Part shown: one piece after another, positions 1 through 64,000 of the stretch
Layout: the number at the start of each line of letters is the position of its first letter
How positions within the stretch are numbered: the stretch's first letter is position 1
Source: Candidatus Woesearchaeota archaeon
GTDB taxonomy: Archaea; Nanobdellota; Nanobdellia; Woesearchaeales; UBA11576
DNA: 64,000 nucleotides
NCBI GenBank assembly: GCA_018675335.1
Contig: JABGYH010000003.1
Span: 62,001-126,000 of the forward strand
Direction of reading: 5' to 3'
Notes under the pieces: model-generated
Told to the model about the DNA's origin: nothing
Databases searched by the model: none
Seen by the model: the letters and a program-made list of their open reading frames with translations, nothing else
Translations under genes and position numbers: made by a program

Positions 1-218
1 AGAAAATTTCTAAACTGATGATTAAAAGTTCCGCCCAGCTTATGATGAAAATGCAGAAGTTCTTTTAGATTAAACTCAGACATTCCAACAACATTGTGAG
101 TACAGAAATTAACTAACTTTTTTATTTTATTAGTCTTAAACATATACACCAGAAAACAAGTGTCAAGCAAATAATCAACTCGATTTGTTTTATGTAATAA
201 CTCAATAAGTTCTTTCAT
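1..218 (-). CDS. PIN-domain-like protein, truncated by window edge
   Basis: The minus strand reads open from an ATG at 218 to the window edge (72 codons, no stop). The N-terminal part contains DYLLDTCFLVYMF, the usual first strand and acidic residue of a PIN-type RNase, followed about 30 residues later by GMSEFNLKEL, matching the second acidic position of the fold. PIN proteins are Mg-dependent RNases, often toxins or RNA-processing factors. No antitoxin partner is visible, because the gene runs out of the window. The reading frame is well supported and the family call is moderate. Confidence 0.6.
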   Translation of the reverse strand, partial: MKELIELLHKTNRVDYLLDTCFLVYMFKTNKIKKLVNFCTHNVVGMSEFNLKELLHFHHKLGGTFNHQFRNF

Positions 219-335
219 AATTTAACACGAGATTTTTAAAGTATATAAATTAAACTTTTTTATTAATTTAAATTAATTAATTTGATAATCAATTCAATCA
301 TTAATTTACTAATTAATTTACTAAATATTTCATAA

Positions 336-346
336 AATTTATAAAT
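336..346 (+). promoter_or_regulatory. TATA-like box, leaderless start of the 370 gene
   Basis: AATTTATAAAT is centred about 28 bases before the ATG at 370. This is the archaeal TATA-box spacing expected if transcription starts at or just before the start codon. There is no Shine-Dalgarno-like sequence between them. Confidence 0.6.
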
Positions 347-369
347 GAAATTAGATTGGTTATGATAAT

Positions 370-3267
370 ATGACTGAAAAGAGGCGCGGATTAGTATTAG
401 CAGTCATGCTACTTTCTATAATTATATTACTTTCAGCAGGAGTTTTTGCAGAAGGAACTTGTGAATTTCACGGACTATATTTTTATGATAAACCAACAGA
501 TTCTGAAGTTACTAGTATGAAATATATGTTAGTTAATACTGCAGGAACAGATATTACCCCTGCAACACTCATCCAAATTGATGAATTTCTCAAATACGCA
601 GGAAAAGAAATTTATCTTTATTCCTCCGCAAGTATTGAAGGATCCAAATGGTACAATAAATTATTATCAGGAAGAAGATCAAAAGCAATTGCTAAATATA
701 TAGAAAAGATCGCACCTGGAACTAATGTTCATTATTCAGACACAACTTATTGGGGATGGAAAGAAAGAGGAGAAACAGATTATTGGGCTCCAATGTCCCC
801 TGCAGAAATTGATTTTTATTCTAAAAAAAGACGAAAAAGTCTAAAAATTGCAGATGCAAAATTAATTCTTAATAGACGATTCATATTATCAGATCATGAG
901 TTATTTGATCCTGCAACAGGATGGAACTCATTTAGTAAATCAACACCTAACACATTATATATTACAGGGTGTGCCGGATATAATCCTTGCGGTAATGAAA
1001 AACTAGATCCTGGAGAAGAATGTGATGATGGAAACTTAATTGATGGCGATGGATGTAATTCTAAATGCCAAAAAGAAAAACCTAAAGTTGAATGTGGAAA
1101 TGGAATAATTGAAACAGGCGAAGAATGTGATGATGGCAATAAAGTTGGAGGAGATGGTTGTAGTGCTAAATGCACACTCGAATCTTGTCCTACTACTGCA
1201 ATGTGCCTTCCAGCATCTGAATGTGATAAAAAAGATATTTTCCCAAATCCGGCCCAAGCACTATATAATAAATACTGCGAAAATACAAAAGAAGAAGGAT
1301 ATTTATGCTGCGCTAAAAATAATACTCCAATTTTAGCTGAATGTGGAAATGGAATACGAGAAGCAGGAGAAGACTGCGATGATGGAAACTTAGATGAATT
1401 TGATGGTTGTACAACCACATGTGTTTTTGGTTCTGGCTGTACTTGTCCATTCTTTAGCATACTAAGATTCTTTGGACTCGAAATTGCATCTCCTTGTGAT
1501 AGTTTATTTTACAAAATACTGCTTTGTTGGTTACCATTTTTACTTTTATTATTTTTACCAGTTCCATTTTTTAGAAGAAGAATCAAATTTATGAATCGAA
1601 ATTCATTAGTTCATGATGGCCCGCAAGACTGCCAGGAATTAAGAGAATTTTTAACAAATACAATTAAACTCAAAGAAGGAATTGCATTAAAAATAAAAGA
1701 AATCAATCAAAACATAGATAAATTATCCGCCGAATCATTAGCTGAATTCAAAAAAGGATTAAATGATTTAGCATTCTTATATGACTCAGACTCAGATGAT
1801 TACAAAAACTTAGCAACATCAACAAAAGATTACGAACAAATTTTAGCACTATACTTAGATATAGTTCACATGTTACTAGCTCTTGAAGCAAAAGAAAATA
1901 GATTACTTGAAATTCTTAAAGAGATCGAGGAAGGAAAATGGGAACATTGCGGACTTGATCTTGAACGTAAAAAAGAAGTTATTGCAGAATTAAAACCAAT
2001 AATTATGCGAGTCTTAGAAGAAACTCAATTAATTCTTAAAAAAATCCATAGAGAAACCGGAGAGATGGGACTATTTATTTCAGCAATACCTGCTCTAGTT
2101 GGCAAGAAAAATAGAGAATTTGGAGAAAAATCAATTGATCGCGAATTTGATGGAACAATAAGAAAACTATGGAAATACTGCAGCACACCTGTATTCTTAA
2201 GACATAATGGTAGACGAAGAATTATGCCTCATGAAAATCGAAATAACACCAATAAAGGAATACATGGTGATCCTGAACACGCTATTGCAAATCATAATCA
2301 TTCATGGTTAAATCGAGCAATTGGCGGATTTGTAAAACCAGGAGAATTATTAGTTAAAACATATGATTCAGAAGGAAAAGATATTCGTGGAAAAACAATG
2401 AATTGGTGGCATCAAAAAATGCCCACTTCAACACATGAGCGAGAGTATAAATATTTGTATATCAAAAAACTAAGTGGAAAATTACACTCTGAAATAACAA
2501 ATGGAAAAAAATTATTTGAAGACTTAACCGAAAATATCAAAAAAGGATCAAAACAAAACTCACTAATAGATAGACTCATCAAAAATATGGATAGAGTCAA
2601 AAAAGAAAAATATACTATAAAAGGAAGAGTAGTTATTGATAAAGAAGGATTACCTGAATTATTAAAAGATGAGAAAGGTAAAAAGTTATATGATCACACA
2701 GGATTTAGTTCACCTGCAAAAAAATTCAAAATAGGAGTTCTTGCTCAAAGAAACGGAGCAGTATTTTCAATACTCACAAAAGATATTGATCCTGCAAGAA
2801 GTGTTTTAGAACGAGAAGGTAAGTTTGATTTAACATTTTATGTTGACTGGGCACAAATAGAAAAAACAGTAGTGCTACAAACTGCAGAACCTAAACTTAA
2901 AGATTTTTATTTTAATAATTTTTCTAAAGGATTGGTTGTATTTGCAGAAGTACATGACACTAAGGAAAATAAAATTCATAAATTTTACCACATAGTTGAT
3001 TTTTCAGATTCATTATTTGGTCGAGGCGGAGAAGGAACAAACGATCGAGATAATCCTCGAAGTGACAAATTACACAAAGGACTTGGATTTTCCGGAATAC
3101 CAATCGAGTTTAACGCAACACATAAGATTGAGGAAAATGTAATAGTTCCTGTTTTTGCTCAAAAGAAAAAACCAATTCCACCACCACCAAAAAAAGAGTG
3201 GTATCCAAAGATTTTACATATTGATAAAAAAAATAAAAAACTCAAAGGAGAAGTAATAGAACCTTGA
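370..3267 (+). CDS. Membrane-anchored protein with OmpA-like and DUF4215-type Cys-rich repeats
   Basis: 965 residues. Residues 1-27 form a signal peptide or anchor. Residues about 80-165 resemble an OmpA-like peptidoglycan-binding fold (ASIEG...YNKLLSGRRSKAI, as in the AS-x-x-G...N-x-x-LS-x-x-R signature). Three Myxococcus-type cysteine repeats of the form CGNG..E.GE.CDDGN..xGDGC...C lie at 207-233, 242-268 and 325-351. A hydrophobic segment at about 380-401 is followed by RRR, so the N-terminal half is probably outside and the rest inside. Residues 410-650 are helical. The C-terminus (about 747-935) is a domain also found twice in the protease at 3952, with GRGGEG, NPRSD and FSGIPIEF. It is the first of three closely spaced genes. 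The exact function is unknown; a surface sensor or adhesin coupled to an internal partner is an inference. Confidence 0.75.
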   Translation: MTEKRRGLVLAVMLLSIIILLSAGVFAEGTCEFHGLYFYDKPTDSEVTSMKYMLVNTAGTDITPATLIQIDEFLKYAGKEIYLYSSASIEGSKWYNKLLSGRRSKAIAKYIEKIAPGTNVHYSDTTYWGWKERGETDYWAPMSPAEIDFYSKKRRKSLKIADAKLILNRRFILSDHELFDPATGWNSFSKSTPNTLYITGCAGYNPCGNEKLDPGEECDDGNLIDGDGCNSKCQKEKPKVECGNGIIETGEECDDGNKVGGDGCSAKCTLESCPTTAMCLPASECDKKDIFPNPAQALYNKYCENTKEEGYLCCAKNNTPILAECGNGIREAGEDCDDGNLDEFDGCTTTCVFGSGCTCPFFSILRFFGLEIASPCDSLFYKILLCWLPFLLLLFLPVPFFRRRIKFMNRNSLVHDGPQDCQELREFLTNTIKLKEGIALKIKEINQNIDKLSAESLAEFKKGLNDLAFLYDSDSDDYKNLATSTKDYEQILALYLDIVHMLLALEAKENRLLEILKEIEEGKWEHCGLDLERKKEVIAELKPIIMRVLEETQLILKKIHRETGEMGLFISAIPALVGKKNREFGEKSIDREFDGTIRKLWKYCSTPVFLRHNGRRRIMPHENRNNTNKGIHGDPEHAIANHNHSWLNRAIGGFVKPGELLVKTYDSEGKDIRGKTMNWWHQKMPTSTHEREYKYLYIKKLSGKLHSEITNGKKLFEDLTENIKKGSKQNSLIDRLIKNMDRVKKEKYTIKGRVVIDKEGLPELLKDEKGKKLYDHTGFSSPAKKFKIGVLAQRNGAVFSILTKDIDPARSVLEREGKFDLTFYVDWAQIEKTVVLQTAEPKLKDFYFNNFSKGLVVFAEVHDTKENKIHKFYHIVDFSDSLFGRGGEGTNDRDNPRSDKLHKGLGFSGIPIEFNATHKIEENVIVPVFAQKKKPIPPPPKKEWYPKILHIDKKNKKLKGEVIEP

Positions 3268-3306
3268 GTAAAATTTGCATTGATAATAATAATAATACAA
3301 AAATAG

Positions 3307-3921
3307 ATGAATAAAATGGGATTATTAAACCGAGACAAAACCGCACTGCTTAAAGGACGCGTAATGGGATATCTAGACAAAAGATATACAACTCCAATAC
3401 ATCCTGCAGAGGTATATCTAAAAATTCATGTTAAAGATGAAGAACACCCTGACGGACGCCTATTTAATCCACTATTAGAATCAGATATGAATGCAATGAA
3501 AGAAGAATTTCCAGACCTATATGATATGGTAAGTAAACATTACAAAGCATTCAAACCCGCACCTGTAAAAAACCAACAAGGAGAGTTCATGATAAAAAAT
3601 GTTCCAATTGGTTGGTGGTGTTATGTAGTAACTGCACGAGTAGAAGAAAAAGATTATGATTTATACGATCCTATGAGTAACAATGGTTTTGATGCACATG
3701 AAGAAATTAAAGGACCATTTTTAGAAGAAGTACAATCTGTTGAAGGAATAATAATTGCAGTTGAAGATGAATGGTCAAAAAAAGCTATGGCACCTCCAAA
3801 AACAGATGATCCAAAAACAGATCCAAAAACAGTTCCAGGTGGAATGCCTGAAGAATCAGAATTATTAAAACGACTAAAGAAAAAAAAAGGAGAAAGAGAA
3901 CTCCCTCCTGAAAAAAAATAA
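3307..3921 (+). CDS. Small protein with a carboxypeptidase-regulatory-like beta-sandwich
   Basis: 204 residues, not confidently recognised. ALLKGRVMGYLD near the N-terminus followed by GEFMIKNVPIGWWCYVV around residues 98-114 has the G-x-V...G-x-F-x-I-x-x-V-P-x-G spacing of CarboxypepD_reg-type beta-sandwich domains. The tail is low-complexity (repeated DPKTDPKT, then Lys/Glu-rich). It sits between the anchored Cys-rich protein and the papain-like protease with short spacers (39 and 30 bases), so the three are probably co-transcribed. The start could also be the ATG at 3316. The protein has no signal peptide and is probably cytoplasmic. Confidence 0.55.
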   Translation: MNKMGLLNRDKTALLKGRVMGYLDKRYTTPIHPAEVYLKIHVKDEEHPDGRLFNPLLESDMNAMKEEFPDLYDMVSKHYKAFKPAPVKNQQGEFMIKNVPIGWWCYVVTARVEEKDYDLYDPMSNNGFDAHEEIKGPFLEEVQSVEGIIIAVEDEWSKKAMAPPKTDDPKTDPKTVPGGMPEESELLKRLKKKKGERELPPEKK

Positions 3922-3951
3922 AAATTTAAACAATAAAAAAATAAATACAAA

Positions 3952-6900
3952 ATGGATTTATCTAAAGGATTTTCAGGAATTAGAAGTCAAGGAAATTTAG
4001 GTAGTTGCGCATCTTTTGCAGCAACAGCAATAATTGAATATGTGATTAACAGAAGTGAAGGAATCAATAGCTCAAGAATATCTCCTCTTTTTGTTTATTG
4101 GCATGCAAACTATATGACTCCCTGCGGATTACACTCACCTTACATAAAATGCGTCCCTCATGGAGCTTTTGCAAGTGAGATTAAAACCACACTAGAAAAT
4201 GAGGGAAGTTGTGATGAAAACTTATGGTATTATCCTAAAAGAGACTCAGACTTAATAGACCGTCCACAACCAACCCCTTACGCACACCACTTAACAGGCA
4301 AATTTGCAGTTAGACCAAATTCTCAAACCACTAATATCCTTCAAGAAGCGACAAAAACTTATAAAAAATATATTAAATCAATTAAATACGGCTCAAGAAA
4401 TATTAACCGTTGGCCTTCAGAATTAAAAAAAGGAAATCCCTTATGGATCGGCATAGGTGTTGATTCTCAATTCTTAAATTGTAATTACAATACAAAAATA
4501 TTAAATCACAACCCAGTAGGATTGGGCGGGCATGGACATGCGATAGTTGTTGTAGGTTATGATTCGGAATACGTGCCAGATCCAATAAACAACCCAGGAC
4601 AAAAATATGAAGCTTTTAAAATAAGAAATAGTTGGGATCATACTTGGGGTAATAATGGATATGTTTGGATTACTAAAACAACTTTAGAAAAATATTTTAA
4701 AAAATATTTTAGTAAACATGCAGGAGGTCCTTTGATTTTTAATCCTAAAAAAACATATAAACCAATTCCAGGACCGAGTCCGCCACAACCAATACCAATT
4801 CCACCAAAACCTGCACCAGTTCCACCAAGTAAACGAAAGTATACAAAACGATGGTGGTTGTTTAAGGATGATTCAGAATATAATTTAGCAGTTACTAATA
4901 ATTGGAGTCCAACAGAACTCACTAACAGAGGCATAGGCGAATCTCTTGATTCCGGCGAAGTAGAAGTTAATGGCAATGTAAGTTTTGAAGACGCTGCATT
5001 AAAAGATCTCATAAAAGGAAAAGTAATTGGACTTGGTGCATGCTTAAATTCTGATAAGACATTTTGGAAATGGGACCGACATGAAATTACTGAGAAAGAT
5101 GATCCTCCAAAACCAATACCTAAACCAGATCCAAAACCCGTCCCGCCTAAACCCACTCCTAAGCCCAAACCAAAACCTATTCCTGAACCAAAACCCACTC
5201 CAGAACCTCAACCAGTTCCACCAGAACCTGAACCAAAACCCACTCCAGAACCTGAACCAAAACCCACTCCAGAACCTGAGCCAGAACCAAAACCAGTTCC
5301 CCCAGAACCAGACAAAGAGATCAAATGTAAGGTTAGTGGAAGAGTTGTACTAGAAGGACCTGACAGACGTCCAAAACTTTCTCAATACTCAGGAAAAAGA
5401 ATGTATAATAGTCGACATGCAGATTTTCCAAAACATAGAAGATATGATGTAGGAGTAATTGCGCAAATAAAAGGACAATTACAAGTTCTTGCAAGACAAG
5501 AAATAAGTCATAGAGCATTTAACGAAAAAGGACGATTTGAAATTGAATTTAATTTAAAACCTGAAGATCTCGAACCAATAACAAAATTGCCAATAGAAGG
5601 AGTTGATTTAAGTAATCAACCTGCAGGAATAGTCATATACGCATATGATCCTGTAGAAGATCAAAAATATTTCCACATAGCAAATATTGCCACAACACCT
5701 CTTGGACGTGGAGGAGAAGCAGTAATGGGAATTAAACAACGAGAAAATCCTCGAAGTGATACCCTACATCCCGAAATTAATTTCTCAGGAAGACCAATTG
5801 TATTTAATAAAGATCACACTTTTGAAAAACATGTAATAGTTCCATTTTTTAGTTGGAACAAAATGGATGTTAAACTTACTGGACGACTAGTACTTGACAC
5901 TCCTCAAAATGGAGATAAATATAAAACTAAAACTGGAGAACAAATTTATGCGGATAAAAATATTGAAGTTTATCAAGGTCCAGTTACCCTCGGAGTTATA
6001 GGTCAAATCAAAGGAAAAATTAAGAGATTTGGCGAAGTTAAAACTGAACTTGTTGATGGAAAATTTGAACTTAATATTCCAAACATGGAACTTTTAGACC
6101 TCGAACCATTAACACGTTTAAGAAAAGATCCAAATATGAAATGGGTTGATTTTGAACATGACACTAATGGACTTGTAGTTTACGCAAAAATTAATGATCC
6201 GACTGAAAAAGGTGATGATAAAACATTTTATCACGTAGCAGACTTTGAACATTCATTACTCGGACGAGGTGGAGAAGGAATTTCAAATGGAACGAATCCT
6301 CGATCTGACTTACTAAAAAAATCACTCAAATACTCAGGAAGACCAATACATTTCTACCATAAATACAATCATGAAAAAAATATTATAATTCCCGTTCATT
6401 TCAAAAAAGCAAAAACTGAAGGAGATAGCGAAACTTCCGGCGATTACCTAAAACTGTTGCAAAGATTTGCACGTATCCGAGAAGAAGGCCCAACACCTCA
6501 AAGAATTGCAGAAGTGGATGCATCAATTTCAAAATCAATGCAAGATATTGCCTGGGACCAAATAACTGCTACAAACTGGAATAAAATGATCAATGTATTT
6601 TTGTATGGATCAGAAGAACCAAGTACCAACCAAAAATCAATTTTTGATAAAAGTAAAGAATTTAGAATTAATGTTTCCAATTGTCACTCATTACAACAAA
6701 ATCAGACTGACTTCTTAAACACAGTTATTGAATTTGCTAAACTTGTTGCATGGAAAAAAGGAATTTCTGCAGACAAATTAGATGAAATGCAAGATCCAAA
6801 TACACATGAATTTTATGAAGCACTATGGGACTCCGAACACGGATCTGAAATGATTGACGAACGGGATCAAGAAAAAGCATATGATTATTTTTTCAATGAT

Positions 6901-7377
6901 GTAATAGCAAAACTTAGTCAAATTAAAAACATTTCAGATGTAACTTCTCAAAAAGAAATATGGCTAGCATACTTTAGCGCAGAACTTTGTTTGAATACAC
7001 TCACAAAAAAACATTTGAAAAATTTAGTTAATTTACAAGAAGTGTTAAAATTTTATGAAAAACAATTTGGCGATAAAATTCATAAAGATGGTTCATTGTA
7101 TAAATGGTTATGGAATATATTAACAAATTATTTTAATGGTCATGGCCATGCGCTCGTCGATAGAAGTGCACACGTACACTATCAAGAAGCAGAAAAAGAA
7201 TTACTAAATACGATTACTAAAGGAAATAGTTTATTTAAAATGCACAAACGATTTGAAAGTTCAACCATTGAACAAATTAAAAAAGTCCAGGCACTTGATC
7301 AAGCAATAAAACATCCAGAAGTAATTCCAACAATGCCCTCAATTGCTGCAAATAGTAATACTCAAAGAGCTGCATAG
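3952..7377 (+). CDS. Papain-like (C1A) cysteine protease with two copies of an unknown repeat domain
   Basis: 1141 residues. The N-terminal 250 residues are a C1A peptidase: Q13 and C19 in RSQGNLGSCASFA, H196 in GGHGHAIVVVGY and N226 in IRNSWDHTWG form the complete active site. There is no propeptide and no signal peptide, so the enzyme may act inside the cell. A Pro-rich linker at about 262-292 and a long P-K-P/P-E-P repeat at about 385-455 separate the protease from two tandem copies of a domain (about 458-637 and 640-818). Each copy carries LGRGGE, NPRSD and SGRPI, and the same domain ends the protein at 370. A helical C-terminus follows. The shared domain suggests that the two proteins meet or bind a common ligand. 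The protease assignment is firm; the substrate is unknown. Confidence 0.85.
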   Translation: MDLSKGFSGIRSQGNLGSCASFAATAIIEYVINRSEGINSSRISPLFVYWHANYMTPCGLHSPYIKCVPHGAFASEIKTTLENEGSCDENLWYYPKRDSDLIDRPQPTPYAHHLTGKFAVRPNSQTTNILQEATKTYKKYIKSIKYGSRNINRWPSELKKGNPLWIGIGVDSQFLNCNYNTKILNHNPVGLGGHGHAIVVVGYDSEYVPDPINNPGQKYEAFKIRNSWDHTWGNNGYVWITKTTLEKYFKKYFSKHAGGPLIFNPKKTYKPIPGPSPPQPIPIPPKPAPVPPSKRKYTKRWWLFKDDSEYNLAVTNNWSPTELTNRGIGESLDSGEVEVNGNVSFEDAALKDLIKGKVIGLGACLNSDKTFWKWDRHEITEKDDPPKPIPKPDPKPVPPKPTPKPKPKPIPEPKPTPEPQPVPPEPEPKPTPEPEPKPTPEPEPEPKPVPPEPDKEIKCKVSGRVVLEGPDRRPKLSQYSGKRMYNSRHADFPKHRRYDVGVIAQIKGQLQVLARQEISHRAFNEKGRFEIEFNLKPEDLEPITKLPIEGVDLSNQPAGIVIYAYDPVEDQKYFHIANIATTPLGRGGEAVMGIKQRENPRSDTLHPEINFSGRPIVFNKDHTFEKHVIVPFFSWNKMDVKLTGRLVLDTPQNGDKYKTKTGEQIYADKNIEVYQGPVTLGVIGQIKGKIKRFGEVKTELVDGKFELNIPNMELLDLEPLTRLRKDPNMKWVDFEHDTNGLVVYAKINDPTEKGDDKTFYHVADFEHSLLGRGGEGISNGTNPRSDLLKKSLKYSGRPIHFYHKYNHEKNIIIPVHFKKAKTEGDSETSGDYLKLLQRFARIREEGPTPQRIAEVDASISKSMQDIAWDQITATNWNKMINVFLYGSEEPSTNQKSIFDKSKEFRINVSNCHSLQQNQTDFLNTVIEFAKLVAWKKGISADKLDEMQDPNTHEFYEALWDSEHGSEMIDERDQEKAYDYFFNDVIAKLSQIKNISDVTSQKEIWLAYFSAELCLNTLTKKHLKNLVNLQEVLKFYEKQFGDKIHKDGSLYKWLWNILTNYFNGHGHALVDRSAHVHYQEAEKELLNTITKGNSLFKMHKRFESSTIEQIKKVQALDQAIKHPEVIPTMPSIAANSNTQRAA
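5101..5318 (+). repeat. Degenerate Pro-Lys/Pro-Glu coding repeat
   Basis: A run of imperfect short repeats encodes P-K-P and P-E-P units (for example the repeated bases ccaaaacccactccagaacc). It forms the extended linker between the protease and the repeat domains of the 3952 gene. It is low-complexity coding DNA and not a CRISPR array. Its length may vary between strains by slippage. Confidence 0.8.
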
Positions 7378-7453
7378 CAAAATAACCAACATATTAATTC
7401 TATGACCCAATTTTTAATAAGTATAAATTCAAAAATAGCTTGACACAGATTAT

Positions 7454-9496
7454 TTAGAAAACATGAATTCCATCCAAACAATTCTTAATTAAACTTTTAG
7501 AATCATAAATGACATTCTTTAACTCAGAATTTTCTGATGCTCTCTCAATTTGTTCAAGACGATCAAGAACTTGCATGAAAATTCGTATAATATCACCTTC
7601 AGGAAGATTAGAATACTGAAGTAATTCAACAAACCGTTTTCCCAAAAAACAAGGATAAATTAACGCAGTTAGATTTTCTAAATTTTTATGCCATTTTTCT
7701 TTCTTAAAAAAAGGATGATTATAAAATGCAGATTCAATTTTTACCAATTCTTTTGTGCGAAATGTTTTGTAAAATTTAGTGTCCCTTTTCTCCTCAAAAA
7801 GCAATGCAGCAATTATAAGAATTGCAGTATAAGGAGTAAACGTTATTGGAAACTCTGCTTCAAAAATTTGAGAAATTTCAATTTCATTTGCAAAAATATA
7901 AGATGCGAACTTACCAAGTTTTGTCAATCGCATAGTAGGTTTTGCGAGTTTAAGTTTAGATTTTTTAGAACCTTCCAACTGAATCATTTCATCATCTGAA
8001 AGATTGTGAGCAATCTCAACATAACCCATATTCATAAGTTTTTTAACAATGCTATTATATCTTGCTTTAATAGAAATATTAACAGACCTTGCATCTTTGC
8101 CTTTAAGTTCTTGAAACGTAAAAAAATTCATTCTAAGAATTTTATTAATTTCATCATTTGAGTGAAGATCAATCATATTCAACACAGTGTTAATTGAAAG
8201 TTTAAATTGAGATTTAATTGGGAGCAAATCTTTTTTTGTGAATGAATCAATTTTTCTAAAATCAGCATTGGGCCTATAAACCATAGAAACAGATAATCCT
8301 TCTTTATCAATTCCACGTCGTCCTGCCCTTCCAGATATTTGGAAAAATTCTTTTGAAGTTAAAAATCTAAACCCAGTTCCAGTATATTTTCTTAACGAAT
8401 CCATGCAAATACATTTTGCAGGCATATTAATTCCAACAGCAAACGTTTCTGTTGCAAATAAAACTTTAATTAATCCTTTAGTAAATAATGATTCTACAAT
8501 ATGTTTAATTTCTGGAAGGAGTCCTGCATGATGAAATGCAACCCCATTTGAAAGAGAATTTCTTAACTCTTTAGTTGATCTTAATGAATGCAGATCTTTA
8601 TTCAATTTATTAAAAAAATCACTAATAAGCGAGAGCATTTCCTTTTTTTCAGACCTATTCAAAAAATCATTTTTTTTGCAAATCTCAAATGCATATTCTT
8701 GAGTTTTAGCACGAGAAAAAACAAAATAAATACAAGGAAACAACCCTAACGGTTTAAGATCCAATATTAAATCTTGATACTTGGGAGGAGGAATTCTTCG
8801 CCTGTGCATAAAATTTGGCGATCTTGAGTGCTGTCTTTTATGAATAGAATTATAATCAGGATATTTATCTTCCTCTGCTTTTTCTTTAATTTTATCAAGA
8901 GTAGTAATTCCTAAATCCACATCAAAAAAACGAATTTTTAATGGAACTGACCGAATATCATGCATGATAACTGCAACTTGATGCTCTTTAATTTTTCCAA
9001 CCCAATCTGCAAATTCTTGCGCATTAGGAATTGTTGCTGAAAGAAAAAGAAACCTAACTTGTGTTGATGAGAAAATAATTGATTCTTCCCAAACATAGCC
9101 CCTTTCTTCATCATTAATATAATGAATTTCATCCATAATACAATAAGAAACATTTTGAAGTACAGGATCATTAATTATTGCCATATTACGATAAACTTCG
9201 GCAGTCATAATCAAAATTTGAGCTTGAGGATTAATAACAATATCGCCAGTAATCAAACCAATTTTATCTTCACCATATTGTTGAGTAAAATCTTTAAATT
9301 TTTGATTAGATAATGCTTTTATTGGCGCAGTATAAATAACTCTTTTTGTCCCTTTAAGTTCTCGGTCGATAATATAGTCAGCAATTAATGTTTTTCCAGA
9401 TCCAGTCGGAGCAGAAACTACTACAGACAGATTTTTTTTAACAGACTCTGCCGCATCTTCTTGAAACTTATCTAATGTAAAACCATGAAACTCCAT
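7454..9496 (-). CDS. Ski2-like DExH-box RNA/DNA helicase
   Basis: 680 residues. Superfamily 2 motifs appear in order: Walker A APTGSGKT (residues 29-36), DEIH (about 122), SATIPN, an FHHAGLLP segment, ATETFAVGINMPA and the motif VI sequence QISGRAGRRGID. The DEIH box and the motif VI form match the Ski2/Mtr4 group, which unwinds RNA for exosome-linked decay, rather than the longer Hel308. An ATP-dependent role in RNA processing is the likely job, but which subfamily it belongs to is not settled. The gene stands alone between the protease set and the radical SAM gene. A TATA-like box about 27 bases upstream implies a leaderless mRNA. Confidence 0.88.
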   Translation of the reverse strand: MEFHGFTLDKFQEDAAESVKKNLSVVVSAPTGSGKTLIADYIIDRELKGTKRVIYTAPIKALSNQKFKDFTQQYGEDKIGLITGDIVINPQAQILIMTAEVYRNMAIINDPVLQNVSYCIMDEIHYINDEERGYVWEESIIFSSTQVRFLFLSATIPNAQEFADWVGKIKEHQVAVIMHDIRSVPLKIRFFDVDLGITTLDKIKEKAEEDKYPDYNSIHKRQHSRSPNFMHRRRIPPPKYQDLILDLKPLGLFPCIYFVFSRAKTQEYAFEICKKNDFLNRSEKKEMLSLISDFFNKLNKDLHSLRSTKELRNSLSNGVAFHHAGLLPEIKHIVESLFTKGLIKVLFATETFAVGINMPAKCICMDSLRKYTGTGFRFLTSKEFFQISGRAGRRGIDKEGLSVSMVYRPNADFRKIDSFTKKDLLPIKSQFKLSINTVLNMIDLHSNDEINKILRMNFFTFQELKGKDARSVNISIKARYNSIVKKLMNMGYVEIAHNLSDDEMIQLEGSKKSKLKLAKPTMRLTKLGKFASYIFANEIEISQIFEAEFPITFTPYTAILIIAALLFEEKRDTKFYKTFRTKELVKIESAFYNHPFFKKEKWHKNLENLTALIYPCFLGKRFVELLQYSNLPEGDIIRIFMQVLDRLEQIERASENSELKNVIYDSKSLIKNCLDGIHVF

Positions 9497-9518
9497 ACTC
9501 TCAATAATAGAAGTGCAA

Positions 9519-9530
9519 GGTTATAAAGGT
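9519..9530 (-). promoter_or_regulatory. TATA-like box of the helicase gene
   Basis: On the minus strand this reads ACCTTTATAACC, centred about 28 bases upstream of the ATG at 9496. The spacing predicts a leaderless transcript. No ribosome binding site is present in between. Confidence 0.55.
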
Positions 9531-9674
9531 TATGCAAAAGATTTGCGAAAGATGTGTAAACTATATAACCCAAACGAGTGCAAAATATGCAAAGAATAGG
9601 TAAAATTAATTAAAAAAATAATAAGAACTATTACAACGAAATAAAGTTTTGAGCAGAATTATTTTTAAAAACAT

Positions 9675-11237
9675 TTAATCAAAAAACATAATTTGTTCTT
9701 TAAAAAAATTAAAAATTTTTGGAAGTTTATTTAAATTATTAATTGATTTACGATAATTATCTTTCATTTCTTTTGCACGCTGCGAGGTCATACAATCAGA
9801 ATTTTTAACAACTTCAGGATTTATTTCAAAAGATATTTTATCGTCAAGCAAAGTTCTTGGAGTTTCAATTATTTTTCCAATACTAAATTCTTTTGGATCA
9901 TTATAAACTTTACTTCCTTGTTGAAGTCCAAATAAACTTGTTGAAATTAGATCAATATTATTTGAATTTTTTTCTAAAAACGAAATTGTATCTTTAAACT
10001 CAGACTCAGTTTCAGTTGGAAACCCGAACATAATAAAAACAACATTTTTGATTTTAACTTTTTTACTTTCCAACAATACTTGCTCTGCAATTTCAGTTGT
10101 AATTCCTTTTTTCATCAAGTTAAGAATTCTTTGATTTCCAGATTCAATACCCCAACAAACACACCGCAAACCAGATTCATATAATTTTGGCAGAATCGGA
10201 ATAAGTTCTTTTGTTGGTTTTAATTGACAAGACCAAAAAACATTCAACGGAGTTAACATCTCTGCTAATTCTATTAACCTTGACGGTGAAATCATATCAT
10301 CAATAAAAAAGAAATATTTTTGTTTAGATTTCTCAATTGTTTTTTTTATTCTATCTAACTTGAATTCAAAATAACATTCATCCTTGTAATGAGTACAAAA
10401 AGCACATTGCCTGTAATAACAAGTGCTGCAAGTTTTTAGTGGAATAATTAAATGTTTTGACAAATAATCTTTAGAATCATAATCTGAATAATCTGAAACA
10501 GTTTCACAATTTAAATTGTTACAATCACAACTATCATTCGCAGCAGTATCTCCACCACCACGATCAGCATCAACCCCTTGTTCATCAAGACCAATTTTAG
10601 TCAAGTTCAATTCAGCAAGATTAATTTTTTTTACTAGTTTTAATAATTCAACTTCATTTGAAAGATACGGAGCTATTTTTTTAAGATTTTGATTAACTGA
10701 TGGTCCTCCCACAATACAAGGAATATTTAATTGATTCAATTTGTTGATTAGTGCTGTTGCGTAAAAACATTGACTACTATAAACAATGCTGAATGCAACT
10801 AAATCGGGTTTTTCTTTTAATATAAGATCCAATAGTTGCTCAAAAAACTCAGGAGATTTAGAGTTTGCCTCAACTTCGCAATTTTTTCCATTATCACCAT
10901 CATCACGCTCATCAGCAACACCAATTTCAGCCCCCAAATCCACCTTAGAAAGTGAAAGATTTGTTCTAATTAACTTATTATTATCAGAATAGACTTTTGT
11001 TGAATCTTTATAAAAATCCGAAAGAACAGTGGAATAATCCCCATCATTTTGCACAGTTTTAATCTTAAAATAATATTTAATAAATTTAAATCTGTGAAAT
11101 TTAGCGTTTAAATCAATGCATTTAACCTCATTTTTGGCAGTATCAATATTATCAGTAACAAAACTCTTCAAATAAGATATAGAATATGGTACGATTCCAG
11201 GGGTTCCAAATGGAGGATATATTAACAATAATTTCAT
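9675..11237 (-). CDS. B12-binding-domain radical SAM protein
   Basis: About 520 residues from the ATG at 11237, chosen over the upstream ATG at 11249 because GGTGA lies 5 bases ahead of it. The N-terminus KLLLIYPPFGTPG and the later FSIVYSSQ...IVGGPS pattern match the cobalamin-binding Rossmann domain of this enzyme class. A radical SAM cluster is seen in CYYRQCAFC (C-x4-C-x2-C, a spacing found in some B12 radical SAM proteins), followed by FFIDD, the GIESG motif and FGFPTET. Chemistry and substrate cannot be told from sequence alone. Two acidic, Asp/Asn/Gly-rich insertions at about residues 110-130 and 225-260 look like unstructured linkers and are unusual for the family. Confidence 0.82.
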   Translation of the reverse strand: MKLLLIYPPFGTPGIVPYSISYLKSFVTDNIDTAKNEVKCIDLNAKFHRFKFIKYYFKIKTVQNDGDYSTVLSDFYKDSTKVYSDNNKLIRTNLSLSKVDLGAEIGVADERDDGDNGKNCEVEANSKSPEFFEQLLDLILKEKPDLVAFSIVYSSQCFYATALINKLNQLNIPCIVGGPSVNQNLKKIAPYLSNEVELLKLVKKINLAELNLTKIGLDEQGVDADRGGGDTAANDSCDCNNLNCETVSDYSDYDSKDYLSKHLIIPLKTCSTCYYRQCAFCTHYKDECYFEFKLDRIKKTIEKSKQKYFFFIDDMISPSRLIELAEMLTPLNVFWSCQLKPTKELIPILPKLYESGLRCVCWGIESGNQRILNLMKKGITTEIAEQVLLESKKVKIKNVVFIMFGFPTETESEFKDTISFLEKNSNNIDLISTSLFGLQQGSKVYNDPKEFSIGKIIETPRTLLDDKISFEINPEVVKNSDCMTSQRAKEMKDNYRKSINNLNKLPKIFNFFKEQIMFFD

Positions 11238-11693
11238 GATATTCACCAAATAGTTATTATGTCATTTTTATTAAGATTGGTTTATTAAACGTGATTTATT
11301 AATAGCAGTTTATTAAGATATATTAATTTACAGTATTTATTGAATTATTGATATATTTGTCGAAATTAATCCAAATTATATCCTAATTTAACAAAAATAT
11401 GCTGTAAATACCAAAAATTACCCGATAATTAACAAAAAAAAACATGAAAATTACCTAAAATAATGAAAAAATATGCAAAAAAATCAAATTAATGCCCAAT
11501 TTAATCAAAAAAAGTGCATATTTATAAGATTATTTTTATATTATTTAAAAAAGTAATGCTAAAAAAACAAACGTTTAAAAAGGGGTAAAAAATTTAGCCA
11601 ATACTATGAATAAACCTTTCTACAGCAAACAGAGATCATAAAGAGACAAATTTAGATAGTAGAAAGATTTATGTCCTGCAATGCGGGAAAAAA
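11238..11693. other. AT-rich intergenic region upstream of the tRNA pair
   Basis: About 450 bases with no convincing open frame on either strand. It probably holds divergent promoters: minus-strand signals for the radical SAM gene near 11240-11340, and the tRNA promoter toward the right end, where a TTTAAAAAGGGG stretch lies at about 11575-11586. CTTTCTAC near 11619 and GTAGAAAG near 11658 form an 8-base perfect inverted repeat with a loop of about 32 bases in the presumed tRNA leader. I cannot assign it to a known RNA family. Confidence 0.5.
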
Positions 11694-11807
11694 GCCCTGG
11701 TAGTGTAGCTCGGCCTATCATGAAGCCCTGTCGAGGCTTCGACTCGGGTTCAAAAAGTTTAACACCAATATTTCGGGGTTAACAACATGAAAATCCCGGC
11801 CAGGGCG
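11694..11807 (+). tRNA. tRNA-Asp (GTC) with a T-loop intron
   Basis: The acceptor stem GCCCTGG pairs with CCAGGGC and G is the discriminator. The anticodon arm AAGCC-CTGTCGA-GGCTT places the anticodon GTC at 11730-11732. The T-stem TCGGG/CCCGG is split by a 39-base insertion inside the T loop. Removing it gives the standard TTCAAAT loop and a mature length of 75 bases. The 3' CCA is not encoded. It is the first of two adjacent tRNA genes, which are probably transcribed together. Confidence 0.9.
11755..11793 (+). other. Intron of tRNA-Asp at position 59/60
   Basis: A 39-base intron. TTCA (positions 54-57) can pair with TGAA near the 3' end of the intron. The 3-base bulges AAA and AAT each lie next to the helix, forming the bulge-helix-bulge that archaeal tRNA splicing endonuclease cuts. 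Cutting after the second base of each bulge leaves TTCAAA joined to T. T-loop introns are known mainly from Thermoproteales. Confidence 0.8.
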
Positions 11808-11834
11808 TTTATACAGGCCGGTAGCTCAGCCTGG

Positions 11835-11881
11835 AGCGAGACAAAACAACTTTACAGTTGAATTCCTTGTCTTTCGGGCAA
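11835..11881 (+). other. D-loop intron of tRNA-Lys
   Basis: A 47-base intron between G19 and T20. Exon GCCT pairs with intron GGGC as the central four-base helix. The bulges GGA and AAT are cut after their second bases, and GACAA/TTGTC extends the helix inside the intron. This is a complete bulge-helix-bulge. D-loop introns are among the rarest positions in archaeal tRNAs. Confidence 0.8.
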
Positions 11882-11899
11882 TAGAGCACTCGACTTTTA

Positions 11900-11934
11900 A
11901 CATAAAATCGCTGAAAGGCGATGATATGATCGAA
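11900..11934 (+). other. Anticodon-loop intron of tRNA-Lys (37/38)
   Basis: A 35-base intron at the canonical position. It contains its own hairpin ATCGC-TGAAAG-GCGAT. Boundaries can shift by one base because of flanking A residues. The bulge-helix-bulge is less clean here than for the other two introns. Confidence 0.7.
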
Positions 11935-11956
11935 ATCGAGTGGTCGCGGGTTCAAA

Positions 11957-11996
11957 ATAGGTTTTTACAAAAATTTTGTAAAAATTTTGATGAAAG
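11957..11996 (+). other. T-loop intron of tRNA-Lys (59/60)
   Basis: A 40-base intron. TTCA pairs with TGAA and the bulges AAA and AGT match the tRNA-Asp case exactly in position. A long hairpin (TTTTTACAAAA pairing with TTTTGTAAAAA) fills the intron interior. Splicing restores TTCAAAT. Confidence 0.8.
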
Positions 11997-12133
11997 TCCC
12001 GTCCGGCCTACCAATTTTTTCCGCATAAATATTTTATTTTTTATCGCTAAAAATTATTTATTTCATTTTATTATAAATTTTACATTTGCAAATATTTTAA
12101 AAAAAACCATAAAATTTTTCGGGGGATCCAAAT

Positions 12134-12370
12134 ATGGCCAAAAAGGAAGCACCTAAACACGTTTTAATTCCTAAACACAAGAAGTTATCGGAAAAAGAAA
12201 AAAAAGAACTTCTTGCAAAGTACAACATTACTGTTAAAGAACTACCTTCTATAACTTCAAAAGATCCAGCAATAAGAAACATGGATCTAGAGACTGGAGA
12301 TGTTGTAAAAATTGAAAGAAGCAGCATCACTGCAGGAAATACTGTATATTATAGAAGCATCATTGATTAG
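12134..12370 (+). CDS. rpoH: DNA-directed RNA polymerase subunit H (RPB5 C-terminal homologue)
   Basis: 78 residues, the usual size of archaeal RpoH. It matches the assembly domain of eukaryotic RPB5: HVLIPKHKKLSEKEK, LPSITSKDPAIR and the GDVVKIERSS...G-x-x-x-YYR end. It binds the lower jaw of the polymerase and helps assembly. It is the first gene of the RNA polymerase operon, followed by a 212-base spacer before rpoB''. The start at 12134 follows GGGGGATCC at a usable ribosome-binding distance. Confidence 0.96.
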   Translation: MAKKEAPKHVLIPKHKKLSEKEKKELLAKYNITVKELPSITSKDPAIRNMDLETGDVVKIERSSITAGNTVYYRSIID

Positions 12371-12582
12371 ATAGTTAGCTATCGGAGATGTTAGTTATTA
12401 TTTATTTTAAAATTAAATTTATTATGGGTTATTTTAACCAATCTCCATATTAAATTAACTCACTCAACAAATCACACACAACACCCACATATCAAGCTCA
12501 AAAACGAATATTTATGATCAATCATACTTGATTAAAATCATAAAATAACTCAAAATAAAAAAAATAAACAGGCTTAAAAAAA
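12371..12582 (+). promoter_or_regulatory. rpoH-rpoB'' spacer with hairpins
   Basis: No gene is seen in this spacer. Two short hairpins are visible: GATAG-TTAG-CTATC at 12370-12383 on the rpoH stop codon, and GGTTA-TTT-TAACC at 12427-12439, the latter nested inside a GGAGAT/ATCTCC inverted repeat. They could be an attenuator or a processing site, but this is speculative. Confidence 0.35.
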
Positions 12583-14082
12583 ATGGCTCAAAAGAAAGAC
12601 GATAAAAAAACAATTCTTCTAAAAAAGTACTTTGAGGAACACAGCCTCACAGACTCAAATGTAGCATCATTCAACAATTTTATTGATCAAGAACTACAAA
12701 AAATTGTAGATGCTAACAAAATTATCGAACCTACAATAATCCCCCACAATGTAGAGGAATTTAAAATTAAATTCGATAAAATTTGGGTAACTAAACCAGA
12801 AATTACTGAAGCTGATGGAAGTAAACGAAAAGTATATCCTGTAGAATGTAGACTAAGAAAAATTAGTTACAGCGCACCAATATATATGGAAGTAAGCGCA
12901 CACATCAATGGAGTACAAAGAGAAAGTTTTGTAACACAAATTGGACAATTACCAATCATGCTTAAATCAAAATATTGCCATTTAAGCAAAGCTAGTCCTG
13001 AAGAACTCATAGACAAAGGCGAAGATCCAGACGACCATGGAGGATACTTCATAGTAAATGGAACTGAAAAAGTAATCATCGGAGTTGAAGACTTAGCATC
13101 AAATCGATTAATGATTGAAAAACAAAAAATCGGAGTTAGTGCATATGTTGGAAAAATATTTTCAGAAGGACCTTCATTTAAAATTCCACACACAATTGAA
13201 AAACTTAAAGACGGAATTTTCTACTTAACATTTACTCGAGTTAAAAGAATTCCTTTAATTGTAATTATAAAAGCATTAGGACTTACAAAAGATGAAGACA
13301 TAATGACATTCGTAAGTAAAGATAAAAACTTTGACAGCTTATTAGTAAATTTATACGAATTCGTCGACATAAAAACAGAAGATGATGCACTTGATTATAT
13401 TGCAAAGAAAACAGGTATTACTCAAGCAAAAGATATTAGAATAGAAAGAATGAGAGAAATTCTTGACAAATACTTACTATCACACATAGGAGTTACTGCA
13501 AGAGATAGAATACCAAAATCCTACAATATTTGTAAATTGTTGAAAAAATTTATTTTAACAACTGAAGGTGACATCGGACTAGATGATAAAGATCATTATT
13601 CAAACAAAAGACTAAAACTTGCAGGAGATTTACTTGCAGATTTATTTACTGTAAATTTAAAAGTTTTAGTTAATGATTTGTTGTATAATTTTCAACGAAT
13701 CGTAAAACGAGGAAAATTCCCTTCAATTAAAGTAATAATTAGAGACAAACTATTAACACAAAGAATCTATAGTTCAATGGCAACCGGTTCATGGGTTGGT
13801 GGAAGAAAAGGAATTAGTCAGAGAATTCAAAGACACAATTTCCTTGATGCAACATCTCACTTACAAAGAGTTGTATCACCATTATCCGCATCACAAGAAA
13901 ATTTCGCAGCAAGAGAATTACACGCAACACACTGCGGAAGATTATGTGCTATGGAGACTCCGGAAGGTACAAACATTGGTCTTAGAAAAAATCTAGCATT
14001 ATTATCCAAAGTATCACTAGCAGTTCCTGAAGAAGAAATGATTAAAGCGTTAAAAGGAATGGGCTTGAAAACTATGTCATAA
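12583..14082 (+). CDS. rpoB2: RNA polymerase subunit B'' (N-terminal half of RpoB)
   Basis: 499 residues, corresponding to the N-terminal half of the bacterial beta subunit (protrusion, lobe and the start of the fork). Markers include the GGYFIVNGTEKVI segment typical of archaeal and eukaryotic second-largest subunits and the fork region SHLQRVVSPLS, then HCGRLCAMETPEGTNIGL. The rest of the subunit is encoded separately by the next gene, 96 bases on. The split falls shortly after ETPEGTNIGLRKNLAL, as in split archaeal rpoB genes. The ATG is preceded by an A-rich leader without a clear ribosome binding site. Confidence 0.96.
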   Translation: MAQKKDDKKTILLKKYFEEHSLTDSNVASFNNFIDQELQKIVDANKIIEPTIIPHNVEEFKIKFDKIWVTKPEITEADGSKRKVYPVECRLRKISYSAPIYMEVSAHINGVQRESFVTQIGQLPIMLKSKYCHLSKASPEELIDKGEDPDDHGGYFIVNGTEKVIIGVEDLASNRLMIEKQKIGVSAYVGKIFSEGPSFKIPHTIEKLKDGIFYLTFTRVKRIPLIVIIKALGLTKDEDIMTFVSKDKNFDSLLVNLYEFVDIKTEDDALDYIAKKTGITQAKDIRIERMREILDKYLLSHIGVTARDRIPKSYNICKLLKKFILTTEGDIGLDDKDHYSNKRLKLAGDLLADLFTVNLKVLVNDLLYNFQRIVKRGKFPSIKVIIRDKLLTQRIYSSMATGSWVGGRKGISQRIQRHNFLDATSHLQRVVSPLSASQENFAARELHATHCGRLCAMETPEGTNIGLRKNLALLSKVSLAVPEEEMIKALKGMGLKTMS

Positions 14083-14178
14083 ATTAGTTTGACTGATTTA
14101 ACTTACTAATTTACTGAACATAAAATTGATGAAAATATAATTGTTAAAAAATTATTGTAATCCCGAGGTATAATCAAA

Positions 14179-15981
14179 ATGGCAGAAGTATTCGTAAACA
14201 ACAAATTTGTTGGAGAAATTGAAGAACCTGAAAAATTCGTTGGCAGAATTATAGAAGAAAGACGAAAAGGAAATCTTCACGATGGAATAAATGTAAACTA
14301 CATCCCTGATCTAAAAACTGTTTTTGTTGAAGGAACAAAAGGAAGAATTAGACGACCTTTAATTGTAGTTAAAGAAGGAAAAAGTGCATTTACAGACAAA
14401 CACGCTCAACAATTAAAAAAAGGAGAAATAAACTGGGAAGATTTAAACAAACAAGGCGTAATCGAATACCTCGACGCTATGGAAGAAGAAAATTCTTTAG
14501 TTGCTTTCTTTGAAGAAGACTTAACACCCGATCACACTCATTTGGAAATACATCCAATAAGCATTATGGGAATTGCAACCGCACTTGTACCATACAGTAA
14601 TTACTCACCAGGACCAAGGGTACTTATCGGAGGAAAAAATCAAAAACAAGGCCTCGGATTATACGCTGCAAATTTTCCTGTAAGAGTAGACATGGATGTA
14701 AACATTCTACAAACACCACAAAAACCAATGGTTGATACATTAATGTATGATCTTTCTGCATATGATAAACATCCTCAAGGACAGAATATTGTAGTTGCAG
14801 TAATGAGTTATAAAGGATATAACATGGAAGACGCAGTAATTATTAACAAAGGAAGTGTTGAACGTGGATTTGGACGATCAACATATTTTAGACCATGCAT
14901 TGCAGAAGAACTAAGATATGCAGGCGGATTAACAGATGAAATTTGTTTACCTGATAAAGATATCAAAGGATTTAGATCTGAGCATGATTACCGATACTTA
15001 GAAGATGATGGAATTATTTATCCTGAAGCTTCAGTTGGAGAAGGAGATGTAATTATTGGAAAAACTTCCCCTCCAAGATTCTTAAGTTCAATGGATGAAT
15101 ATAATCTAGCACTTGATAAAAGACGAGAAAGTAGTGTTGCACTTCAACATGGAGAAATTGGAGTTGTAGATTTTGTTCTAATTACTGAAAATGGAGAAGG
15201 AAATAAACTAATCCAATCAAGACTGCGAGAACAAAGACTTCCAGAAATTGGAGATAAATTTACTTCAAGACATGGACAGAAAGGAATTGTAGGGATACTT
15301 TTACCTTCAACAGATATGCCATTTAGTGCATCTGGAATTGTTCCTGATTTAATATTCAGTCCAAAAGGAATTCCATCAAGGATGACAATTTCACATTTAA
15401 TAGAACTTGTTGGCGCAAAAGCAGGAGCATTAAACGGAAGATACGTCGATGGAACTACATTTGTTGCAGAAAAAGAAGAAGACTTACGGTCTGAATTATT
15501 ATCATTAGGATTTAAAGAAGACGGAACTGAAACATTATATGATGGAGAAAACGGCGAACAAATCCAAGCAAAAATATTCATTGGAAACATGTACTACTTA
15601 AGATTAAGACACATGGTTGCAAACAAACTTCACTCACGAGCACGAGGACCTGTACAGTTATTAACTCGTCAACCAACTGAAGGACGAGCAAAAGAAGGTG
15701 GTCTTCGACTAGGAGAGATGGAGAAGGATACATTTGTTGCGCATGGAGCAAGTTTATTGTTAAAAGAGAGATTTGATGCAGACAAAACAATACTACCAGT
15801 ATGCGAAGAATGTGGAATGCTTGCAGTATATAATGTATACAAAAACAAATGCTACTGTCCAATTTGTGGAGAAAATGTAGAAATTAATGCAATTGAATTA
15901 TCATATGCATTTAAACTATTACTCGACGAATTCAAAAGTTTAGGAATCTACCCAAAACTAATCCTTGACAATAAATATTAG
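14179..15981 (+). CDS. rpoB1: RNA polymerase subunit B' (C-terminal half of RpoB)
   Basis: 600 residues. The C-terminal half of RpoB: hybrid-binding domain, wall, anchor and clamp. Signatures include SYKGYNMEDAVIINK, GDKFTSRHGQKGIVG (the conserved active-centre lysines), FSPKGIPSRMTISHLIE, GEMEKDTFVAHGAS and a four-cysteine zinc site CEECGM...CYCPICG near the C-terminus. It pairs with B'' to form the second-largest subunit. It has a GAGGT ribosome-binding-like sequence 10 bases before its ATG. Confidence 0.97.
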   Translation: MAEVFVNNKFVGEIEEPEKFVGRIIEERRKGNLHDGINVNYIPDLKTVFVEGTKGRIRRPLIVVKEGKSAFTDKHAQQLKKGEINWEDLNKQGVIEYLDAMEEENSLVAFFEEDLTPDHTHLEIHPISIMGIATALVPYSNYSPGPRVLIGGKNQKQGLGLYAANFPVRVDMDVNILQTPQKPMVDTLMYDLSAYDKHPQGQNIVVAVMSYKGYNMEDAVIINKGSVERGFGRSTYFRPCIAEELRYAGGLTDEICLPDKDIKGFRSEHDYRYLEDDGIIYPEASVGEGDVIIGKTSPPRFLSSMDEYNLALDKRRESSVALQHGEIGVVDFVLITENGEGNKLIQSRLREQRLPEIGDKFTSRHGQKGIVGILLPSTDMPFSASGIVPDLIFSPKGIPSRMTISHLIELVGAKAGALNGRYVDGTTFVAEKEEDLRSELLSLGFKEDGTETLYDGENGEQIQAKIFIGNMYYLRLRHMVANKLHSRARGPVQLLTRQPTEGRAKEGGLRLGEMEKDTFVAHGASLLLKERFDADKTILPVCEECGMLAVYNVYKNKCYCPICGENVEINAIELSYAFKLLLDEFKSLGIYPKLILDNKY

Positions 15982-16083
15982 AATTGTTTAGGTTTAAAAT
16001 TATTATTTTTAAAAATTTTTATTAAATTTCAATTAATATTTAATGAAATCCAAAAAAAATAAAATTCAAGAAGGTTACTCAAA

Positions 16084-18684
16084 ATGATTGATGAAACAGG
16101 CTTACCACAGCACCCGCACAAAAAAGTAAAAAGCATAGTTTTCGGAATAATGAGTCCAAAACTAATTAAGCAAATGGCTTCGGCTAAAGTTGTTACACCT
16201 GAGCTTTACGATAAAGAAGGATATCCAGTAGACGGAGGTCTTATGGATACACGATTAGGAGTAATTGATCCAGGACTTAGATGTAGAACTTGCGGTGCAA
16301 AATTAAAAGAATGTCCAGGACACTTTGGATATATTGAAATGGCAAGACCAGTAATTCACATTAATTATGTAGGTTTAATTTTAACAATCATCAAATGCAG
16401 TTGTAAAGAATGTGGTAAATTACTAATTCCAAACAACCAAAGAGAAAAGATTTTAGAAAAAATTGAAAACTTTGATGCATTCGAAAGTTTAGAATCAAGA
16501 AGAAAATTTATCACAGAAAATGTTAAATCACTAAAAACAATCAATAAATGTCCTCACTGTAAATCAAGACAACAAAAAATCACTCTTGAAAAACCATCAA
16601 CATTCCTTGAGGCAGATAAAAGAATTTCACCTATTGAAATTCGAACAAGACTTGAAAAATTAAGTGAAGACGATGTTAATTTTTTAGGATTTAATGCAAA
16701 ACAAATGAGACCTGAATGGCTTATTTTAACAGTACTGCCAATTCCGCCTGTAACTATGAGACCTAGTATTACTCTTGAATCAGGAGAGCGAAGTGAAGAT
16801 GATATCACACACAAAATGGGAGATATTGTAAGAATCAATCAACGTCTTTTTGAAAATATTAATGCAGGAGCACCAGAAATTATTATTGAAGATTTATGGG
16901 ACTTACTCCAATATCACGTTACAACATTCTTCAACAATGAAGTACCACAGTTACCACCAGCAAGACATCGAAGTGGACAACCACTAAAAACAATTGCTGA
17001 GCGAATCAAAAGTAAAGAAGGAAGAATTAGACACAATCTTGCAGGAAAGAGAACTAACTTTAGTGCGCGTACTGTAATTAGTCCAGATCCAATGATCGAA
17101 CTAAATGAAGTAGGAGTTCCTATGATTGTTGCAACTAAATTAACAGTTCCTGAAAGAATGACTGAATGGAACTCTGCATACTTAAAAAAATTCATTGAAA
17201 ATGGAGCAAAAAAGTATCCAGGAGCAAACTACGTAGTAAGACCTGATGGAAAGAAAAAGAAAATTACAGATGACATGAAAGAAGCAATTTTAGAAGAAAT
17301 TCAACCAGGATACATGGTAGAGCGACACTTAATGGATGGCGATATTGCAATTTTTAACCGACAACCAAGTTTGCATCGAATGAGTATGATGTGTCATCGA
17401 GTAAGAGTTTTACCTGGAAGAACATTTAGGTTAAATCCAACTGTTTGTAATCCATACAATGCGGACTTCGACGGAGATGAGATGAACTTACACATCCCAC
17501 AAACTGAAGAAGCACGAGCAGAAGCACAAACTCTGATGCAAGTACAAACACAATTAATCTCACCAGGATTTGGACTGAGCGTAATTGGATGTATTCAAGA
17601 TGCAGTATCAGGAAATTATGTTCTAACAAAACTAGTTAAAGCAATTCCAAGAAAAAAAGCAGTTGACATTTTAATGAAAGTAGGAATTGAAGATTACTCA
17701 AGATTACCAAAAAAAGAGATCATTACAGGAAATGAATTATTCAGCATGTTACTTCCTGAAGGATTAACTTATTATGGAAAAACTATGAGTAAAGATGAAA
17801 TTGAAATTGTTGATGGACAACTCAAAAAAGGATACATGGACAGACTAAGTCTTGGAGAAGCAAAAGGATTATTGTTAAGACACATACACAAAAAGTATGG
17901 TGATGCTTACACTGCAGGACTAATTGCAAGAATCCAAAAACTTGGAATTTTCACTTTAAAATACACCGGGTTTACAACTTCTATTGCAGATACAGACTTA
18001 CCAAAAATTGCTCAAGAAAAAATAGAAGAAATCCTAACTGATTCATATACTGATGTAGATAAACTAATTGAATCATTCAATAAAGAAGAACTCGAAACTT
18101 TCCCTGGAAAATCCATGCAAGAAACTTTAGAATTAAAAATTCTTGAGCGACTAAATAAAGCAAGGAATGAAACAGGAAAAATTGTAGACGAATACAGCAC
18201 CAAAGAAACAGGAACAATAATGATGTCACGAAGTGGTGCAAGAGGAAAACCTCTAAACTTAGCTCAAATGGCGGCATGTGTAGGTCAGCAAGCTATGAGA
18301 GGAGGTCGAATTATTAAAGGCTACAAGGGAAGAACCCTAAGTTGTTTTAAACGAGGAGACTTAACACCTTCCGCTAGAGGATTTATTAGACGCGGATTCA
18401 AACAAGGATTAAAACCACACGAGTTTTTCTTCATGGGAATGACTGGACGAGACAGTCTGATGGATACAGCTCTTCGTACACCAAAATCAGGATACCTATA
18501 TAGAAGACTTGCAAACGCGATGCAAGATATAAAAGTAGACTATGATAATACTGTAAGAAATGCAAGTCATAAAATCATCCAATTCAAATATGGAGAAGAT
18601 GGAATTGATGTTTGTAAATCAGTTGGTGGAAAACTAGACATTAAAGGAGTAATCTCTGAAGTTATACATGCAAAAAAAGCATAA
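16084..18684 (+). CDS. rpoA1: RNA polymerase subunit A' (catalytic)
   Basis: 866 residues. The largest-subunit N-terminal part with the Mg-binding loop NADFDGDEMNLH, the clamp zinc motif CRTCGAKLKECPGHFG (C-x2-C-x6-C-x2-H) and a second zinc site CSCKECG...CPHCKS, plus FNRQPSLHRMSMM and the bridge-helix region GARGKPLNLAQMAACVGQQ. The protein ends after the trigger-loop region, and the remainder is A''. The spacer to rpoA'' is 73 bases. No intein is present, although this gene is a known insertion target. Confidence 0.98.
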   Translation: MIDETGLPQHPHKKVKSIVFGIMSPKLIKQMASAKVVTPELYDKEGYPVDGGLMDTRLGVIDPGLRCRTCGAKLKECPGHFGYIEMARPVIHINYVGLILTIIKCSCKECGKLLIPNNQREKILEKIENFDAFESLESRRKFITENVKSLKTINKCPHCKSRQQKITLEKPSTFLEADKRISPIEIRTRLEKLSEDDVNFLGFNAKQMRPEWLILTVLPIPPVTMRPSITLESGERSEDDITHKMGDIVRINQRLFENINAGAPEIIIEDLWDLLQYHVTTFFNNEVPQLPPARHRSGQPLKTIAERIKSKEGRIRHNLAGKRTNFSARTVISPDPMIELNEVGVPMIVATKLTVPERMTEWNSAYLKKFIENGAKKYPGANYVVRPDGKKKKITDDMKEAILEEIQPGYMVERHLMDGDIAIFNRQPSLHRMSMMCHRVRVLPGRTFRLNPTVCNPYNADFDGDEMNLHIPQTEEARAEAQTLMQVQTQLISPGFGLSVIGCIQDAVSGNYVLTKLVKAIPRKKAVDILMKVGIEDYSRLPKKEIITGNELFSMLLPEGLTYYGKTMSKDEIEIVDGQLKKGYMDRLSLGEAKGLLLRHIHKKYGDAYTAGLIARIQKLGIFTLKYTGFTTSIADTDLPKIAQEKIEEILTDSYTDVDKLIESFNKEELETFPGKSMQETLELKILERLNKARNETGKIVDEYSTKETGTIMMSRSGARGKPLNLAQMAACVGQQAMRGGRIIKGYKGRTLSCFKRGDLTPSARGFIRRGFKQGLKPHEFFFMGMTGRDSLMDTALRTPKSGYLYRRLANAMQDIKVDYDNTVRNASHKIIQFKYGEDGIDVCKSVGGKLDIKGVISEVIHAKKA

Positions 18685-18757
18685 ACTTAATGTTAAATCT
18701 TTTACTCATAATTAACAATTATAATAAGAAAATATAAAAAATCAAAAAGGTACTAAA

Positions 18758-19885
18758 ATGGATGCACTATTCAAAGAATATGAAAAAAAACTTCCTCAAA
18801 AAATACTGGAGCAAGTAAAAGAAGAGTTACCCGAAAAGATAACTAAACCACTTCTAAAAAAAATCCTTGCAGCAGTAGAACAAGAATATATTGACACTCA
18901 GGTAGAACCAGGTGAAAGTGTAGGGCTTGTAGCATCAGAATCAATTGGAGAGCAGGGTACACAAATGACCTTGAACACATTCCACTTGGCAGGGGTTGCG
19001 GAAATGAACGTAACCGTCGGTCTTCCAAGGATAATTGAAATTTTAGATGCAAGAAAAACAATTTCAACACCAATGATGGAAGTTTTTTTACGAAGTCCAT
19101 ATAGTAAAGGAAAAGATATTAGACTCATTGCATCACAAATTAAAGAAACAAAATTAAAAGACTTAACAAAAGAATTTTCAATAAATATTGTTGATATGGT
19201 TGTTGATGTAATTTTAAATGAAGACAAATTAAAAGAATTTGGAACTACACCTGCAAATATTCAAAAATCACTTGAAAAACCACTAAAAGACCACAGCATA
19301 AAAGTAAAAGATAATGTTGTTTCAATTAAAGTTAGTGGAAAAGATGCAGGTCTTAATGATGTTTACAAAGTAAAAGAAAAAGCAAAAGAATTACATGTTG
19401 CAGGAGTTAAGGGAATTACTCAAGTATTACCTGTACGAAAACAAGATGAATTTATGATTATTACTGCTGGATCAAATCTAAAAGAAATAAACAATTTAGA
19501 ATTTGTAGATGAAACAAGAACAATCTCAAATGATATTCAAGAAGTAACAGCATATTTAGGAATTGAAGCTGCAAGAGAAACAATTATTCGTGAAGTACTA
19601 AAAGTAATTGGAAGCCAAGGTCTAAATATTGATGAAAGACATATTATCTTAATTTCAGATCTTATGTGTTCAAACGGAATATTACAAGGAATTACAAGAT
19701 ATGGTATTATTAGAGATAAAAGTTCAGTACTTGCAAGAGCATCATTTGAAACTCCAATCAAACACATAATCAACGCAGCACTTGCAGGAGAAGAAGATGA
19801 ATTAACAAGTATTGTTGAAAATGTAATGCTTAATCAAGAAATACCTATTGGAACTGGAATGCCTGGACTTCGAAAAAAAGTATAG
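18758..19885 (+). CDS. rpoA2: RNA polymerase subunit A''
   Basis: 375 residues. The C-terminal part of the largest subunit (jaw, cleft and clamp end). It has [20 protein letters not shown] and [18 protein letters not shown], then [13 protein letters not shown]. The C-terminal [16 protein letters not shown] and [12 protein letters not shown] are the conserved clamp segments. It joins A' to complete the catalytic subunit. A GGT element precedes the ATG. The order A'-A''-L30e-NusA is the usual archaeal one. Confidence 0.97.
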
Positions 19886-19975
19886 AAGTCTAAGATTTAT
19901 TTCAAAAATAAGAACAATCATAAAAACTAAAAACATTTAAATGATAAGTAAAAAATAAGGTTACAGGTGTTATAA

Positions 19976-20242
19976 ATGGCTGACGTAATAGCAGAAATTA
20001 AAAAATTACTGAAAGAGGAAAAATTAATCTTTGGACAAGACACAACTGTAAAAGGATTAAGACAAGGAACAATAGACAAAGTATTCTTATGCTCAAACTG
20101 CGATGATATTACTAGCGAAGATATCAAACACTATGCAAAAATTGCTGGTGTTGAAATAATCGATTTAGAAATATCTAACGAAGAGTTAGGAGATGTTTGT
20201 AAACGACCTCATAACATAAAAGTGTTAGGAGTAAAAAAATAA
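19976..20242 (+). CDS. rpl30e: Ribosomal protein L30e (L7Ae family)
   Basis: 88 residues of the L7Ae/L30e/S12e/Gadd45 fold. VKGLRQGTIDKVFLCSNCDD carries the G-x-x-x-x-x-x-K signature of this RNA-binding group, and the C-terminal half matches L30e. It is placed between rpoA'' and nusA, the standard archaeal site for rpl30e. It binds kink-turn RNA in the large subunit. A likely ribosome binding site, AAGGTTACAGGTG, precedes the ATG. Confidence 0.9.
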   Translation: MADVIAEIKKLLKEEKLIFGQDTTVKGLRQGTIDKVFLCSNCDDITSEDIKHYAKIAGVEIIDLEISNEELGDVCKRPHNIKVLGVKK

Positions 20243-20257
20243 ATATTTTGATGTTCT

Positions 20258-20680
20258 ATGACAAAAATAACTTACGACCAACAAACTATACAACAGTTTA
20301 CTTTGTTCGAGAAAATAACTAGAGCGAAGTGTAAAGATTGTTTCTTTGATGAAATACAAGATAGACTAGTTTTTATAGTGGATAAAGGACAACTTTGGAA
20401 AGCACTAGGAAAAGGCAGTGAAAACGTACCTAAACTTGGAAAAGCATTTGGTAAAAAAATTAAGATTGTTGAATTTGAAGATAGCTTAATTGGATTTATC
20501 AAAAACATGATCCAACCTTTACGAATAAACAACATAAAGGAAGAAGAAGGCACAATAGTGATTACTGAAGACAACATGCAAACCAAAGGACTACTAATTG
20601 GCAGAAATGCTAAAAACTTGCGAAATTTAGAAAAAAATATTCGTCGATTCTACGAAGTCAAAGAAATAAAAGTAGAGTAA
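20258..20680 (+). CDS. nusA: NusA-like KH-domain transcription factor
   Basis: 140 residues, the archaeal NusA size: two KH domains without the bacterial N-terminal and S1 parts. The first KH spans roughly residues 33-80 (LVFIVDKGQLWKALGKGSENV) and the second ends with GLLIGRNAKNLRNLEKNIRRF, which carries the GRNAKN loop. It binds RNA and probably acts in termination or elongation. It lies 16 bases after L30e. In many archaea rps12 and rps7 follow, but here the modification island begins instead. Confidence 0.93.
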   Translation: MTKITYDQQTIQQFTLFEKITRAKCKDCFFDEIQDRLVFIVDKGQLWKALGKGSENVPKLGKAFGKKIKIVEFEDSLIGFIKNMIQPLRINNIKEEEGTIVITEDNMQTKGLLIGRNAKNLRNLEKNIRRFYEVKEIKVE

Positions 20681-20925
20681 AAACTTAAAGTAGTTAAGTT
20701 GGTATAAGCGATCGTAAATTTTTAAATGATTTTACTTAATTTAATTAATTCTAGTACACTGTTTTAACTAAATATGTAAACAATTCTAAGTAGATTTGTC
20801 CTCGCTAAAACGTTGCCACTCCAAGATAAAAAAACTTATAAATAATAAGGGCAGAACTAATTAATAAAAATATAATTTTCAATAAATATATATTAATTAA
20901 TAAGAGATTTTGGGGGCGTTTTTAA
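20681..20925 (+). promoter_or_regulatory. Promoter region of operon A
   Basis: A 245-base spacer with no gene. A TATA-like ACTTATAAATAATA lies at about 20834-20847, roughly 85 bases before the ATG of the TRAM gene, so this mRNA probably has a leader. GGGGGCG at 20912-20918 is a strong ribosome-binding-like sequence 7 bases before ATG. The island can therefore be transcribed independently of the RNA polymerase operon. Confidence 0.5.
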
Positions 20926-21756
20926 ATGGGTAGAGAAGATCAAATTTACAAAGTATTAGGATTTGGCGGCAGAGGAGATGCTAGAGTTCGCGATGATAAC
21001 GGTAGAACAATTTTTGTTAGTAATTGTCCAAACGGACTTGAAGAAGGAGCTGAAATTGGAATAAGAGGACTTCGCGATGGACGCGGAAGTTCTGACTTTG
21101 CAAATTATGCGCATCCAGATAGAATACAATCAACTCAAACTCAAAGACCTGCTCAAAGTCCACTTCGAAGAGCAGAACCTAAACATCACTATGTTTTACA
21201 CTTAGGCCCAAGTTCAAGACTTGACAGTTGCGCAATTGCCGTGTGTAAACCAGAAATTCTAGAAATGAATGCATATGACGCACTAGTACACTTAGTAGAA
21301 AGGGCTGGACAAAAAAACTTGTTTACCACTTCAACAGATAGACGAATTGCAAAAGGATTGCAAACAACATATGAAAGAGCACAAGGCGATGATGCTTCAG
21401 AAGAATTAGTATGGACACTTAATGGAGAAGCAATAACTTCAAAGACTACCAAAAAATTAAGCGATTATATGCGTATGGATGAAGGTAAATATCGAGCGAA
21501 AGCTACCATGACTGAAAGCGATTCAACTCCAACTTCAGGAACTGTTGAAGAAAAAGTTGCAACACCTCAAGTTGCGAATCCAACAAGAAGAGTTGTTAGT
21601 TCTGCGCCAAGCAAACCTGCAAGTGCAAAACCTACACCTAAAAAAGCCCCTGCGTATAGTCAACCATCAAGAACTTCTCACACAATTCATAGAGCACGAG
21701 CTACTATGAGTCGACGAGGAAGTCCAGGACATGAAACCTTAGATGATTTAATTTAA
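20926..21756 (+). CDS. TRAM-domain protein with a long C-terminal extension
   Basis: 276 residues. Residues about 8-62 fit a TRAM RNA-binding domain: GFGGRGDARV, then RTIFVSNC, then EEGAEIGIRGLRDGR, as in the G-x-G-D-G-x-A...V-F-V...G-x-x-v-x-v-x-I order. Archaeal TRAM proteins normally consist of the domain alone. Here it is followed by a globular part (about 90-185) not recognised and a Pro/Ser/Thr/Arg-rich tail ending HETLDDLI. It is the first gene of operon A and stands 77 bases before the triple-repeat gene. A role as an RNA-binding or substrate-recognition part of the island is inferred from position only. Confidence 0.65.
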   Translation: MGREDQIYKVLGFGGRGDARVRDDNGRTIFVSNCPNGLEEGAEIGIRGLRDGRGSSDFANYAHPDRIQSTQTQRPAQSPLRRAEPKHHYVLHLGPSSRLDSCAIAVCKPEILEMNAYDALVHLVERAGQKNLFTTSTDRRIAKGLQTTYERAQGDDASEELVWTLNGEAITSKTTKKLSDYMRMDEGKYRAKATMTESDSTPTSGTVEEKVATPQVANPTRRVVSSAPSKPASAKPTPKKAPAYSQPSRTSHTIHRARATMSRRGSPGHETLDDLI

Positions 21757-21832
21757 ACGCAATAACAGAAAAAATAACAAAAAAATAAAGAAAAATTTAG
21801 ACGCTGCAAAAGAGGTGGGTTGCAGAAACTAA

Positions 21833-23305
21833 ATGATACAAACCTTTTTAGATTATATTCAAGCGAAGAAATCATCAGTAGTATTTTTTGATGATCAAGC
21901 CTATTTTATAGGTGATCATACAACAGAAGAACCAACAGGAGATCACATAGTTCAAAACTGTGGGAATTCTCAAGTTTATTATCCATTAAGTTCTGGAGTA
22001 TTAGTATCAGACTTAGAATTATCCGACCGACTTTCTAATCGCGCAGAAATAAATGAAACAAAAAATAGATTCATAACAGATAACTTAGAACGAAGTGATG
22101 ACACTCTAGTTTCGTTTATGAATAAATACACACTTCTAAAATTTGTTGTTGATGAAATATTTCCCCTATTAGTTAATGCTTCAGCAGAAGATCGACTCGC
22201 AAGTATTTTAGACGAAGACGTTGAAGTAAAAACCGGAGAGCAAATTATTAAAGAAATTCTTGGCGAACAAGGAGAAACCACAACAAAAGATCTTGAATTA
22301 AAAACACATATAGTAGATCAATTAGAAAAACAACTTAAAAGTGCACACCTACGAAAAGCTCCGTTTGTTTCTGATTGGGATGAAACATCTCAGCGAGAAT
22401 ATGACGGAACAACATCAGTTCTTTCAATGGTGCTAAGAGATACTCCTTGTTTAATAATTGATAATCATGCATTCGTACTTACTGAAGAAACTGCAACTGA
22501 TTCAGAACTTGTTGCAAAAATTAACGGAAAATCATTAGGACTACACACTCAAGGAGGTAAAGTTTCTCACCTAAATGACGTATACCAAACATACATAACA
22601 CATTTAGTAAAAGCTGACGCAACTTCTGAATTAAAATCAAAAATGGATTCTGCTCAAGATAATATTCTCAAAGATGTAGACTACATGCCAATAATGGATT
22701 TAGAACAATTCAGTTATCAAAATTTAGTATTTTTTAGAAATGGAAATATATATTACATTGGAAGACGAATACCAAAATTTGCAAGACAAACAACTTCTGA
22801 TGAAAACATGTTTGTTGTAAAAGAACATGATCCCGATGGATTTGCAGGAGACTTATGTATTGGACTTAGAGTTGTTAATGGAGAAATACAATATCTTCCT
22901 CCAGGCAGTTATGATAATGGAGTAATTTATCGAGGACCAATAAAAAGTGACGCACCATTTTCTATGCACATATCCCTAGTAGATCCTCAAATGCAAAGAG
23001 TATATGGACACTTAACTACAATTTGCCATATTGGAGGATATCCAAGTTTTCCAATGACTGCAGAAGGATTTGTTGCATTCTTAGATTATTCAGAAGGAAA
23101 TTTCTTAGATAGTCACCGTCAAGAATTTGTAGATTATCATTTAGATAGAATGCATAGATCACGTGGACTTGAAAAAGGCACAGTTTTGACAAAAGATGAA
23201 GCAGTAAAACAAGGATACATGCTTAGAAATATTCACAAAATAGGTGCTGAAGACTCTGCTCGAGAAGAACAAATTGCAAGACAGACTGATGGAGATGATT
23301 ATTAA
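21833..23305 (+). CDS. Triple-repeat protein with a possible E2-like cysteine (operon A copy)
   Basis: 490 residues, paralogous to the products of 36039-37499 and 37530-38960. Three beta-rich repeats of the form h-h-h-x-x-G-x-x-Y-h-x...Y are spread through the protein (about 16-56, 204-238 and 296-347), linked by helical segments (for example YTLLKFVVDEIF). The C-terminal third has GLRVVNGEI, then HLTTICHIGG with C398. The paralogues have RICLDQ and GWCMGQ at the same place, resembling the G-x-x-C-L-D active site of E2 ubiquitin-conjugating folds. A tail of about 20 residues after NIHKIG is absent from the paralogues. A clear GGTGG ribosome binding site precedes the ATG. The stop is 1 base before the JAMM gene. 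The E2 relation is a hypothesis. Confidence 0.6.
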   Translation: MIQTFLDYIQAKKSSVVFFDDQAYFIGDHTTEEPTGDHIVQNCGNSQVYYPLSSGVLVSDLELSDRLSNRAEINETKNRFITDNLERSDDTLVSFMNKYTLLKFVVDEIFPLLVNASAEDRLASILDEDVEVKTGEQIIKEILGEQGETTTKDLELKTHIVDQLEKQLKSAHLRKAPFVSDWDETSQREYDGTTSVLSMVLRDTPCLIIDNHAFVLTEETATDSELVAKINGKSLGLHTQGGKVSHLNDVYQTYITHLVKADATSELKSKMDSAQDNILKDVDYMPIMDLEQFSYQNLVFFRNGNIYYIGRRIPKFARQTTSDENMFVVKEHDPDGFAGDLCIGLRVVNGEIQYLPPGSYDNGVIYRGPIKSDAPFSMHISLVDPQMQRVYGHLTTICHIGGYPSFPMTAEGFVAFLDYSEGNFLDSHRQEFVDYHLDRMHRSRGLEKGTVLTKDEAVKQGYMLRNIHKIGAEDSAREEQIARQTDGDDY

Positions 23306-23306
23306 A

Positions 23307-24764
23307 ATGACTCGCGAGTTTGAAGAAAGAGAAGCGGCAGTCCTTTTAGCAGCACTCCAAGAAGAAACTCCCCTAGATCATTTACTCCCATTTAATCAAG
23401 TTGGAATTACTACAAGCGCACATAAAAAAAATATTGCAATTGGAACTGTTCTCGATTCACTAAGCGCAGGCAAATATGAATGGTATGGTTATAGTTTAGC
23501 TGAAAGAATGCGACCACAATTAATAGTTGATACATTACTACAACAAGGACAATTTGTTACAGGTGTTGATGTAAATTTCAAACCAAATGATGCAGCAAAA
23601 TCACTTGACGAATTAGTAAGAATAAATCGAGAAGAAGAACGAGAAGGAACTCCTCACGAACTAATGGTTGTTGGAATTGTTCACAGACACCCATTTACAA
23701 GTGGAATTCCTAGACGATCAGAAAAAGATGTTATTAATCTTTCAAATTTTATACACTGGTTAGGAACCACCAACATGGACCTAAGCAAATACAAAGATAT
23801 GTTTGAAGAACTTGGACCCATAACTCCGAAAATTGAAGGATTTGAATTAGTTCTTTATCCAGAATCCGCAGATTATCTAACATTAAGATATGATTTAGGA
23901 GATTTACATGCGGAAGCAGATTTTATTATGGGACTTCGAGAAGAAGGAGTTTTTAATGAAACTAACTTAGCACGAATAGGTGGCTTTCGAGAATTATTAC
24001 GACGACATTTAGACTTTAGAGGAGTAATATGCGCAGAACAAGGATTATATGTTGCAACCGCAACAAGTTTAATTTATAATGAACTGGGAGATCAAACTTT
24101 TGGAGAAATTCAATTGCTAGCTCGAGGTTCCATAAATAACGAATACGAAAAACCATTCGAAGTTCCTGTTGAAGTTATTACTGATTTATCTGCACAAGGA
24201 AGATACTGGGATGAAAATACTCTGGAACATGAAATAAATCAAAAAGTATACTGGTCAACCAAAAGAAGAATCGCAGTTTCTGGAAGCAAACCAAGAATCA
24301 TTGTACCTGGAAAAAAAGCATTAGTCGGAGTTGAGAATCCAGATTTAACAAACTGGCCAAGCAATATCCCAATAGTTGGAGTTCAAAAAGATGATTCTCT
24401 TGATGAAGAAGATATAACTATTGGATTTTATCATGCAGCAGGAGCATACCTTGCAAATTATAAACTTCAAGATGTAAAATATTCTACTTACTTATTTATG
24501 ATTCTTCAGACTGTAATGGACAAAGATGTAAAAAATTTAAGAGATGCAGTAAAAAAGATAGGATCATTATTTGAAGATCCAATAAATTTACAAGGAGAAA
24601 TTCCCAGACCATATTTACGAGGAGAAGATCAAGAATATATGATCATGAAACTTGAATGCGATTTAACAACTCATGACACAGACTTTATGATAAAATCACA
24701 AAAAGGAACTTGCGAATTTAATTTATCATTAGAACAGTATGTAGGTCAAGTTTTAGCAAAATAA
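23307..24764 (+). CDS. JAMM/MPN+ metalloprotease-like protein
   Basis: 485 residues from the ATG at 23307, chosen because it starts 1 base after the upstream stop; a start at 23244 would overlap that gene by 62 bases. JAMM enzymes cut isopeptide or C-terminal bonds of ubiquitin-like proteins using a zinc ion. The expected residues are present: E58 in KYEWYGYSLAE, H126 and H128 in VGIVHRHPF, S138 and D141 in RRSEKDV. Between HxH and S there are nine residues, not the usual seven, so the loop is two longer. The 340 residues after residue 145 are not recognised. The gene neighbours an E1-like gene and an E2-like gene, the classical grouping of prokaryotic ubiquitin-like systems. Confidence 0.72.
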   Translation: MTREFEEREAAVLLAALQEETPLDHLLPFNQVGITTSAHKKNIAIGTVLDSLSAGKYEWYGYSLAERMRPQLIVDTLLQQGQFVTGVDVNFKPNDAAKSLDELVRINREEEREGTPHELMVVGIVHRHPFTSGIPRRSEKDVINLSNFIHWLGTTNMDLSKYKDMFEELGPITPKIEGFELVLYPESADYLTLRYDLGDLHAEADFIMGLREEGVFNETNLARIGGFRELLRRHLDFRGVICAEQGLYVATATSLIYNELGDQTFGEIQLLARGSINNEYEKPFEVPVEVITDLSAQGRYWDENTLEHEINQKVYWSTKRRIAVSGSKPRIIVPGKKALVGVENPDLTNWPSNIPIVGVQKDDSLDEEDITIGFYHAAGAYLANYKLQDVKYSTYLFMILQTVMDKDVKNLRDAVKKIGSLFEDPINLQGEIPRPYLRGEDQEYMIMKLECDLTTHDTDFMIKSQKGTCEFNLSLEQYVGQVLAK

Positions 24765-24871
24765 CAAATATAAAACAAAATAATAAAAATAGAAAACAAA
24801 AATAGAAAACAAAAAAAAAAATAAAACAAAAATTCAAAAAAATCAAATTCAAAAAATATAAAATAAAAAAA

Positions 24872-26404
24872 ATGGCAAATAATCAAGAAGCGAGATTGGA
24901 CAGATTCCTTAGAGGAGTTGGACCTGAGGGATTTAAGAAATTAGAAAACTCAGTAGTTACAGTTGTCATGGATAGTCCAGTTGGAATGTGGTATGCATTT
25001 CCTTTTGCAGCTTCAGGCATCCCATTAAGAATGATTAGCACAGCTCAAATTGAACCTCCTCCTGAAGATTTTGAAGGATTAAAAGAAAATTTTATTGGAA
25101 TTGATTTAGCCCAGGGAAATCTAGCTCATGCATACGCAAAAGCATTTAGAAAATTTAATGGAGATAACATACCCGCAAATAAAATTGCAAGTTTAAATGC
25201 AAATTTAGGATTTAATGGAACGGATATGTTACTTTTTGCATCATCAGTGGTAATTGATTGCACTACAAGTTTACAATCAAAAAAAATTGCACTTAAATAC
25301 GCACGAGAAACAAATTCTACGCTCATTAGTTCTGCAGTAGTACCAGGATATTCCAAAGCAGCACTTTGGCATCCCGAACTCGATGGTGCTTCTATTGAAC
25401 AAGCATTAATGCCTGAAATGAGTTTACTAGAACAACAAACACTAGAAATGTTTGGAATTGAAACTTCAAACGGACTTCAACTCAGCCCAAATGCACAAGT
25501 AACAAGAGAATTAATCAGCATGGTCATGGGAGGACTTGTTGCAGAAGAAGCAGTAAGAGCAATTCTTACAGACATCCCCGACAAAAGTGAAGAATTATTA
25601 CAAACCCCACTACATTACAAATTTGGACATAATTCCGAAATATTTCACCCACTATATTCAGGAGATGAATTATTTGTTTTAGAATGTGAAGATTTTTTAG
25701 AAAAAGCAGCACTATTATACGGCGCAGGATCAATTGGAAATATGACTGGATATTCCCTTGTTAAAATGGGATTTGGAAGAATTGCAAATCTAGATTCAGA
25801 TATTATCGAATCAACAAATATTCATCGAACAATATTATTTTATGGAATGGAAGGAAAAAGAAAAACCCATTCTCTTGCAAAAAGACTTTCAGCAATATCC
25901 GGTGGAGCTACAAAAACAAAAGCCATCATGAAAAAATTAAAAGAAGAAGGATGGGATCCTGAAGAACCATATGATGTTTATGTCGACGGATTTGATAACT
26001 TTGCAGCAAGAATGCTCGTAAGTCAACAAGGATTAAAAGATGATGTCGTTGTTGCAAGTTTATCAGGAAGATTTGATGGATTTAATGCAGATCTTTATGT
26101 TCCCAATCACACAATTTGTTTAGATTGCAATATAGGAATTAATGAAAAAGGTGAATCTGATCGAGCAAAACAAAGACAAAGTTGTGGACGGGAAATTACA
26201 CCTCAAAATACTTGGATGAATCAAAGTGTTGGAGCATTAGGTGCATTACAAATTGCAAGTGCACTATATCCAGGAAAATATGGCACACCATTTAATGGAA
26301 TGATATTTCATGATCGACATCAAAAATCAAGATTGTTTGCAAATGAAAAAGAAGGAACTTGCCAACAAGGACATAATGGAGAAATAACTCACTATGACAG
26401 ATGA
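24872..26404 (+). CDS. E1-like (ThiF/UBA) activating enzyme, fused double Rossmann, operon A
   Basis: 510 residues. E1 enzymes adenylate the C-terminal carboxylate of a modifier. The N-terminal half (about 20-235) has the fold but no GxGxxG; the C-terminal half has all the marks: GAGSIG (284-289), D308-x-D310, N316 and R319 in ESTNIHRTILF, FDNFAAR (374-380), zinc pair CLDC (416-419), and C438 in RQSCG before QSVGALGALQIASAL, as in MoeB/UBA. This pairs an inactive and an active adenylation half in one chain, the layout of eukaryotic UBA1, whereas archaeal UbaA/MoeB-type enzymes are single-domain homodimers. The stop overlaps the next gene by 11 bases. Confidence 0.85.
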   Translation: MANNQEARLDRFLRGVGPEGFKKLENSVVTVVMDSPVGMWYAFPFAASGIPLRMISTAQIEPPPEDFEGLKENFIGIDLAQGNLAHAYAKAFRKFNGDNIPANKIASLNANLGFNGTDMLLFASSVVIDCTTSLQSKKIALKYARETNSTLISSAVVPGYSKAALWHPELDGASIEQALMPEMSLLEQQTLEMFGIETSNGLQLSPNAQVTRELISMVMGGLVAEEAVRAILTDIPDKSEELLQTPLHYKFGHNSEIFHPLYSGDELFVLECEDFLEKAALLYGAGSIGNMTGYSLVKMGFGRIANLDSDIIESTNIHRTILFYGMEGKRKTHSLAKRLSAISGGATKTKAIMKKLKEEGWDPEEPYDVYVDGFDNFAARMLVSQQGLKDDVVVASLSGRFDGFNADLYVPNHTICLDCNIGINEKGESDRAKQRQSCGREITPQNTWMNQSVGALGALQIASALYPGKYGTPFNGMIFHDRHQKSRLFANEKEGTCQQGHNGEITHYDR

Positions 26405-27458
26405 ATCTATTGAACCCGAAATGCAAGCACCTGCAGATTTAGAAGACTCCGATGAAGCAGAATTACTAGACATACTTGCAGAACTTCGAGGAGGAACAGA
26501 GAAAAGAGAATTGTTCCAAGTAGAATTAGAACCAGAACCATTTGATCCAATAAAAAAAATAGCTGCAATTTTAACCAGAACTCGACTTGTTAAAGATGAA
26601 CTTAAAATAAGAACTGATGGCTATGCACAATTAAACATACTAAGAGGTCATAATTTTAAAAAACCATTAAGCATGGCAGCAATCCAACTCATGGAATATG
26701 TAGGTGTTGGAATTGATCAAATTGGAATTGAAAAAAAATGGGTTGGAAAAAAAGAAAGATGGTTTGAAAACATCGTTCACTCAGAAGGAAGACGCAGATA
26801 TCTCGCAGTATTAACTGCCGCAGAAAATGATGTTGATTGCGTAACTCGAATGGCACTTATGAGAATAAGAAATGCCTACTTAGTTAATTTCAAACATAGT
26901 TATGAATTAATTCCAGGAGAACATAGAGAAACCCGAAATGGCGAACAACCAAATTATGAAGATCAAAGATTTGATTCCATAGTTGACTTAAGTCTTCCAG
27001 AAATTGCACACATGATTGCAATGCAAATATATTCAAAAAAAATAATTGAAGCAAATAGATATAATTTTACAATTCCTACCGAAGGAAAAATAGGAATTCC
27101 AACAAAATTTCCACCAAATAGAATAACTGTAAAATCCGAAGATTATCAAAAACCAGGATATGGTAAACAAGATGTAAATCTTTCCACAACTATGGCTGCT
27201 AACTTACTTTATGCTCAAATAACTGGTTTAGAAGATCGTTTGCAAACAACAAAAAAAACATTTGATTTACTGCTCATGATTGGAGCAAATTATATTGCAA
27301 GCCAAATAGTAGATCCAGAATTAAGACGAGAAACTGTTGAAATCATGAATGGACCTAAAAATTTACGAAGAGCATTTTATACAACCGTTATGAATTACCA
27401 ATTAGGCTTGATGACTGCGCCTCCTGAAATAGTAATTTCACCCCCAACAAAAGATTAG
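26394..27458 (+). CDS. Unrecognised helical protein following the E1 gene (operon A)
   Basis: 354 residues, not recognised. It starts inside the last codons of the E1 gene (11-base overlap), so translation is coupled and a physical partnership is plausible. The N-terminus is acidic and disordered, then LLDILAELRGG. The body is mostly helical. The corresponding slot in operon B, directly after its E1 gene, holds a 306-residue acidic-start protein (39676-40596) with LLDMMRG near its N-terminus. They may be distant counterparts, but the similarity is weak. Confidence 0.6.
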   Translation: MTDESIEPEMQAPADLEDSDEAELLDILAELRGGTEKRELFQVELEPEPFDPIKKIAAILTRTRLVKDELKIRTDGYAQLNILRGHNFKKPLSMAAIQLMEYVGVGIDQIGIEKKWVGKKERWFENIVHSEGRRRYLAVLTAAENDVDCVTRMALMRIRNAYLVNFKHSYELIPGEHRETRNGEQPNYEDQRFDSIVDLSLPEIAHMIAMQIYSKKIIEANRYNFTIPTEGKIGIPTKFPPNRITVKSEDYQKPGYGKQDVNLSTTMAANLLYAQITGLEDRLQTTKKTFDLLLMIGANYIASQIVDPELRRETVEIMNGPKNLRRAFYTTVMNYQLGLMTAPPEIVISPPTKD

Positions 27459-27497
27459 AGTTAAAAAAAAATTAAAAAATTAAAAAAAATTAAAAAA

Positions 27498-28727
27498 ATG
27501 ACACACCCAAGAATTGAAACATTAGTAATGCAAGCAGAAATGCAAGCAGAACATAGAAAAACAGACATCGACTTAGGTCATTATACTGAAGAAATGTTTC
27601 CAAGTGTATTTTCTTATTATTTGTGGGAAGAATTAATAACACAAACAGAACGATTATTTGATTTACCTAATTTTTCAATTAATGTTTCAAATAAACATGA
27701 ACGCATATCTAGAATCTCTTTTTGGGACTGGGACAGAATAACTCGAGAGAGTGAAAAAGATTTCGTAGCAGGAAAACCTGTCAAAGTTGATGATGCAATT
27801 CCTGAAGATAAATTTTTAGATTATGCTCTTGCAGTTTTAACAATGCCTCTACCACGAACAAAAGTTGATTTAAATACCCCTGCAGAACAAGGAGATTTAG
27901 TTTTATTATTATCACACCCTGAGCTTACAATATCTTCAAGTAGTTTTGATTTTGATAATAAGGATTCTGATTTAAGAAAAGTATTTGGCAACTTAGGAGT
28001 TTTAGCAACAAAGAAAAAAAGATGGGCTCATCTTGACGATGATCTTCAAGAATATACTTGTCAAGTTACCTTACCTCATAACGTAGACTCTGCAAAACTA
28101 AAACTTCAATATTTAGCACCCGTAACTCCAAAACAATCTGAAGGAACAAAAATAAGAATTGGAGATAAAGTAAAATTTAAAGGACACACATTCAAAACAC
28201 CTCGTCCAGACCCAGACTCATTTCAAGGAGAATTTAATGATGAATTTGATTCTGATTATGAAGACTTAACCGAAGCATATGAAGAAAAAGCAGGAGTTGG
28301 AAGAAAAAGAGGGGGGCACAGAAGACCACCAATTCACAGATCCCAACCACAAATTCAAACAACACCTTCAGAACTTGAAAAAGGACATCACTATTTAGTT
28401 ATTGGTTCAGATTCAAAAGGCGCATATGTGCAAGCAAGTACACGAATAGTATACGTTGAATTAGAACGACTAGAAAAACAACCAGGAATATATGAACCTA
28501 ATGCTGATGAAAATATAAAACTTAGAGAAATTGTTAAAGATTGTGTTCGAACTGTCCTTCACCAAACAGGGCTTATGAGAAAATATGAAACACTACGACA
28601 AGTAATGATTCGTGAAGCAAAAAAAGGTGCAAGCCTACAAGATATAAATCAAGTTATCAAAAAAGCAGGAGCAAATCCTGAAGAAGTCATTAAATGCTGC
28701 GAGGTTTTAACATATGTTAATCGATAA
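27498..28727 (+). CDS. Unrecognised protein of operon A
   Basis: 409 residues, not recognised. Predominantly mixed alpha/beta, with a Lys/Arg/His/Pro-rich break around residues 260-295 (AGVGRKRGGHRRPP) separating an N-terminal part from a C-terminal helical part ending KCCEVLTYVNR. A short beta stretch HHYLVIGSDSKGAYVQ (about 297-312) resembles the small beta units of the triple-repeat proteins but is not convincing. The start follows a TTAAAAAA-repeat spacer without a ribosome binding site. The gene overlaps the next one by 14 bases. Confidence 0.6.
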   Translation: MTHPRIETLVMQAEMQAEHRKTDIDLGHYTEEMFPSVFSYYLWEELITQTERLFDLPNFSINVSNKHERISRISFWDWDRITRESEKDFVAGKPVKVDDAIPEDKFLDYALAVLTMPLPRTKVDLNTPAEQGDLVLLLSHPELTISSSSFDFDNKDSDLRKVFGNLGVLATKKKRWAHLDDDLQEYTCQVTLPHNVDSAKLKLQYLAPVTPKQSEGTKIRIGDKVKFKGHTFKTPRPDPDSFQGEFNDEFDSDYEDLTEAYEEKAGVGRKRGGHRRPPIHRSQPQIQTTPSELEKGHHYLVIGSDSKGAYVQASTRIVYVELERLEKQPGIYEPNADENIKLREIVKDCVRTVLHQTGLMRKYETLRQVMIREAKKGASLQDINQVIKKAGANPEEVIKCCEVLTYVNR

Positions 28728-29646
28728 ACTATCTCACGTAACTGCAGTATTTGAAAAACAAGTCCCATATGTTAGTTATAACTCACTTCCTGACAAAAGC
28801 ATACGAAATAAATTACTCGCATTTTATTTAGTTGAAAATTTACCCGGGAACCAAACAAGATCAGTTCTTTACTCAGCACCATCAGAATCAGGAATTCACA
28901 AAGTTGCAATTATTGATGAACTATATAGATTAACAAAAAAAGGAGTTCATGAACTTCACCTTAAAGAACCTGCTTCAAGAAAATCAAGATGGGAGTACCG
29001 ATTTAAAAAAAAGCTAAAAGAAAAAAAAGAAAAAAAGAAAAAACCAAAAATAACTGATGAATTAGAAGGAGAATCTGATGAAGATTTTGGATTTGCCACA
29101 TTATGGCAAAATAAAAAACGACATCGAACAGGAACAATTTATAGAGGTTCATCCTACGCAAAAACACTACTAGTTTCAGGACTTGCAATTTATAGAGCAA
29201 TGATGGATGAAATGTTACTTTCCCCAATTTTAAGTGGAGAACCAATTAGCACACTTGAAGATGTTTGTTTAACAGAAGATCAAAAAACCGCAGAAGTTAC
29301 ACACTTATTTTCCCACCCATTATTCAAAGATCTAGATCAAGATGCAAATCCCGCGCATGCTGCAGCGTGTTATTTATTATTATTTGCTCAAAAAGATTCT
29401 CAAAAAGATGCAACTGCACAAGCAGAATTTGAAGAATATGAAACAAGAATAACTGCTTCTAAAACAAGCACCGAATTACGACAATTACTCGCATTTAAAA
29501 CATATCATGAAAGAAATGGAACTGAAAAATTAAGAGAACAAAATTTAGAGTTATTAAGAGATTCAAATATTTCAATGGAACAAGCACTCTTACAAGCAAT
29601 AATTAATTGGAACCAAGATATAGTTCTTAGATTGTCACGCAGATGA
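28714..29646 (+). CDS. Unrecognised protein, last gene of operon A
   Basis: 310 residues, not recognised. Starts within the end of the previous gene (14-base overlap). A long lysine/glutamate stretch (about residues 92-115) looks like a charged helix or disordered linker between an N-terminal mixed domain and a C-terminal helical domain. It ends RLSRR. No membrane segment or catalytic motif is visible. After its stop, 83 bases separate it from the convergent end of operon B. Confidence 0.58.
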   Translation: MLIDKLSHVTAVFEKQVPYVSYNSLPDKSIRNKLLAFYLVENLPGNQTRSVLYSAPSESGIHKVAIIDELYRLTKKGVHELHLKEPASRKSRWEYRFKKKLKEKKEKKKKPKITDELEGESDEDFGFATLWQNKKRHRTGTIYRGSSYAKTLLVSGLAIYRAMMDEMLLSPILSGEPISTLEDVCLTEDQKTAEVTHLFSHPLFKDLDQDANPAHAAACYLLLFAQKDSQKDATAQAEFEEYETRITASKTSTELRQLLAFKTYHERNGTEKLREQNLELLRDSNISMEQALLQAIINWNQDIVLRLSRR

Positions 29647-29729
29647 ATAAAACAGATAATAAATACTAAAAACAACACACCAACTAAGAAATAAATAAAA
29701 ATAATGGTGATTTTAATTTTATATTAATT

Positions 29730-30851
29730 CTAACGAAAACTAGTTCCTGTTGCTAACAACATATTACTTGCAGGACTTGATTCTAACTCAGCACGTGGAG
29801 ATTCTGCAAGCTGTTTGGCATAGCAAGCTGTTAAAGATTTAACCAAAGAATCTAAATACTCAATTGGATCATCATCAGTAGTTGCTTTTATTATTGCAAC
29901 TTCAATTACTTCAATTAAATCTGAATCAGATAATAATTCGTTAAGAGAAAATAAACTTTTGGTAAATAATTCTGAATCATACCTTCCCCCACCAGATTCA
30001 GATTTTATTACTTCTCCAAATAACCTAACCGCATAAGGAAAAGTTTTATCCAACCCACTTAATTGTTTTAACCAACTAATTGAATCAGAATACATAAAAT
30101 TAAAATAATCAGATCTTCCAGGAAATCTTTGAATATCTGCTAAATATAAATAAGCAGGAATAATTTCTGGACTTTTTGATAATTCTTTAACTAAAGAAGG
30201 AATTCCAATCATAAATTCTCCACCAGTATGACCATTATTAATATTTCCAAGTAACTCTGCAAAATCACCACAATAAGGTTTGAGAGTAGGATTTTCAAAA
30301 GCTTTAAAAAATTCTTCAACCTGATAACTTTTATAGGGATAATCTCCATCACCTGCATGAAGATTAATTCTTTCTGTTTGAGCTTTCGCTAAACCAAGAA
30401 CAACTTGCCTGGGTTTCTCATGCCACGTAGAAAAATAAGAACCTAACACTCGTGCAATCATATGCTTTCTATTAGCACCTTGACAAACAATGGGCTCACA
30501 CATAGTCTCAATAATGTCTAAATAAAATGAACTATAACCTTCAAAATATTGTACAAACTCAAGCGAATTTGGTTTAGCATGTTTACGAGCAAGCTTTAAT
30601 GCATTTGAAACAATATAAGTTTTATAAAAATTCCATTTCGGAAGTGAACCTGAATCTAAACTTTCATCAGTGGCGTTTTCCCACTCGGCATATCTTCTTT
30701 GTTTTTTGGAAGCCCCAACCGTAAACCAGTCAATTCTAGTTTTATAATCTTTTTCTTCAGTAGCTCTTTTTAGTGCAACATATCTATCATGATGCTCATC
30801 AACAATTGCTTCAATTCTGCTTCCTAAGTCTAAAGAAAACCCCCAAACCAT
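29730..30851 (-). CDS. Unrecognised helical protein, last gene of operon B
   Basis: 373 residues, not recognised. All-helical character throughout. It contains several Cys and His residues (CEPIVCQGANRKH near residue 117) but no zinc motif. It follows the 571-residue helical repeat protein by 130 bases, the largest spacer in the downstream part of the operon, so it may have its own promoter. Its C-terminus (LLATGTSFR) does not carry either shared tail found in the neighbours. Confidence 0.55.
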   Translation of the reverse strand: MVWGFSLDLGSRIEAIVDEHHDRYVALKRATEEKDYKTRIDWFTVGASKKQRRYAEWENATDESLDSGSLPKWNFYKTYIVSNALKLARKHAKPNSLEFVQYFEGYSSFYLDIIETMCEPIVCQGANRKHMIARVLGSYFSTWHEKPRQVVLGLAKAQTERINLHAGDGDYPYKSYQVEEFFKAFENPTLKPYCGDFAELLGNINNGHTGGEFMIGIPSLVKELSKSPEIIPAYLYLADIQRFPGRSDYFNFMYSDSISWLKQLSGLDKTFPYAVRLFGEVIKSESGGGRYDSELFTKSLFSLNELLSDSDLIEVIEVAIIKATTDDDPIEYLDSLVKSLTACYAKQLAESPRAELESSPASNMLLATGTSFR

Positions 30852-30981
30852 AATTTTTAGCTAAACCACTAGGTTTTATAAAACTTATTATCCAGTTTTA
30901 ACCACAGATATTTAAGCAGAATAATTACTCTTATCCACAACAATTATTTCATCCACCACCCATAACGATTACGCATAACAA

Positions 30982-32697
30982 TTATTCATAACATTTTCTT
31001 GCGCCTGAGATTTTACGAATCATATCCCTAACAGTTATTGTTTTTGCAGCTAATTTATCAACCGATTCTGCAGAATAACTAGTTTTAGGTTTTGATCTTG
31101 CAGGAGATTTGGATTTTTTTCGCCTATCAACTCCAGCAGACCTTGGTGAAGAATAAGTAGAGGTCCCTAATGGACGTCCAAATCCTGCTTGTTCTGCACG
31201 ATGCATATTGGCTAACATTTCTTCCATATCATGAGACATGTGTCTGGGTGGATGAACATAAGTCGCATCAGGTTCTGATTCAGATTTAGCGCAATCATCA
31301 GGACTAGCTTGATCATATTTTGGTTTTACAACTAATACTAATGGTTCTGATTTTTCTTGAGTGTCACCACCTGAAGTTTGAGTATTTGAATGATCTAAAT
31401 CTTCTTCACCAGATAAAAGACCATCCAGCCGAGCCGCATAATTTGACGCGGCTGGTTGGTTGTTACGGGCTGCAACAAGTGATGGAGTGCGAACAATAGT
31501 TTTATGACTCGGAGTTTTAGGACCTGACTTTATAGGAATTGACTTTGTTGAAATTTGAGTTACAGATTTAACTTGATCAACTCCACTATTTGGATCTGAA
31601 AAATCTTGATAATAATTTTTAAGTGCATGAACTGCTAAACATAATCGTTCTGCATCCTTAGCACCCGCAATATTTGAACTATCATAAAATAAAATCCTCG
31701 CAGATTTAACTAACAAATATTCCGCGGAACGAGTAAGTCCAGTTTCAGATACAAGGCCGCAAGATATTGCTGCACGTTCGTATGCTTTCGCAATTTTATC
31801 TGCATTTCCTGAATGAACATACATATTTTCGATAACTGGCAAAACAGTCGCAACCAATTCTTCAACAGGTAATTTATGAGGTGATGAACTCGATATAGGA
31901 TTTGCCAAACACTTCCACAAAATATCTAATGCTTGACTTGCCTTTTCAAATGCTTGTCTTGAAAATTGATGCTCGTATAATTTTACTGCAGCTTCTGCAT
32001 AAAATCCTGCAACACGAATATCGCAATCAGTAGTAATCCCCAATCTTCTTTTTCGTCTATCAATATTGTGTTTAATATCCTCATATGCATTAATTGACCA
32101 ATACTTTTCAATTAACGGTTTGGACTCAAAAATCGCTCCAATTAAATCACCACTAAAATCAGTGTTTAAAACATCCATAGTTTTAACTGGAGTTAACACT
32201 AAATCTTTTTCATCAAATCCTGCAACTCTCGTCAAGGAATGTCTTAATTGAGTTTCATCAAAAGATAATCCCGACAATGAATAAAACTTAAATGCACTTA
32301 ATAAAAGATTATTTCGCTCAGTTCTTCTTTGATCCATCTCACCCATGGTAAAAATTCCATCTCTTCGATCATTTGAAATCTTACCCTGCACTGAATGAAA
32401 TAATTTTGCTAATTCAAAATATTTTTTTTCTAAAATAAATAACGGCTGAATCATTTTTAAAACATAATTAATTGATTCGAATGATCTTAAGCGCCGATTA
32501 TCATGATCTTTAATAACATCACTTAATAAATCACTACTAATTTTTAATGCCGAACTTGGAGATCCTGCTGCTTGGAGAGCATAAGCTGATTCAAGCGCGG
32601 TATCAATTGCACCCATACTTGAACTAAAATTACCACCATGACGAGATTTTTTAGAACGAAAATCCCATTTTAAAACCATAACTTCTAATAGACTCAT
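30982..32697 (-). CDS. Helical repeat (TPR-like) protein, paralogue of the next gene
   Basis: About 571 residues from the ATG at 32697 (ribosome-binding GGTG just upstream; the paralogue starts with the same M-S-L). The N-terminal 330 residues are repeated helical pairs (for example YFELAKLFHSV and ARILFYDSSNIAGAKDA), compatible with TPR-like structure. The middle is Ser/Pro/Glu-rich and probably disordered. The last residues ITVRDMIRKISGARKCYE share D-M-I-x-K-I-x-G-A-x-K-x-Y with the neighbouring 32764 product. The order and paralogy suggest duplication within operon B. The function is unknown. Confidence 0.62.
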   Translation of the reverse strand: MSLLEVMVLKWDFRSKKSRHGGNFSSSMGAIDTALESAYALQAAGSPSSALKISSDLLSDVIKDHDNRRLRSFESINYVLKMIQPLFILEKKYFELAKLFHSVQGKISNDRRDGIFTMGEMDQRRTERNNLLLSAFKFYSLSGLSFDETQLRHSLTRVAGFDEKDLVLTPVKTMDVLNTDFSGDLIGAIFESKPLIEKYWSINAYEDIKHNIDRRKRRLGITTDCDIRVAGFYAEAAVKLYEHQFSRQAFEKASQALDILWKCLANPISSSSPHKLPVEELVATVLPVIENMYVHSGNADKIAKAYERAAISCGLVSETGLTRSAEYLLVKSARILFYDSSNIAGAKDAERLCLAVHALKNYYQDFSDPNSGVDQVKSVTQISTKSIPIKSGPKTPSHKTIVRTPSLVAARNNQPAASNYAARLDGLLSGEEDLDHSNTQTSGGDTQEKSEPLVLVVKPKYDQASPDDCAKSESEPDATYVHPPRHMSHDMEEMLANMHRAEQAGFGRPLGTSTYSSPRSAGVDRRKKSKSPARSKPKTSYSAESVDKLAAKTITVRDMIRKISGARKCYE

Positions 32698-32763
32698 TCT
32701 CAACACCTTTGAAATAATTTGAAAAAAATTAAAATAAATTAAAATAAATTGAATTAAATTGAA

Positions 32764-34074
32764 TTAAATTTGTGCTACAGGCGAATCATCATTTGGTTCT
32801 TGACTCGCATACTGTTTTTTTGCACCTGCAATTTTTCCAATCATATCACCCACAAAAACTTCTTTTGGAAGTTCAATTTGTTTAGGCGCAACATATTGAG
32901 GCGCGAATGATCTCACATTACCGCCTTGAGTTGTTGTTGATGGTTTTGCAACTCCCATTAATTCGGCTAATCTTTCGTCACCTGCTGCTTTTTTTCGAAT
33001 ATCATTTTGTTTAGGATAAAAATAATTTAAAATTGCAATTTTATCATTAATTTTTTCTGCTTGATAATCATTATTTGCACAACTATAAAACTGCGCAGCA
33101 TTAGCTAAGAAAAATTCTGAACTAACAGAAAATTCTCCTCTCACAACTACTCCAACATCAACTGCGCATTGCTCACACAATTTAGCCATCGTCGTGTAAT
33201 CTCCCTCTGCAAAGAAAATATTACCTACTTCCCTAAAATAATAAGATAGTTTATTTTCTAATACTCTTAGAGACATCACATCACCCAAATTTTTTCTTGC
33301 AGTGTTAACTGTTTTTTTTGCGTAATGCTTAGCAGTACCTGTTGCATTAATAGCATAAAATTTATCTGCTGCTTCCAAATACAAATCTTCATTCGCTCTC
33401 GAACTAAAAATCTTTTTTAATCCGAGCATCAATCTCACTCCCAAATACTTAAATGGATGAATTCCTTCCGATTTTGAAATATTAATATCCAAAAGAGATG
33501 GACGCGAATACATAGATCCAATTTCTCCAAAGGATTTAGACTCAAAAACCACATCTGAAGAAGGCACAAATATTTCTTCATGAGAAATTCCAAATTCAGA
33601 TTCTAATCTTTTTTTAATCTTACTTGCCTTTTTTTCTTTTCCAGCCAAAGTATAAAACTGAAATGATTCCAACAATAAACTCCTACAAGTTTTGGACTCT
33701 GCTTCAGTTAATGCTCGTTTTTGACTTGAATATGTGTGATTTTTAGCTTTACTTTCTATTTTTTCTACCGCAAGTTCGCAAAGTTTAGCCAATGATTTAT
33801 ATTTACCCTCAAAAATAAATACATCACGCACAGAATCTAGCGCTCGCATAATTGTAGTTGGATCTTGATAACCATTCCACAAATAATCATCAGCAACACG
33901 TTTAACTAAACCTTTGGATAAACTAATTGCCCTCCAAGCACTACCAATAGTTCGAAAACCCTCGATAACCTGAACAGTTTTTTCAAGATCTTTTTCTTGT
34001 TTTCGCGGATATGTGAAATCACTTTTTAATTTATGATATTCCCATTCTAATTCTAAATGTTCTACTAAACTCAT
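32764..34074 (-). CDS. Helical repeat (TPR-like) protein, shorter paralogue
   Basis: About 436 residues from the ATG at 34074, preceded by AGGTGATAAAA. The start MSLVEHLELEWEY aligns with MSLLEVMVLKWDF of the 30982 protein. Helical pairs run through residues 30-360 (YKSLAKLCELAVEKIE, LEAADKFYAINATG, DYTTMAKLCEQCA). The C-terminus VFVGDMIGKIAGAKKQY shares the D-M-I-x-K-I-x-G-A-x-K-x-Y tail, followed by about 12 further residues. It lacks the long disordered middle of its paralogue. Confidence 0.62.
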   Translation of the reverse strand: MSLVEHLELEWEYHKLKSDFTYPRKQEKDLEKTVQVIEGFRTIGSAWRAISLSKGLVKRVADDYLWNGYQDPTTIMRALDSVRDVFIFEGKYKSLAKLCELAVEKIESKAKNHTYSSQKRALTEAESKTCRSLLLESFQFYTLAGKEKKASKIKKRLESEFGISHEEIFVPSSDVVFESKSFGEIGSMYSRPSLLDINISKSEGIHPFKYLGVRLMLGLKKIFSSRANEDLYLEAADKFYAINATGTAKHYAKKTVNTARKNLGDVMSLRVLENKLSYYFREVGNIFFAEGDYTTMAKLCEQCAVDVGVVVRGEFSVSSEFFLANAAQFYSCANNDYQAEKINDKIAILNYFYPKQNDIRKKAAGDERLAELMGVAKPSTTTQGGNVRSFAPQYVAPKQIELPKEVFVGDMIGKIAGAKKQYASQEPNDDSPVAQI

Positions 34075-34095
34075 TTTTATCACCTATACAGATAT

Positions 34096-35001
34096 TTACA
34101 AAAATGTATCTCTCCTTCTTGAAACTTGATTTATAAAAACTTGATATGAATGCGCTAAATTATTTGTCGACCCTTCAAGTAAATCATTAAAATAATTTTT
34201 AAGACGCGAATGTGCTGCTGTAGCTCTTTTATTTTTCATAATTTTATTTTTTTGAGTTTTTAATGAAGCAATAGTTAATGAATATAATTTGTTTAATTTA
34301 TTAGGCGTATCTTTTCTAATTTCATTAAGATAAAAAATTATTTTTGATGAATCTTCACTCACAATTTTGCTCAAGTAATTCGATAAAATAAAATCCCCTT
34401 TCATGATTGCGTCTTTTCCTTTTTTTAATTGAGCACAATAATAATTCAAAGATTTGTAGTGAGGGCTATGAATTACTGAGTCAACTTTTGAATCGATAAA
34501 CTCATTTGCTTTTTGAAATCCTTTTTTTATGTATTGATATGCATGATATGGAGCTGAGACAATCGCACTACCTAATGCTTTAACTTCAGGTTTTCTTCGA
34601 GAAATTTTTAATTGTAAAGCTCTCCTCCCCGCAAATCCTTCCATATACATCCCCCAATACGCCATTTTACCAATCAATTCCAATAATGGTCCTGCAAACA
34701 TACTGCCCACAAATAAAGGTATTGCAAAACCTATTTCAACGTAAGGAGCTATTCTAAAAGTTCTGTCCACTTCTCGTTCAAAATCTCCGCCAAAATGTTT
34801 TTCATGATATTTTTTTTGATAATCCCAAGGCATTTGACCTGCAATACCATAACGAAAAAAAACAGTTTTTTCAAATCGATTCCAACTACGCCCAAGTCTA
34901 TTAGTTATATCCTTAACAGTAGCTTGAACTTTTCCTAATTCTTTTATTGGCACGTCCCTGCCTTGAATTTCATTTTGAATCATTTGTTCTAAATCAACCA
35001 T
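34096..35001 (-). CDS. Membrane protein with shared C-terminal R-x-D-T-F-L tail
   Basis: About 301 residues from the ATG at 35001. An ATG at 35034 is possible, but only the 35001 start aligns (MVDLEQMIQNEI) with the paralogue (MSDLEELIEGEV) and it avoids overlap. Hydrophobic stretch at about 95-125 (IGFAIPLFVGSMFAGPLLELIG), then helical C-terminal half with KIIFYLNEIRKDTPNKLNKLYSL, paired with KTVFYLNELKTCAPDQLKKIYSL in the 35018 product. It ends QVSRRRDTFL, matching the tails of the products at 35018 and 39005. Confidence 0.65.
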   Translation of the reverse strand: MVDLEQMIQNEIQGRDVPIKELGKVQATVKDITNRLGRSWNRFEKTVFFRYGIAGQMPWDYQKKYHEKHFGGDFEREVDRTFRIAPYVEIGFAIPLFVGSMFAGPLLELIGKMAYWGMYMEGFAGRRALQLKISRRKPEVKALGSAIVSAPYHAYQYIKKGFQKANEFIDSKVDSVIHSPHYKSLNYYCAQLKKGKDAIMKGDFILSNYLSKIVSEDSSKIIFYLNEIRKDTPNKLNKLYSLTIASLKTQKNKIMKNKRATAAHSRLKNYFNDLLEGSTNNLAHSYQVFINQVSRRRDTFL

Positions 35002-35017
35002 ATTTCTCGCCCGTAAC

Positions 35018-35911
35018 TTAAAGATAGGTGTCACGCCTTGTTGTTGCTCGCCTCACCAACTGATTAAATCGGTTTTCTATTTTTACACCAACACCATCTT
35101 TTATTTCACCAAACTCTTTACGAATTTTTTCATATATTAAATTTAATTTTTTGTAATGTTTTGCTTTTGTTCTTTTTTCATATTTTAATCCCGCTAAAGC
35201 TAATGAATAAATTTTTTTTAATTGGTCAGGTGCACAAGTTTTTAATTCATTCAAATAAAAAACTGTTTTTACTCCCCCTCCAATAATTTTTTCCAAATAA
35301 ATATCTGCTAATTTTTTAATCCCATCATCTAAGCTTTGTTTTAAATTACTAGATTTGAAATATTTTTTTAAATCAGATATTTTATCTTCTGCTAAAACAA
35401 TTGATGCAACATCAGAATAAGTTTGACGTGCACGATTAATTGCAGTCTCTTTTTTTTGCGCAAAATAATTTTTAACTGAATTATAAGCACGTGAAATTCC
35501 CACCACAGGAAAACCTACTGTTAACATAATTGCTGCTGATGGAAGACCAACAACAAAACTACCAACTGGTCGTGTATACCCTTCACCCAAATCTGAAGAG
35601 ATTGCTTTTCTAATTCCTGATTCTACAACCATTAATCCCCCTGGAATTGCTAAATACCAAAGACCAGGAATAATTGCCGCACCACACAACCCAATACCTG
35701 CAACTAATTCAGTTATACCATGAATAGTGTTAAGTTGATATGCTTCATTACGATTAATATCTTGACTATCCACCAATATATCTCTCGGCATCCAACCAAG
35801 ACCAATCGCAGTTCCCCATTTAATTATGGCCGAACCTACTAGCGTCTCTGAAAACTTTTTTCTAGGCACCTGCCTTACTTCCCCTTCAATTAATTCTTCT
35901 AAATCTGACAT
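35018..35911 (-). CDS. Membrane protein with shared C-terminal R-x-D-T-Y-L tail
   Basis: 297 residues. Two hydrophobic segments at about 54-78 (LVAGIGLCGAAIIPGLWYLAI) and 101-122 (VVGLPSAAIMLTVGFPVVG) indicate membrane insertion. The C-terminal half is helical and cytoplasmic-looking. The tail RRATTRRDTYL matches the neighbouring paralogue. Pairing in sequence and genomic order suggests the two form one heteromeric membrane component of the island. The gene lies 16 bases upstream of its paralogue. Confidence 0.65.
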   Translation of the reverse strand: MSDLEELIEGEVRQVPRKKFSETLVGSAIIKWGTAIGLGWMPRDILVDSQDINRNEAYQLNTIHGITELVAGIGLCGAAIIPGLWYLAIPGGLMVVESGIRKAISSDLGEGYTRPVGSFVVGLPSAAIMLTVGFPVVGISRAYNSVKNYFAQKKETAINRARQTYSDVASIVLAEDKISDLKKYFKSSNLKQSLDDGIKKLADIYLEKIIGGGVKTVFYLNELKTCAPDQLKKIYSLALAGLKYEKRTKAKHYKKLNLIYEKIRKEFGEIKDGVGVKIENRFNQLVRRATTRRDTYL

Positions 35912-36038
35912 TTTTCATCACTTTATTTTTCTTTTTTATTTCTTCATTGATTCTTTTTTGAGTAGTTTGTTATTTTTATTTGATTATTTTTTGATTTTTT
36001 TTTGATAAAAATTTTAATTAAATTTGATTAAAAAATGT

Positions 36039-37499
36039 TTAATCATAATTAGTCATAAGATTAGTTGGTTCTAACCCCTGTCGCTCCATTTCAGATTTTG
36101 AAATCTCACGATGTCTAAACGTTTTTGGCAAATAATGCCAATGAGATCCCTCCAATGCTTTTCCTAGTCCTGTCAGTAAAACATTTCTCGCAGTTTCTAA
36201 ATAACTAATTGCTAATGCCTTGCTAGTACTGTTATCAATAAAACGATCACTTTGATCTAAACAAATACGTTGCATTCGACCTTTACCTTGAACAAACTTA
36301 TGTTCATACTTTTCAATAATTACTGGATGATCAAGATGAACTCCACGATGAGTCTTACTAACTCGAACACCAACATGACATGCATCAAACTTGAAATATT
36401 TCTTAGTAGTTCTATGATACAAAACATGCTCGGGAACTGCCATTGTTAAATAATGCTCTCCACTCACAACTTGAATTCCAACACCATGCGGAATTTCATA
36501 AGAACCTCCAGATTCAACAGCAGTAAGCACATCTTGAAACAACTTTCTTCGTTTTACACCTTTAAGCTGAGCAAACTTTTCAACACTTCCTTGAATTGCA
36601 CTAACTTGCCACCCAGTTTTTAATTGTTTAATCAATTCAGATTCAAATGTTTCAACATCACTTACAAGTTCAACACCATATTTTCTACCACCAACTGCTA
36701 ACTCAACAAAATCAGTTCCAGGTTCTTGGTGAAGAACATAAACTCCCCCATTAAAAATCATAAAATTTTTTGATCCAACTAACTCTTGAATTAGTTTGAC
36801 ATTTTTTGATGGTGCTTTTACAACTACATCTTTTTCTCTAGTATAAAATGATTCAACTGCATGTTCAATTCCCCCTGCATGATCAGTACCTGCAAGTTGC
36901 TTTGTCAACTCACCAATATAATCTTCAATAATATCTAAATTATCCCCCAAATCTGCAACAGTTTCAATTCTACCTGAATCTCCAACTAGTTCTGCGAAAC
37001 GTTCGTCATCTGCAATCCCTACCATTCCTAAATAATGTGAAAAGATTTGATTAACTACAAAATCCAGAACTTGATTTTGTTTTATTCTATCACTAACATC
37101 TTCTACATTGAATTCTTTAGCTAATAACTCATCAACAAATCCTTCACCCCATGAACTAATAACTTCGCTGTTAATAACTCTGTAAAGATCAATCATACCT
37201 TCAAGAGATTCAGATTCAATTAACTCATATTGTCTACCTGCAAAAGATAATCTATCTGAAACTGCGTTAAGTTTTGACTTTGGAACTGCAGGAACATAAC
37301 TTTGTTGACCAATAACTACTAAACATCCCTCACTACCAATTTCATAAAATAAAGATCTGGGAATTTCGTAATCAAGTGCACCTTTAGCACCTTTTTTTCT
37401 TAATCTTCGAATAGGAGCTTTAGATTTTCTTTTTGGCAGAGCATCATCTACAGGTTCTGTTTTTGTACCTCCAAAAAATCTGTCTAAATCATCATGCAT
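36039..37499 (-). CDS. Triple-repeat protein with E2-like cysteine (operon B, downstream copy)
   Basis: About 486 residues from the ATG at 37499; the next ATG upstream (37511) is out of register with the GGTGATTATA ribosome binding site. Start MHDDLDRFF matches MSEDNLDRFF of the 37530 protein. Three beta-rich repeats: GCLVVIGQQSYVPAV, FMIFNGGVYVLHQ and GVGIQVVSGEHYLTMAV, each followed by a G-x-x-Y unit, with helical linkers (LDFVVNQIFSHYLG). The C-terminal part contains MQRICLDQS, echoing the I-C-L-D active site of E2 enzymes, and ends GLEPTNLMTNYD. The E2 relation is a structural hypothesis. Confidence 0.62.
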   Translation of the reverse strand: MHDDLDRFFGGTKTEPVDDALPKRKSKAPIRRLRKKGAKGALDYEIPRSLFYEIGSEGCLVVIGQQSYVPAVPKSKLNAVSDRLSFAGRQYELIESESLEGMIDLYRVINSEVISSWGEGFVDELLAKEFNVEDVSDRIKQNQVLDFVVNQIFSHYLGMVGIADDERFAELVGDSGRIETVADLGDNLDIIEDYIGELTKQLAGTDHAGGIEHAVESFYTREKDVVVKAPSKNVKLIQELVGSKNFMIFNGGVYVLHQEPGTDFVELAVGGRKYGVELVSDVETFESELIKQLKTGWQVSAIQGSVEKFAQLKGVKRRKLFQDVLTAVESGGSYEIPHGVGIQVVSGEHYLTMAVPEHVLYHRTTKKYFKFDACHVGVRVSKTHRGVHLDHPVIIEKYEHKFVQGKGRMQRICLDQSDRFIDNSTSKALAISYLETARNVLLTGLGKALEGSHWHYLPKTFRHREISKSEMERQGLEPTNLMTNYD

Positions 37500-37529
37500 T
37501 ATAATCACCAATTAAAATTTTAAATTCAA

Positions 37530-38960
37530 TCATTTTTTCGCCATTAAATTTGTTGGATATAATCCCAACCCATCCATTTCTTGTTTTGTTATTTCTTTAT
37601 AATCGCAATTTCTTGGAATGTGAAAATGATCCCACGGAGTGTCTTTATGACCAAAACCAGTCATTAAAATCCTTTTTGCATCTTCTAAAAACGTAATTGC
37701 TTTTTCAAGATCAGTCCTAAATGTTTTATCAAAATTATATTGCCCCATACACCATCCATGATCAAACTGATCTCTCGTTTCAGACGCATTAATATGACAA
37801 GGACGTTTAATTTGAATTCTGCCCTTGCTCGAATATATTCGAACACCAACTTTTGATGGTTGAAAAAGGAAATATTTATTTCGCATTTCATCACGAACTA
37901 CAAATTGAGGAATATCATAAGTTAAGTACCATTGATCTGCATACTTTTTTACCCCAACTCCACTAGGTAATTTATATTCGCCATTTTCAAAAATTTCTTT
38001 AGCTAACTTTCTCTTGTGTAGCCCTTTGAGCTTTTTGAATTTGTCAACACCTGATTTTATTGCTTCAATTTTTAGAATCTCAGAAAGTCTATCTTGGTAG
38101 CGCCCTTCAAATTCTTCAATCGAACAATGATGAACAAAAGTATACCTAATCCCTCCAATCACTAACCCAGGATTTGAATATTTTTTATCTTGTAATATAG
38201 TATATACCTGCCCATTCAAAAAAATAGCCTTTTCAAAACCTAGCAAATCACTTAATGTATCACTTAATTCTTCGGTTTCTGCTTTAATGCCTGGTTTTCT
38301 TTGTTTAACCCCTAATAATTCATCAAAACGATCTTGCTGCGTAAATCCAACTTCAGACTTAACACCCCTAATTAATTGATCAATAATTTCATCAATAATT
38401 TCTGAATCTTCACAAGTTTCAAGTTCACCAATTTGGACTTCACCTTTTGCACCAACTAACTCACCAATATGTTCATCTGCAACTCCAGTGTAATGTTTGA
38501 AAACTTGATTGACAACAAAATCCAACACAAGATTGTCTTGAATTTTTTCAGTTAAATCTTTAACAACATCAGTACGCGCAACTAAACTTTCAACATACGA
38601 ATCACACCAAGATTTAATTTGATCTTGATCTAAAACTCGGTGTAACTTCAAAAGCCCCGGAACAGTTTCTTCTTGTTTTAATCCATAAGTTCTATTCCCC
38701 ACAAATAAACAATCAGTTCCAGGTTTTGCATCAACCACTGGCACGTAAGTTTTTTTTTTATCAACAACTAAACACCCCCTCTTTGAAAGAGTGTAAAATA
38801 ATGAAGGAGGAAAATTAAATTCGTTACCTGCCAATTTAACTTTTTTAGGAGCTTTCGCTAATTTAACTTCTGTCTCATCAACATTTTTTTTCTGATCGCA
38901 ATCTTGTGATTCTTTAACTGGAATTGCCATAAAAAAACGATCCAAATTATCTTCTGACAT
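37530..38960 (-). CDS. Triple-repeat protein with E2-like cysteine (operon B, upstream copy)
   Basis: 476 residues. The same three-repeat layout as the next gene (GCLVVDKKKTYVPVV, KAIFLNGQVYTIL and GVGVKKYADQWYLTY) and the same linker helix (LDFVVNQVFKHYTG). The cysteine region reads FDHGWCMGQYN, aligned with the RICLDQ site of its neighbour. It ends GLYPTNLMAKK. Only 18 bases separate the stop of this gene from the neighbour's start, so it is the tandem duplicate. Modifier-like or E2-like function is inferred from the cluster. Confidence 0.62.
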   Translation of the reverse strand: MSEDNLDRFFMAIPVKESQDCDQKKNVDETEVKLAKAPKKVKLAGNEFNFPPSLFYTLSKRGCLVVDKKKTYVPVVDAKPGTDCLFVGNRTYGLKQEETVPGLLKLHRVLDQDQIKSWCDSYVESLVARTDVVKDLTEKIQDNLVLDFVVNQVFKHYTGVADEHIGELVGAKGEVQIGELETCEDSEIIDEIIDQLIRGVKSEVGFTQQDRFDELLGVKQRKPGIKAETEELSDTLSDLLGFEKAIFLNGQVYTILQDKKYSNPGLVIGGIRYTFVHHCSIEEFEGRYQDRLSEILKIEAIKSGVDKFKKLKGLHKRKLAKEIFENGEYKLPSGVGVKKYADQWYLTYDIPQFVVRDEMRNKYFLFQPSKVGVRIYSSKGRIQIKRPCHINASETRDQFDHGWCMGQYNFDKTFRTDLEKAITFLEDAKRILMTGFGHKDTPWDHFHIPRNCDYKEITKQEMDGLGLYPTNLMAKK

Positions 38961-39004
38961 TTTTTACACCATTTAATTATCTAACATAATACCAAGTTCA
39001 TAAT

Positions 39005-39583
39005 TTACAAAAACGAATCTTGCCTAAATTCCGCTCTGCGAGCAATACTTGTCACAATTAATTCTAAATCAATATTCGCACTTTGTTTTATTTTATCAAA
39101 TTTGGTTTTAAATTTAGCTCTTTTTTTTTCTACACGACGAGGTTTATGATATTTTTTAGCTTCATAATCGATTGATTTTTCAACTAGTTCAACCAGTTCA
39201 CCATATAAGTCAACACCATTTTGCCTATTTTGGTTAAGTTCATGATACAAAACTAACACTGTTGAAACTTGTTCGCCTGTTGCTTCAACAGTATAATTCA
39301 CACATTGTTCAAATTCATATTGGCCCTGTAATTCTTTAACAAAATCTTGTATATGAGAAGATTTTTCATCCTCTGTTTTTAATTTTTGATAAGAATCATC
39401 ACGAACTAAATTCCATCTAACAATACATCCCTCATAACCTCCAGGAGTTTTCACTGCAATTTTTAGTGGACATGCACAACCAGCATAAATAATAGAATCT
39501 ACATCGCCAAATCTAGCATATTTAGCTTTTTTTTCAGGACGAACATGAATTAATTCCCTGTTTGTTACTTTTCCCCAAATCAT
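39005..39583 (-). CDS. Small protein ending in the shared R-x-D-S-F-L tail
   Basis: About 192 residues from the ATG at 39583, because GGTGG lies 5 bases before it. Not recognised as a known family. The N-terminal 130 residues are mixed alpha/beta with four cysteines (YAGCACPLK, GGYEGCIV, FEQCVNYT); the rest is a basic helical region. The last residues RRAEFRQDSFL match the tails of both membrane proteins of the operon (RRRDTFL and RRATTRRDTYL). The tail similarity is the strongest clue that the three are handled by one machine. Confidence 0.6.
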   Translation of the reverse strand: MIWGKVTNRELIHVRPEKKAKYARFGDVDSIIYAGCACPLKIAVKTPGGYEGCIVRWNLVRDDSYQKLKTEDEKSSHIQDFVKELQGQYEFEQCVNYTVEATGEQVSTVLVLYHELNQNRQNGVDLYGELVELVEKSIDYEAKKYHKPRRVEKKRAKFKTKFDKIKQSANIDLELIVTSIARRAEFRQDSFL

Positions 39584-39675
39584 TTTCTCCACCGTTGATT
39601 AAATTTAATTCTTAAATTTTAATTTCATTAACAAAAAAAACTAAATTTAAAAAAATAAAAAAAAAAAAATTAAAA

Positions 39676-40596
39676 CTATCTTTTCTTATCACTCGCACCT
39701 GCTTTTGCACTTGCTTTATCTTTCTTGTATGGATTTACCATTTCAGGAAGATCTGGTCTTTTTCCAAGTTCAATTTGGTGCAATGCAATTTTATACTGCG
39801 CCATAGTTTTATGAAGCTCTTTGTATTTTTCAGCAGGAAGTCTATACTTCAATAAAGTTTCACAACCATCCAATACATGTTCTAATCTTTGAATGTCAGG
39901 GAAAACATCTTCGCCACCGACCATACGATGATACAATGCAGAGATGTCATCATTCATTTTACCGTATGTTTTTCCTACAAGAGTAACATATAAAATTTCA
40001 TCTTGTTCGTCTTCTTTGATTTCTCTTTCTTTTGCAGTTCTTAACACATAATGTTTAATATCCCCAATAGGAATATCCCTATTCGAAACCATGTCTTCTA
40101 AATGTGCACGGTAAGATTCATTACCAGTTTCAGACAGAAAAATATCAACAAACATACAAGCACGTAAATCCTCGACGTCTTTACTTTGTTCAACTCTAGG
40201 AATAATAACTTCATTTCTCAGAGTCATCAAAAAACTATCAAGCACCATCAAATACATAGGATTAATACTAGATAATTCACCTGGATCCTCAGTTCTTAAC
40301 GAACCAGTACCTTGATTTGTCACTATAATTCCTGCAAGTCCTTTTACTCGCCCATCATATGATTGCCCACCCTCTTTAGTTGCACCCATATAAATTGTAG
40401 GTTCCAATTCTTCAATACGAGTATCGGCATCTCCTCTCATCATATCTAATAAATCAACTCCTTGTTCAGGATCCACTTTAGGAATTGGTGCATCCGCAGC
40501 TTGCGTTTTAACACTAGCTAAAACATCTGCTGGATCAACAGTTCCAGCACCAACACCGTCTTTTAGTTTTTTAGTTCCATCATTTTTTTTAGTCAT
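39676..40596 (-). CDS. Unrecognised helical protein downstream of the operon B E1 gene
   Basis: 306 residues, not recognised. Disordered, charged ends (Lys-rich N-terminus, KASAKAGASDKKR C-terminus) flank a helical core of about 220 residues. It begins 17 bases after the E1 stop with an AGGGTGATTT ribosome binding site, the same slot used in operon A by the 26394 gene. A helper or scaffold for the E1 is possible, but there is no direct evidence. Confidence 0.58.
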   Translation of the reverse strand: MTKKNDGTKKLKDGVGAGTVDPADVLASVKTQAADAPIPKVDPEQGVDLLDMMRGDADTRIEELEPTIYMGATKEGGQSYDGRVKGLAGIIVTNQGTGSLRTEDPGELSSINPMYLMVLDSFLMTLRNEVIIPRVEQSKDVEDLRACMFVDIFLSETGNESYRAHLEDMVSNRDIPIGDIKHYVLRTAKEREIKEDEQDEILYVTLVGKTYGKMNDDISALYHRMVGGEDVFPDIQRLEHVLDGCETLLKYRLPAEKYKELHKTMAQYKIALHQIELGKRPDLPEMVNPYKKDKASAKAGASDKKR

Positions 40597-40612
40597 TTTA
40601 AATCACCCTCAC

Positions 40613-42103
40613 TTAACTAAATAATTTAATTTTTTTCTGATACCATTTTTGACCGCCTTTTTTACTTGCGTCAGGTTCATATCTTAACTCACGAGTTTCA
40701 TGGCAATTACAAGCAACGTCGCTAGCCAAAGCATACATAACTGTTTCAGATCTCGCATCATAAATTTCAAGACCCCCTTCAACATCACCATAAAATTCAG
40801 GCGCAAGTATTTTCAAAATCTTACCTGCCACCATACTACCAATAACCATGTTACTCATTACAACACTAGATTCATGTGCAAGCAAACAACCTGCACGCTG
40901 ATCATGCTCATCAGCCTTTTCATCAATTTTTATTGCACATTCTAAACACTGTGTTTTTTGCGGCACGTATGCTACTGCTTGACCATTTTTGAATGAAGTA
41001 CCACCGTCAACATACGGAATTGATGTTACAATCGCAAATTCATTTAACACACTACGAACACGCTCGGAATCAACTCCCCCTGCAATTACGTCGTATGCTC
41101 TTTTTGCAATATATTCTGGATCAACTAAAGTCATGCCTGCCTTTCTATCTTCAGGCGAAAGTTCATGACCAATTTTACCAAAAATATATTTTAAAACAAC
41201 TTCAGGATTAATTTTACCTACAACTTTAAGAAAACCATCTCCCTTAAAATCTCCGACGGAATCGTAATAAAACCATTGCCTATTAAGATTAGTTTCTTCT
41301 ACATCATCATAATCAACACCGTGAATTGCACCTACATTTTCTAAAGCAAGACCTAATGTGATGTAAACACCCAATGCACCAAGACCTGCTTCCAAAACTT
41401 TTTTACTTTTTAATGCTTTAATTCTTGAAGCATCATCTAAGTCTGCAAGTTTTTCATCTTTAATGAATGCGTAATCCACTCTCGCAGGAACAACATCTTT
41501 TTCGTCAAGTTGAAAACAAAGTTTTCTATAAATTTCACAAGCAATTCCACCCATTACCCCACTAGTAATTGCTCCTTGATTTTGTCCTTTAAAATCCAAT
41601 TGCAAATATTTTGGATCGAGAGGATCATCAGTTTCTGGATTAAAAACTAAAATTTCTCCACGAGCATGATTAGTTGAAGTTAATATTAATTTCATTCCAT
41701 GTTCCACTGCATATTCTAAAGCTACTTTTTTTGAACGAGGATCATTAGTTGCATCTAATAAAACTCCTCGCTTTGGCAAATATGCTCCTGATTGTTCATG
41801 AACTAATTGAGTGTGAACTCCAAATACATCAATATCAGTATTTATTGCACTAACTATTTCTTCTAATGCTCTAGCTCCACTTCTTCCTTCTTTTGCATCT
41901 AAGTGCAGAAATTGTCCTTTAACTTTTTTGTCAACACGAGAATTGTCAACAACAAATAATTCCCCCACACCTAATCCTGCAGCCCCCACTAAAACATACT
42001 GAGCAAGAGTATCACCGCCAATAACCGTCAAAGTATTATTGTCAATTAATTCTTGCTTCCAATTTTCAATTTGAGTTTGCCTTGCGGCTCTATTTCCAGC
42101 CAT
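40613..42103 (-). CDS. E1-like (ThiF/UBA) activating enzyme, fused double Rossmann, operon B
   Basis: About 496 residues from the ATG at 42103, preceded by GGTGATT. The N-terminal half (1-215) has a Rossmann unit with an eroded nucleotide loop (GGDTLAQYVLVGAAGLGVGEL). The C-terminal half is complete: GLGALG (240-245), D264 and D266 in GVDYDD, N272 and R275 in TNLNRQWF, a Cys pair CLEC (386-389) and C406 in RAGC, plus CNC at 465-467 near the end. The layout mirrors the operon A enzyme (24872) but the sequences are only distantly alike, so the two may activate different substrates. Ten bases separate it from the upstream gene. Confidence 0.87.
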   Translation of the reverse strand: MAGNRAARQTQIENWKQELIDNNTLTVIGGDTLAQYVLVGAAGLGVGELFVVDNSRVDKKVKGQFLHLDAKEGRSGARALEEIVSAINTDIDVFGVHTQLVHEQSGAYLPKRGVLLDATNDPRSKKVALEYAVEHGMKLILTSTNHARGEILVFNPETDDPLDPKYLQLDFKGQNQGAITSGVMGGIACEIYRKLCFQLDEKDVVPARVDYAFIKDEKLADLDDASRIKALKSKKVLEAGLGALGVYITLGLALENVGAIHGVDYDDVEETNLNRQWFYYDSVGDFKGDGFLKVVGKINPEVVLKYIFGKIGHELSPEDRKAGMTLVDPEYIAKRAYDVIAGGVDSERVRSVLNEFAIVTSIPYVDGGTSFKNGQAVAYVPQKTQCLECAIKIDEKADEHDQRAGCLLAHESSVVMSNMVIGSMVAGKILKILAPEFYGDVEGGLEIYDARSETVMYALASDVACNCHETRELRYEPDASKKGGQKWYQKKIKLFS

Positions 42104-42113
42104 AATAATCACC

Positions 42114-43436
42114 CTATAATTTTACATCCGATTCAATTGGATCTTCTGATTCTTTCGCAGCGCCCAATTTTGGTTCTTTAACATTTAATGCTTCTTCAAC
42201 GCCAGTTGGTTCTTCAACTCCTTTTGGTAAGTAAGTTTCCCCCGGAATAATTTCTTCCGGACGAATAATTGTTACCCTAATTGGATTTGGATTCACTGGT
42301 CCCTCCATGTTTTGCACTAACTCATCAACAGATATTGGTTGTTCATCTGAACTTATTACACCTAATCCTGCGTTTTTACCATCCATTAAATCAGTAGTTT
42401 GTTGAATTAAAGGAAGTGCTGATTGAGTCGGTAGTTCTTCAGATCGTAACTCTGCACCAGATTCAATAATTGTACCAACAGGTTTTGATTCACCAACAGG
42501 TTCATCACCACTTACGATTTTAACTGAACCTGCAGGGGTTGGATCGATGGATCTTTGATCAACTGGTTTTTGAACATAAACTCCAGACTGAGTTTTAACC
42601 CATCCACCACTTGGAGTGTGCGTAGTACCACAACCCAAACCAACCCACACACAACGATCAAGATCTACTTCTCGTTTTGCTTTTTTTACAAGTTCTAGTT
42701 GAGACTTTGAAACAGCATAAGTTTTATCATCTGTAAACCCTGCAAACCCAGTTGGATTAATAAGATACGCATACTCCATAGGAATAAATCCTTCTTTTGC
42801 CAGAGTTGTTAATTTACTAAAAGTTCCATAAAAATCAATACCCAAATCAACAGAAAAACCTAATGGCCTAACTTTATCTGCAAATAAATTAGGAACACCC
42901 ATAACTAGATGTTGATAAACTAAATCTAACTGATTTTGAACCTCACGCATTACTTGATAATATAATTTTCTTGTAACACTAAAATCAGACGTTACATGTT
43001 CTAATTCATCACCAATTAAAAGCTCAATATTTCTCGCACAAGAATATACCGGATCACTTTTTAACAACGCCCTACTACGAAAATTTAAACTCGCTAATTC
43101 TTTATCTGAAATAGCAGGATCTTTTCTTTTTTCAATATCCCTCATAAATGGAATCATACCCAAATAGTAATTAACTGCAGCTTCAATTGGAATTTCCGTA
43201 TCGAACAAAGGCGTCGAAACTTTAGCAGTCCCCTCCAACCAAATATAAGGACCATCAGAATCATCCATCAAAAAAGCAACTCCTGATTTATCATGATGCG
43301 GATTAACTGGATTTTTAACAATACGAGTAATTTGTACTTCAGAACACTTAACTTCAGGAAAATCTAGCCCTAACTGTTTTTGTACTAACCAAACTTTGGT
43401 TCTATCCCACAGATTAGATATTATGCCCTTTCCCAA
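42114..43436 (-). CDS. Unrecognised protein upstream of the operon B E1 gene
   Basis: About 440 residues if translation starts at TTG 43436, placed 7 bases after GGTGG. An alternative TTG at 43463 would put the ribosome binding site inside the gene. The first 330 residues form a mixed fold with a Gly-rich stretch WVGLGCGTTHTPSGGW (about 255-270); the C-terminal 130 residues are Pro/Glu/Thr-rich and disordered. It has none of the JAMM residues. Its position directly before the E1 gene matches a substrate- or E1-binding role, but this is conjecture. Confidence 0.5.
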   Translation of the reverse strand: MGKGIISNLWDRTKVWLVQKQLGLDFPEVKCSEVQITRIVKNPVNPHHDKSGVAFLMDDSDGPYIWLEGTAKVSTPLFDTEIPIEAAVNYYLGMIPFMRDIEKRKDPAISDKELASLNFRSRALLKSDPVYSCARNIELLIGDELEHVTSDFSVTRKLYYQVMREVQNQLDLVYQHLVMGVPNLFADKVRPLGFSVDLGIDFYGTFSKLTTLAKEGFIPMEYAYLINPTGFAGFTDDKTYAVSKSQLELVKKAKREVDLDRCVWVGLGCGTTHTPSGGWVKTQSGVYVQKPVDQRSIDPTPAGSVKIVSGDEPVGESKPVGTIIESGAELRSEELPTQSALPLIQQTTDLMDGKNAGLGVISSDEQPISVDELVQNMEGPVNPNPIRVTIIRPEEIIPGETYLPKGVEEPTGVEEALNVKEPKLGAAKESEDPIESDVKL

Positions 43437-43505
43437 TATTTCACCACCTAATAGAAATAACAAAAACTTTTATTTAATATATAAGAGTTTTGTTTTTGGG
43501 CGAGG

Positions 43506-43518
43506 TTATTTATAAATG
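43506..43518 (-). promoter_or_regulatory. TATA-like box of the 42114 gene
   Basis: On the minus strand the element reads CATTTATAAATAA, about 70 bases upstream of the TTG start. It lies in the 160-base gap between this gene and the PEP-synthase-like gene, so the rest of operon B probably has its own promoter. Confidence 0.45.
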
Positions 43519-43595
43519 AATTAAGAAATGTTAAACACCTACAAGGAGCATTTACTCACGATTTACTCATAATTTACTTATGACTTACTTAGAAT

Positions 43596-44747
43596 TTACT
43601 TATAATCAACTTTTTCTACAAGTGCCTCAGAACCAGTACAAACTACCCGCACTTTATCACCTTGTTGAAATGGCAGAATTTCATGCATATCACCAATAAT
43701 GCTCACATCTGCTAAATGCATAAGGCGATAATGTTTATGTCCCAAATATTGGGGAACTTCACGCGGAATAATTAAAGCTCGCAATCCAGAAAAATTATTA
43801 GTATAAGGAAACGTTCTCAAACCAATGCCACCATTATTATCAATAAGTTTAACACAAAAATCTCCATTTTGCTCAGCAAACCGGTCCTTTAACAAACTCT
43901 CCTCAACTTCACCTTTAAGCGCCCAACCATAAGTAAGTTCAATTCCTTCAGGCTTAGTCATGCCAAAAATATGCATCAAGGGCAAAGTTAAATTCTGTTT
44001 AAATCTCACATGAACATCAGATTTAGGTTCAATTTTATAATCTCTTGGCGATTCAAATTTTTTGAAAGTTCTAAATTGCAGAACATGAACATTACCACCC
44101 TTATCAACCACAAACTCCATTTGATGCGCGTACTCAGAATCTAAAACACCCGATTTTTCTGCTTTTTCAAACCACTCAATAACTTCTGGCTCCCATCCAT
44201 GTTTAGCCCAACTAGATATTACAGGTTTTTTACCACTAAATAACACAGGATCAATAAATCCCGTACGAGCATCCAAATAATTCATAACTACAGTTTCAGG
44301 ATAATGTGGATGTCTAATACAACTTCCCAAATAGTTCCAATCAATTTTTTTTTGAAACATAATAGTTATTCTATCATCAAGATTTCCTTGTTTATGAATT
44401 CTACAAAAGTCTTTTAAATCAGAATCTCCTCCAACTTGACGAATTCGTTCTGCCACCTCCACAAACGTATCTAAATCACGTATTGGAAGTCCATCACCAT
44501 TACCAATTGTTGGAAGAACATCAATCATAACCCCATTTCCAAAATCAACATAATCATCAGGATGACTCCCCCTGGCAACATTTAATTTACCAGGTATTAC
44601 ACCAATATCTTCTGCTGAATCGCCACTGCGTAAAGAAACAAATAAAGGAATAGGCATATCTTTTAGAACTCTCCTCATAGCAATTAAAACTCCTGCCTTA
44701 CCACCATGAGAATATATTAATTCTTTTGTTGCTGTTGGAAGTACCAT
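43596..44747 (-). CDS. PEP-synthase/ATP-grasp-like protein at the head of operon B
   Basis: About 383 residues from the ATG at 44747 (GAGTGATAATA just upstream). The middle matches the nucleotide-binding part of PEP-utilising enzymes: VSLRSGDSAEDIG (compare R-S-S-x-x-x-E-D), RITIMFQKKIDW, FIDPVLFSG and HQMEFVVDKGGNVHVLQFRTF, the last being the E-F-x-x-D...L-Q-x-R pattern of that ATP-grasp. The catalytic phosphohistidine and PEP domains are absent. It could be a kinase or ligase acting on the island's proteins, and ATP-grasp ligases do occur with E1-like genes elsewhere. The fold call is moderate and the activity unknown. Confidence 0.55.
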   Translation of the reverse strand: MVLPTATKELIYSHGGKAGVLIAMRRVLKDMPIPLFVSLRSGDSAEDIGVIPGKLNVARGSHPDDYVDFGNGVMIDVLPTIGNGDGLPIRDLDTFVEVAERIRQVGGDSDLKDFCRIHKQGNLDDRITIMFQKKIDWNYLGSCIRHPHYPETVVMNYLDARTGFIDPVLFSGKKPVISSWAKHGWEPEVIEWFEKAEKSGVLDSEYAHQMEFVVDKGGNVHVLQFRTFKKFESPRDYKIEPKSDVHVRFKQNLTLPLMHIFGMTKPEGIELTYGWALKGEVEESLLKDRFAEQNGDFCVKLIDNNGGIGLRTFPYTNNFSGLRALIIPREVPQYLGHKHYRLMHLADVSIIGDMHEILPFQQGDKVRVVCTGSEALVEKVDYK

Positions 44748-45016
44748 TATTATCACTCAAACATTGATTGCACCAGTAGCTTACATTAGTAGCATACATT
44801 AAATTGATTCCAAGTCTCAACAAGAAACCCGCCACACCCTTCGAAAGTTAGGTATGTAAAGCATATTTATAAATTTAATTCATATAAAAACAATAGAACG
44901 GATAAAAAAAAGTATAGATTAGAATATAACTTTTTAATAACTTATCCAAATAAACTAAGTACTTTCTTAAAATTAACTAACTGAGTTATTAACTGCACTC
45001 AGCTTATTTATTAAAA
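44748..45016 (-). promoter_or_regulatory. Promoter region of operon B, tail of peroxiredoxin gene
   Basis: The 269-base spacer holds no gene. A minus-strand TATA-like AAATTTATAAATATGC lies at 44861-44876, about 115 bases before the operon B start, so that transcript would have a leader of about 90 bases. Confidence 0.45.
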
Positions 45017-45481
45017 TTAACTAACTGATTTCATATATTCTAAAACCGCTTCAGGATGACTAAATGGCTTCACTTTAGGATACACTTGAATAATTTTTTT
45101 TGATTTATTTAAAATAAATGTTGTTCTAGTAATACCCATATACTTTTTACCCATAAAACTTTTTTCACCATAAACCCCATATTTAGCAGATATTTTAAAT
45201 TCAGGATCTGAGAGCATAATCAATTTTAATTTATGTTTTTCACAAAACTTGAGTTTTGATTTTGCGTCCCCTCCTGAAATACCCACAATAGTCGCATTTA
45301 ATTTTTTAAATTTTGCAAGCAAATTTGAAAAACCAATTGATTCTAACGTACATCCAGGAGTGTTATCTTTAGGATAAAAAAAAATCACAACATAATCTGA
45401 ATCCATTTTATTTAATGAATGAATTTTAGCATCTTTATCTTTTAATGAAAATGCAGGCGCTTTAGAGTTTAATTTTAACAT
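45017..45481 (-). CDS. bcp: Peroxiredoxin, BCP/AhpC-type (thiol peroxidase)
   Basis: 154 residues, the usual BCP size. The catalytic region FFYPKDNTPGCTLES carries the peroxidatic cysteine in T-P-G-C-T; the second cysteine lies at FCEKH. It reduces peroxides using a thiol donor, probably the thioredoxin reductase system at 47797. TATA or ribosome signals are weak. It sits 67 bases from the ferredoxin gene and may be co-transcribed with it. Confidence 0.92.
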   Translation of the reverse strand: MLKLNSKAPAFSLKDKDAKIHSLNKMDSDYVVIFFYPKDNTPGCTLESIGFSNLLAKFKKLNATIVGISGGDAKSKLKFCEKHKLKLIMLSDPEFKISAKYGVYGEKSFMGKKYMGITRTTFILNKSKKIIQVYPKVKPFSHPEAVLEYMKSVS

Positions 45482-45548
45482 TTTTTTACCTCACAAAAAT
45501 TAAGTTATTTTTAAATTCACATTTTAACAGTTTTTGTTCAATTTGTAT

Positions 45549-45803
45549 TTAAAATTTAATTTTTATTTCTCCTTTTTTAATTTTGCACATGCAAGCAAAC
45601 CGATGATTTTTTGTCAGACCAAAAACTTTCTCTTGATCAGTTACTGGTTCTAAATTTTCTTGACCTTCTAAAACTTCAACCACGCAAACACCACAAACTC
45701 CACAATGACAAGATAGAGGCAGACCCATTTCCCCGCACGCATCAGCAATTAATGATCCATCTTTAAGCTCTATTGTTTTGTTGCTCAATTTAATCTTTGC
45801 CAT
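45549..45803 (-). CDS. Plant-type 2Fe-2S ferredoxin
   Basis: About 84 residues from the ATG at 45803, chosen because GAGGTG lies 7 bases before it. The iron-sulfur cysteines appear as LSCHCGVCGVC (C-x4-C-x2-C) with a fourth in FACMCKI. Plant-type ferredoxins carry single electrons between oxidoreductases. The small size and lack of other domains fit a stand-alone carrier. It lies next to the peroxiredoxin, suggesting an oxidative-stress or thiol-redox setting. Confidence 0.88.
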   Translation of the reverse strand: MAKIKLSNKTIELKDGSLIADACGEMGLPLSCHCGVCGVCVVEVLEGQENLEPVTDQEKVFGLTKNHRFACMCKIKKGEIKIKF

Positions 45804-45976
45804 TTTTAACACCTCATAACTCAATACTAATAAAATACAATTTTTGAGTTTAAAAATGTTCCCGCATTAAACTATAAGACTTGGAAATCTTCACAAAAAA
45901 TAAACAAGTAAATGCGCACACAAATAAACACACAAATAAACACACAAAATAAGTAAACAACTGCAAGTTAAAAAAA

Positions 45977-45990
45977 CATTTATTAATAAG
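45977..45990 (+). promoter_or_regulatory. TATA-like box of the CYTH gene
   Basis: CATTTATTAATAAG is centred 25 bases before ATG 46009. This supports a leaderless start at 46009 rather than the TTG at 46000. Confidence 0.5.
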
Positions 45991-46008
45991 CTCAAACTAT
46001 TGATTTGC

Positions 46009-46530
46009 ATGGGACACATAAACATTGAAATCAAAGCAAAATCAACCAATCACGAAAAGATTCGAAAAATATTGCGAGAAAAGAATGCAGAATTTAAAGG
46101 AGAAGATCACCAAATAGACACATACTTTAAAGTAGAATCTGGGCGATTAAAACTTCGCGAAGGAAACATAGAAAATTATTTAATATTTTATGAGCGCGAA
46201 GACAAAGAAGGTCCAAAACAATCTAACGTAATTTTATACAAATCAAATCCAAATTCAACACTAAAAGAACTCTTAATCAAATCTAATGGAATTTTAGTTG
46301 TTATTGATAAAACCCGAGAAATATACTTCATAGAAAATGTTAAATTCCATCTCGACATAGTTAAAGACCTGGGAACTTTTATTGAAGTTGAAGCAATAGA
46401 TAAAGTAGGAAACATAGGCCGAGAAAAACTACTAGCTCAATGCCAACAATACTTAGATTTGTTTGAAGTTGCAAAAGACGATCTAATATCAGTTTCTTAT
46501 AGTGATTTATTATTAAAAAAAAAACAGTAA
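46009..46530 (+). CDS. CYTH-domain protein (class IV adenylate cyclase/thiamine-triphosphatase-like)
   Basis: 173 residues from ATG 46009, placed at the expected distance after the TATA box. The N-terminal NIEIKAKS supplies the E-x-E-x-K-like metal and phosphate site of the CYTH fold; other basic and acidic strands follow (RLKLREG, YLIFYERED, KFHLDIVKDLG, TFIEVEA). CYTH enzymes act on triphosphates (ATP to cAMP, thiamine-PPP or polyphosphate). The exact substrate cannot be told from the sequence. Confidence 0.82.
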   Translation: MGHINIEIKAKSTNHEKIRKILREKNAEFKGEDHQIDTYFKVESGRLKLREGNIENYLIFYEREDKEGPKQSNVILYKSNPNSTLKELLIKSNGILVVIDKTREIYFIENVKFHLDIVKDLGTFIEVEAIDKVGNIGREKLLAQCQQYLDLFEVAKDDLISVSYSDLLLKKKQ

Positions 46531-46609
46531 ATTAAAAAAATAAGGAATTAAAAAAATAAGGAATTAAAAAAATAATAAATAAAAACTCAATAAATAAAAC
46601 CAATCCAAA

Positions 46610-47170
46610 ATGAATGATTTAATAAAAGTTGAATAAGAAGTAAAACAGATCTTATTACAATCACCCGCAAAAACAGACTGGAAACATGCGCAGGGTACCA
46701 AAAATTGGATTCTTAAACTTAGACCTGATGCAGATTTTGCACTTCAAATAGCAGCATTAGCGCACGACATAGAAAGAGGATTTTATAAAAAAAGTAAAGA
46801 AGATGTCAAAGATTATAACAAACATAAAGCCGAACATGCAAAAAGAAGCGCCCAAGTAATTAGTGACATTCTAGTTAAACACAAATTTGATGAAATATTT
46901 GTAAAACGTGTTGCAAAATTAATATTACTACATGAAGTTGGCGGAAACCCAGAATCAAATGATTTACGAGATTCAGATAGCATTTCATTTTTTGAAGATA
47001 ATTTAGAACAATATTTTGAAAAATTTGGAACTGAAACTACCATCAAAAAAATAAAATATATGTTTGGACGAATGAATAATCAACACAAAAAACATTTGCT
47101 AAATTTAACATATCCCAACACCAAGTTAGATTCTATTTTTGGCGAGATTGTTAGATCTTATAAAAAATAA
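46610..47170 (+). pseudogene. HD-domain phosphohydrolase-like gene interrupted by an in-frame TAA
   Basis: The frame starts at ATG 46610 (MNDLIKVE), meets TAA at 46634-46636 (codon 9), then stays open for 178 codons to the TAA at 47168-47170. Downstream residues include DWKHAQG, LAHDIERG and LILLHEVGG, the H...HD...H layout of HD-domain metal-dependent phosphohydrolases. The codons around the stop differ from a sense codon by one base (TTA to TAA), so a recent nonsense mutation is the simplest reading. No ATG, GTG or TTG falls soon after the stop, so re-initiation is unlikely. It overlaps the tail of the convergent membrane gene by 45 bases. Confidence 0.7.
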
Positions 47171-47800
47171 ACTCAACATCATAAAAATAATTGAGTTTAA
47201 AAAAATTATAATTACAATTCTTTGAAAAATATTTAAGAAAAATTGAAAAGGATAAAGATTCACAATATTTTCTGAATCCGCATCAAATGTCCAAGAACCT
47301 TCTTCAAAAAAAACATTATGAAACTTCGTAAATGAAGAATCAAAATTTACTAACATAAAAAATCCTGCTGCAATTAAAATCAAAGTTAAAATAGATCCAC
47401 CTAAAAAAACACCATTCAATGATTTGAAAAAGTTAGGTTTCAAAAAATAAAGTATTGCAGATAAAATAACAAACAATGCAACCCCCCCATACTTTAATGC
47501 AAATAATTTGTTGAATAAAACTTTAACATCCAACATATGATCAATTTCTTTTTGATTAAAAAACGATCTAGGAAGAGCAGGATTTGATCCTTTAAGATAA
47601 GTTATAACTTGAGTGTTAATTAAATTAATACTGACTTGGTCGTTATCAGGAAAATTATCATAAACACCTAATTCATTAAATTGCGCGACATAAAACGACT
47701 CATCAAACGTTGTTTTTTCCAAACTATCTGAAACTAAAATAATTGGAAAGAGAATAATTAGAAAAATAATAATTAAAAAAGAGAAAATAAAATATTTCAT
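47126..47800 (-). CDS. DUF1461/TIGR01906-type integral membrane protein
   Basis: 224 residues. An N-terminal signal-anchor is followed by an external loop and three more hydrophobic segments (about 107-125, 133-150 and 190-215). The sequence FTKFHNVFFEEGSWTF and IVNLYPFQFF match the F-H-x-x-F-F-x-x-x-x-W-x-F signature of this uncharacterised membrane family. It lies 3 bases before the end of the thioredoxin reductase gene, with their ends overlapping, and is probably co-transcribed. Confidence 0.75.
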   Translation of the reverse strand: MKYFIFSFLIIIFLIILFPIILVSDSLEKTTFDESFYVAQFNELGVYDNFPDNDQVSINLINTQVITYLKGSNPALPRSFFNQKEIDHMLDVKVLFNKLFALKYGGVALFVILSAILYFLKPNFFKSLNGVFLGGSILTLILIAAGFFMLVNFDSSFTKFHNVFFEEGSWTFDADSENIVNLYPFQFFLNIFQRIVIIIFLNSIIFMMLSLFFIRSNNLAKNRI

Positions 47801-48756
47801 TTTTTGGATTTTGATGCGCGAATAAATTTGAATGCACTACGAGCTGCCAATGCACCTTCGGCTGCCGCAATAACAATTTGATTAAAACCACCACTACCTG
47901 TTGATATGTCTCCTGCTGAAAAAACACCCGGAACATTAGTTTTCATTTCTGAATCAACAACAATCCTATCAGATCTTTCATCAACAGTAACACCTAAAGC
48001 TTTTGCAAAATTTGAAAGAGGAATTCCTCCAATCTCAATAAATAAACCATCCATTTCAATTTTTCTTCCAGAATCAAGTTCTACTCCCTGCAACATAGGG
48101 CTACCATAAAACTTAACCACATTGGACTTTGGAACAAGTTCAACTTTAGAGTCGTTATGTATATCTTCTGCTCTTGCAGGTTCTGTTGTAAGATTATCCT
48201 TTCGGTAAATAATATAAACTTTTTTAGCAATTTCAGATAACATTTGAGTTGCCATTGCTGCAGCATCACCCGCACCTACAACACCCACCACTTTATCTTT
48301 GAAAAAGAAACCATCACAAGTTGCACAATAAGAAACTCCTTTTCCCTCATAATCTGCTTCTCCCTCAATTTCTAATTTTCTCCTCTTAGTTCCTAGCGCA
48401 ATCAAAATAGTTTTACCAAGATAAGATGTTTTGTCAGTTTGAACTCGGTAAACTTCTACTCCCTCAGAAGTTGTTTCTTTCATCACTTCTTGAATTTCTT
48501 CAAATATAATTGGGACTTTAAATTTTTCAACATGATCCTTAAATCCATCCATTATTTCAATTCCCGATCCAGTTTTACCTGGCCAATTTTCTATATCATG
48601 AGCAGTTGTTGCTATCCCACCTGGTTCTTTACCAATAACTACTGAGTCAAGTTTGTACCTAGCAGCATAGATTGCACAAGTATACCCTGCAGCACCCGCA
48701 CCCATAATTACAAGATCATAAACTTTATTTTTTGAATCAACTGAATCATCAGACAT
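47797..48756 (-). CDS. trxB: Thioredoxin reductase
   Basis: 319 residues from the ATG at 48756, which follows AAGGTGATTTTT (the ATG at 48765 lies in this ribosome binding site). FAD-binding GAGAAGYTCAIYAAR, redox-active CATC at about residues 136-139 in SYCATCDGFFF, the NAD(P)H loop GVVGAGDAAA and the C-terminal GVFSAGDI are all present. It transfers electrons from NAD(P)H to thioredoxin-like proteins and probably serves the peroxiredoxin nearby. Confidence 0.95.
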   Translation of the reverse strand: MSDDSVDSKNKVYDLVIMGAGAAGYTCAIYAARYKLDSVVIGKEPGGIATTAHDIENWPGKTGSGIEIMDGFKDHVEKFKVPIIFEEIQEVMKETTSEGVEVYRVQTDKTSYLGKTILIALGTKRRKLEIEGEADYEGKGVSYCATCDGFFFKDKVVGVVGAGDAAAMATQMLSEIAKKVYIIYRKDNLTTEPARAEDIHNDSKVELVPKSNVVKFYGSPMLQGVELDSGRKIEMDGLFIEIGGIPLSNFAKALGVTVDERSDRIVVDSEMKTNVPGVFSAGDISTGSGGFNQIVIAAAEGALAARSAFKFIRASKSKK

Positions 48757-48938
48757 AAAAATCACCTTTATTTATTATTAATTTATTATAAAATAGTTTT
48801 GAGTTATCATTAATTAGTTTAAATCATTATTAATTTATCACTTATTAATAAAATGAAGATAAAAAAAGAAGTTTATATTGTTTTCTGAAAACTGTGCGAT
48901 ATTGTGGTTTTTTGGAAGTAGTGTTAGCAAATATTAGT

Positions 48939-49352
48939 TTATTCACCCAATATTTTAATCATAATTCGCTTATCACGTTGACCATCAAACTCAGCATAAT
49001 AGATTTGTTCCCAAGTACCAAAATCAAGTTTACCATTCGTGATTGCAACTGTAACTTCACGACCCATAATAGTTCGCATCAAATGAGCCCAACCATTGTC
49101 TTCTCCTGTTTGGTGATGATGATAATTTTTGTTTTTTGGAACTAACTCTTCGAGCCATTCTTTGTAATCTTGAATTAAACCAGACTCTGCATCATTAATG
49201 TATACTGAGGCAGTTATGTGCATAGGATTTACTAAAACCAACCCATCCATAACACCTGATTCTTTTACTGCGAGTTCAACTTCGTGAGTTATATTTACAA
49301 AATCAACTCTTTTTTGAGTGTTTATGACTAATTTTTTTGTGTGCGACTTCAT
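48939..49352 (-). CDS. YjbQ family protein (UPF0047)
   Basis: 137 residues. It has [14 protein letters not shown], the conserved metal-binding His cluster, and [15 protein letters not shown], then [14 protein letters not shown] (here [17 protein letters not shown]). E. coli YjbQ has thiamine-phosphate synthase-like activity, but the native role is uncertain. The gene is single and convergent with the ZIP transporter region. Confidence 0.9.
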
Positions 49353-49453
49353 TTTAGAATTGATGAGGTTAAGAGGTATAAAAAGTTTAGGGTTGCCCCC
49401 GTTTAAATTATATTTAAATTATAAGTGTCCAAAATTAAATTTTGAAAGATAAA

Positions 49454-49463
49454 CTTTTTAAAG
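49454..49463 (+). promoter_or_regulatory. TATA-like box of the ZIP transporter gene
   Basis: CTTTTTAAAG lies about 27 bases before the ATG at 49486. The spacing predicts a leaderless transcript. Confidence 0.4.
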
Positions 49464-49485
49464 ACATATTGATTTTTTAAGAAAT

Positions 49486-50262
49486 ATGAATGCAATCTAT
49501 ACCATAATTAGTGTTATCATAGTATCATTAATTAGCATTATTGCAGCAGTACCACTCTTAATTAAAAAGAAAATATCAAATAAAACACTACTATTTTTAC
49601 TAAGTATTTCTGTTGGAGTATTACTCAGCACAGTTTTTATTGAATTCTTACCCGAAGCAATGGAGCACGGACATGACTTAGGTTTAGTTGTTCCACTAAC
49701 AATTCTTGCAGGATTTTTAATCATGTTTATTTTAGAAAAATTCATACACTGGCATCACAACAAAAAATGTGAAGATGGACACTGCGGACATGGACATGCA
49801 TATAATTTATCAATCATAAACTTAATTGGAGATGGAGTACACAACTTTATTGATGGACTAGTAATTGCAGGAGCATATGCAGTAAATGTTACGTTAGGAA
49901 TTACTGCAACAATATCAATCATATTTCATGAAATTCCTCAAGAACTAGCAGATATAGGAGTTTTATTATATTCAGGATTATCAAAGAAAAAAGTCATCAT
50001 GTTTAATTTTTTATCTGCAATAACTGCAATATTTGGCGCAGTTGTTGGAATTATATTTGTAGAAAAAATACCTGGATTCACCCAATTCATAATACCATTT
50101 GCTGCAGGAAATTTTATTTATATCGCTGCAACAAACTTACTTCCTCAACTTCATAGGCATTGCTGTTTGAAAGATACATTCTTACACATACTAGCAATAC
50201 TTATTGGAATTGGAATAACTGTTTTAATATCAGTACTATTACCAGGACATTCTCATGCTTAA
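49486..50262 (+). CDS. ZIP-family metal transporter
   Basis: 258 residues with about eight hydrophobic segments. A histidine-rich cytoplasmic loop (HWHHNKKCEDGHCGHGHAY) and the metal-binding helices GDGVHNFIDGLVIAG and IIFHEIPQELAD (H...H-E-I-P) identify the ZIP family. It imports Zn2+, Fe2+ or Mn2+ into the cell. Regulation by a metal is likely but no operator is visible. Confidence 0.93.
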   Translation: MNAIYTIISVIIVSLISIIAAVPLLIKKKISNKTLLFLLSISVGVLLSTVFIEFLPEAMEHGHDLGLVVPLTILAGFLIMFILEKFIHWHHNKKCEDGHCGHGHAYNLSIINLIGDGVHNFIDGLVIAGAYAVNVTLGITATISIIFHEIPQELADIGVLLYSGLSKKKVIMFNFLSAITAIFGAVVGIIFVEKIPGFTQFIIPFAAGNFIYIAATNLLPQLHRHCCLKDTFLHILAILIGIGITVLISVLLPGHSHA

Positions 50263-50434
50263 AAGACCTTCTTATATTTTTAGTTGCAACAAATATATAA
50301 ATAACACAACCTTTTATGACTAATAGTTTATAAATAGAAATATCACTATTAATACAATATCACACAATAAATAACAGCCCAATTTGCAATAAATAAGATC
50401 ATATTTCATAATAATTATTATCTATATTTTAAAA

Positions 50435-52918
50435 ATGGCAGACTTGAAATCAAAAAAAATATTATTTTATCCAATTGATCTAGATTACAAAGTAATTGCA
50501 GGCAAGCCCATCATCTACTTATATGGTCGAACAAAAGAAGGTAAACAAATATGTGTAAAAGACAAAACATTTGAACCTTACTTTTATGTTTCTCTAACTG
50601 ACGATTCTAATGTTAATGAAGTAATAAAAAAAATACAAGAAACTGAAATAGACAAAAGAGGCTATGAAGGTAAAGTTGAAAGAATTGAAACAGTAAAACG
50701 CGAATTTAGAGGAAAAGACCAAGAATTTTTACAAGTATTTACTAACATACCCAAAGCTGTTGCTGCCATAAGTAAAGAAGTGAAAGACTATGAAGGCGTA
50801 AAACGTACGTTCGAATATGATATTCATTTTACTCGAAGATACTTAATGGATAAACAAATAATCCCCTTAACATTAACAGAAGTGCACGGAGACTTTGTTG
50901 ATGAACGAAATCGAGTTCCAGTATTTAATGCAACCCATATTGAAAATAATTCATCAGAAACATATGATCCACAAAAAATATTAGCATTCGACATAGAATG
51001 TTACAATCCACTTGGAAAAGTAATTGTTCCAGAAAAATTTCCAATAGTAATGATTGCATTTTATGGAAAAAATTACAAAAAAGTATTAACTTGGAAAAGA
51101 TTCAAAACCAATCATGACTACATAGAATTTGTAGATGGAGAAGCTGAATTATTAACAAGATTTAAAGAAATTGTAAACGAACAAAGTCCAGATCTATTAA
51201 CTGGATATTATTCTGATGGTTTTGATTTACCATATATTTTGACTAGAGCTGCAAAATATAAACTAAAAATGGACTTTAACTTAGATTATAGTCCTATTTC
51301 TACAAATAGTCGCGGAGAGACAAGTGTTCCCACAATAGGAATCGTTCATTTAGATATAATCAGTTTTATTAGACGAATCATATCACGAAAATTAAAAACA
51401 GATTCTTTAAAATTAGATTTAGTTGCAGAAGAATTGCTAGGAGAAAGAAAAGATGATGTTGATTTAAATTTACTTGCAAAATATTGGGACGAAGGCGCAC
51501 AAGAACTAGAAACATACTGCGTGTACAATCTCCAAGATGCAAAACTTACCCATGATTTAACAGAAAAAATATTACCAAATTTAATTGAAATGGTAAAATT
51601 AATCGGACAACCAATTGCTGCAGTAAATAAAATGTCATTCTCCCAACTTGTAGAATGGTTTTTGATGCGACGAACAAAAGATTTTAACATGATTATTGAA
51701 AATCGACCAGGATATGATAAACTAACAAATCGTCGAGGAGAAAAAGTAAAAGGTGCATTTGTATTCGAACCAACACCTGGACTGTATCATGGAGTCACCG
51801 TATTTGATTTTAGAAGTCTATACCCTACAATTATTGTATCGCATAATATTTCTCCTGAAACAATCAATTGTGAGTGTTGTGAAAATGAAGTTAAACATGT
51901 TCCAATAGATAACAAAAATTTATGGTTTTGTAAAAAGAAAGAAGGATTCTATTCATCAGTATTAAAAGAAGTGATAACTCGAAGAATGAGAGTAAAAGAA
52001 TTACTAAAAACTGCAGAACCAGAAAAAAAAGCACTCCTTGATGCAAGACAAGAAAGTTTGAAAGTACTCGCAAATTCATTTTATGGATATTTAGGATTTT
52101 ATGCTGCCAGGTGGTATAGTAAAGACTGCGCAAGATCAGTAACTGGATATGGACGAAATTATATTCACTTAGTAATTGACAAAGCAGAAGAAAAAGGATT
52201 TCAAATAATTTATTCTGATACAGATAGTATTTTCATAAACTTAAAAGAAAACACAACTGACGATGCGAAGAAATTTGTTGAAGATATAAATAATAAATTA
52301 CCAGGAATGATGGAACTTGAATATGAAGGATTTTATCCTGCAGCATTATTTGTATCAGTAAAAGAAAGTGATGAAGGTGCAAAGAAAAAGTATGCGCTAC
52401 TTGATGATACTGGAAAAATCATGATAAAAGGGTTTGAAGCAATAAGACGTAATTGGTCAACAATTGCAAAAGAAGTCCAACTAAAAGTAATAGATATTTT
52501 ATTAAAAGAAGATAATCCAAAAAAAGCATATGATTATGTTAAAGAAATAATCCAACAATTAAGAAAGCGAGAATTACCAATTGATAAAGTAATCATAAAA
52601 ACCCAATTAACAAAACCAATCGCAAGCTATGATTCAATTGGACCACATGTTGCTGCAGCAAAACGAATGCAAGCGCGGGGTGATGAAGTAATTCCCGGAA
52701 TGATAATTCAATATGTAATTACAGTAGGAAAAGGATTAATTCGTGAAAGAGCAAAATTACCTGATGAACTTGATGGAAATGATTATGATCCTGACTATTA
52801 CATAAATCACCAAATATTGCCTTCAGTTGATAAAATATTTGTGGTATTTGGGTATTCTAAAGAAGACCTAGCTGAAAAAAAAGAACAAAGCAAACTCGAC
52901 AGTTTTTTTGGAAGCTAA
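50435..52918 (+). CDS. polB: Family-B DNA polymerase
   Basis: 827 residues. 3'-5' exonuclease motif LAFDIECYN (Exo I), YYSDGFDLPYIL (Exo II). Polymerase motifs DFRSLYPTIIVSHNISPET (A), KVLANSFYGYLGF (B) and YSDTDSIF (C) are all intact. The C-terminus KKEQSKLDSFFGS ends in a short Q-x-x-L-x-x-F-F PIP-like motif that probably binds PCNA. No intein is present, although motifs A and C are common insertion sites. It is a replication or repair polymerase. Confidence 0.97.
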   Translation: MADLKSKKILFYPIDLDYKVIAGKPIIYLYGRTKEGKQICVKDKTFEPYFYVSLTDDSNVNEVIKKIQETEIDKRGYEGKVERIETVKREFRGKDQEFLQVFTNIPKAVAAISKEVKDYEGVKRTFEYDIHFTRRYLMDKQIIPLTLTEVHGDFVDERNRVPVFNATHIENNSSETYDPQKILAFDIECYNPLGKVIVPEKFPIVMIAFYGKNYKKVLTWKRFKTNHDYIEFVDGEAELLTRFKEIVNEQSPDLLTGYYSDGFDLPYILTRAAKYKLKMDFNLDYSPISTNSRGETSVPTIGIVHLDIISFIRRIISRKLKTDSLKLDLVAEELLGERKDDVDLNLLAKYWDEGAQELETYCVYNLQDAKLTHDLTEKILPNLIEMVKLIGQPIAAVNKMSFSQLVEWFLMRRTKDFNMIIENRPGYDKLTNRRGEKVKGAFVFEPTPGLYHGVTVFDFRSLYPTIIVSHNISPETINCECCENEVKHVPIDNKNLWFCKKKEGFYSSVLKEVITRRMRVKELLKTAEPEKKALLDARQESLKVLANSFYGYLGFYAARWYSKDCARSVTGYGRNYIHLVIDKAEEKGFQIIYSDTDSIFINLKENTTDDAKKFVEDINNKLPGMMELEYEGFYPAALFVSVKESDEGAKKKYALLDDTGKIMIKGFEAIRRNWSTIAKEVQLKVIDILLKEDNPKKAYDYVKEIIQQLRKRELPIDKVIIKTQLTKPIASYDSIGPHVAAAKRMQARGDEVIPGMIIQYVITVGKGLIRERAKLPDELDGNDYDPDYYINHQILPSVDKIFVVFGYSKEDLAEKKEQSKLDSFFGS

Positions 52919-53091
52919 TTATATATACTTTTTAAACTAAATTACCTTAAAATTTAAAAAATTTAAAGAAAGATTTAAAAACTCTGATGTCTAGAGTAAC
53001 TTTATTGCTGAAATCTAAAATTATACCATAAAAAGATTAGAAAAAACAAACTAAATGAAAATCTAATCTAAAAAATTCTATACTAAGAAAA

Positions 53092-53253
53092 ATGGCCCAA
53101 GGAATTGATTTTTTTAATACAGTGAACTATTTAGATCCCAAATGCCCTAGCTGCGGCACTAAGATAGATTGGGGAGTATCTACAGAATATTGCGATGAAA
53201 CCGAAGGCCAAATTTGTAAGAAATGCGGTAACGAAATACCTGATATGATTTGA
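53092..53253 (+). CDS. Small zinc-ribbon protein (53 residues)
   Basis: MAQGIDFFNTVNYLDPKCPSCG... continues to GNEIPDMI with two CxxC pairs (KCPSCGTKI and ICKKCGNEI), a complete zinc ribbon. The start is supported by an A-rich leader. It stands between PolB and a convergent DsbA-like gene. The function is unknown, but small zinc ribbons commonly bind nucleic acid or protein. Confidence 0.7.
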   Translation: MAQGIDFFNTVNYLDPKCPSCGTKIDWGVSTEYCDETEGQICKKCGNEIPDMI

Positions 53254-53276
53254 ATAAAAAAAATTTTATTTAATCT

Positions 53277-54194
53277 TTAATCTAACATTTTCTTGTATGC
53301 TCTATAAGGTTTAGGACCAACAATAGGTTTACCGTTAACAAAAACAGTAGGAGTTCCATAAATACCAGTTTTTTGAAGTTCATCAAATTGTTGCTGATTA
53401 AGAGTTGTCATAGACTCAGAAGAAGCACAAGACTTAATCATATTAACATCAATACCAAGAGTTGTTAATATTTCCGTAATGTTTTTTTCATTTAAGTTTT
53501 TTGATCCTAATTCAAACAAAGCATCATTAAACTGAATAAATTTATTCGGATACTGACCAAATACACAGTTAGCATATCCAGTTAAGAAATCAGTATGATG
53601 TTTCACAGGATAATGTGCGAAAATAAGATTAATAGTATTCTCATCAAATAATTTACGAATAGACGGATAAACTTCATGAGTATAATCACAACCATAACAA
53701 CCAATGAATAAAACTTGATTTTTTATATCTGCATTATAAGATGGAAAAAGAGACAAATCAATATTTTCAATACTTAAGTCTTCAATAGAACCAGTTGTTC
53801 CCCCACAAGTACCGTAAGGATTCTCAGATACTTTATTATTTTCACCTAATGGATCAAATATACAAAAACTATCATCTTGAGGGCCGTTACAATTACCATA
53901 AACAACGTAATTATAACCTCCAATTCCAGTGTATACAACACTCACGATTGAAAGAATTATGAAAATGTATGATAAAATTATAAAATTACCATAAACAAAT
54001 TTTGCTAACGCTTTATTTTTTGTAATTAAACGCCCAGTTAATTGGTATTTGATACGCTTATCAAGATTAGTATTGCACTTCCTAAACGTAGTTTTACGAA
54101 TAACACAATCTAATGCCTCTTTTGCAAGTGGCCTATAACGTACAGAAAACAAAGCCATCAATGCGAAAACAATTAAAGCTACAAAACATATCAT
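53277..54194 (-). CDS. Membrane-anchored DsbA-like thiol-disulfide oxidoreductase
   Basis: 305 residues. An N-terminal hydrophobic segment, a second at about 70-92, then a thioredoxin-fold domain with the active-site FIGCYGCDYTHE (C-x2-C), a helical insert with AHYPVKHHTD, and the cis-proline region YGTPTVFVNGKPI. It probably catalyses disulfide formation outside the cell, which would suit the cysteine-rich surface protein at 370. Confidence 0.85.
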   Translation of the reverse strand: MICFVALIVFALMALFSVRYRPLAKEALDCVIRKTTFRKCNTNLDKRIKYQLTGRLITKNKALAKFVYGNFIILSYIFIILSIVSVVYTGIGGYNYVVYGNCNGPQDDSFCIFDPLGENNKVSENPYGTCGGTTGSIEDLSIENIDLSLFPSYNADIKNQVLFIGCYGCDYTHEVYPSIRKLFDENTINLIFAHYPVKHHTDFLTGYANCVFGQYPNKFIQFNDALFELGSKNLNEKNITEILTTLGIDVNMIKSCASSESMTTLNQQQFDELQKTGIYGTPTVFVNGKPIVGPKPYRAYKKMLD

Positions 54195-54275
54195 TTTAAT
54201 GTAATCAAATTTAGACTTGATTTATAAACTTTTTTGTAGATTTAATAAGCACTAGAATCAAAATTAGTTGTTTTT

Positions 54276-54830
54276 TTAAAGATATTCAGTTAAAGAAGTT
54301 AAATATGAATCAGCTCTCATGGCAGCATCTTCTAATTCTTTTAGATTATCTAAAAAAGTATTAGCTCTTTTTGCTTTAGCAGCTCCTGCAAGTACACTTG
54401 TGCCAACTATAGTGCTTATCCCTGCAGCCAAACTATGAAAAAAATATCCTGCCACTCCTCCAATACCACCCAATATCCAAACACAATCAACTGCTTGATC
54501 TATAAACCGCTCATTATACCCTTCAGTTGTATAAATTTTAGGATTTATTTCTTCTTGAACGCCCATAGAATTTATTGAATTTATTAATGCTACTACGTTT
54601 GCATCAAACTTAGGATCATCATTTGGCCTAAAAAATCTTGAAAAAAAACCCGCATACTGATTTAAAACAAATTGCGCCGCTGCATGATATGTATCTTTTC
54701 CTTCCCTAACCAAGTTTGCCAAGGGATCACTTGCTAAAAAATCATCAATACATTTTTTTCTAGCAGCATCATGTGCTGTCCAATCAACTATATCAATTGC
54801 TTCAATTTTTTGTTTTAACGTTTGTTGCAT
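54276..54830 (-). CDS. Unrecognised protein with a hydrophobic hairpin
   Basis: 184 residues, not recognised. Residues 1-110 are helical and charged. A hydrophobic segment at about 115-150 (VWILGGIGGVAGYFFHS and GISTIVGTSVLAGAAKA) probably inserts in the membrane, followed by an amphipathic end. It lies between the DsbA-like gene and the divergent metallophosphoesterase. Confidence 0.6.
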   Translation of the reverse strand: MQQTLKQKIEAIDIVDWTAHDAARKKCIDDFLASDPLANLVREGKDTYHAAAQFVLNQYAGFFSRFFRPNDDPKFDANVVALINSINSMGVQEEINPKIYTTEGYNERFIDQAVDCVWILGGIGGVAGYFFHSLAAGISTIVGTSVLAGAAKAKRANTFLDNLKELEDAAMRADSYLTSLTEYL

Positions 54831-54902
54831 AATAATTGTTAAACTGAAATAAAATAGTTTATAATAATTGCGGGTTTTAAAACTAGATAAAAAAAAGAAT
54901 AA

Positions 54903-54912
54903 TTATTTATAT
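54903..54912 (+). promoter_or_regulatory. TATA-like box of the 54934 gene
   Basis: TTATTTATAT is centred about 26 bases before the ATG at 54934. This predicts a leaderless transcript. Confidence 0.5.
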
Positions 54913-54933
54913 CCCAAATAGATTCAGCACCAT

Positions 54934-55506
54934 ATGAAAATTGCAATAATATCCGATGTACACGAAAACATACACAATTTAGTACTAGCTCTCAAGAAGA
55001 TTGAGGAATTGAGTGCAGAACAAATTATATTTCTTGGAGATTTAATTAATCCTGGAATTGCAAAACACATTTCTAAATTAAACATCCCCACATTTGCAAT
55101 ATTTGGAAACAATGATGGAGATATTTCAGGCCTCATGGAAGTAAGTTTACAAAAAGGAAGTAATTTAAAATTTGGATTTACAAATTATGACATTGTTAAA
55201 TTTGATAATCGTAAGATTTTTTTAACACATTTTCCAATGCTTGCAAAACCCATGGCTAAGTCAAAAGAATTTGACGCAGTATTTTATGGACATAACCACG
55301 AAAAACATCAAGAAATGATTGGTGACTGTTTAGTTTTAAATCCTGGAGAATTAAGTGCGCACAAAACAAAAACTGCAAGTATCGCACTATATGATACAAA
55401 AACCAATACTGCAGAGATCATAATTTTAGAAGGCTCAATTAGTACAAAAACTGATGAAGCAGAAAAATATTTCAAACAAATAATTGATAATACGCACAAA
55501 TATTAA
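54934..55506 (+). CDS. Metallophosphoesterase, YfcE/MJ0936 type
   Basis: 190 residues. The family's metal sites are clear: ISDVHENIHN, LGDLINP, GNNDGD, THFPML and YGHNHEKHQ. These small archaeal enzymes hydrolyse phosphodiesters in vitro; the cellular substrate is not known. It is the first of a set of same-strand genes (patatin, methyltransferase, small membrane protein). Confidence 0.92.
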   Translation: MKIAIISDVHENIHNLVLALKKIEELSAEQIIFLGDLINPGIAKHISKLNIPTFAIFGNNDGDISGLMEVSLQKGSNLKFGFTNYDIVKFDNRKIFLTHFPMLAKPMAKSKEFDAVFYGHNHEKHQEMIGDCLVLNPGELSAHKTKTASIALYDTKTNTAEIIILEGSISTKTDEAEKYFKQIIDNTHKY

Positions 55507-55547
55507 TTTTTTATATTAAAAATTTTTAAAAAGAGGATTTGAAAATT

Positions 55548-56327
55548 ATGAAAAAAATAGGCTTAGTTCTAGGTGGAGGCGGTGCTCGAGGTCTTGCTCA
55601 CGTAGGATTTCTTAAACAACTTGAAAAAGCACAAATACCAATTTCAGCAATATCTGGATGTAGCATGGGAAGTATTATCGGAACATTTTATGCTGCAGGA
55701 AAAAGTGCAACAGACATTGAAAAGTTTATTCTAGACACAAGAACATATGATCTTATGGATATCTCACCAACAATTAAAGGATTTTCAAAAGCTGAAAAAA
55801 TACAAAAAAAAATTGAAGAGTTCATAGGAATTACAAAATTTAGTGAATTAAAAATTCCACTAACCATAAATGCAACCGATTTTTCAACAGGCACTGAAAA
55901 AGTGTTTAGCGAAGGTAGTTTAATTAAAGCTATTCGCGCAAGCATTTCATTTCCAGTACTATTCCAACCAGTAAAAATTGGCAGTAAATTTTATTCAGAT
56001 GGAGGAATCATAAATAACCTGCCATTTGCTCACTTACCCAAATCAATAAATAAAATAATACTCGTGGATGTCTCCCCACCAGAAAAAATTAACAATGAAA
56101 AAACTAATATGGTGCAACTACTCGAAACAAGTGTTAGACTCATGCAAAATCAAATTAACAAATTAAATTTAGAAAAAATAAAAAAGGAAAAATATATTTT
56201 AATCAAACCAAATGTTGGAAAATATCACGTAATTGAACCAAAAACAAAATTCAAAGAAATAATTTTGAAAGGCGAAAATTCGTTTAAACGAAATAAAAAA
56301 GAAATTTTAAGGATGATTACAAAATGA
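55548..56327 (+). CDS. Patatin-like phospholipase
   Basis: About 259 residues from ATG 55548, because GAGGA lies 9 bases upstream; an earlier ATG at 55539 is only 9 bases before it. The catalytic Ser is in GCSMGS (the G-x-S-x-G nucleophile elbow), the oxyanion glycine run is in GLVLGGGGARGLAHVG and the Asp is in SDGGIINN. It hydrolyses lipid esters. The closest familiar relatives are the RssA group. It overlaps the methyltransferase start by four bases. Confidence 0.92.
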   Translation: MKKIGLVLGGGGARGLAHVGFLKQLEKAQIPISAISGCSMGSIIGTFYAAGKSATDIEKFILDTRTYDLMDISPTIKGFSKAEKIQKKIEEFIGITKFSELKIPLTINATDFSTGTEKVFSEGSLIKAIRASISFPVLFQPVKIGSKFYSDGGIINNLPFAHLPKSINKIILVDVSPPEKINNEKTNMVQLLETSVRLMQNQINKLNLEKIKKEKYILIKPNVGKYHVIEPKTKFKEIILKGENSFKRNKKEILRMITK

Positions 56328-57085
56328 AAACAAAACTAACAAAACTAGTCTATGAAGAATTTGCAGGAAAAAACGCGCAAGAATGCTACATCAAAAAAGC
56401 AAAAGAAGGATTATGGATTTCTGAAAAACATTTTTTTAAAAAATATTTTGTTAACAAAAAATCCAAACTATTAGATATTGGTTGCGGCACAGGCAGAACA
56501 ACAATTCCTTTGTTTAAAGAAGGATTTGGCATACTCGGAATTGATTTTGTTCCTGAAATGATTAAAAATGCTAAATTAATTGCCAAACAAAAAAAATTGA
56601 AAATAAAATATGAAGTTGGAGATGCTACCTCCTTGAAATTTAAAGATAATTCTTTTGATTATGCGTTGTTTTCAAATCAAGGTTGGACACAAATACCTGG
56701 AAACGCGAATAGGTTTAAAGCACTTCTTGAAATTAAAAGAGTTTTAAAACCAAAAGGTAAATTTATTTTTACAGCACACCCAAGAGTTGTTACTGGAACC
56801 TATGGTTGGTTCTGGGTCAAACAATGGCTTAAATTTCATTTCGGAACATTATGGGGATTCAAATTAGATGAACTAGATTATGGAGACCGATTTTTTGAAA
56901 GAGAAACAAATGATTCACAAAAAACGTATATGACTAAACAATACATTCACATACCGTCAATTAGAGAAGTTATTTTTGAAATACGAAAAGCAGGATTTAA
57001 ATTAATCGAATATAATGGAGATTTACAAATTTCTAAAAAAGATGTAAGAACCCACCCCCCTGTGTTTTTTGTTTGTGAAAAATAA
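56324..57085 (+). CDS. Class I SAM-dependent methyltransferase
   Basis: 253 residues. The SAM-binding loop LLDIGCGTGRTTIPLF, the acidic ILGIDFVPEMIKNAK and the motif III region of LKFKDNSFDYALFSNQ place it in the class I (ubiE/BioC-like) fold. The substrate is unknown. It starts inside the stop of the patatin gene (ATGA overlap), so the two may be translated together and act on the same lipid. Confidence 0.9.
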   Translation: MKTKLTKLVYEEFAGKNAQECYIKKAKEGLWISEKHFFKKYFVNKKSKLLDIGCGTGRTTIPLFKEGFGILGIDFVPEMIKNAKLIAKQKKLKIKYEVGDATSLKFKDNSFDYALFSNQGWTQIPGNANRFKALLEIKRVLKPKGKFIFTAHPRVVTGTYGWFWVKQWLKFHFGTLWGFKLDELDYGDRFFERETNDSQKTYMTKQYIHIPSIREVIFEIRKAGFKLIEYNGDLQISKKDVRTHPPVFFVCEK

Positions 57086-57104
57086 TAACTTCAAGAGCAA
57101 TAAA

Positions 57105-57473
57105 ATGAATATTCCAAAAAAATATTTAACAATAATTAAATGGACTACAAGAATTATTGCTGCAGCAACATTATTACTTGGCTTACCATTTTATTTTGGG
57201 TATGGCAACCCACTTCCTTTCGCAAATCCCAACAACAGTCTTTTTGACAATCTTTGGCTTTTTACTTTTCCTTTAATGTTTATAGGGCTCGGCCTTGGCT
57301 GGAAATGGGAAAAAATAGGAGGATACTTAATTGTAATCCCAATAACTCTTGCAACAATCATTGGATTTATAATTCTAAAAGAAGGACTACCCGGACCTAT
57401 GTTTATCCCCATGATTATTGGAATATCCTACTTAATACTAGGATATAACCAGAAAAAATCAAGTAAAAATTAA
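57105..57473 (+). CDS. Small membrane protein, unrecognised
   Basis: About 122 residues from the ATG at 57105. Three hydrophobic helices (TTRIIAAATLLLGLPFYFG, LFTFPLMFIGLGLGWKW, LIVIPITLATIIGFIIL and a fourth near the end) fill the protein. It follows the methyltransferase and probably belongs to the same transcript. No function can be assigned. Confidence 0.65.
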   Translation: MNIPKKYLTIIKWTTRIIAAATLLLGLPFYFGYGNPLPFANPNNSLFDNLWLFTFPLMFIGLGLGWKWEKIGGYLIVIPITLATIIGFIILKEGLPGPMFIPMIIGISYLILGYNQKKSSKN

Positions 57474-57481
57474 TTAAAATA

Positions 57482-57643
57482 TCATTTTTTTCTTTTTTGC
57501 CAAAATATTAAAAAAACAGTTAATAATGTAAAAAATAACGCAGTTCCAACATATGCGATGAAATTTGTTTCTGGTTCTGGGAAAAAAAATAAAACTAAAA
57601 TTCCTACTACCACAATTAACGGAACTGAATAATCAAGCACCAT
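57482..57643 (-). CDS. Small membrane protein (53 residues)
   Basis: A short open frame on the minus strand: two hydrophobic helices (PLIVVVGILVLFFF and YVGTALFFTLLTVFLIF) separated by FPEPETNF and ended by a basic QKRKK tail, placing the C-terminus inside. It lies convergent to the 57105 gene, 8 bases apart. Not recognised, but length and hydrophobic pattern suggest a genuine small membrane protein. Confidence 0.5.
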   Translation of the reverse strand: MVLDYSVPLIVVVGILVLFFFPEPETNFIAYVGTALFFTLLTVFLIFWQKRKK

Positions 57644-57681
57644 ATCTAAACTTTAAAAAATTCAAATATATAAATGTTTTA

Positions 57682-58200
57682 TTAATCTAGTTCTATGTCA
57701 AAACTATCTAACAAGCCAATTACTTCAGGAATTGAGAAAACTGTTTTTTTAATCATATTTTTATTAGGATTTATACTATAATTTTTAGCAGTTTTAAATG
57801 ATGCAAAACTTAAATTTGATTCTTCAAATTGACTTCCTTTAAGATTTGATTCTTCAAATTGGGCATTAGTCAAATTGGTTTTGATAAAATTACAATCTAA
57901 TATTTGGCAACTGGAAAATAAAGTATCTTTTAAATTTAAATCAGAAAAATCAGACATTGATATCAAACAATGTTCGAATGTAAAACTAAATAAAAATTTT
58001 GCACAAATAGAAAAGTTCAACCCTAAAATTTTACAATTTTTAAAACTACAATTTTGAATTTTAGTATTTTCTAAATTGACATTAGATAAATTACACTCTT
58101 CGAATACACAATCAACAAAACTAGAATTTTTAAAAGATTTATCTGTGAAATTTTTTGTCTGAAACGTTTTTGATTCGAATTCTTTATCTTGAAACTCCAT
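57682..58200 (-). CDS. Pentapeptide-repeat protein
   Basis: About 172 residues from the ATG at 58200 (an upstream ATG at 58239 extends into non-repeat sequence). The repeats are of the A/C-x-[LF] type (FVDCVFEECNLSNVNLENTKI and DFSDLNLKDTLFSSC), which form a right-handed square helix. These proteins often mimic DNA or bind protein, and some protect gyrase. No such role is visible here. Confidence 0.85.
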   Translation of the reverse strand: MEFQDKEFESKTFQTKNFTDKSFKNSSFVDCVFEECNLSNVNLENTKIQNCSFKNCKILGLNFSICAKFLFSFTFEHCLISMSDFSDLNLKDTLFSSCQILDCNFIKTNLTNAQFEESNLKGSQFEESNLSFASFKTAKNYSINPNKNMIKKTVFSIPEVIGLLDSFDIELD

Positions 58201-58328
58201 ATTAACAATATATATTTCATGATTTATAACTTTTATCAATCTTCAAAGAGATTAATTGGATAAATAACACTGCAATAAAATTAAGAAAAAAATTAAGTTA
58301 AACTTAATATCACACTCAGGATTGAGTT

Positions 58329-59321
58329 TTAATGTTTAATGATCTTTAATTCAACGGTCTCATCAACGTTTAACGTTGCAGTTCCACCAATAGGAAAAGT
58401 AATTAACGGATTAGTATGACCAAAATCTACATTCGCAATAATCGGGATGTTTTTTAATTCTTCTTTTGACTCAATAATATATTTTAATTTTTCTAAAGTC
58501 ATTTCACTTCCTTCTTGAAACCGTCCAATAACAATTCCTTTAACCTTATCAAAATTTGGTTGGTGAATTAACGATTGTAAATCTCGATCAAAAGCATGCG
58601 GTTTTGATTCTTCATCATCTTCTAAAAATAATATTGAATCAGAAAGATCAGGCATAAATTCAGTTCCTTGCAACAAATTAAACGTGCAAAGATTTCCTCC
58701 AAAAATTGTTCCTTTTGCAGTACCCTTATTTAAAATAATGAAATCTTTATTTTTAATAATGTTTCTAGTTTCTTGATCTATATACCAAGGATCATCAGAC
58801 CAAGTCTTTGATGTTTTAACCTCAAATTCAACTTCTTCCATCAAACATTTTTTGAAATAGTCTAAATTATATTCAAATTCTTTTTTCATCCCCCACGTAG
58901 AAAAATGAAGACCTGAATAAGTTATTAATCCAGTTTTTGCAGTTATAGCATTTGATATTGCAGTAATATCTGAGTAACCACAAAGAATTTTTGGATTATT
59001 TTTAATTAAATCATAATCAAGATATTTTAATATTTGGTTAGAATTAAAACCCCCAATTACAGTAAAAATTGCTTTCACATTTTTATCTGAAAATGCATCA
59101 TGCAAATCATCCACTCTGCTCTTAATTGAAGAGGAAATAAACATATCTTTTTCCCTACAATTTTTAGAGAACGATAGTTTAAACCCTTGTCTTTCAAAAT
59201 TTTTCTTTGCCAATGAAATTAAATCATCTGAAAGTAAAGCTAAACTTCTTGCAGGCGCAATAATTCTAATTTCATCACCTGGTTTTAATTTATTTGGAAC
59301 TACCATATTCGGAATCATCAT
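58329..59321 (-). CDS. S66-family peptidase (LD-carboxypeptidase/MccF-like)
   Basis: About 330 residues. The ATG at 59321 was chosen over the ATG at 59390, which would add an unrelated 23 residues. PGDEIRIIAPARS, CGYSDITAISNAI (the Ser nucleophile near the end of strand 4), AKGTIFGGNLCTFN and FLEDDEES identify the S66 fold. These serine enzymes cleave murein tetrapeptides or the acyl-adenylate of microcin C. Archaea without murein may use it for other amide or adenylate substrates. Confidence 0.88.
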   Translation of the reverse strand: MMIPNMVVPNKLKPGDEIRIIAPARSLALLSDDLISLAKKNFERQGFKLSFSKNCREKDMFISSSIKSRVDDLHDAFSDKNVKAIFTVIGGFNSNQILKYLDYDLIKNNPKILCGYSDITAISNAITAKTGLITYSGLHFSTWGMKKEFEYNLDYFKKCLMEEVEFEVKTSKTWSDDPWYIDQETRNIIKNKDFIILNKGTAKGTIFGGNLCTFNLLQGTEFMPDLSDSILFLEDDEESKPHAFDRDLQSLIHQPNFDKVKGIVIGRFQEGSEMTLEKLKYIIESKEELKNIPIIANVDFGHTNPLITFPIGGTATLNVDETVELKIIKH

Positions 59322-59445
59322 GACACAACCAGTTCTTATTAAAATTATATAAACTTTTTGAAATATTTTAAAATAGTCAAAGCAACTCAAAAAAAGTTAT
59401 TTAGGTTGTGACAACGCAAATTCTATGATTAAATCATAAAGAAAG

Positions 59446-59458
59446 GTTTATATTTAAC
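59446..59458 (+). promoter_or_regulatory. TATA-like box of the MscS gene
   Basis: GTTTATATTTAAC is centred about 27 bases before ATG 59479. This predicts a leaderless transcript. Confidence 0.5.
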
Positions 59459-59478
59459 TTAAAAATATTTAAAAAAAT

Positions 59479-60618
59479 ATGAAATTTGGTATGAAAACAA
59501 GTTATTGGATAACTGGACTAGTTATTATACTATTAGGACTTATTTTTGGGTGCTATGCTTGGTTAGCTTGTAAAGACTACTGTATTTCCATATTAATAGG
59601 AAACTATTCTGCAATTATGCTAATCGCACAAGTATATATTAAAAAAATTGCAACAATCATTCTTTTATTCATATTATTTAAGATAATTCAAAGTATAATT
59701 CTTGGAAAAATCTTAAAGAAAATAATGAAACAACTGAATAGCGCAGAAAAATATACTAGATTACAAAAACTTATTAATTTTAGTTTATGGACTGTATTTG
59801 TAATTATAACTCTCTCAATTTTTATAGGCAACATCACAGCACTCCTAGCATCATTAGGATTAATAGGCTTTGGACTTACTTTTGCACTACAAAAACCCAT
59901 TTTGAATTTTGTTGGATGGCTAACCATAATTATGAAAAACATATATTCTGAAGGTGACAGAATTAAAATAAATGGGATTGTTGGGGATGTTAAAGAAATT
60001 CAAGTAATGAATACCATGTTAGATGGTCTTTTAGAAAATTCAGATGTTGTAAGTGGAAAAATTATTTCATTCCCAAATGAATTAGCTTTAACCTCAGATA
60101 TTTCCAACTACACCAAAGAAAGTAACTATATTGTCAATGAATTATCTATCTCAATAACCTATGAAAGTGATTATCATAAAGCAATTAAATTATTGAAAGA
60201 AATAATATTAAAACAAGTAACAAAAAATAAACGAAAATATATTAAAAAAATAACTAAACAAAAAAAGGATCTTAATGGTTTTATTAACAAATGGATAAAA
60301 ACAAATAAACCTGCTAAAAAAGAAGAAAAAACAGAAAATCAAGAACTTGAACGTTTGAAAAAAGAAACAGAACAACTAACTCAAGAACTCAAACAAATAG
60401 AAGAAGAATTTATTCCAAACATAAGAATTGAAATGCTAGATTCCGCAATACAATTAATCGCACAATTTACTTGCCCATATGATGAAATCAAAAAAAACAG
60501 AACAGAAATTAATATTTTATTTCTTGATGCAATACAAAATGAAAAAAATATTGAAGTAGCATATCCACACATGGAAATAATTACTAAAAATAATTCTAAA
60601 GACAAATCCAAAAAATAA
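59479..60618 (+). CDS. MscS-like mechanosensitive channel
   Basis: 379 residues. Three hydrophobic segments precede the MscS core LASLGLIGFGLTFALQKPILNF (the Gly-rich pore helix), then GDRIKINGIVGDVKEIQVMNT and SFPNELALTSDISNYTK. The C-terminal part has a coiled coil (EELERLKKETEQLTQELKQ) longer than usual. It is probably an osmotic safety valve. It is single and divergent from the S66 gene. Confidence 0.92.
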   Translation: MKFGMKTSYWITGLVIILLGLIFGCYAWLACKDYCISILIGNYSAIMLIAQVYIKKIATIILLFILFKIIQSIILGKILKKIMKQLNSAEKYTRLQKLINFSLWTVFVIITLSIFIGNITALLASLGLIGFGLTFALQKPILNFVGWLTIIMKNIYSEGDRIKINGIVGDVKEIQVMNTMLDGLLENSDVVSGKIISFPNELALTSDISNYTKESNYIVNELSISITYESDYHKAIKLLKEIILKQVTKNKRKYIKKITKQKKDLNGFINKWIKTNKPAKKEEKTENQELERLKKETEQLTQELKQIEEEFIPNIRIEMLDSAIQLIAQFTCPYDEIKKNRTEINILFLDAIQNEKNIEVAYPHMEIITKNNSKDKSKK

Positions 60619-60721
60619 ATTTGAAAAATGTTTAATTTAAACAAGCACTAAAATTTATTTTATTTATTCTTAAAAAAATATCAACCACACATTTAGAGTA
60701 CCACTCGAAAATACTCGCAAT

Positions 60722-60734
60722 CATTTATATAATG
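60722..60734 (+). promoter_or_regulatory. TATA-like box of the 60759 gene
   Basis: CATTTATATAATG is centred about 31 bases before the ATG at 60759. A second similar element closer to the ATG is too close to serve. Confidence 0.45.
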
Positions 60735-60758
60735 TATTTATAAATAGTATTAATAATA

Positions 60759-62651
60759 ATGGCAGAATTAAAGAAAGTACTTAGTTTTCCAGTAATACTT
60801 CTAATAACCATAAATTCAATAATGGGTACAGGAATATTTTTCTTACCTGCCCTCGGTGCAAAAAATGCAGGACCTGCATCACTATTTTCTTGGTTAATAT
60901 TATCATTTATTGCAATATATTTCTCAATGGTATTTGCAGAACTATGCAGCATGTTTCCAAAAGCAGGAGGAGTTTATGAATTTTGCAAACAAGCATTTGG
61001 AAGATTTCCCTCATTCATAATTGGGTGGGTAACAATTCTTGCAGGAAATATAACCATTGCCATGCTAATAGTTGGCGCAATACAATACTTATTACCAATA
61101 CCTGCAACAATAGTTAAATTATCAATTTGTTTATTGTTCATATTTATTTTTAATTTTATTGCATACAAAGGAATGAAAACGAGTGCTGTTATGTTAGTTA
61201 CATTTGCATTAATAACTATTGGAACATTACTTGCATTAATTGTTCCAAACTTGTTAAAATTTAATCCAGGAAATTTTGATCCAATGTTCGTGTTCCCAAT
61301 CTCAACATTATTCATAACAATTTTCTTTATTGCAGAAACATTCTTCGGATGGGAAACTGCAACGTTCCTTGCGGAAGAAACAAAAAATCCAGAAAAAGTA
61401 ATGCCTCGCGCACTTATTGGCGGAACAGTAATTATCGCAATCATTTGTTTATTATTTGTAATATCTTCACTTGGCGCAATAAATTGGAAAATATTTGGAG
61501 CATCAACAACTCCACTTTCAGACTTAGCATCAGTACATTTTGGTTCAATCGGAAATAGCATATTTACAATACTTGTTTACTTATCAATAATTGGATCAGT
61601 TGCAGGCTGGATTGTTTCAGCACCTCGACTTATCATGGCATTAACTCGAGATAAATTATTTCCCCCACAATTTAAATCAATACATCCAGTTTACAACACA
61701 CCATACAAAGCAATCATTTTTCAGACAATTCTCACATCAATACTTGTCGTTGTAGGATTTGGATCATATCAATTATTACTAGTACTATTATTACCAATGG
61801 CACTACTACTTTACTCAGCAGTCGCATTAAGTTTAATTATTTTAAGATACAAACAACCAGATACTCCTCGACCATTTAAAATGCCATTTGGAAAATCTGG
61901 TTCAGTCGCCTTAATCATTTTTAGTTTAGGACTTATTGGAACTTGGCTATTTGTAGAACACGGATCTTTTGGAATATTAAAATTAGGACTGTCTTTTGTT
62001 GCGATAGGAATACCAATTTATTTTTTAATTGAAATGTATTATGATCCTCACGCAATAATGATAGTTAATGATCTACTTGCATACTTCGCACTGTGGACCG
62101 AAAATTTGGCATTCCCTAAACGTAGACAAAATGAAATACTAACTTTACTTGGAGACGTAAAAGGAAAAAGAGTTTTAGAATATGGTTGTGGAGTTGGAAC
62201 CGTCACCATGACTCTTGCAAATCTTGTTGGAAAAAAAGGAAAAGTATTTGCAGTCGATATTTCTAAAAAAAATCTTAAAATTGCTAGAAAAAGATTTGAT
62301 AGTGCAGGACACGATCATGTTATCACAATTCACGATCCACATTATGATAAAGTACATCATAGCGTACCATCCCCAGTTGATTCAGTAATTAGTGTTGGTG
62401 CACTTGGATACACACAAAAAGTTCGAACAGTACTTAAACATCTTAATCGTCGTTTAAGAAAAGATGGAAAAATTGTTTTTGTAGATTTTGATAAATTCTT
62501 TGATATCATCCCCAACATTGATTGGATTGGAGATGATCAAAAAGTATTCAAATTATTTGAAGATTGCGGATTTGATATTCAAGTTGTAAGAAAACAAGGA
62601 TTTGCTTGGCAATATGTTTTTATTTATGGTAAGAAAAAAAGAAATGCATAA
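60759..62651 (+). CDS. APC-superfamily permease fused to a C-terminal SAM methyltransferase
   Basis: 630 residues. Residues 1-440 are an amino-acid/polyamine/organocation transporter: 12 hydrophobic segments and the motif NSIMGTGIFFLPA in TM1, with AGGVYEFCKQAFG later. Residues about 460-630 form a class I methyltransferase: VLEYGCGVGTVTMTLA, KGKVFAVDISKKNLKIARK and the later DGKIVFVDFDKFF. Both parts have intact motifs, so this is a fusion and not a read-through artefact. Coupled import and modification of a substrate is the natural guess, though no substrate is known. Confidence 0.85.
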   Translation: MAELKKVLSFPVILLITINSIMGTGIFFLPALGAKNAGPASLFSWLILSFIAIYFSMVFAELCSMFPKAGGVYEFCKQAFGRFPSFIIGWVTILAGNITIAMLIVGAIQYLLPIPATIVKLSICLLFIFIFNFIAYKGMKTSAVMLVTFALITIGTLLALIVPNLLKFNPGNFDPMFVFPISTLFITIFFIAETFFGWETATFLAEETKNPEKVMPRALIGGTVIIAIICLLFVISSLGAINWKIFGASTTPLSDLASVHFGSIGNSIFTILVYLSIIGSVAGWIVSAPRLIMALTRDKLFPPQFKSIHPVYNTPYKAIIFQTILTSILVVVGFGSYQLLLVLLLPMALLLYSAVALSLIILRYKQPDTPRPFKMPFGKSGSVALIIFSLGLIGTWLFVEHGSFGILKLGLSFVAIGIPIYFLIEMYYDPHAIMIVNDLLAYFALWTENLAFPKRRQNEILTLLGDVKGKRVLEYGCGVGTVTMTLANLVGKKGKVFAVDISKKNLKIARKRFDSAGHDHVITIHDPHYDKVHHSVPSPVDSVISVGALGYTQKVRTVLKHLNRRLRKDGKIVFVDFDKFFDIIPNIDWIGDDQKVFKLFEDCGFDIQVVRKQGFAWQYVFIYGKKKRNA

Positions 62652-62716
62652 AAATTAATTTCAACACCCATTACAAATATAATTCTAATAAAAAAAAATT
62701 AATAAAAAAGAAAAAA

Positions 62717-63484
62717 TTATTTTATTTGAAAAACATAATCCATATTCATGACAGATACTTTCTTTTGATTTAAAACAACATCTGCATCAGAATTAGGTTC
62801 AAGTTTTGTGTAATCCCTACCCAAATCAATAAAATAAGCACCTTCTTTTTGAGTTACTTTAGGAATATGTAATTTCTGTTTACTTTGAAATGTATCGACA
62901 GTTTCAGTTGTTTCTGTGGCATCAAAAGGAATGTTTACGTTTACTAAACCATACTTACCAGAATTTTTTAAACTTTCTTCGATTAACCCCCCCGTAATTT
63001 TGGCAGCAGTTGTAAAATCAACTTGATCCCTCGGATACATAACTGGCCTTTGAAGAGAAACTGCAATTGCAGGAATACCATAAGTTGCAGCTTCAATTGC
63101 AGCACCCAAAGTTCCACTCATAGTTGCAGTTGCAGCCAAATTCTCACCATTATTAATTCCAGACACAACTAAATCAGGAGTTCTATTCAGAATTGTTTCA
63201 AGACCCATTATAACGCAACTTGCAGGAGTTCCATCAACAATAAATGCCCTAATAGATGTTTGATCTTGATTTCCCCCTAAATAAGTCTCATCAACAGTCA
63301 TAGGTTTTCGCAGAGTAATTGCCCTGCCCATCGCAGATTGGTATTGTTTGGGTGCAATTATCACAACATCACCATAATTTTGTGCTTCTTTTGCCAATGC
63401 TAAAATTCCTGGAGCATCGTAACCATCATCGTTAGTCACCAAAATTAACGGTCTTTTTTCATCATTATTTTTTTGTTCATACAT
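62717..63484 (-). CDS. surE: 5'/3'-nucleotidase SurE
   Basis: 255 residues, the usual size. VTNDDGYDAPGILALA holds the catalytic D-D pair. VVSGINNGENLA holds the metal-binding Asn. SGTLGAAIEA and FVDGTPASCV complete the signature. SurE dephosphorylates nucleoside monophosphates. It is convergent with the permease fusion gene. Confidence 0.96.
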   Translation of the reverse strand: MYEQKNNDEKRPLILVTNDDGYDAPGILALAKEAQNYGDVVIIAPKQYQSAMGRAITLRKPMTVDETYLGGNQDQTSIRAFIVDGTPASCVIMGLETILNRTPDLVVSGINNGENLAATATMSGTLGAAIEAATYGIPAIAVSLQRPVMYPRDQVDFTTAAKITGGLIEESLKNSGKYGLVNVNIPFDATETTETVDTFQSKQKLHIPKVTQKEGAYFIDLGRDYTKLEPNSDADVVLNQKKVSVMNMDYVFQIK

Positions 63485-63592
63485 TTTTACTTCTCCATTC
63501 AGACTTCAAATCAACTGCCTGAATAGATATAATTGAGCTTAACAGGATAATAATATAATCCAATATTAATTATATTCTCCAATATTAATTAG

Positions 63593-63608
63593 AAAAATTT
63601 AAATAAAC
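63593..63608 (+). promoter_or_regulatory. TATA-like box of the last gene
   Basis: AAAAATTTAAATAAAC is centred about 27 bases upstream of ATG 63628. This predicts a leaderless transcript. Confidence 0.45.
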
Positions 63609-63627
63609 TGTACGCACCACACCACAC

Positions 63628-64000
63628 ATGGAACGAAAATTAGTAAAACAAGGTAATGACAAAAACCGCTCATTTACAACTACTCTTCCAATTCAATGGA
63701 TAAAAAATAACGATCTAGAAAATAATCTAAAAATCAATCTCGAAATAATAGATAATAAAATACTAATTAGTTCAAAAGAACTCAAAGATGAAACTACAAC
63801 CATCAATGCGAAAAATATTGATTTCATACTTCAAAAAATCATAGCAGAAAAATACAAACTAGGACTTAATGAAATCTTAATTCGATTTGAAAAAATTGAA
63901 ACACTTGATCTTATCCGAAACGTTGTTGAAAAAGAATTAATAGGATTTGAAATATTCGAACAAACAAAAACAAAATGCAAAATTTGCGATGTTACCAAAG
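63628..64000 (+). CDS. AbrB/PhoU-like regulator, truncated by window edge
   Basis: The first 124 residues run off the right edge without a stop. MERKLVKQGNDKNRSFTTTLPIQWIKN resembles the AbrB-type DNA-binding segment found at the start of archaeal PhoU-family proteins (start K-x-x-x-x-G, then a strand, T-T-T-L-P and W). The rest (KIIAEKYKLG, LIRNVVEKELIG) fits the helical PhoU part. A role in phosphate-linked regulation is an inference from the family. Confidence 0.7.
   Translation, partial: MERKLVKQGNDKNRSFTTTLPIQWIKNNDLENNLKINLEIIDNKILISSKELKDETTTINAKNIDFILQKIIAEKYKLGLNEILIRFEKIETLDLIRNVVEKELIGFEIFEQTKTKCKICDVTK

Follow-up and report, generated by a model that had tools for sequence, protein, structure and literature searches.

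The gene island at positions 20926 to 44747 of the window (the whole 64,000-nucleotide stretch of Woesearchaeota DNA that was analysed) very probably encodes a complete ubiquitin-like protein (Ubl) conjugation system, for which there is no experimental evidence. The family to which it belongs is absent from the databases searched.

Organisation of the island

The island comprises two tail-to-tail gene runs, on the plus strand (20926-29646; operon 1) and the minus strand (44747-29730; operon 2), and both this arrangement and the gene coordinates given in an initial annotation of the sequence were confirmed. The following genes are observed:

20926..21756, plus strand: candidate Ubl modifier precursor (profile match, AlphaFold strand order, position directly upstream of the E2)
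21833..23305, plus strand: E2-like protein 1, predicted active cysteine C398 (alignments; 39% identical to the gene in genome G253)
23307..24764, plus strand: JAMM/MPN+ metalloprotease with a long C-terminal extension; E58, H126, H128, S138, D141 (motif, profile of relatives)
24872..26404, plus strand: E1 with an inactive, then an active adenylation domain; predicted catalytic C438 (two Pfam ThiF matches; best PDB match UBA6)
26394..27458, plus strand: conserved gene directly after the operon 1 E1, function not assigned (homologue in the same place in G253)
27498..28727, plus strand: accessory protein of operon 1, without relatives among the loci studied
28714..29646, plus strand: accessory protein of operon 1, without relatives among the loci studied
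29730..30851, minus strand: final operon 2 gene, without relatives among the loci studied
30982..34074, minus strand: two paralogous soluble accessory proteins (32764-34074 and 30982-32697), restricted to this locus among those studied
34096..35001, minus strand: membrane-associated paralogue of 35018, C-terminus RRDTFL
35018..35911, minus strand: membrane-associated paralogue of 34096, C-terminus RRDTYL
36039..37499, minus strand: E2-like protein 3, predicted active cysteine C413; tandem paralogue of 37530-38960 (30% identical)
37530..38960, minus strand: E2-like protein 2, predicted active cysteine C404 (AlphaFold pLDDT 77; profile comparison with Asgard E2s)
39005..39583, minus strand: gene at the Ubl position of operon 2, C-terminus RRAEFRQDSFL (no significant profile match; not recognisable as a Ubl)
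39676..40596, minus strand: gene after the operon 2 E1 (bacterial locus L106 has a homologue downstream of its E1; phmmer 1.7e-15)
40613..42103, minus strand: operon 2 E1 of the same two-domain architecture; predicted catalytic C406 (Pfam ThiF; residues)
42114..44747, minus strand: two genes upstream of the operon 2 E1 (42114-43463 and 43596-44747), no Pfam match

Operon 1 thus carries a Ubl, an E2-like protein, a JAMM protease and an E1 in succession, while operon 2 encodes a second E1 and two E2-like paralogues. No JAMM protein was recognised in operon 2 by hmmsearch and no Ubl by profile comparison, and the latter likewise found nothing when 39005, 42114, 39676 and 43596 were considered as a hidden operon 2 Ubl or E2. 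The two operons, described as duplicated in the initial annotation, did not arise by a recent duplication, as the two E1s are only 23% identical and lie in separate parts of the E1 tree, that of operon 2 on a long separate branch. The source genome contains four divergent copies of the Ubl system.

Among the accessory genes, 26394-27458 shows a profile match (E 8.6e-6) to the genes following the E1 in loci L021 and L024, and 43596-44747 has distant relatives in seven other genomes of the phylum; the ATP-grasp-like label previously attached to the latter is without Pfam support. The membrane (34096, 35018) and helical (30982, 32764) pairs are real paralogues, as had been suggested.

Components of the predicted conjugation pathway

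The initial annotation saw no modifier in the island; a candidate, 20926-21756, does exist upstream of the E2. In the predicted structure an N-terminal OB-like barrel is followed by a beta-grasp domain, the last strand of which is preceded by a long disordered insert; the protein ends in RRGSPG (G268) and the tail HETLDDLI, with SPG rather than GG preceding the tail. It is 40% identical to the gene in the same position in G253 and matches the profile of short archaeal Ubls (E 3.6e-6); archaeal and bacterial Ubls match each other by profile (1e-7). The AlphaFold model predicts a ubiquitin-like strand order (b-b-a-b-b-short helix-b plus one extra helix, then RRGSPG). In 45 of 68 loci, the gene that immediately precedes the E2 encodes a GG among the final 20 residues, as against 42 of 673 control ORFs (p 8e-31), and a short tail usually follows this GG, resembling a Ubl precursor that is processed by a protease. 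The 20926-21756 protein was missed by a plain HMM built from the other Ubls, profile alignment of the Ubls with Asgard ubiquitin found nothing, and the Ubl family HMM had no sequence match in PDB or Pfam. Foldseek of the Ubl model against PDB placed no ubiquitin among the best matches, these being to the OB-like domain. The AlphaFold strand order lends support to a Ubl fold for the gene upstream of the E2, in the absence of a fold or sequence match to ubiquitin.

The Ubl might instead be attached to something other than protein, for instance RNA or, in the manner of Atg8, a lipid, and both the OB-like domain of 20926-21756 and the two membrane-associated paralogues in operon 2 would be compatible with this. 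Such a target is very improbable, however, as most relatives lack an OB domain on the Ubl and the membrane pair is almost confined to the source genome.

The JAMM protease-like identity assigned to 23307-24764 holds. The motif residues E58, HxH 126/128, S138 and D141 are invariant in 12 of 12 relatives, eight of which match Prok-JAB, while the window protein itself gives no Pfam match. Across the system, HxH-S-D is found in 84 of 84 JAMM proteins versus nine of 1072 control ORFs, and the JAMM profile matches Rpn11/JAMM1 in PDB (1e-5).

Both fused E1-like enzymes were likewise verified, with Pfam ThiF matching two stretches each of 24872-26404 (91 bits) and 40613-42103 (157 bits). With the catalytic-position cysteine numbered C406, residues G240, G242, D264, N272, K287 and D345 occur in 87 of 87 E1s, and R275 and C406 itself in 86 each. 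The first domain lacks the GxGxxG loop, as in the eukaryotic and BilD E1s, and the best matches of the E1 profile in PDB are UBA6/UBA1 (7.5e-28). The active domain also matches MoeB/ThiF models, and about half of the E1s keep MoeB-type cysteine pairs, as might be expected of a cofactor pathway in which ThiF/MoeB-type E1s activate a ThiS/MoaD-like protein for sulfur transfer. Such a pathway is scarcely credible here. None of the NCBIfam ThiF/MoeB models reaches its cut-off on the E1s (the UbaA model scores 77 against a cut-off of 450 bits), and neither the island nor its neighbourhood yielded a recognisable gene for a ThiF/MoeB cofactor, thiamine or molybdopterin; the refutation envisaged in the initial annotation, ThiF/MoeB enzymes with metabolic neighbours, did not materialise. 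Furthermore, sulfur carriers need no two fused domains, JAMM protease, E2-like protein or post-GG tail.

The three paralogues initially described as triple-repeat proteins with an E2-like cysteine do share one invariant cysteine (C398, C413 and C404), but they consist of two homologous N-terminal modules (hhalign probability 96, E 9e-10) and an unrelated C-terminal E2-like domain. Among their relatives the cysteine is conserved in 51 of 51, the histidine in 47 and the proline in 49, with the His-Pro located upstream of the cysteine as in eukaryotic HPN E2s. Comparison with an Asgard E2 profile gave a score of 27.5 (pair E 8e-4), while the highest score among 60 column shuffles was 19.3 and the reversed control scored 14.8; the alignment pairs yPF..V, HP, C and the following helix. 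Foldseek of the model against PDB and BFVD returned no E2, and the family HMM found no relatives in PDB or Pfam. On these profile data E2 homology is supported but not proven, and the E2 fold remains an inference.

In the proposed mechanism, in which every step is inferred, the JAMM protease would remove the short tail of the Ubl by cleaving behind a C-terminal glycine, G268 in the window Ubl. This glycine would then be adenylated by the active domain of the E1, whose cysteine (C438 or C406) would receive the Ubl; from there the Ubl would pass to the cysteine of the E2-like protein (C398, C404 or C413) and be joined to a target protein. The JAMM enzyme may also remove the Ubl from the target. 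The tagged proteins, themselves only inferred, would probably be delivered to an AAA+ unfoldase and, in the source archaeon, to the 20S proteasome, the subunits of which are encoded in its genome. That tagging ends in degradation is itself an inference, with chances somewhat short of even. No E3 was found, and no RING E3 was seen.

Distribution, partners and possible roles

Conserved E2-JAMM-E1 neighbourhoods, which the initial annotation had named as a check, recur in many other genomes. Of 88 distinct E1 loci, 68 have all three genes together on a single strand, and in 48 of these 68 the order is E2-JAMM-E1. The hosts include Woesearchaeota, other DPANN archaea, Njordarchaeota, Desulfobacterota, Myxococcota and others. 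AAA+ unfoldases are located near the system in 38 loci, mostly within less than 1 kb and on the same strand (some genomes counted twice); no AAA+ gene occurs within the window island itself. A viral origin was ruled out, with no relatives found in viral contigs, and the matches listed from the plasmid search were mainly annotated as MoeB.

A role in phage defence of the Bil/CBASS kind, in which viral or defence proteins would be tagged without feeding a protease, is an unlikely explanation, for which there are no protection data. BilABCD, the nearest known architecture, is antiviral. Bil is also listed among immune pathways (PMC13373217). The presence of the system is patchy, with several divergent copies in the source genome and none in its family relatives, and the PADLOC E1-E2 models match the E1s through the ThiF domain that both have. 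The E2, the Ubl and the window JAMM, however, are not covered by any PADLOC model, and the absence of relatives from viral contigs does not favour defence. Moreover, the recurrent partners are AAA+ unfoldases, and the window neighbours of the island are housekeeping genes (rpoB/rpoA, a nusA-like gene and a peroxiredoxin).

The occurrence of the same gene set in other archaea and in sulfate-reducing bacteria, often beside protein-unfolding motors, suggests that it may represent a little-known ancient form of protein marking. Within the preferred reading of a Ubl conjugation system, it is proposed only tentatively that this is an undescribed ancient Ubl degradation pathway common to DPANN archaea, Njordarchaeota and Desulfobacterota, with a tail-processed Ubl, a eukaryote-like two-domain E1, an HP-type E2 and dedicated ClpX-like/proteasomal AAA+ unfoldases, and with four parallel systems in one archaeon. 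If the conjugation reading is correct, complete ubiquitin-style conjugation would exist in DPANN archaea, whose genomes are very small, and would be linked to a large family in sulfate-reducing bacteria. As the E1 in its architecture and the E2 in its His-Pro/Cys order resemble their eukaryotic counterparts, the family would bear on the origin of the eukaryotic ubiquitin cascade, and the recurrence of AAA+ partners opens Ubl-directed unfolding or degradation outside eukaryotes to direct testing.

Comparison with known systems

Nothing like this family was found in Pfam, NCBIfam or the literature searched. The new archaeal family originally postulated is new in this respect, but 'archaeal' is too narrow because Desulfobacterota and other bacteria carry the family too. 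The SAMP/UbaA system is not known to include an E2 and UbaA is a single-domain E1; Cap2 of CBASS is an E2-E1 fusion, for which no separate Ubl is known. The proteasome-linked haloarchaeal SAMP/UbaA/HvJAMM1 system comprises an archaeal Ubl, an E1-like protein and a JAMM protease (PMC4895103), all of which have counterparts here, but an E2-like protein is present in addition and the UbaA model scores far below its cut-off. The E1, E2 and JAB activities of CBASS type II Cap2/Cap3 share one operon (PMC10097602), as they do here, but the Ubl, E2, JAMM and E1 of the present system are four separate proteins. The Caldiarchaeum/Asgard system likewise combines an archaeal Ubl, E1, E2 and Rpn11-like protease (PMC5654768, PMC6043591); the Ubls studied here differ in having no profile match to Asgard ubiquitin, the E1 has two fused ThiF domains, and no RING E3 was seen. 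The three Njordarchaeota/Asgard genomes carrying the present system yielded no match to standard ubiquitin or E2 families.

The closest known system, in the absence of a direct sequence comparison, appears to be BilABCD/Bub. BilABCD consists of a Ubl, an E2, a Ubl-preprocessing JAB protease and an E1 with inactive and active adenylation domains (PMC11354881), as do the bacterial ubiquitination-like Bub operons (PMC13373217). Differences include the hosts (DPANN archaea, Njordarchaeota and Desulfobacterota), the two-module N-terminal region of the E2, the often long JAMM protein, the recurrence of AAA+ unfoldases nearby and the four copies in the source genome; unlike BilB, the E2 has HP upstream of the cysteine and lacks the CEHH motif (Cys, then Glu, His, His). 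As in Bil/Bub, separate Ubl, E2, JAB/JAMM and E1 genes lie together in operon 1 and most relatives, the E1 has an inactive N-terminal and an active C-terminal adenylation domain, and in most relatives the Ubl precursor bears a tail after its C-terminal glycine, which in the window follows SP rather than G. The four-part logic of Ubl, E2, JAB and two-domain E1 is thus already known from bacterial Bil/Bub.

The two-operon island and its neighbourhood in other genomes

The region from 20926 to 44747 of the window is occupied by two gene runs arranged tail-to-tail, operon 1 on the + strand (20926-29646) and operon 2 on the - strand (44747-29730), in an archaeal genome of 1.7 Mb. The only Pfam matches within this island are to two tandem ThiF proteins, which correspond to the two E1 enzymes. 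The main genes discussed below are:

20926-21756, + strand, candidate ubiquitin-like modifier (Ubl)
21833-23305, + strand, E2-like protein
23307-24764, + strand, JAMM protein
24872-26404, + strand, E1
36039-37499, - strand, E2-like protein
37530-38960, - strand, E2-like protein
40613-42103, - strand, E1

When the JAMM protein is used as query, matches are found in 10 of the 371 genomes of the phylum, its own genome included, and in most of these ten the JAMM gene is flanked by an E2-like gene on one side and the gene of a two-domain E1 on the other. The E2 family is more widely detected with a profile search (34/371 genomes), while an E1 profile scan of GTDB contigs yielded 80 loci in Woesearchaeota, Pacearchaeota, Nanoarchaeota, an Aenigmatarchaeota bin, Njordarchaeota, Desulfobacterota, Myxococcota and a few other bacteria. 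The closest named relatives of the system occur in Woesearchaeota and other DPANN archaea. E2, JAMM and E1 are grouped on a single strand in 68 of 88 distinct E1 loci. These loci were collected with profiles of the same proteins, and the value reflects co-occurrence over divergent genomes, not an unbiased frequency.

In two DPANN loci (L122 and L141) the operon is of the Desulfobacterota type and includes a ClpX-like gene; the E1s of both loci fall inside the bacterial clade, which suggests transfer between domains. The system is also carried by the Njordarchaeota/Asgard genomes G371-G373 (L100, L101 and L103), in all three of which the standard ubiquitin and E2 Pfam families are unmatched, unlike in most of the Asgard genomes searched; G371-G373 are possibly incomplete. 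Outside the island, RNA polymerase subunit B is apparently split over two genes (12583-15981), and large proteins are encoded ahead of the RNA polymerase genes (370-7377): the N-terminus of the first resembles a signal peptide, and two of them have a repeated domain in common.

Enzymes and candidate modifier

In 86-87 of 87 E1 sequences, the second ThiF domain retains the nucleotide-binding residues and has a cysteine at the position of the catalytic one of MoeB; the GxGxxG motif of the first domain is lost. The best PDB matches of the E1 profile are UBA6 and UBA1, narrowly above MoeB. The JAMM metal motif is whole in all 84 of the sequences compared (84/84). In the E2-like proteins, two repeated modules precede a domain that bears the motif 'Y.HPF...IC', and comparison of this domain with Asgard E2s gives a score of 27.5, higher than all 60 shuffled controls, in an alignment which places HP on HP and Cys on Cys. 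Foldseek does not recognise the domain as an E2, and its predicted E2 fold is thus supported at the level of sequence but remains unproven.

No GG-terminated modifier was seen in the initial annotation, but a candidate is encoded directly upstream of the E2 gene. Across the loci, GG occurs among the last 20 residues of the products of 45 of 68 non-redundant genes in this position; among other ORFs the figure is 42 of 673. Because each of several related sequences enters this count, the p value of the comparison overstates their independence. The GG ending recurs in very divergent copies and is followed in most by a tail of a few residues (e.g. PQEGG-MFK and KQTGG-LEKCL). The Ubls of archaea and Desulfobacterota match one another in profile comparisons (E 1e-7), as does the window Ubl with the archaeal group (E 3.6e-6), although the window Ubl is missed by a plain HMM. 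In the AlphaFold model of the window Ubl, the N-terminus is OB-like (PAN-type OB domains are matched in Foldseek at E 0.1, probability 0.97), and the order of elements is ubiquitin-like, with the last strand, past a disordered insert, leading into RRGSPG (G268) and the tail HETLDDLI.

Six island proteins have a short motif, L[DE]x[LIMFV][LIFVM], close to their N-terminus, and the window Ubl ends in it (LDDLI). It also occurs in the N-terminal part of 15 of 57 archaeal JAMM proteins against 44 of 1166 controls, with the pattern having been set after inspection of the sequences, and is possibly a common docking motif.

Further copies in the genome and AAA+ partners

Operon 2 combines an E1 from another part of the tree with two E2-like paralogues, and neither a Ubl nor a JAMM protein is recognised in it. 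Two more systems are encoded on other contigs of the same genome, one (L029) with an E2/JAMM/E1 triad and a Ubl carrying DEGG followed by a tail, the other (L030) with E2, E1 and JAMM. The four E1s occupy separate branches and are therefore parallel lineages, not recent duplicates. The Woesearchaeota bin SI073_bin58 contains at least three such systems (L090, L092 and L143), two of which are sisters of L029 and L030 in the E1 tree. Three further operon 2 proteins (34096-35001, 35018-35911 and 39005-39583), two of them membrane-associated, have a common C-terminal R-x-D-[ST]-[FY]-L (RRDTFL, RRDTYL and RQDSFL).

AAA+ unfoldases are encoded near the system in 38 loci, some from genomes fetched twice, on the same strand and mostly within 1 kb. 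The neighbouring gene is ClpX-like in Desulfobacterota and some archaea and proteasomal-ATPase-like in others, and 20S proteasome subunits are encoded in the genome of the window. In the simplest reading, tagging would pass proteins on to an unfoldase. The window island itself lacks an AAA+ gene, and for this system the hand-over is therefore only an inference from its relatives.

Comparison with known systems

No family for the E2 or the Ubl was found in Pfam or NCBIfam, and no PADLOC model for the E2, the Ubl or the window JAMM. The system is not described in the literature searched, though key papers fell outside its coverage. In BilABCD, the Ubl is trimmed by a JAB protease and the E1 has an inactive and an active domain (PMC11354881), and Bub operons have also been described (PMC13373217). 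The system presented here matches the logic of both, but differs in its E2 motif, hosts and partners. It is thus not wholly new, but a variant, not found in the databases and literature searched, of the already known BilABCD/Bub-type logic.
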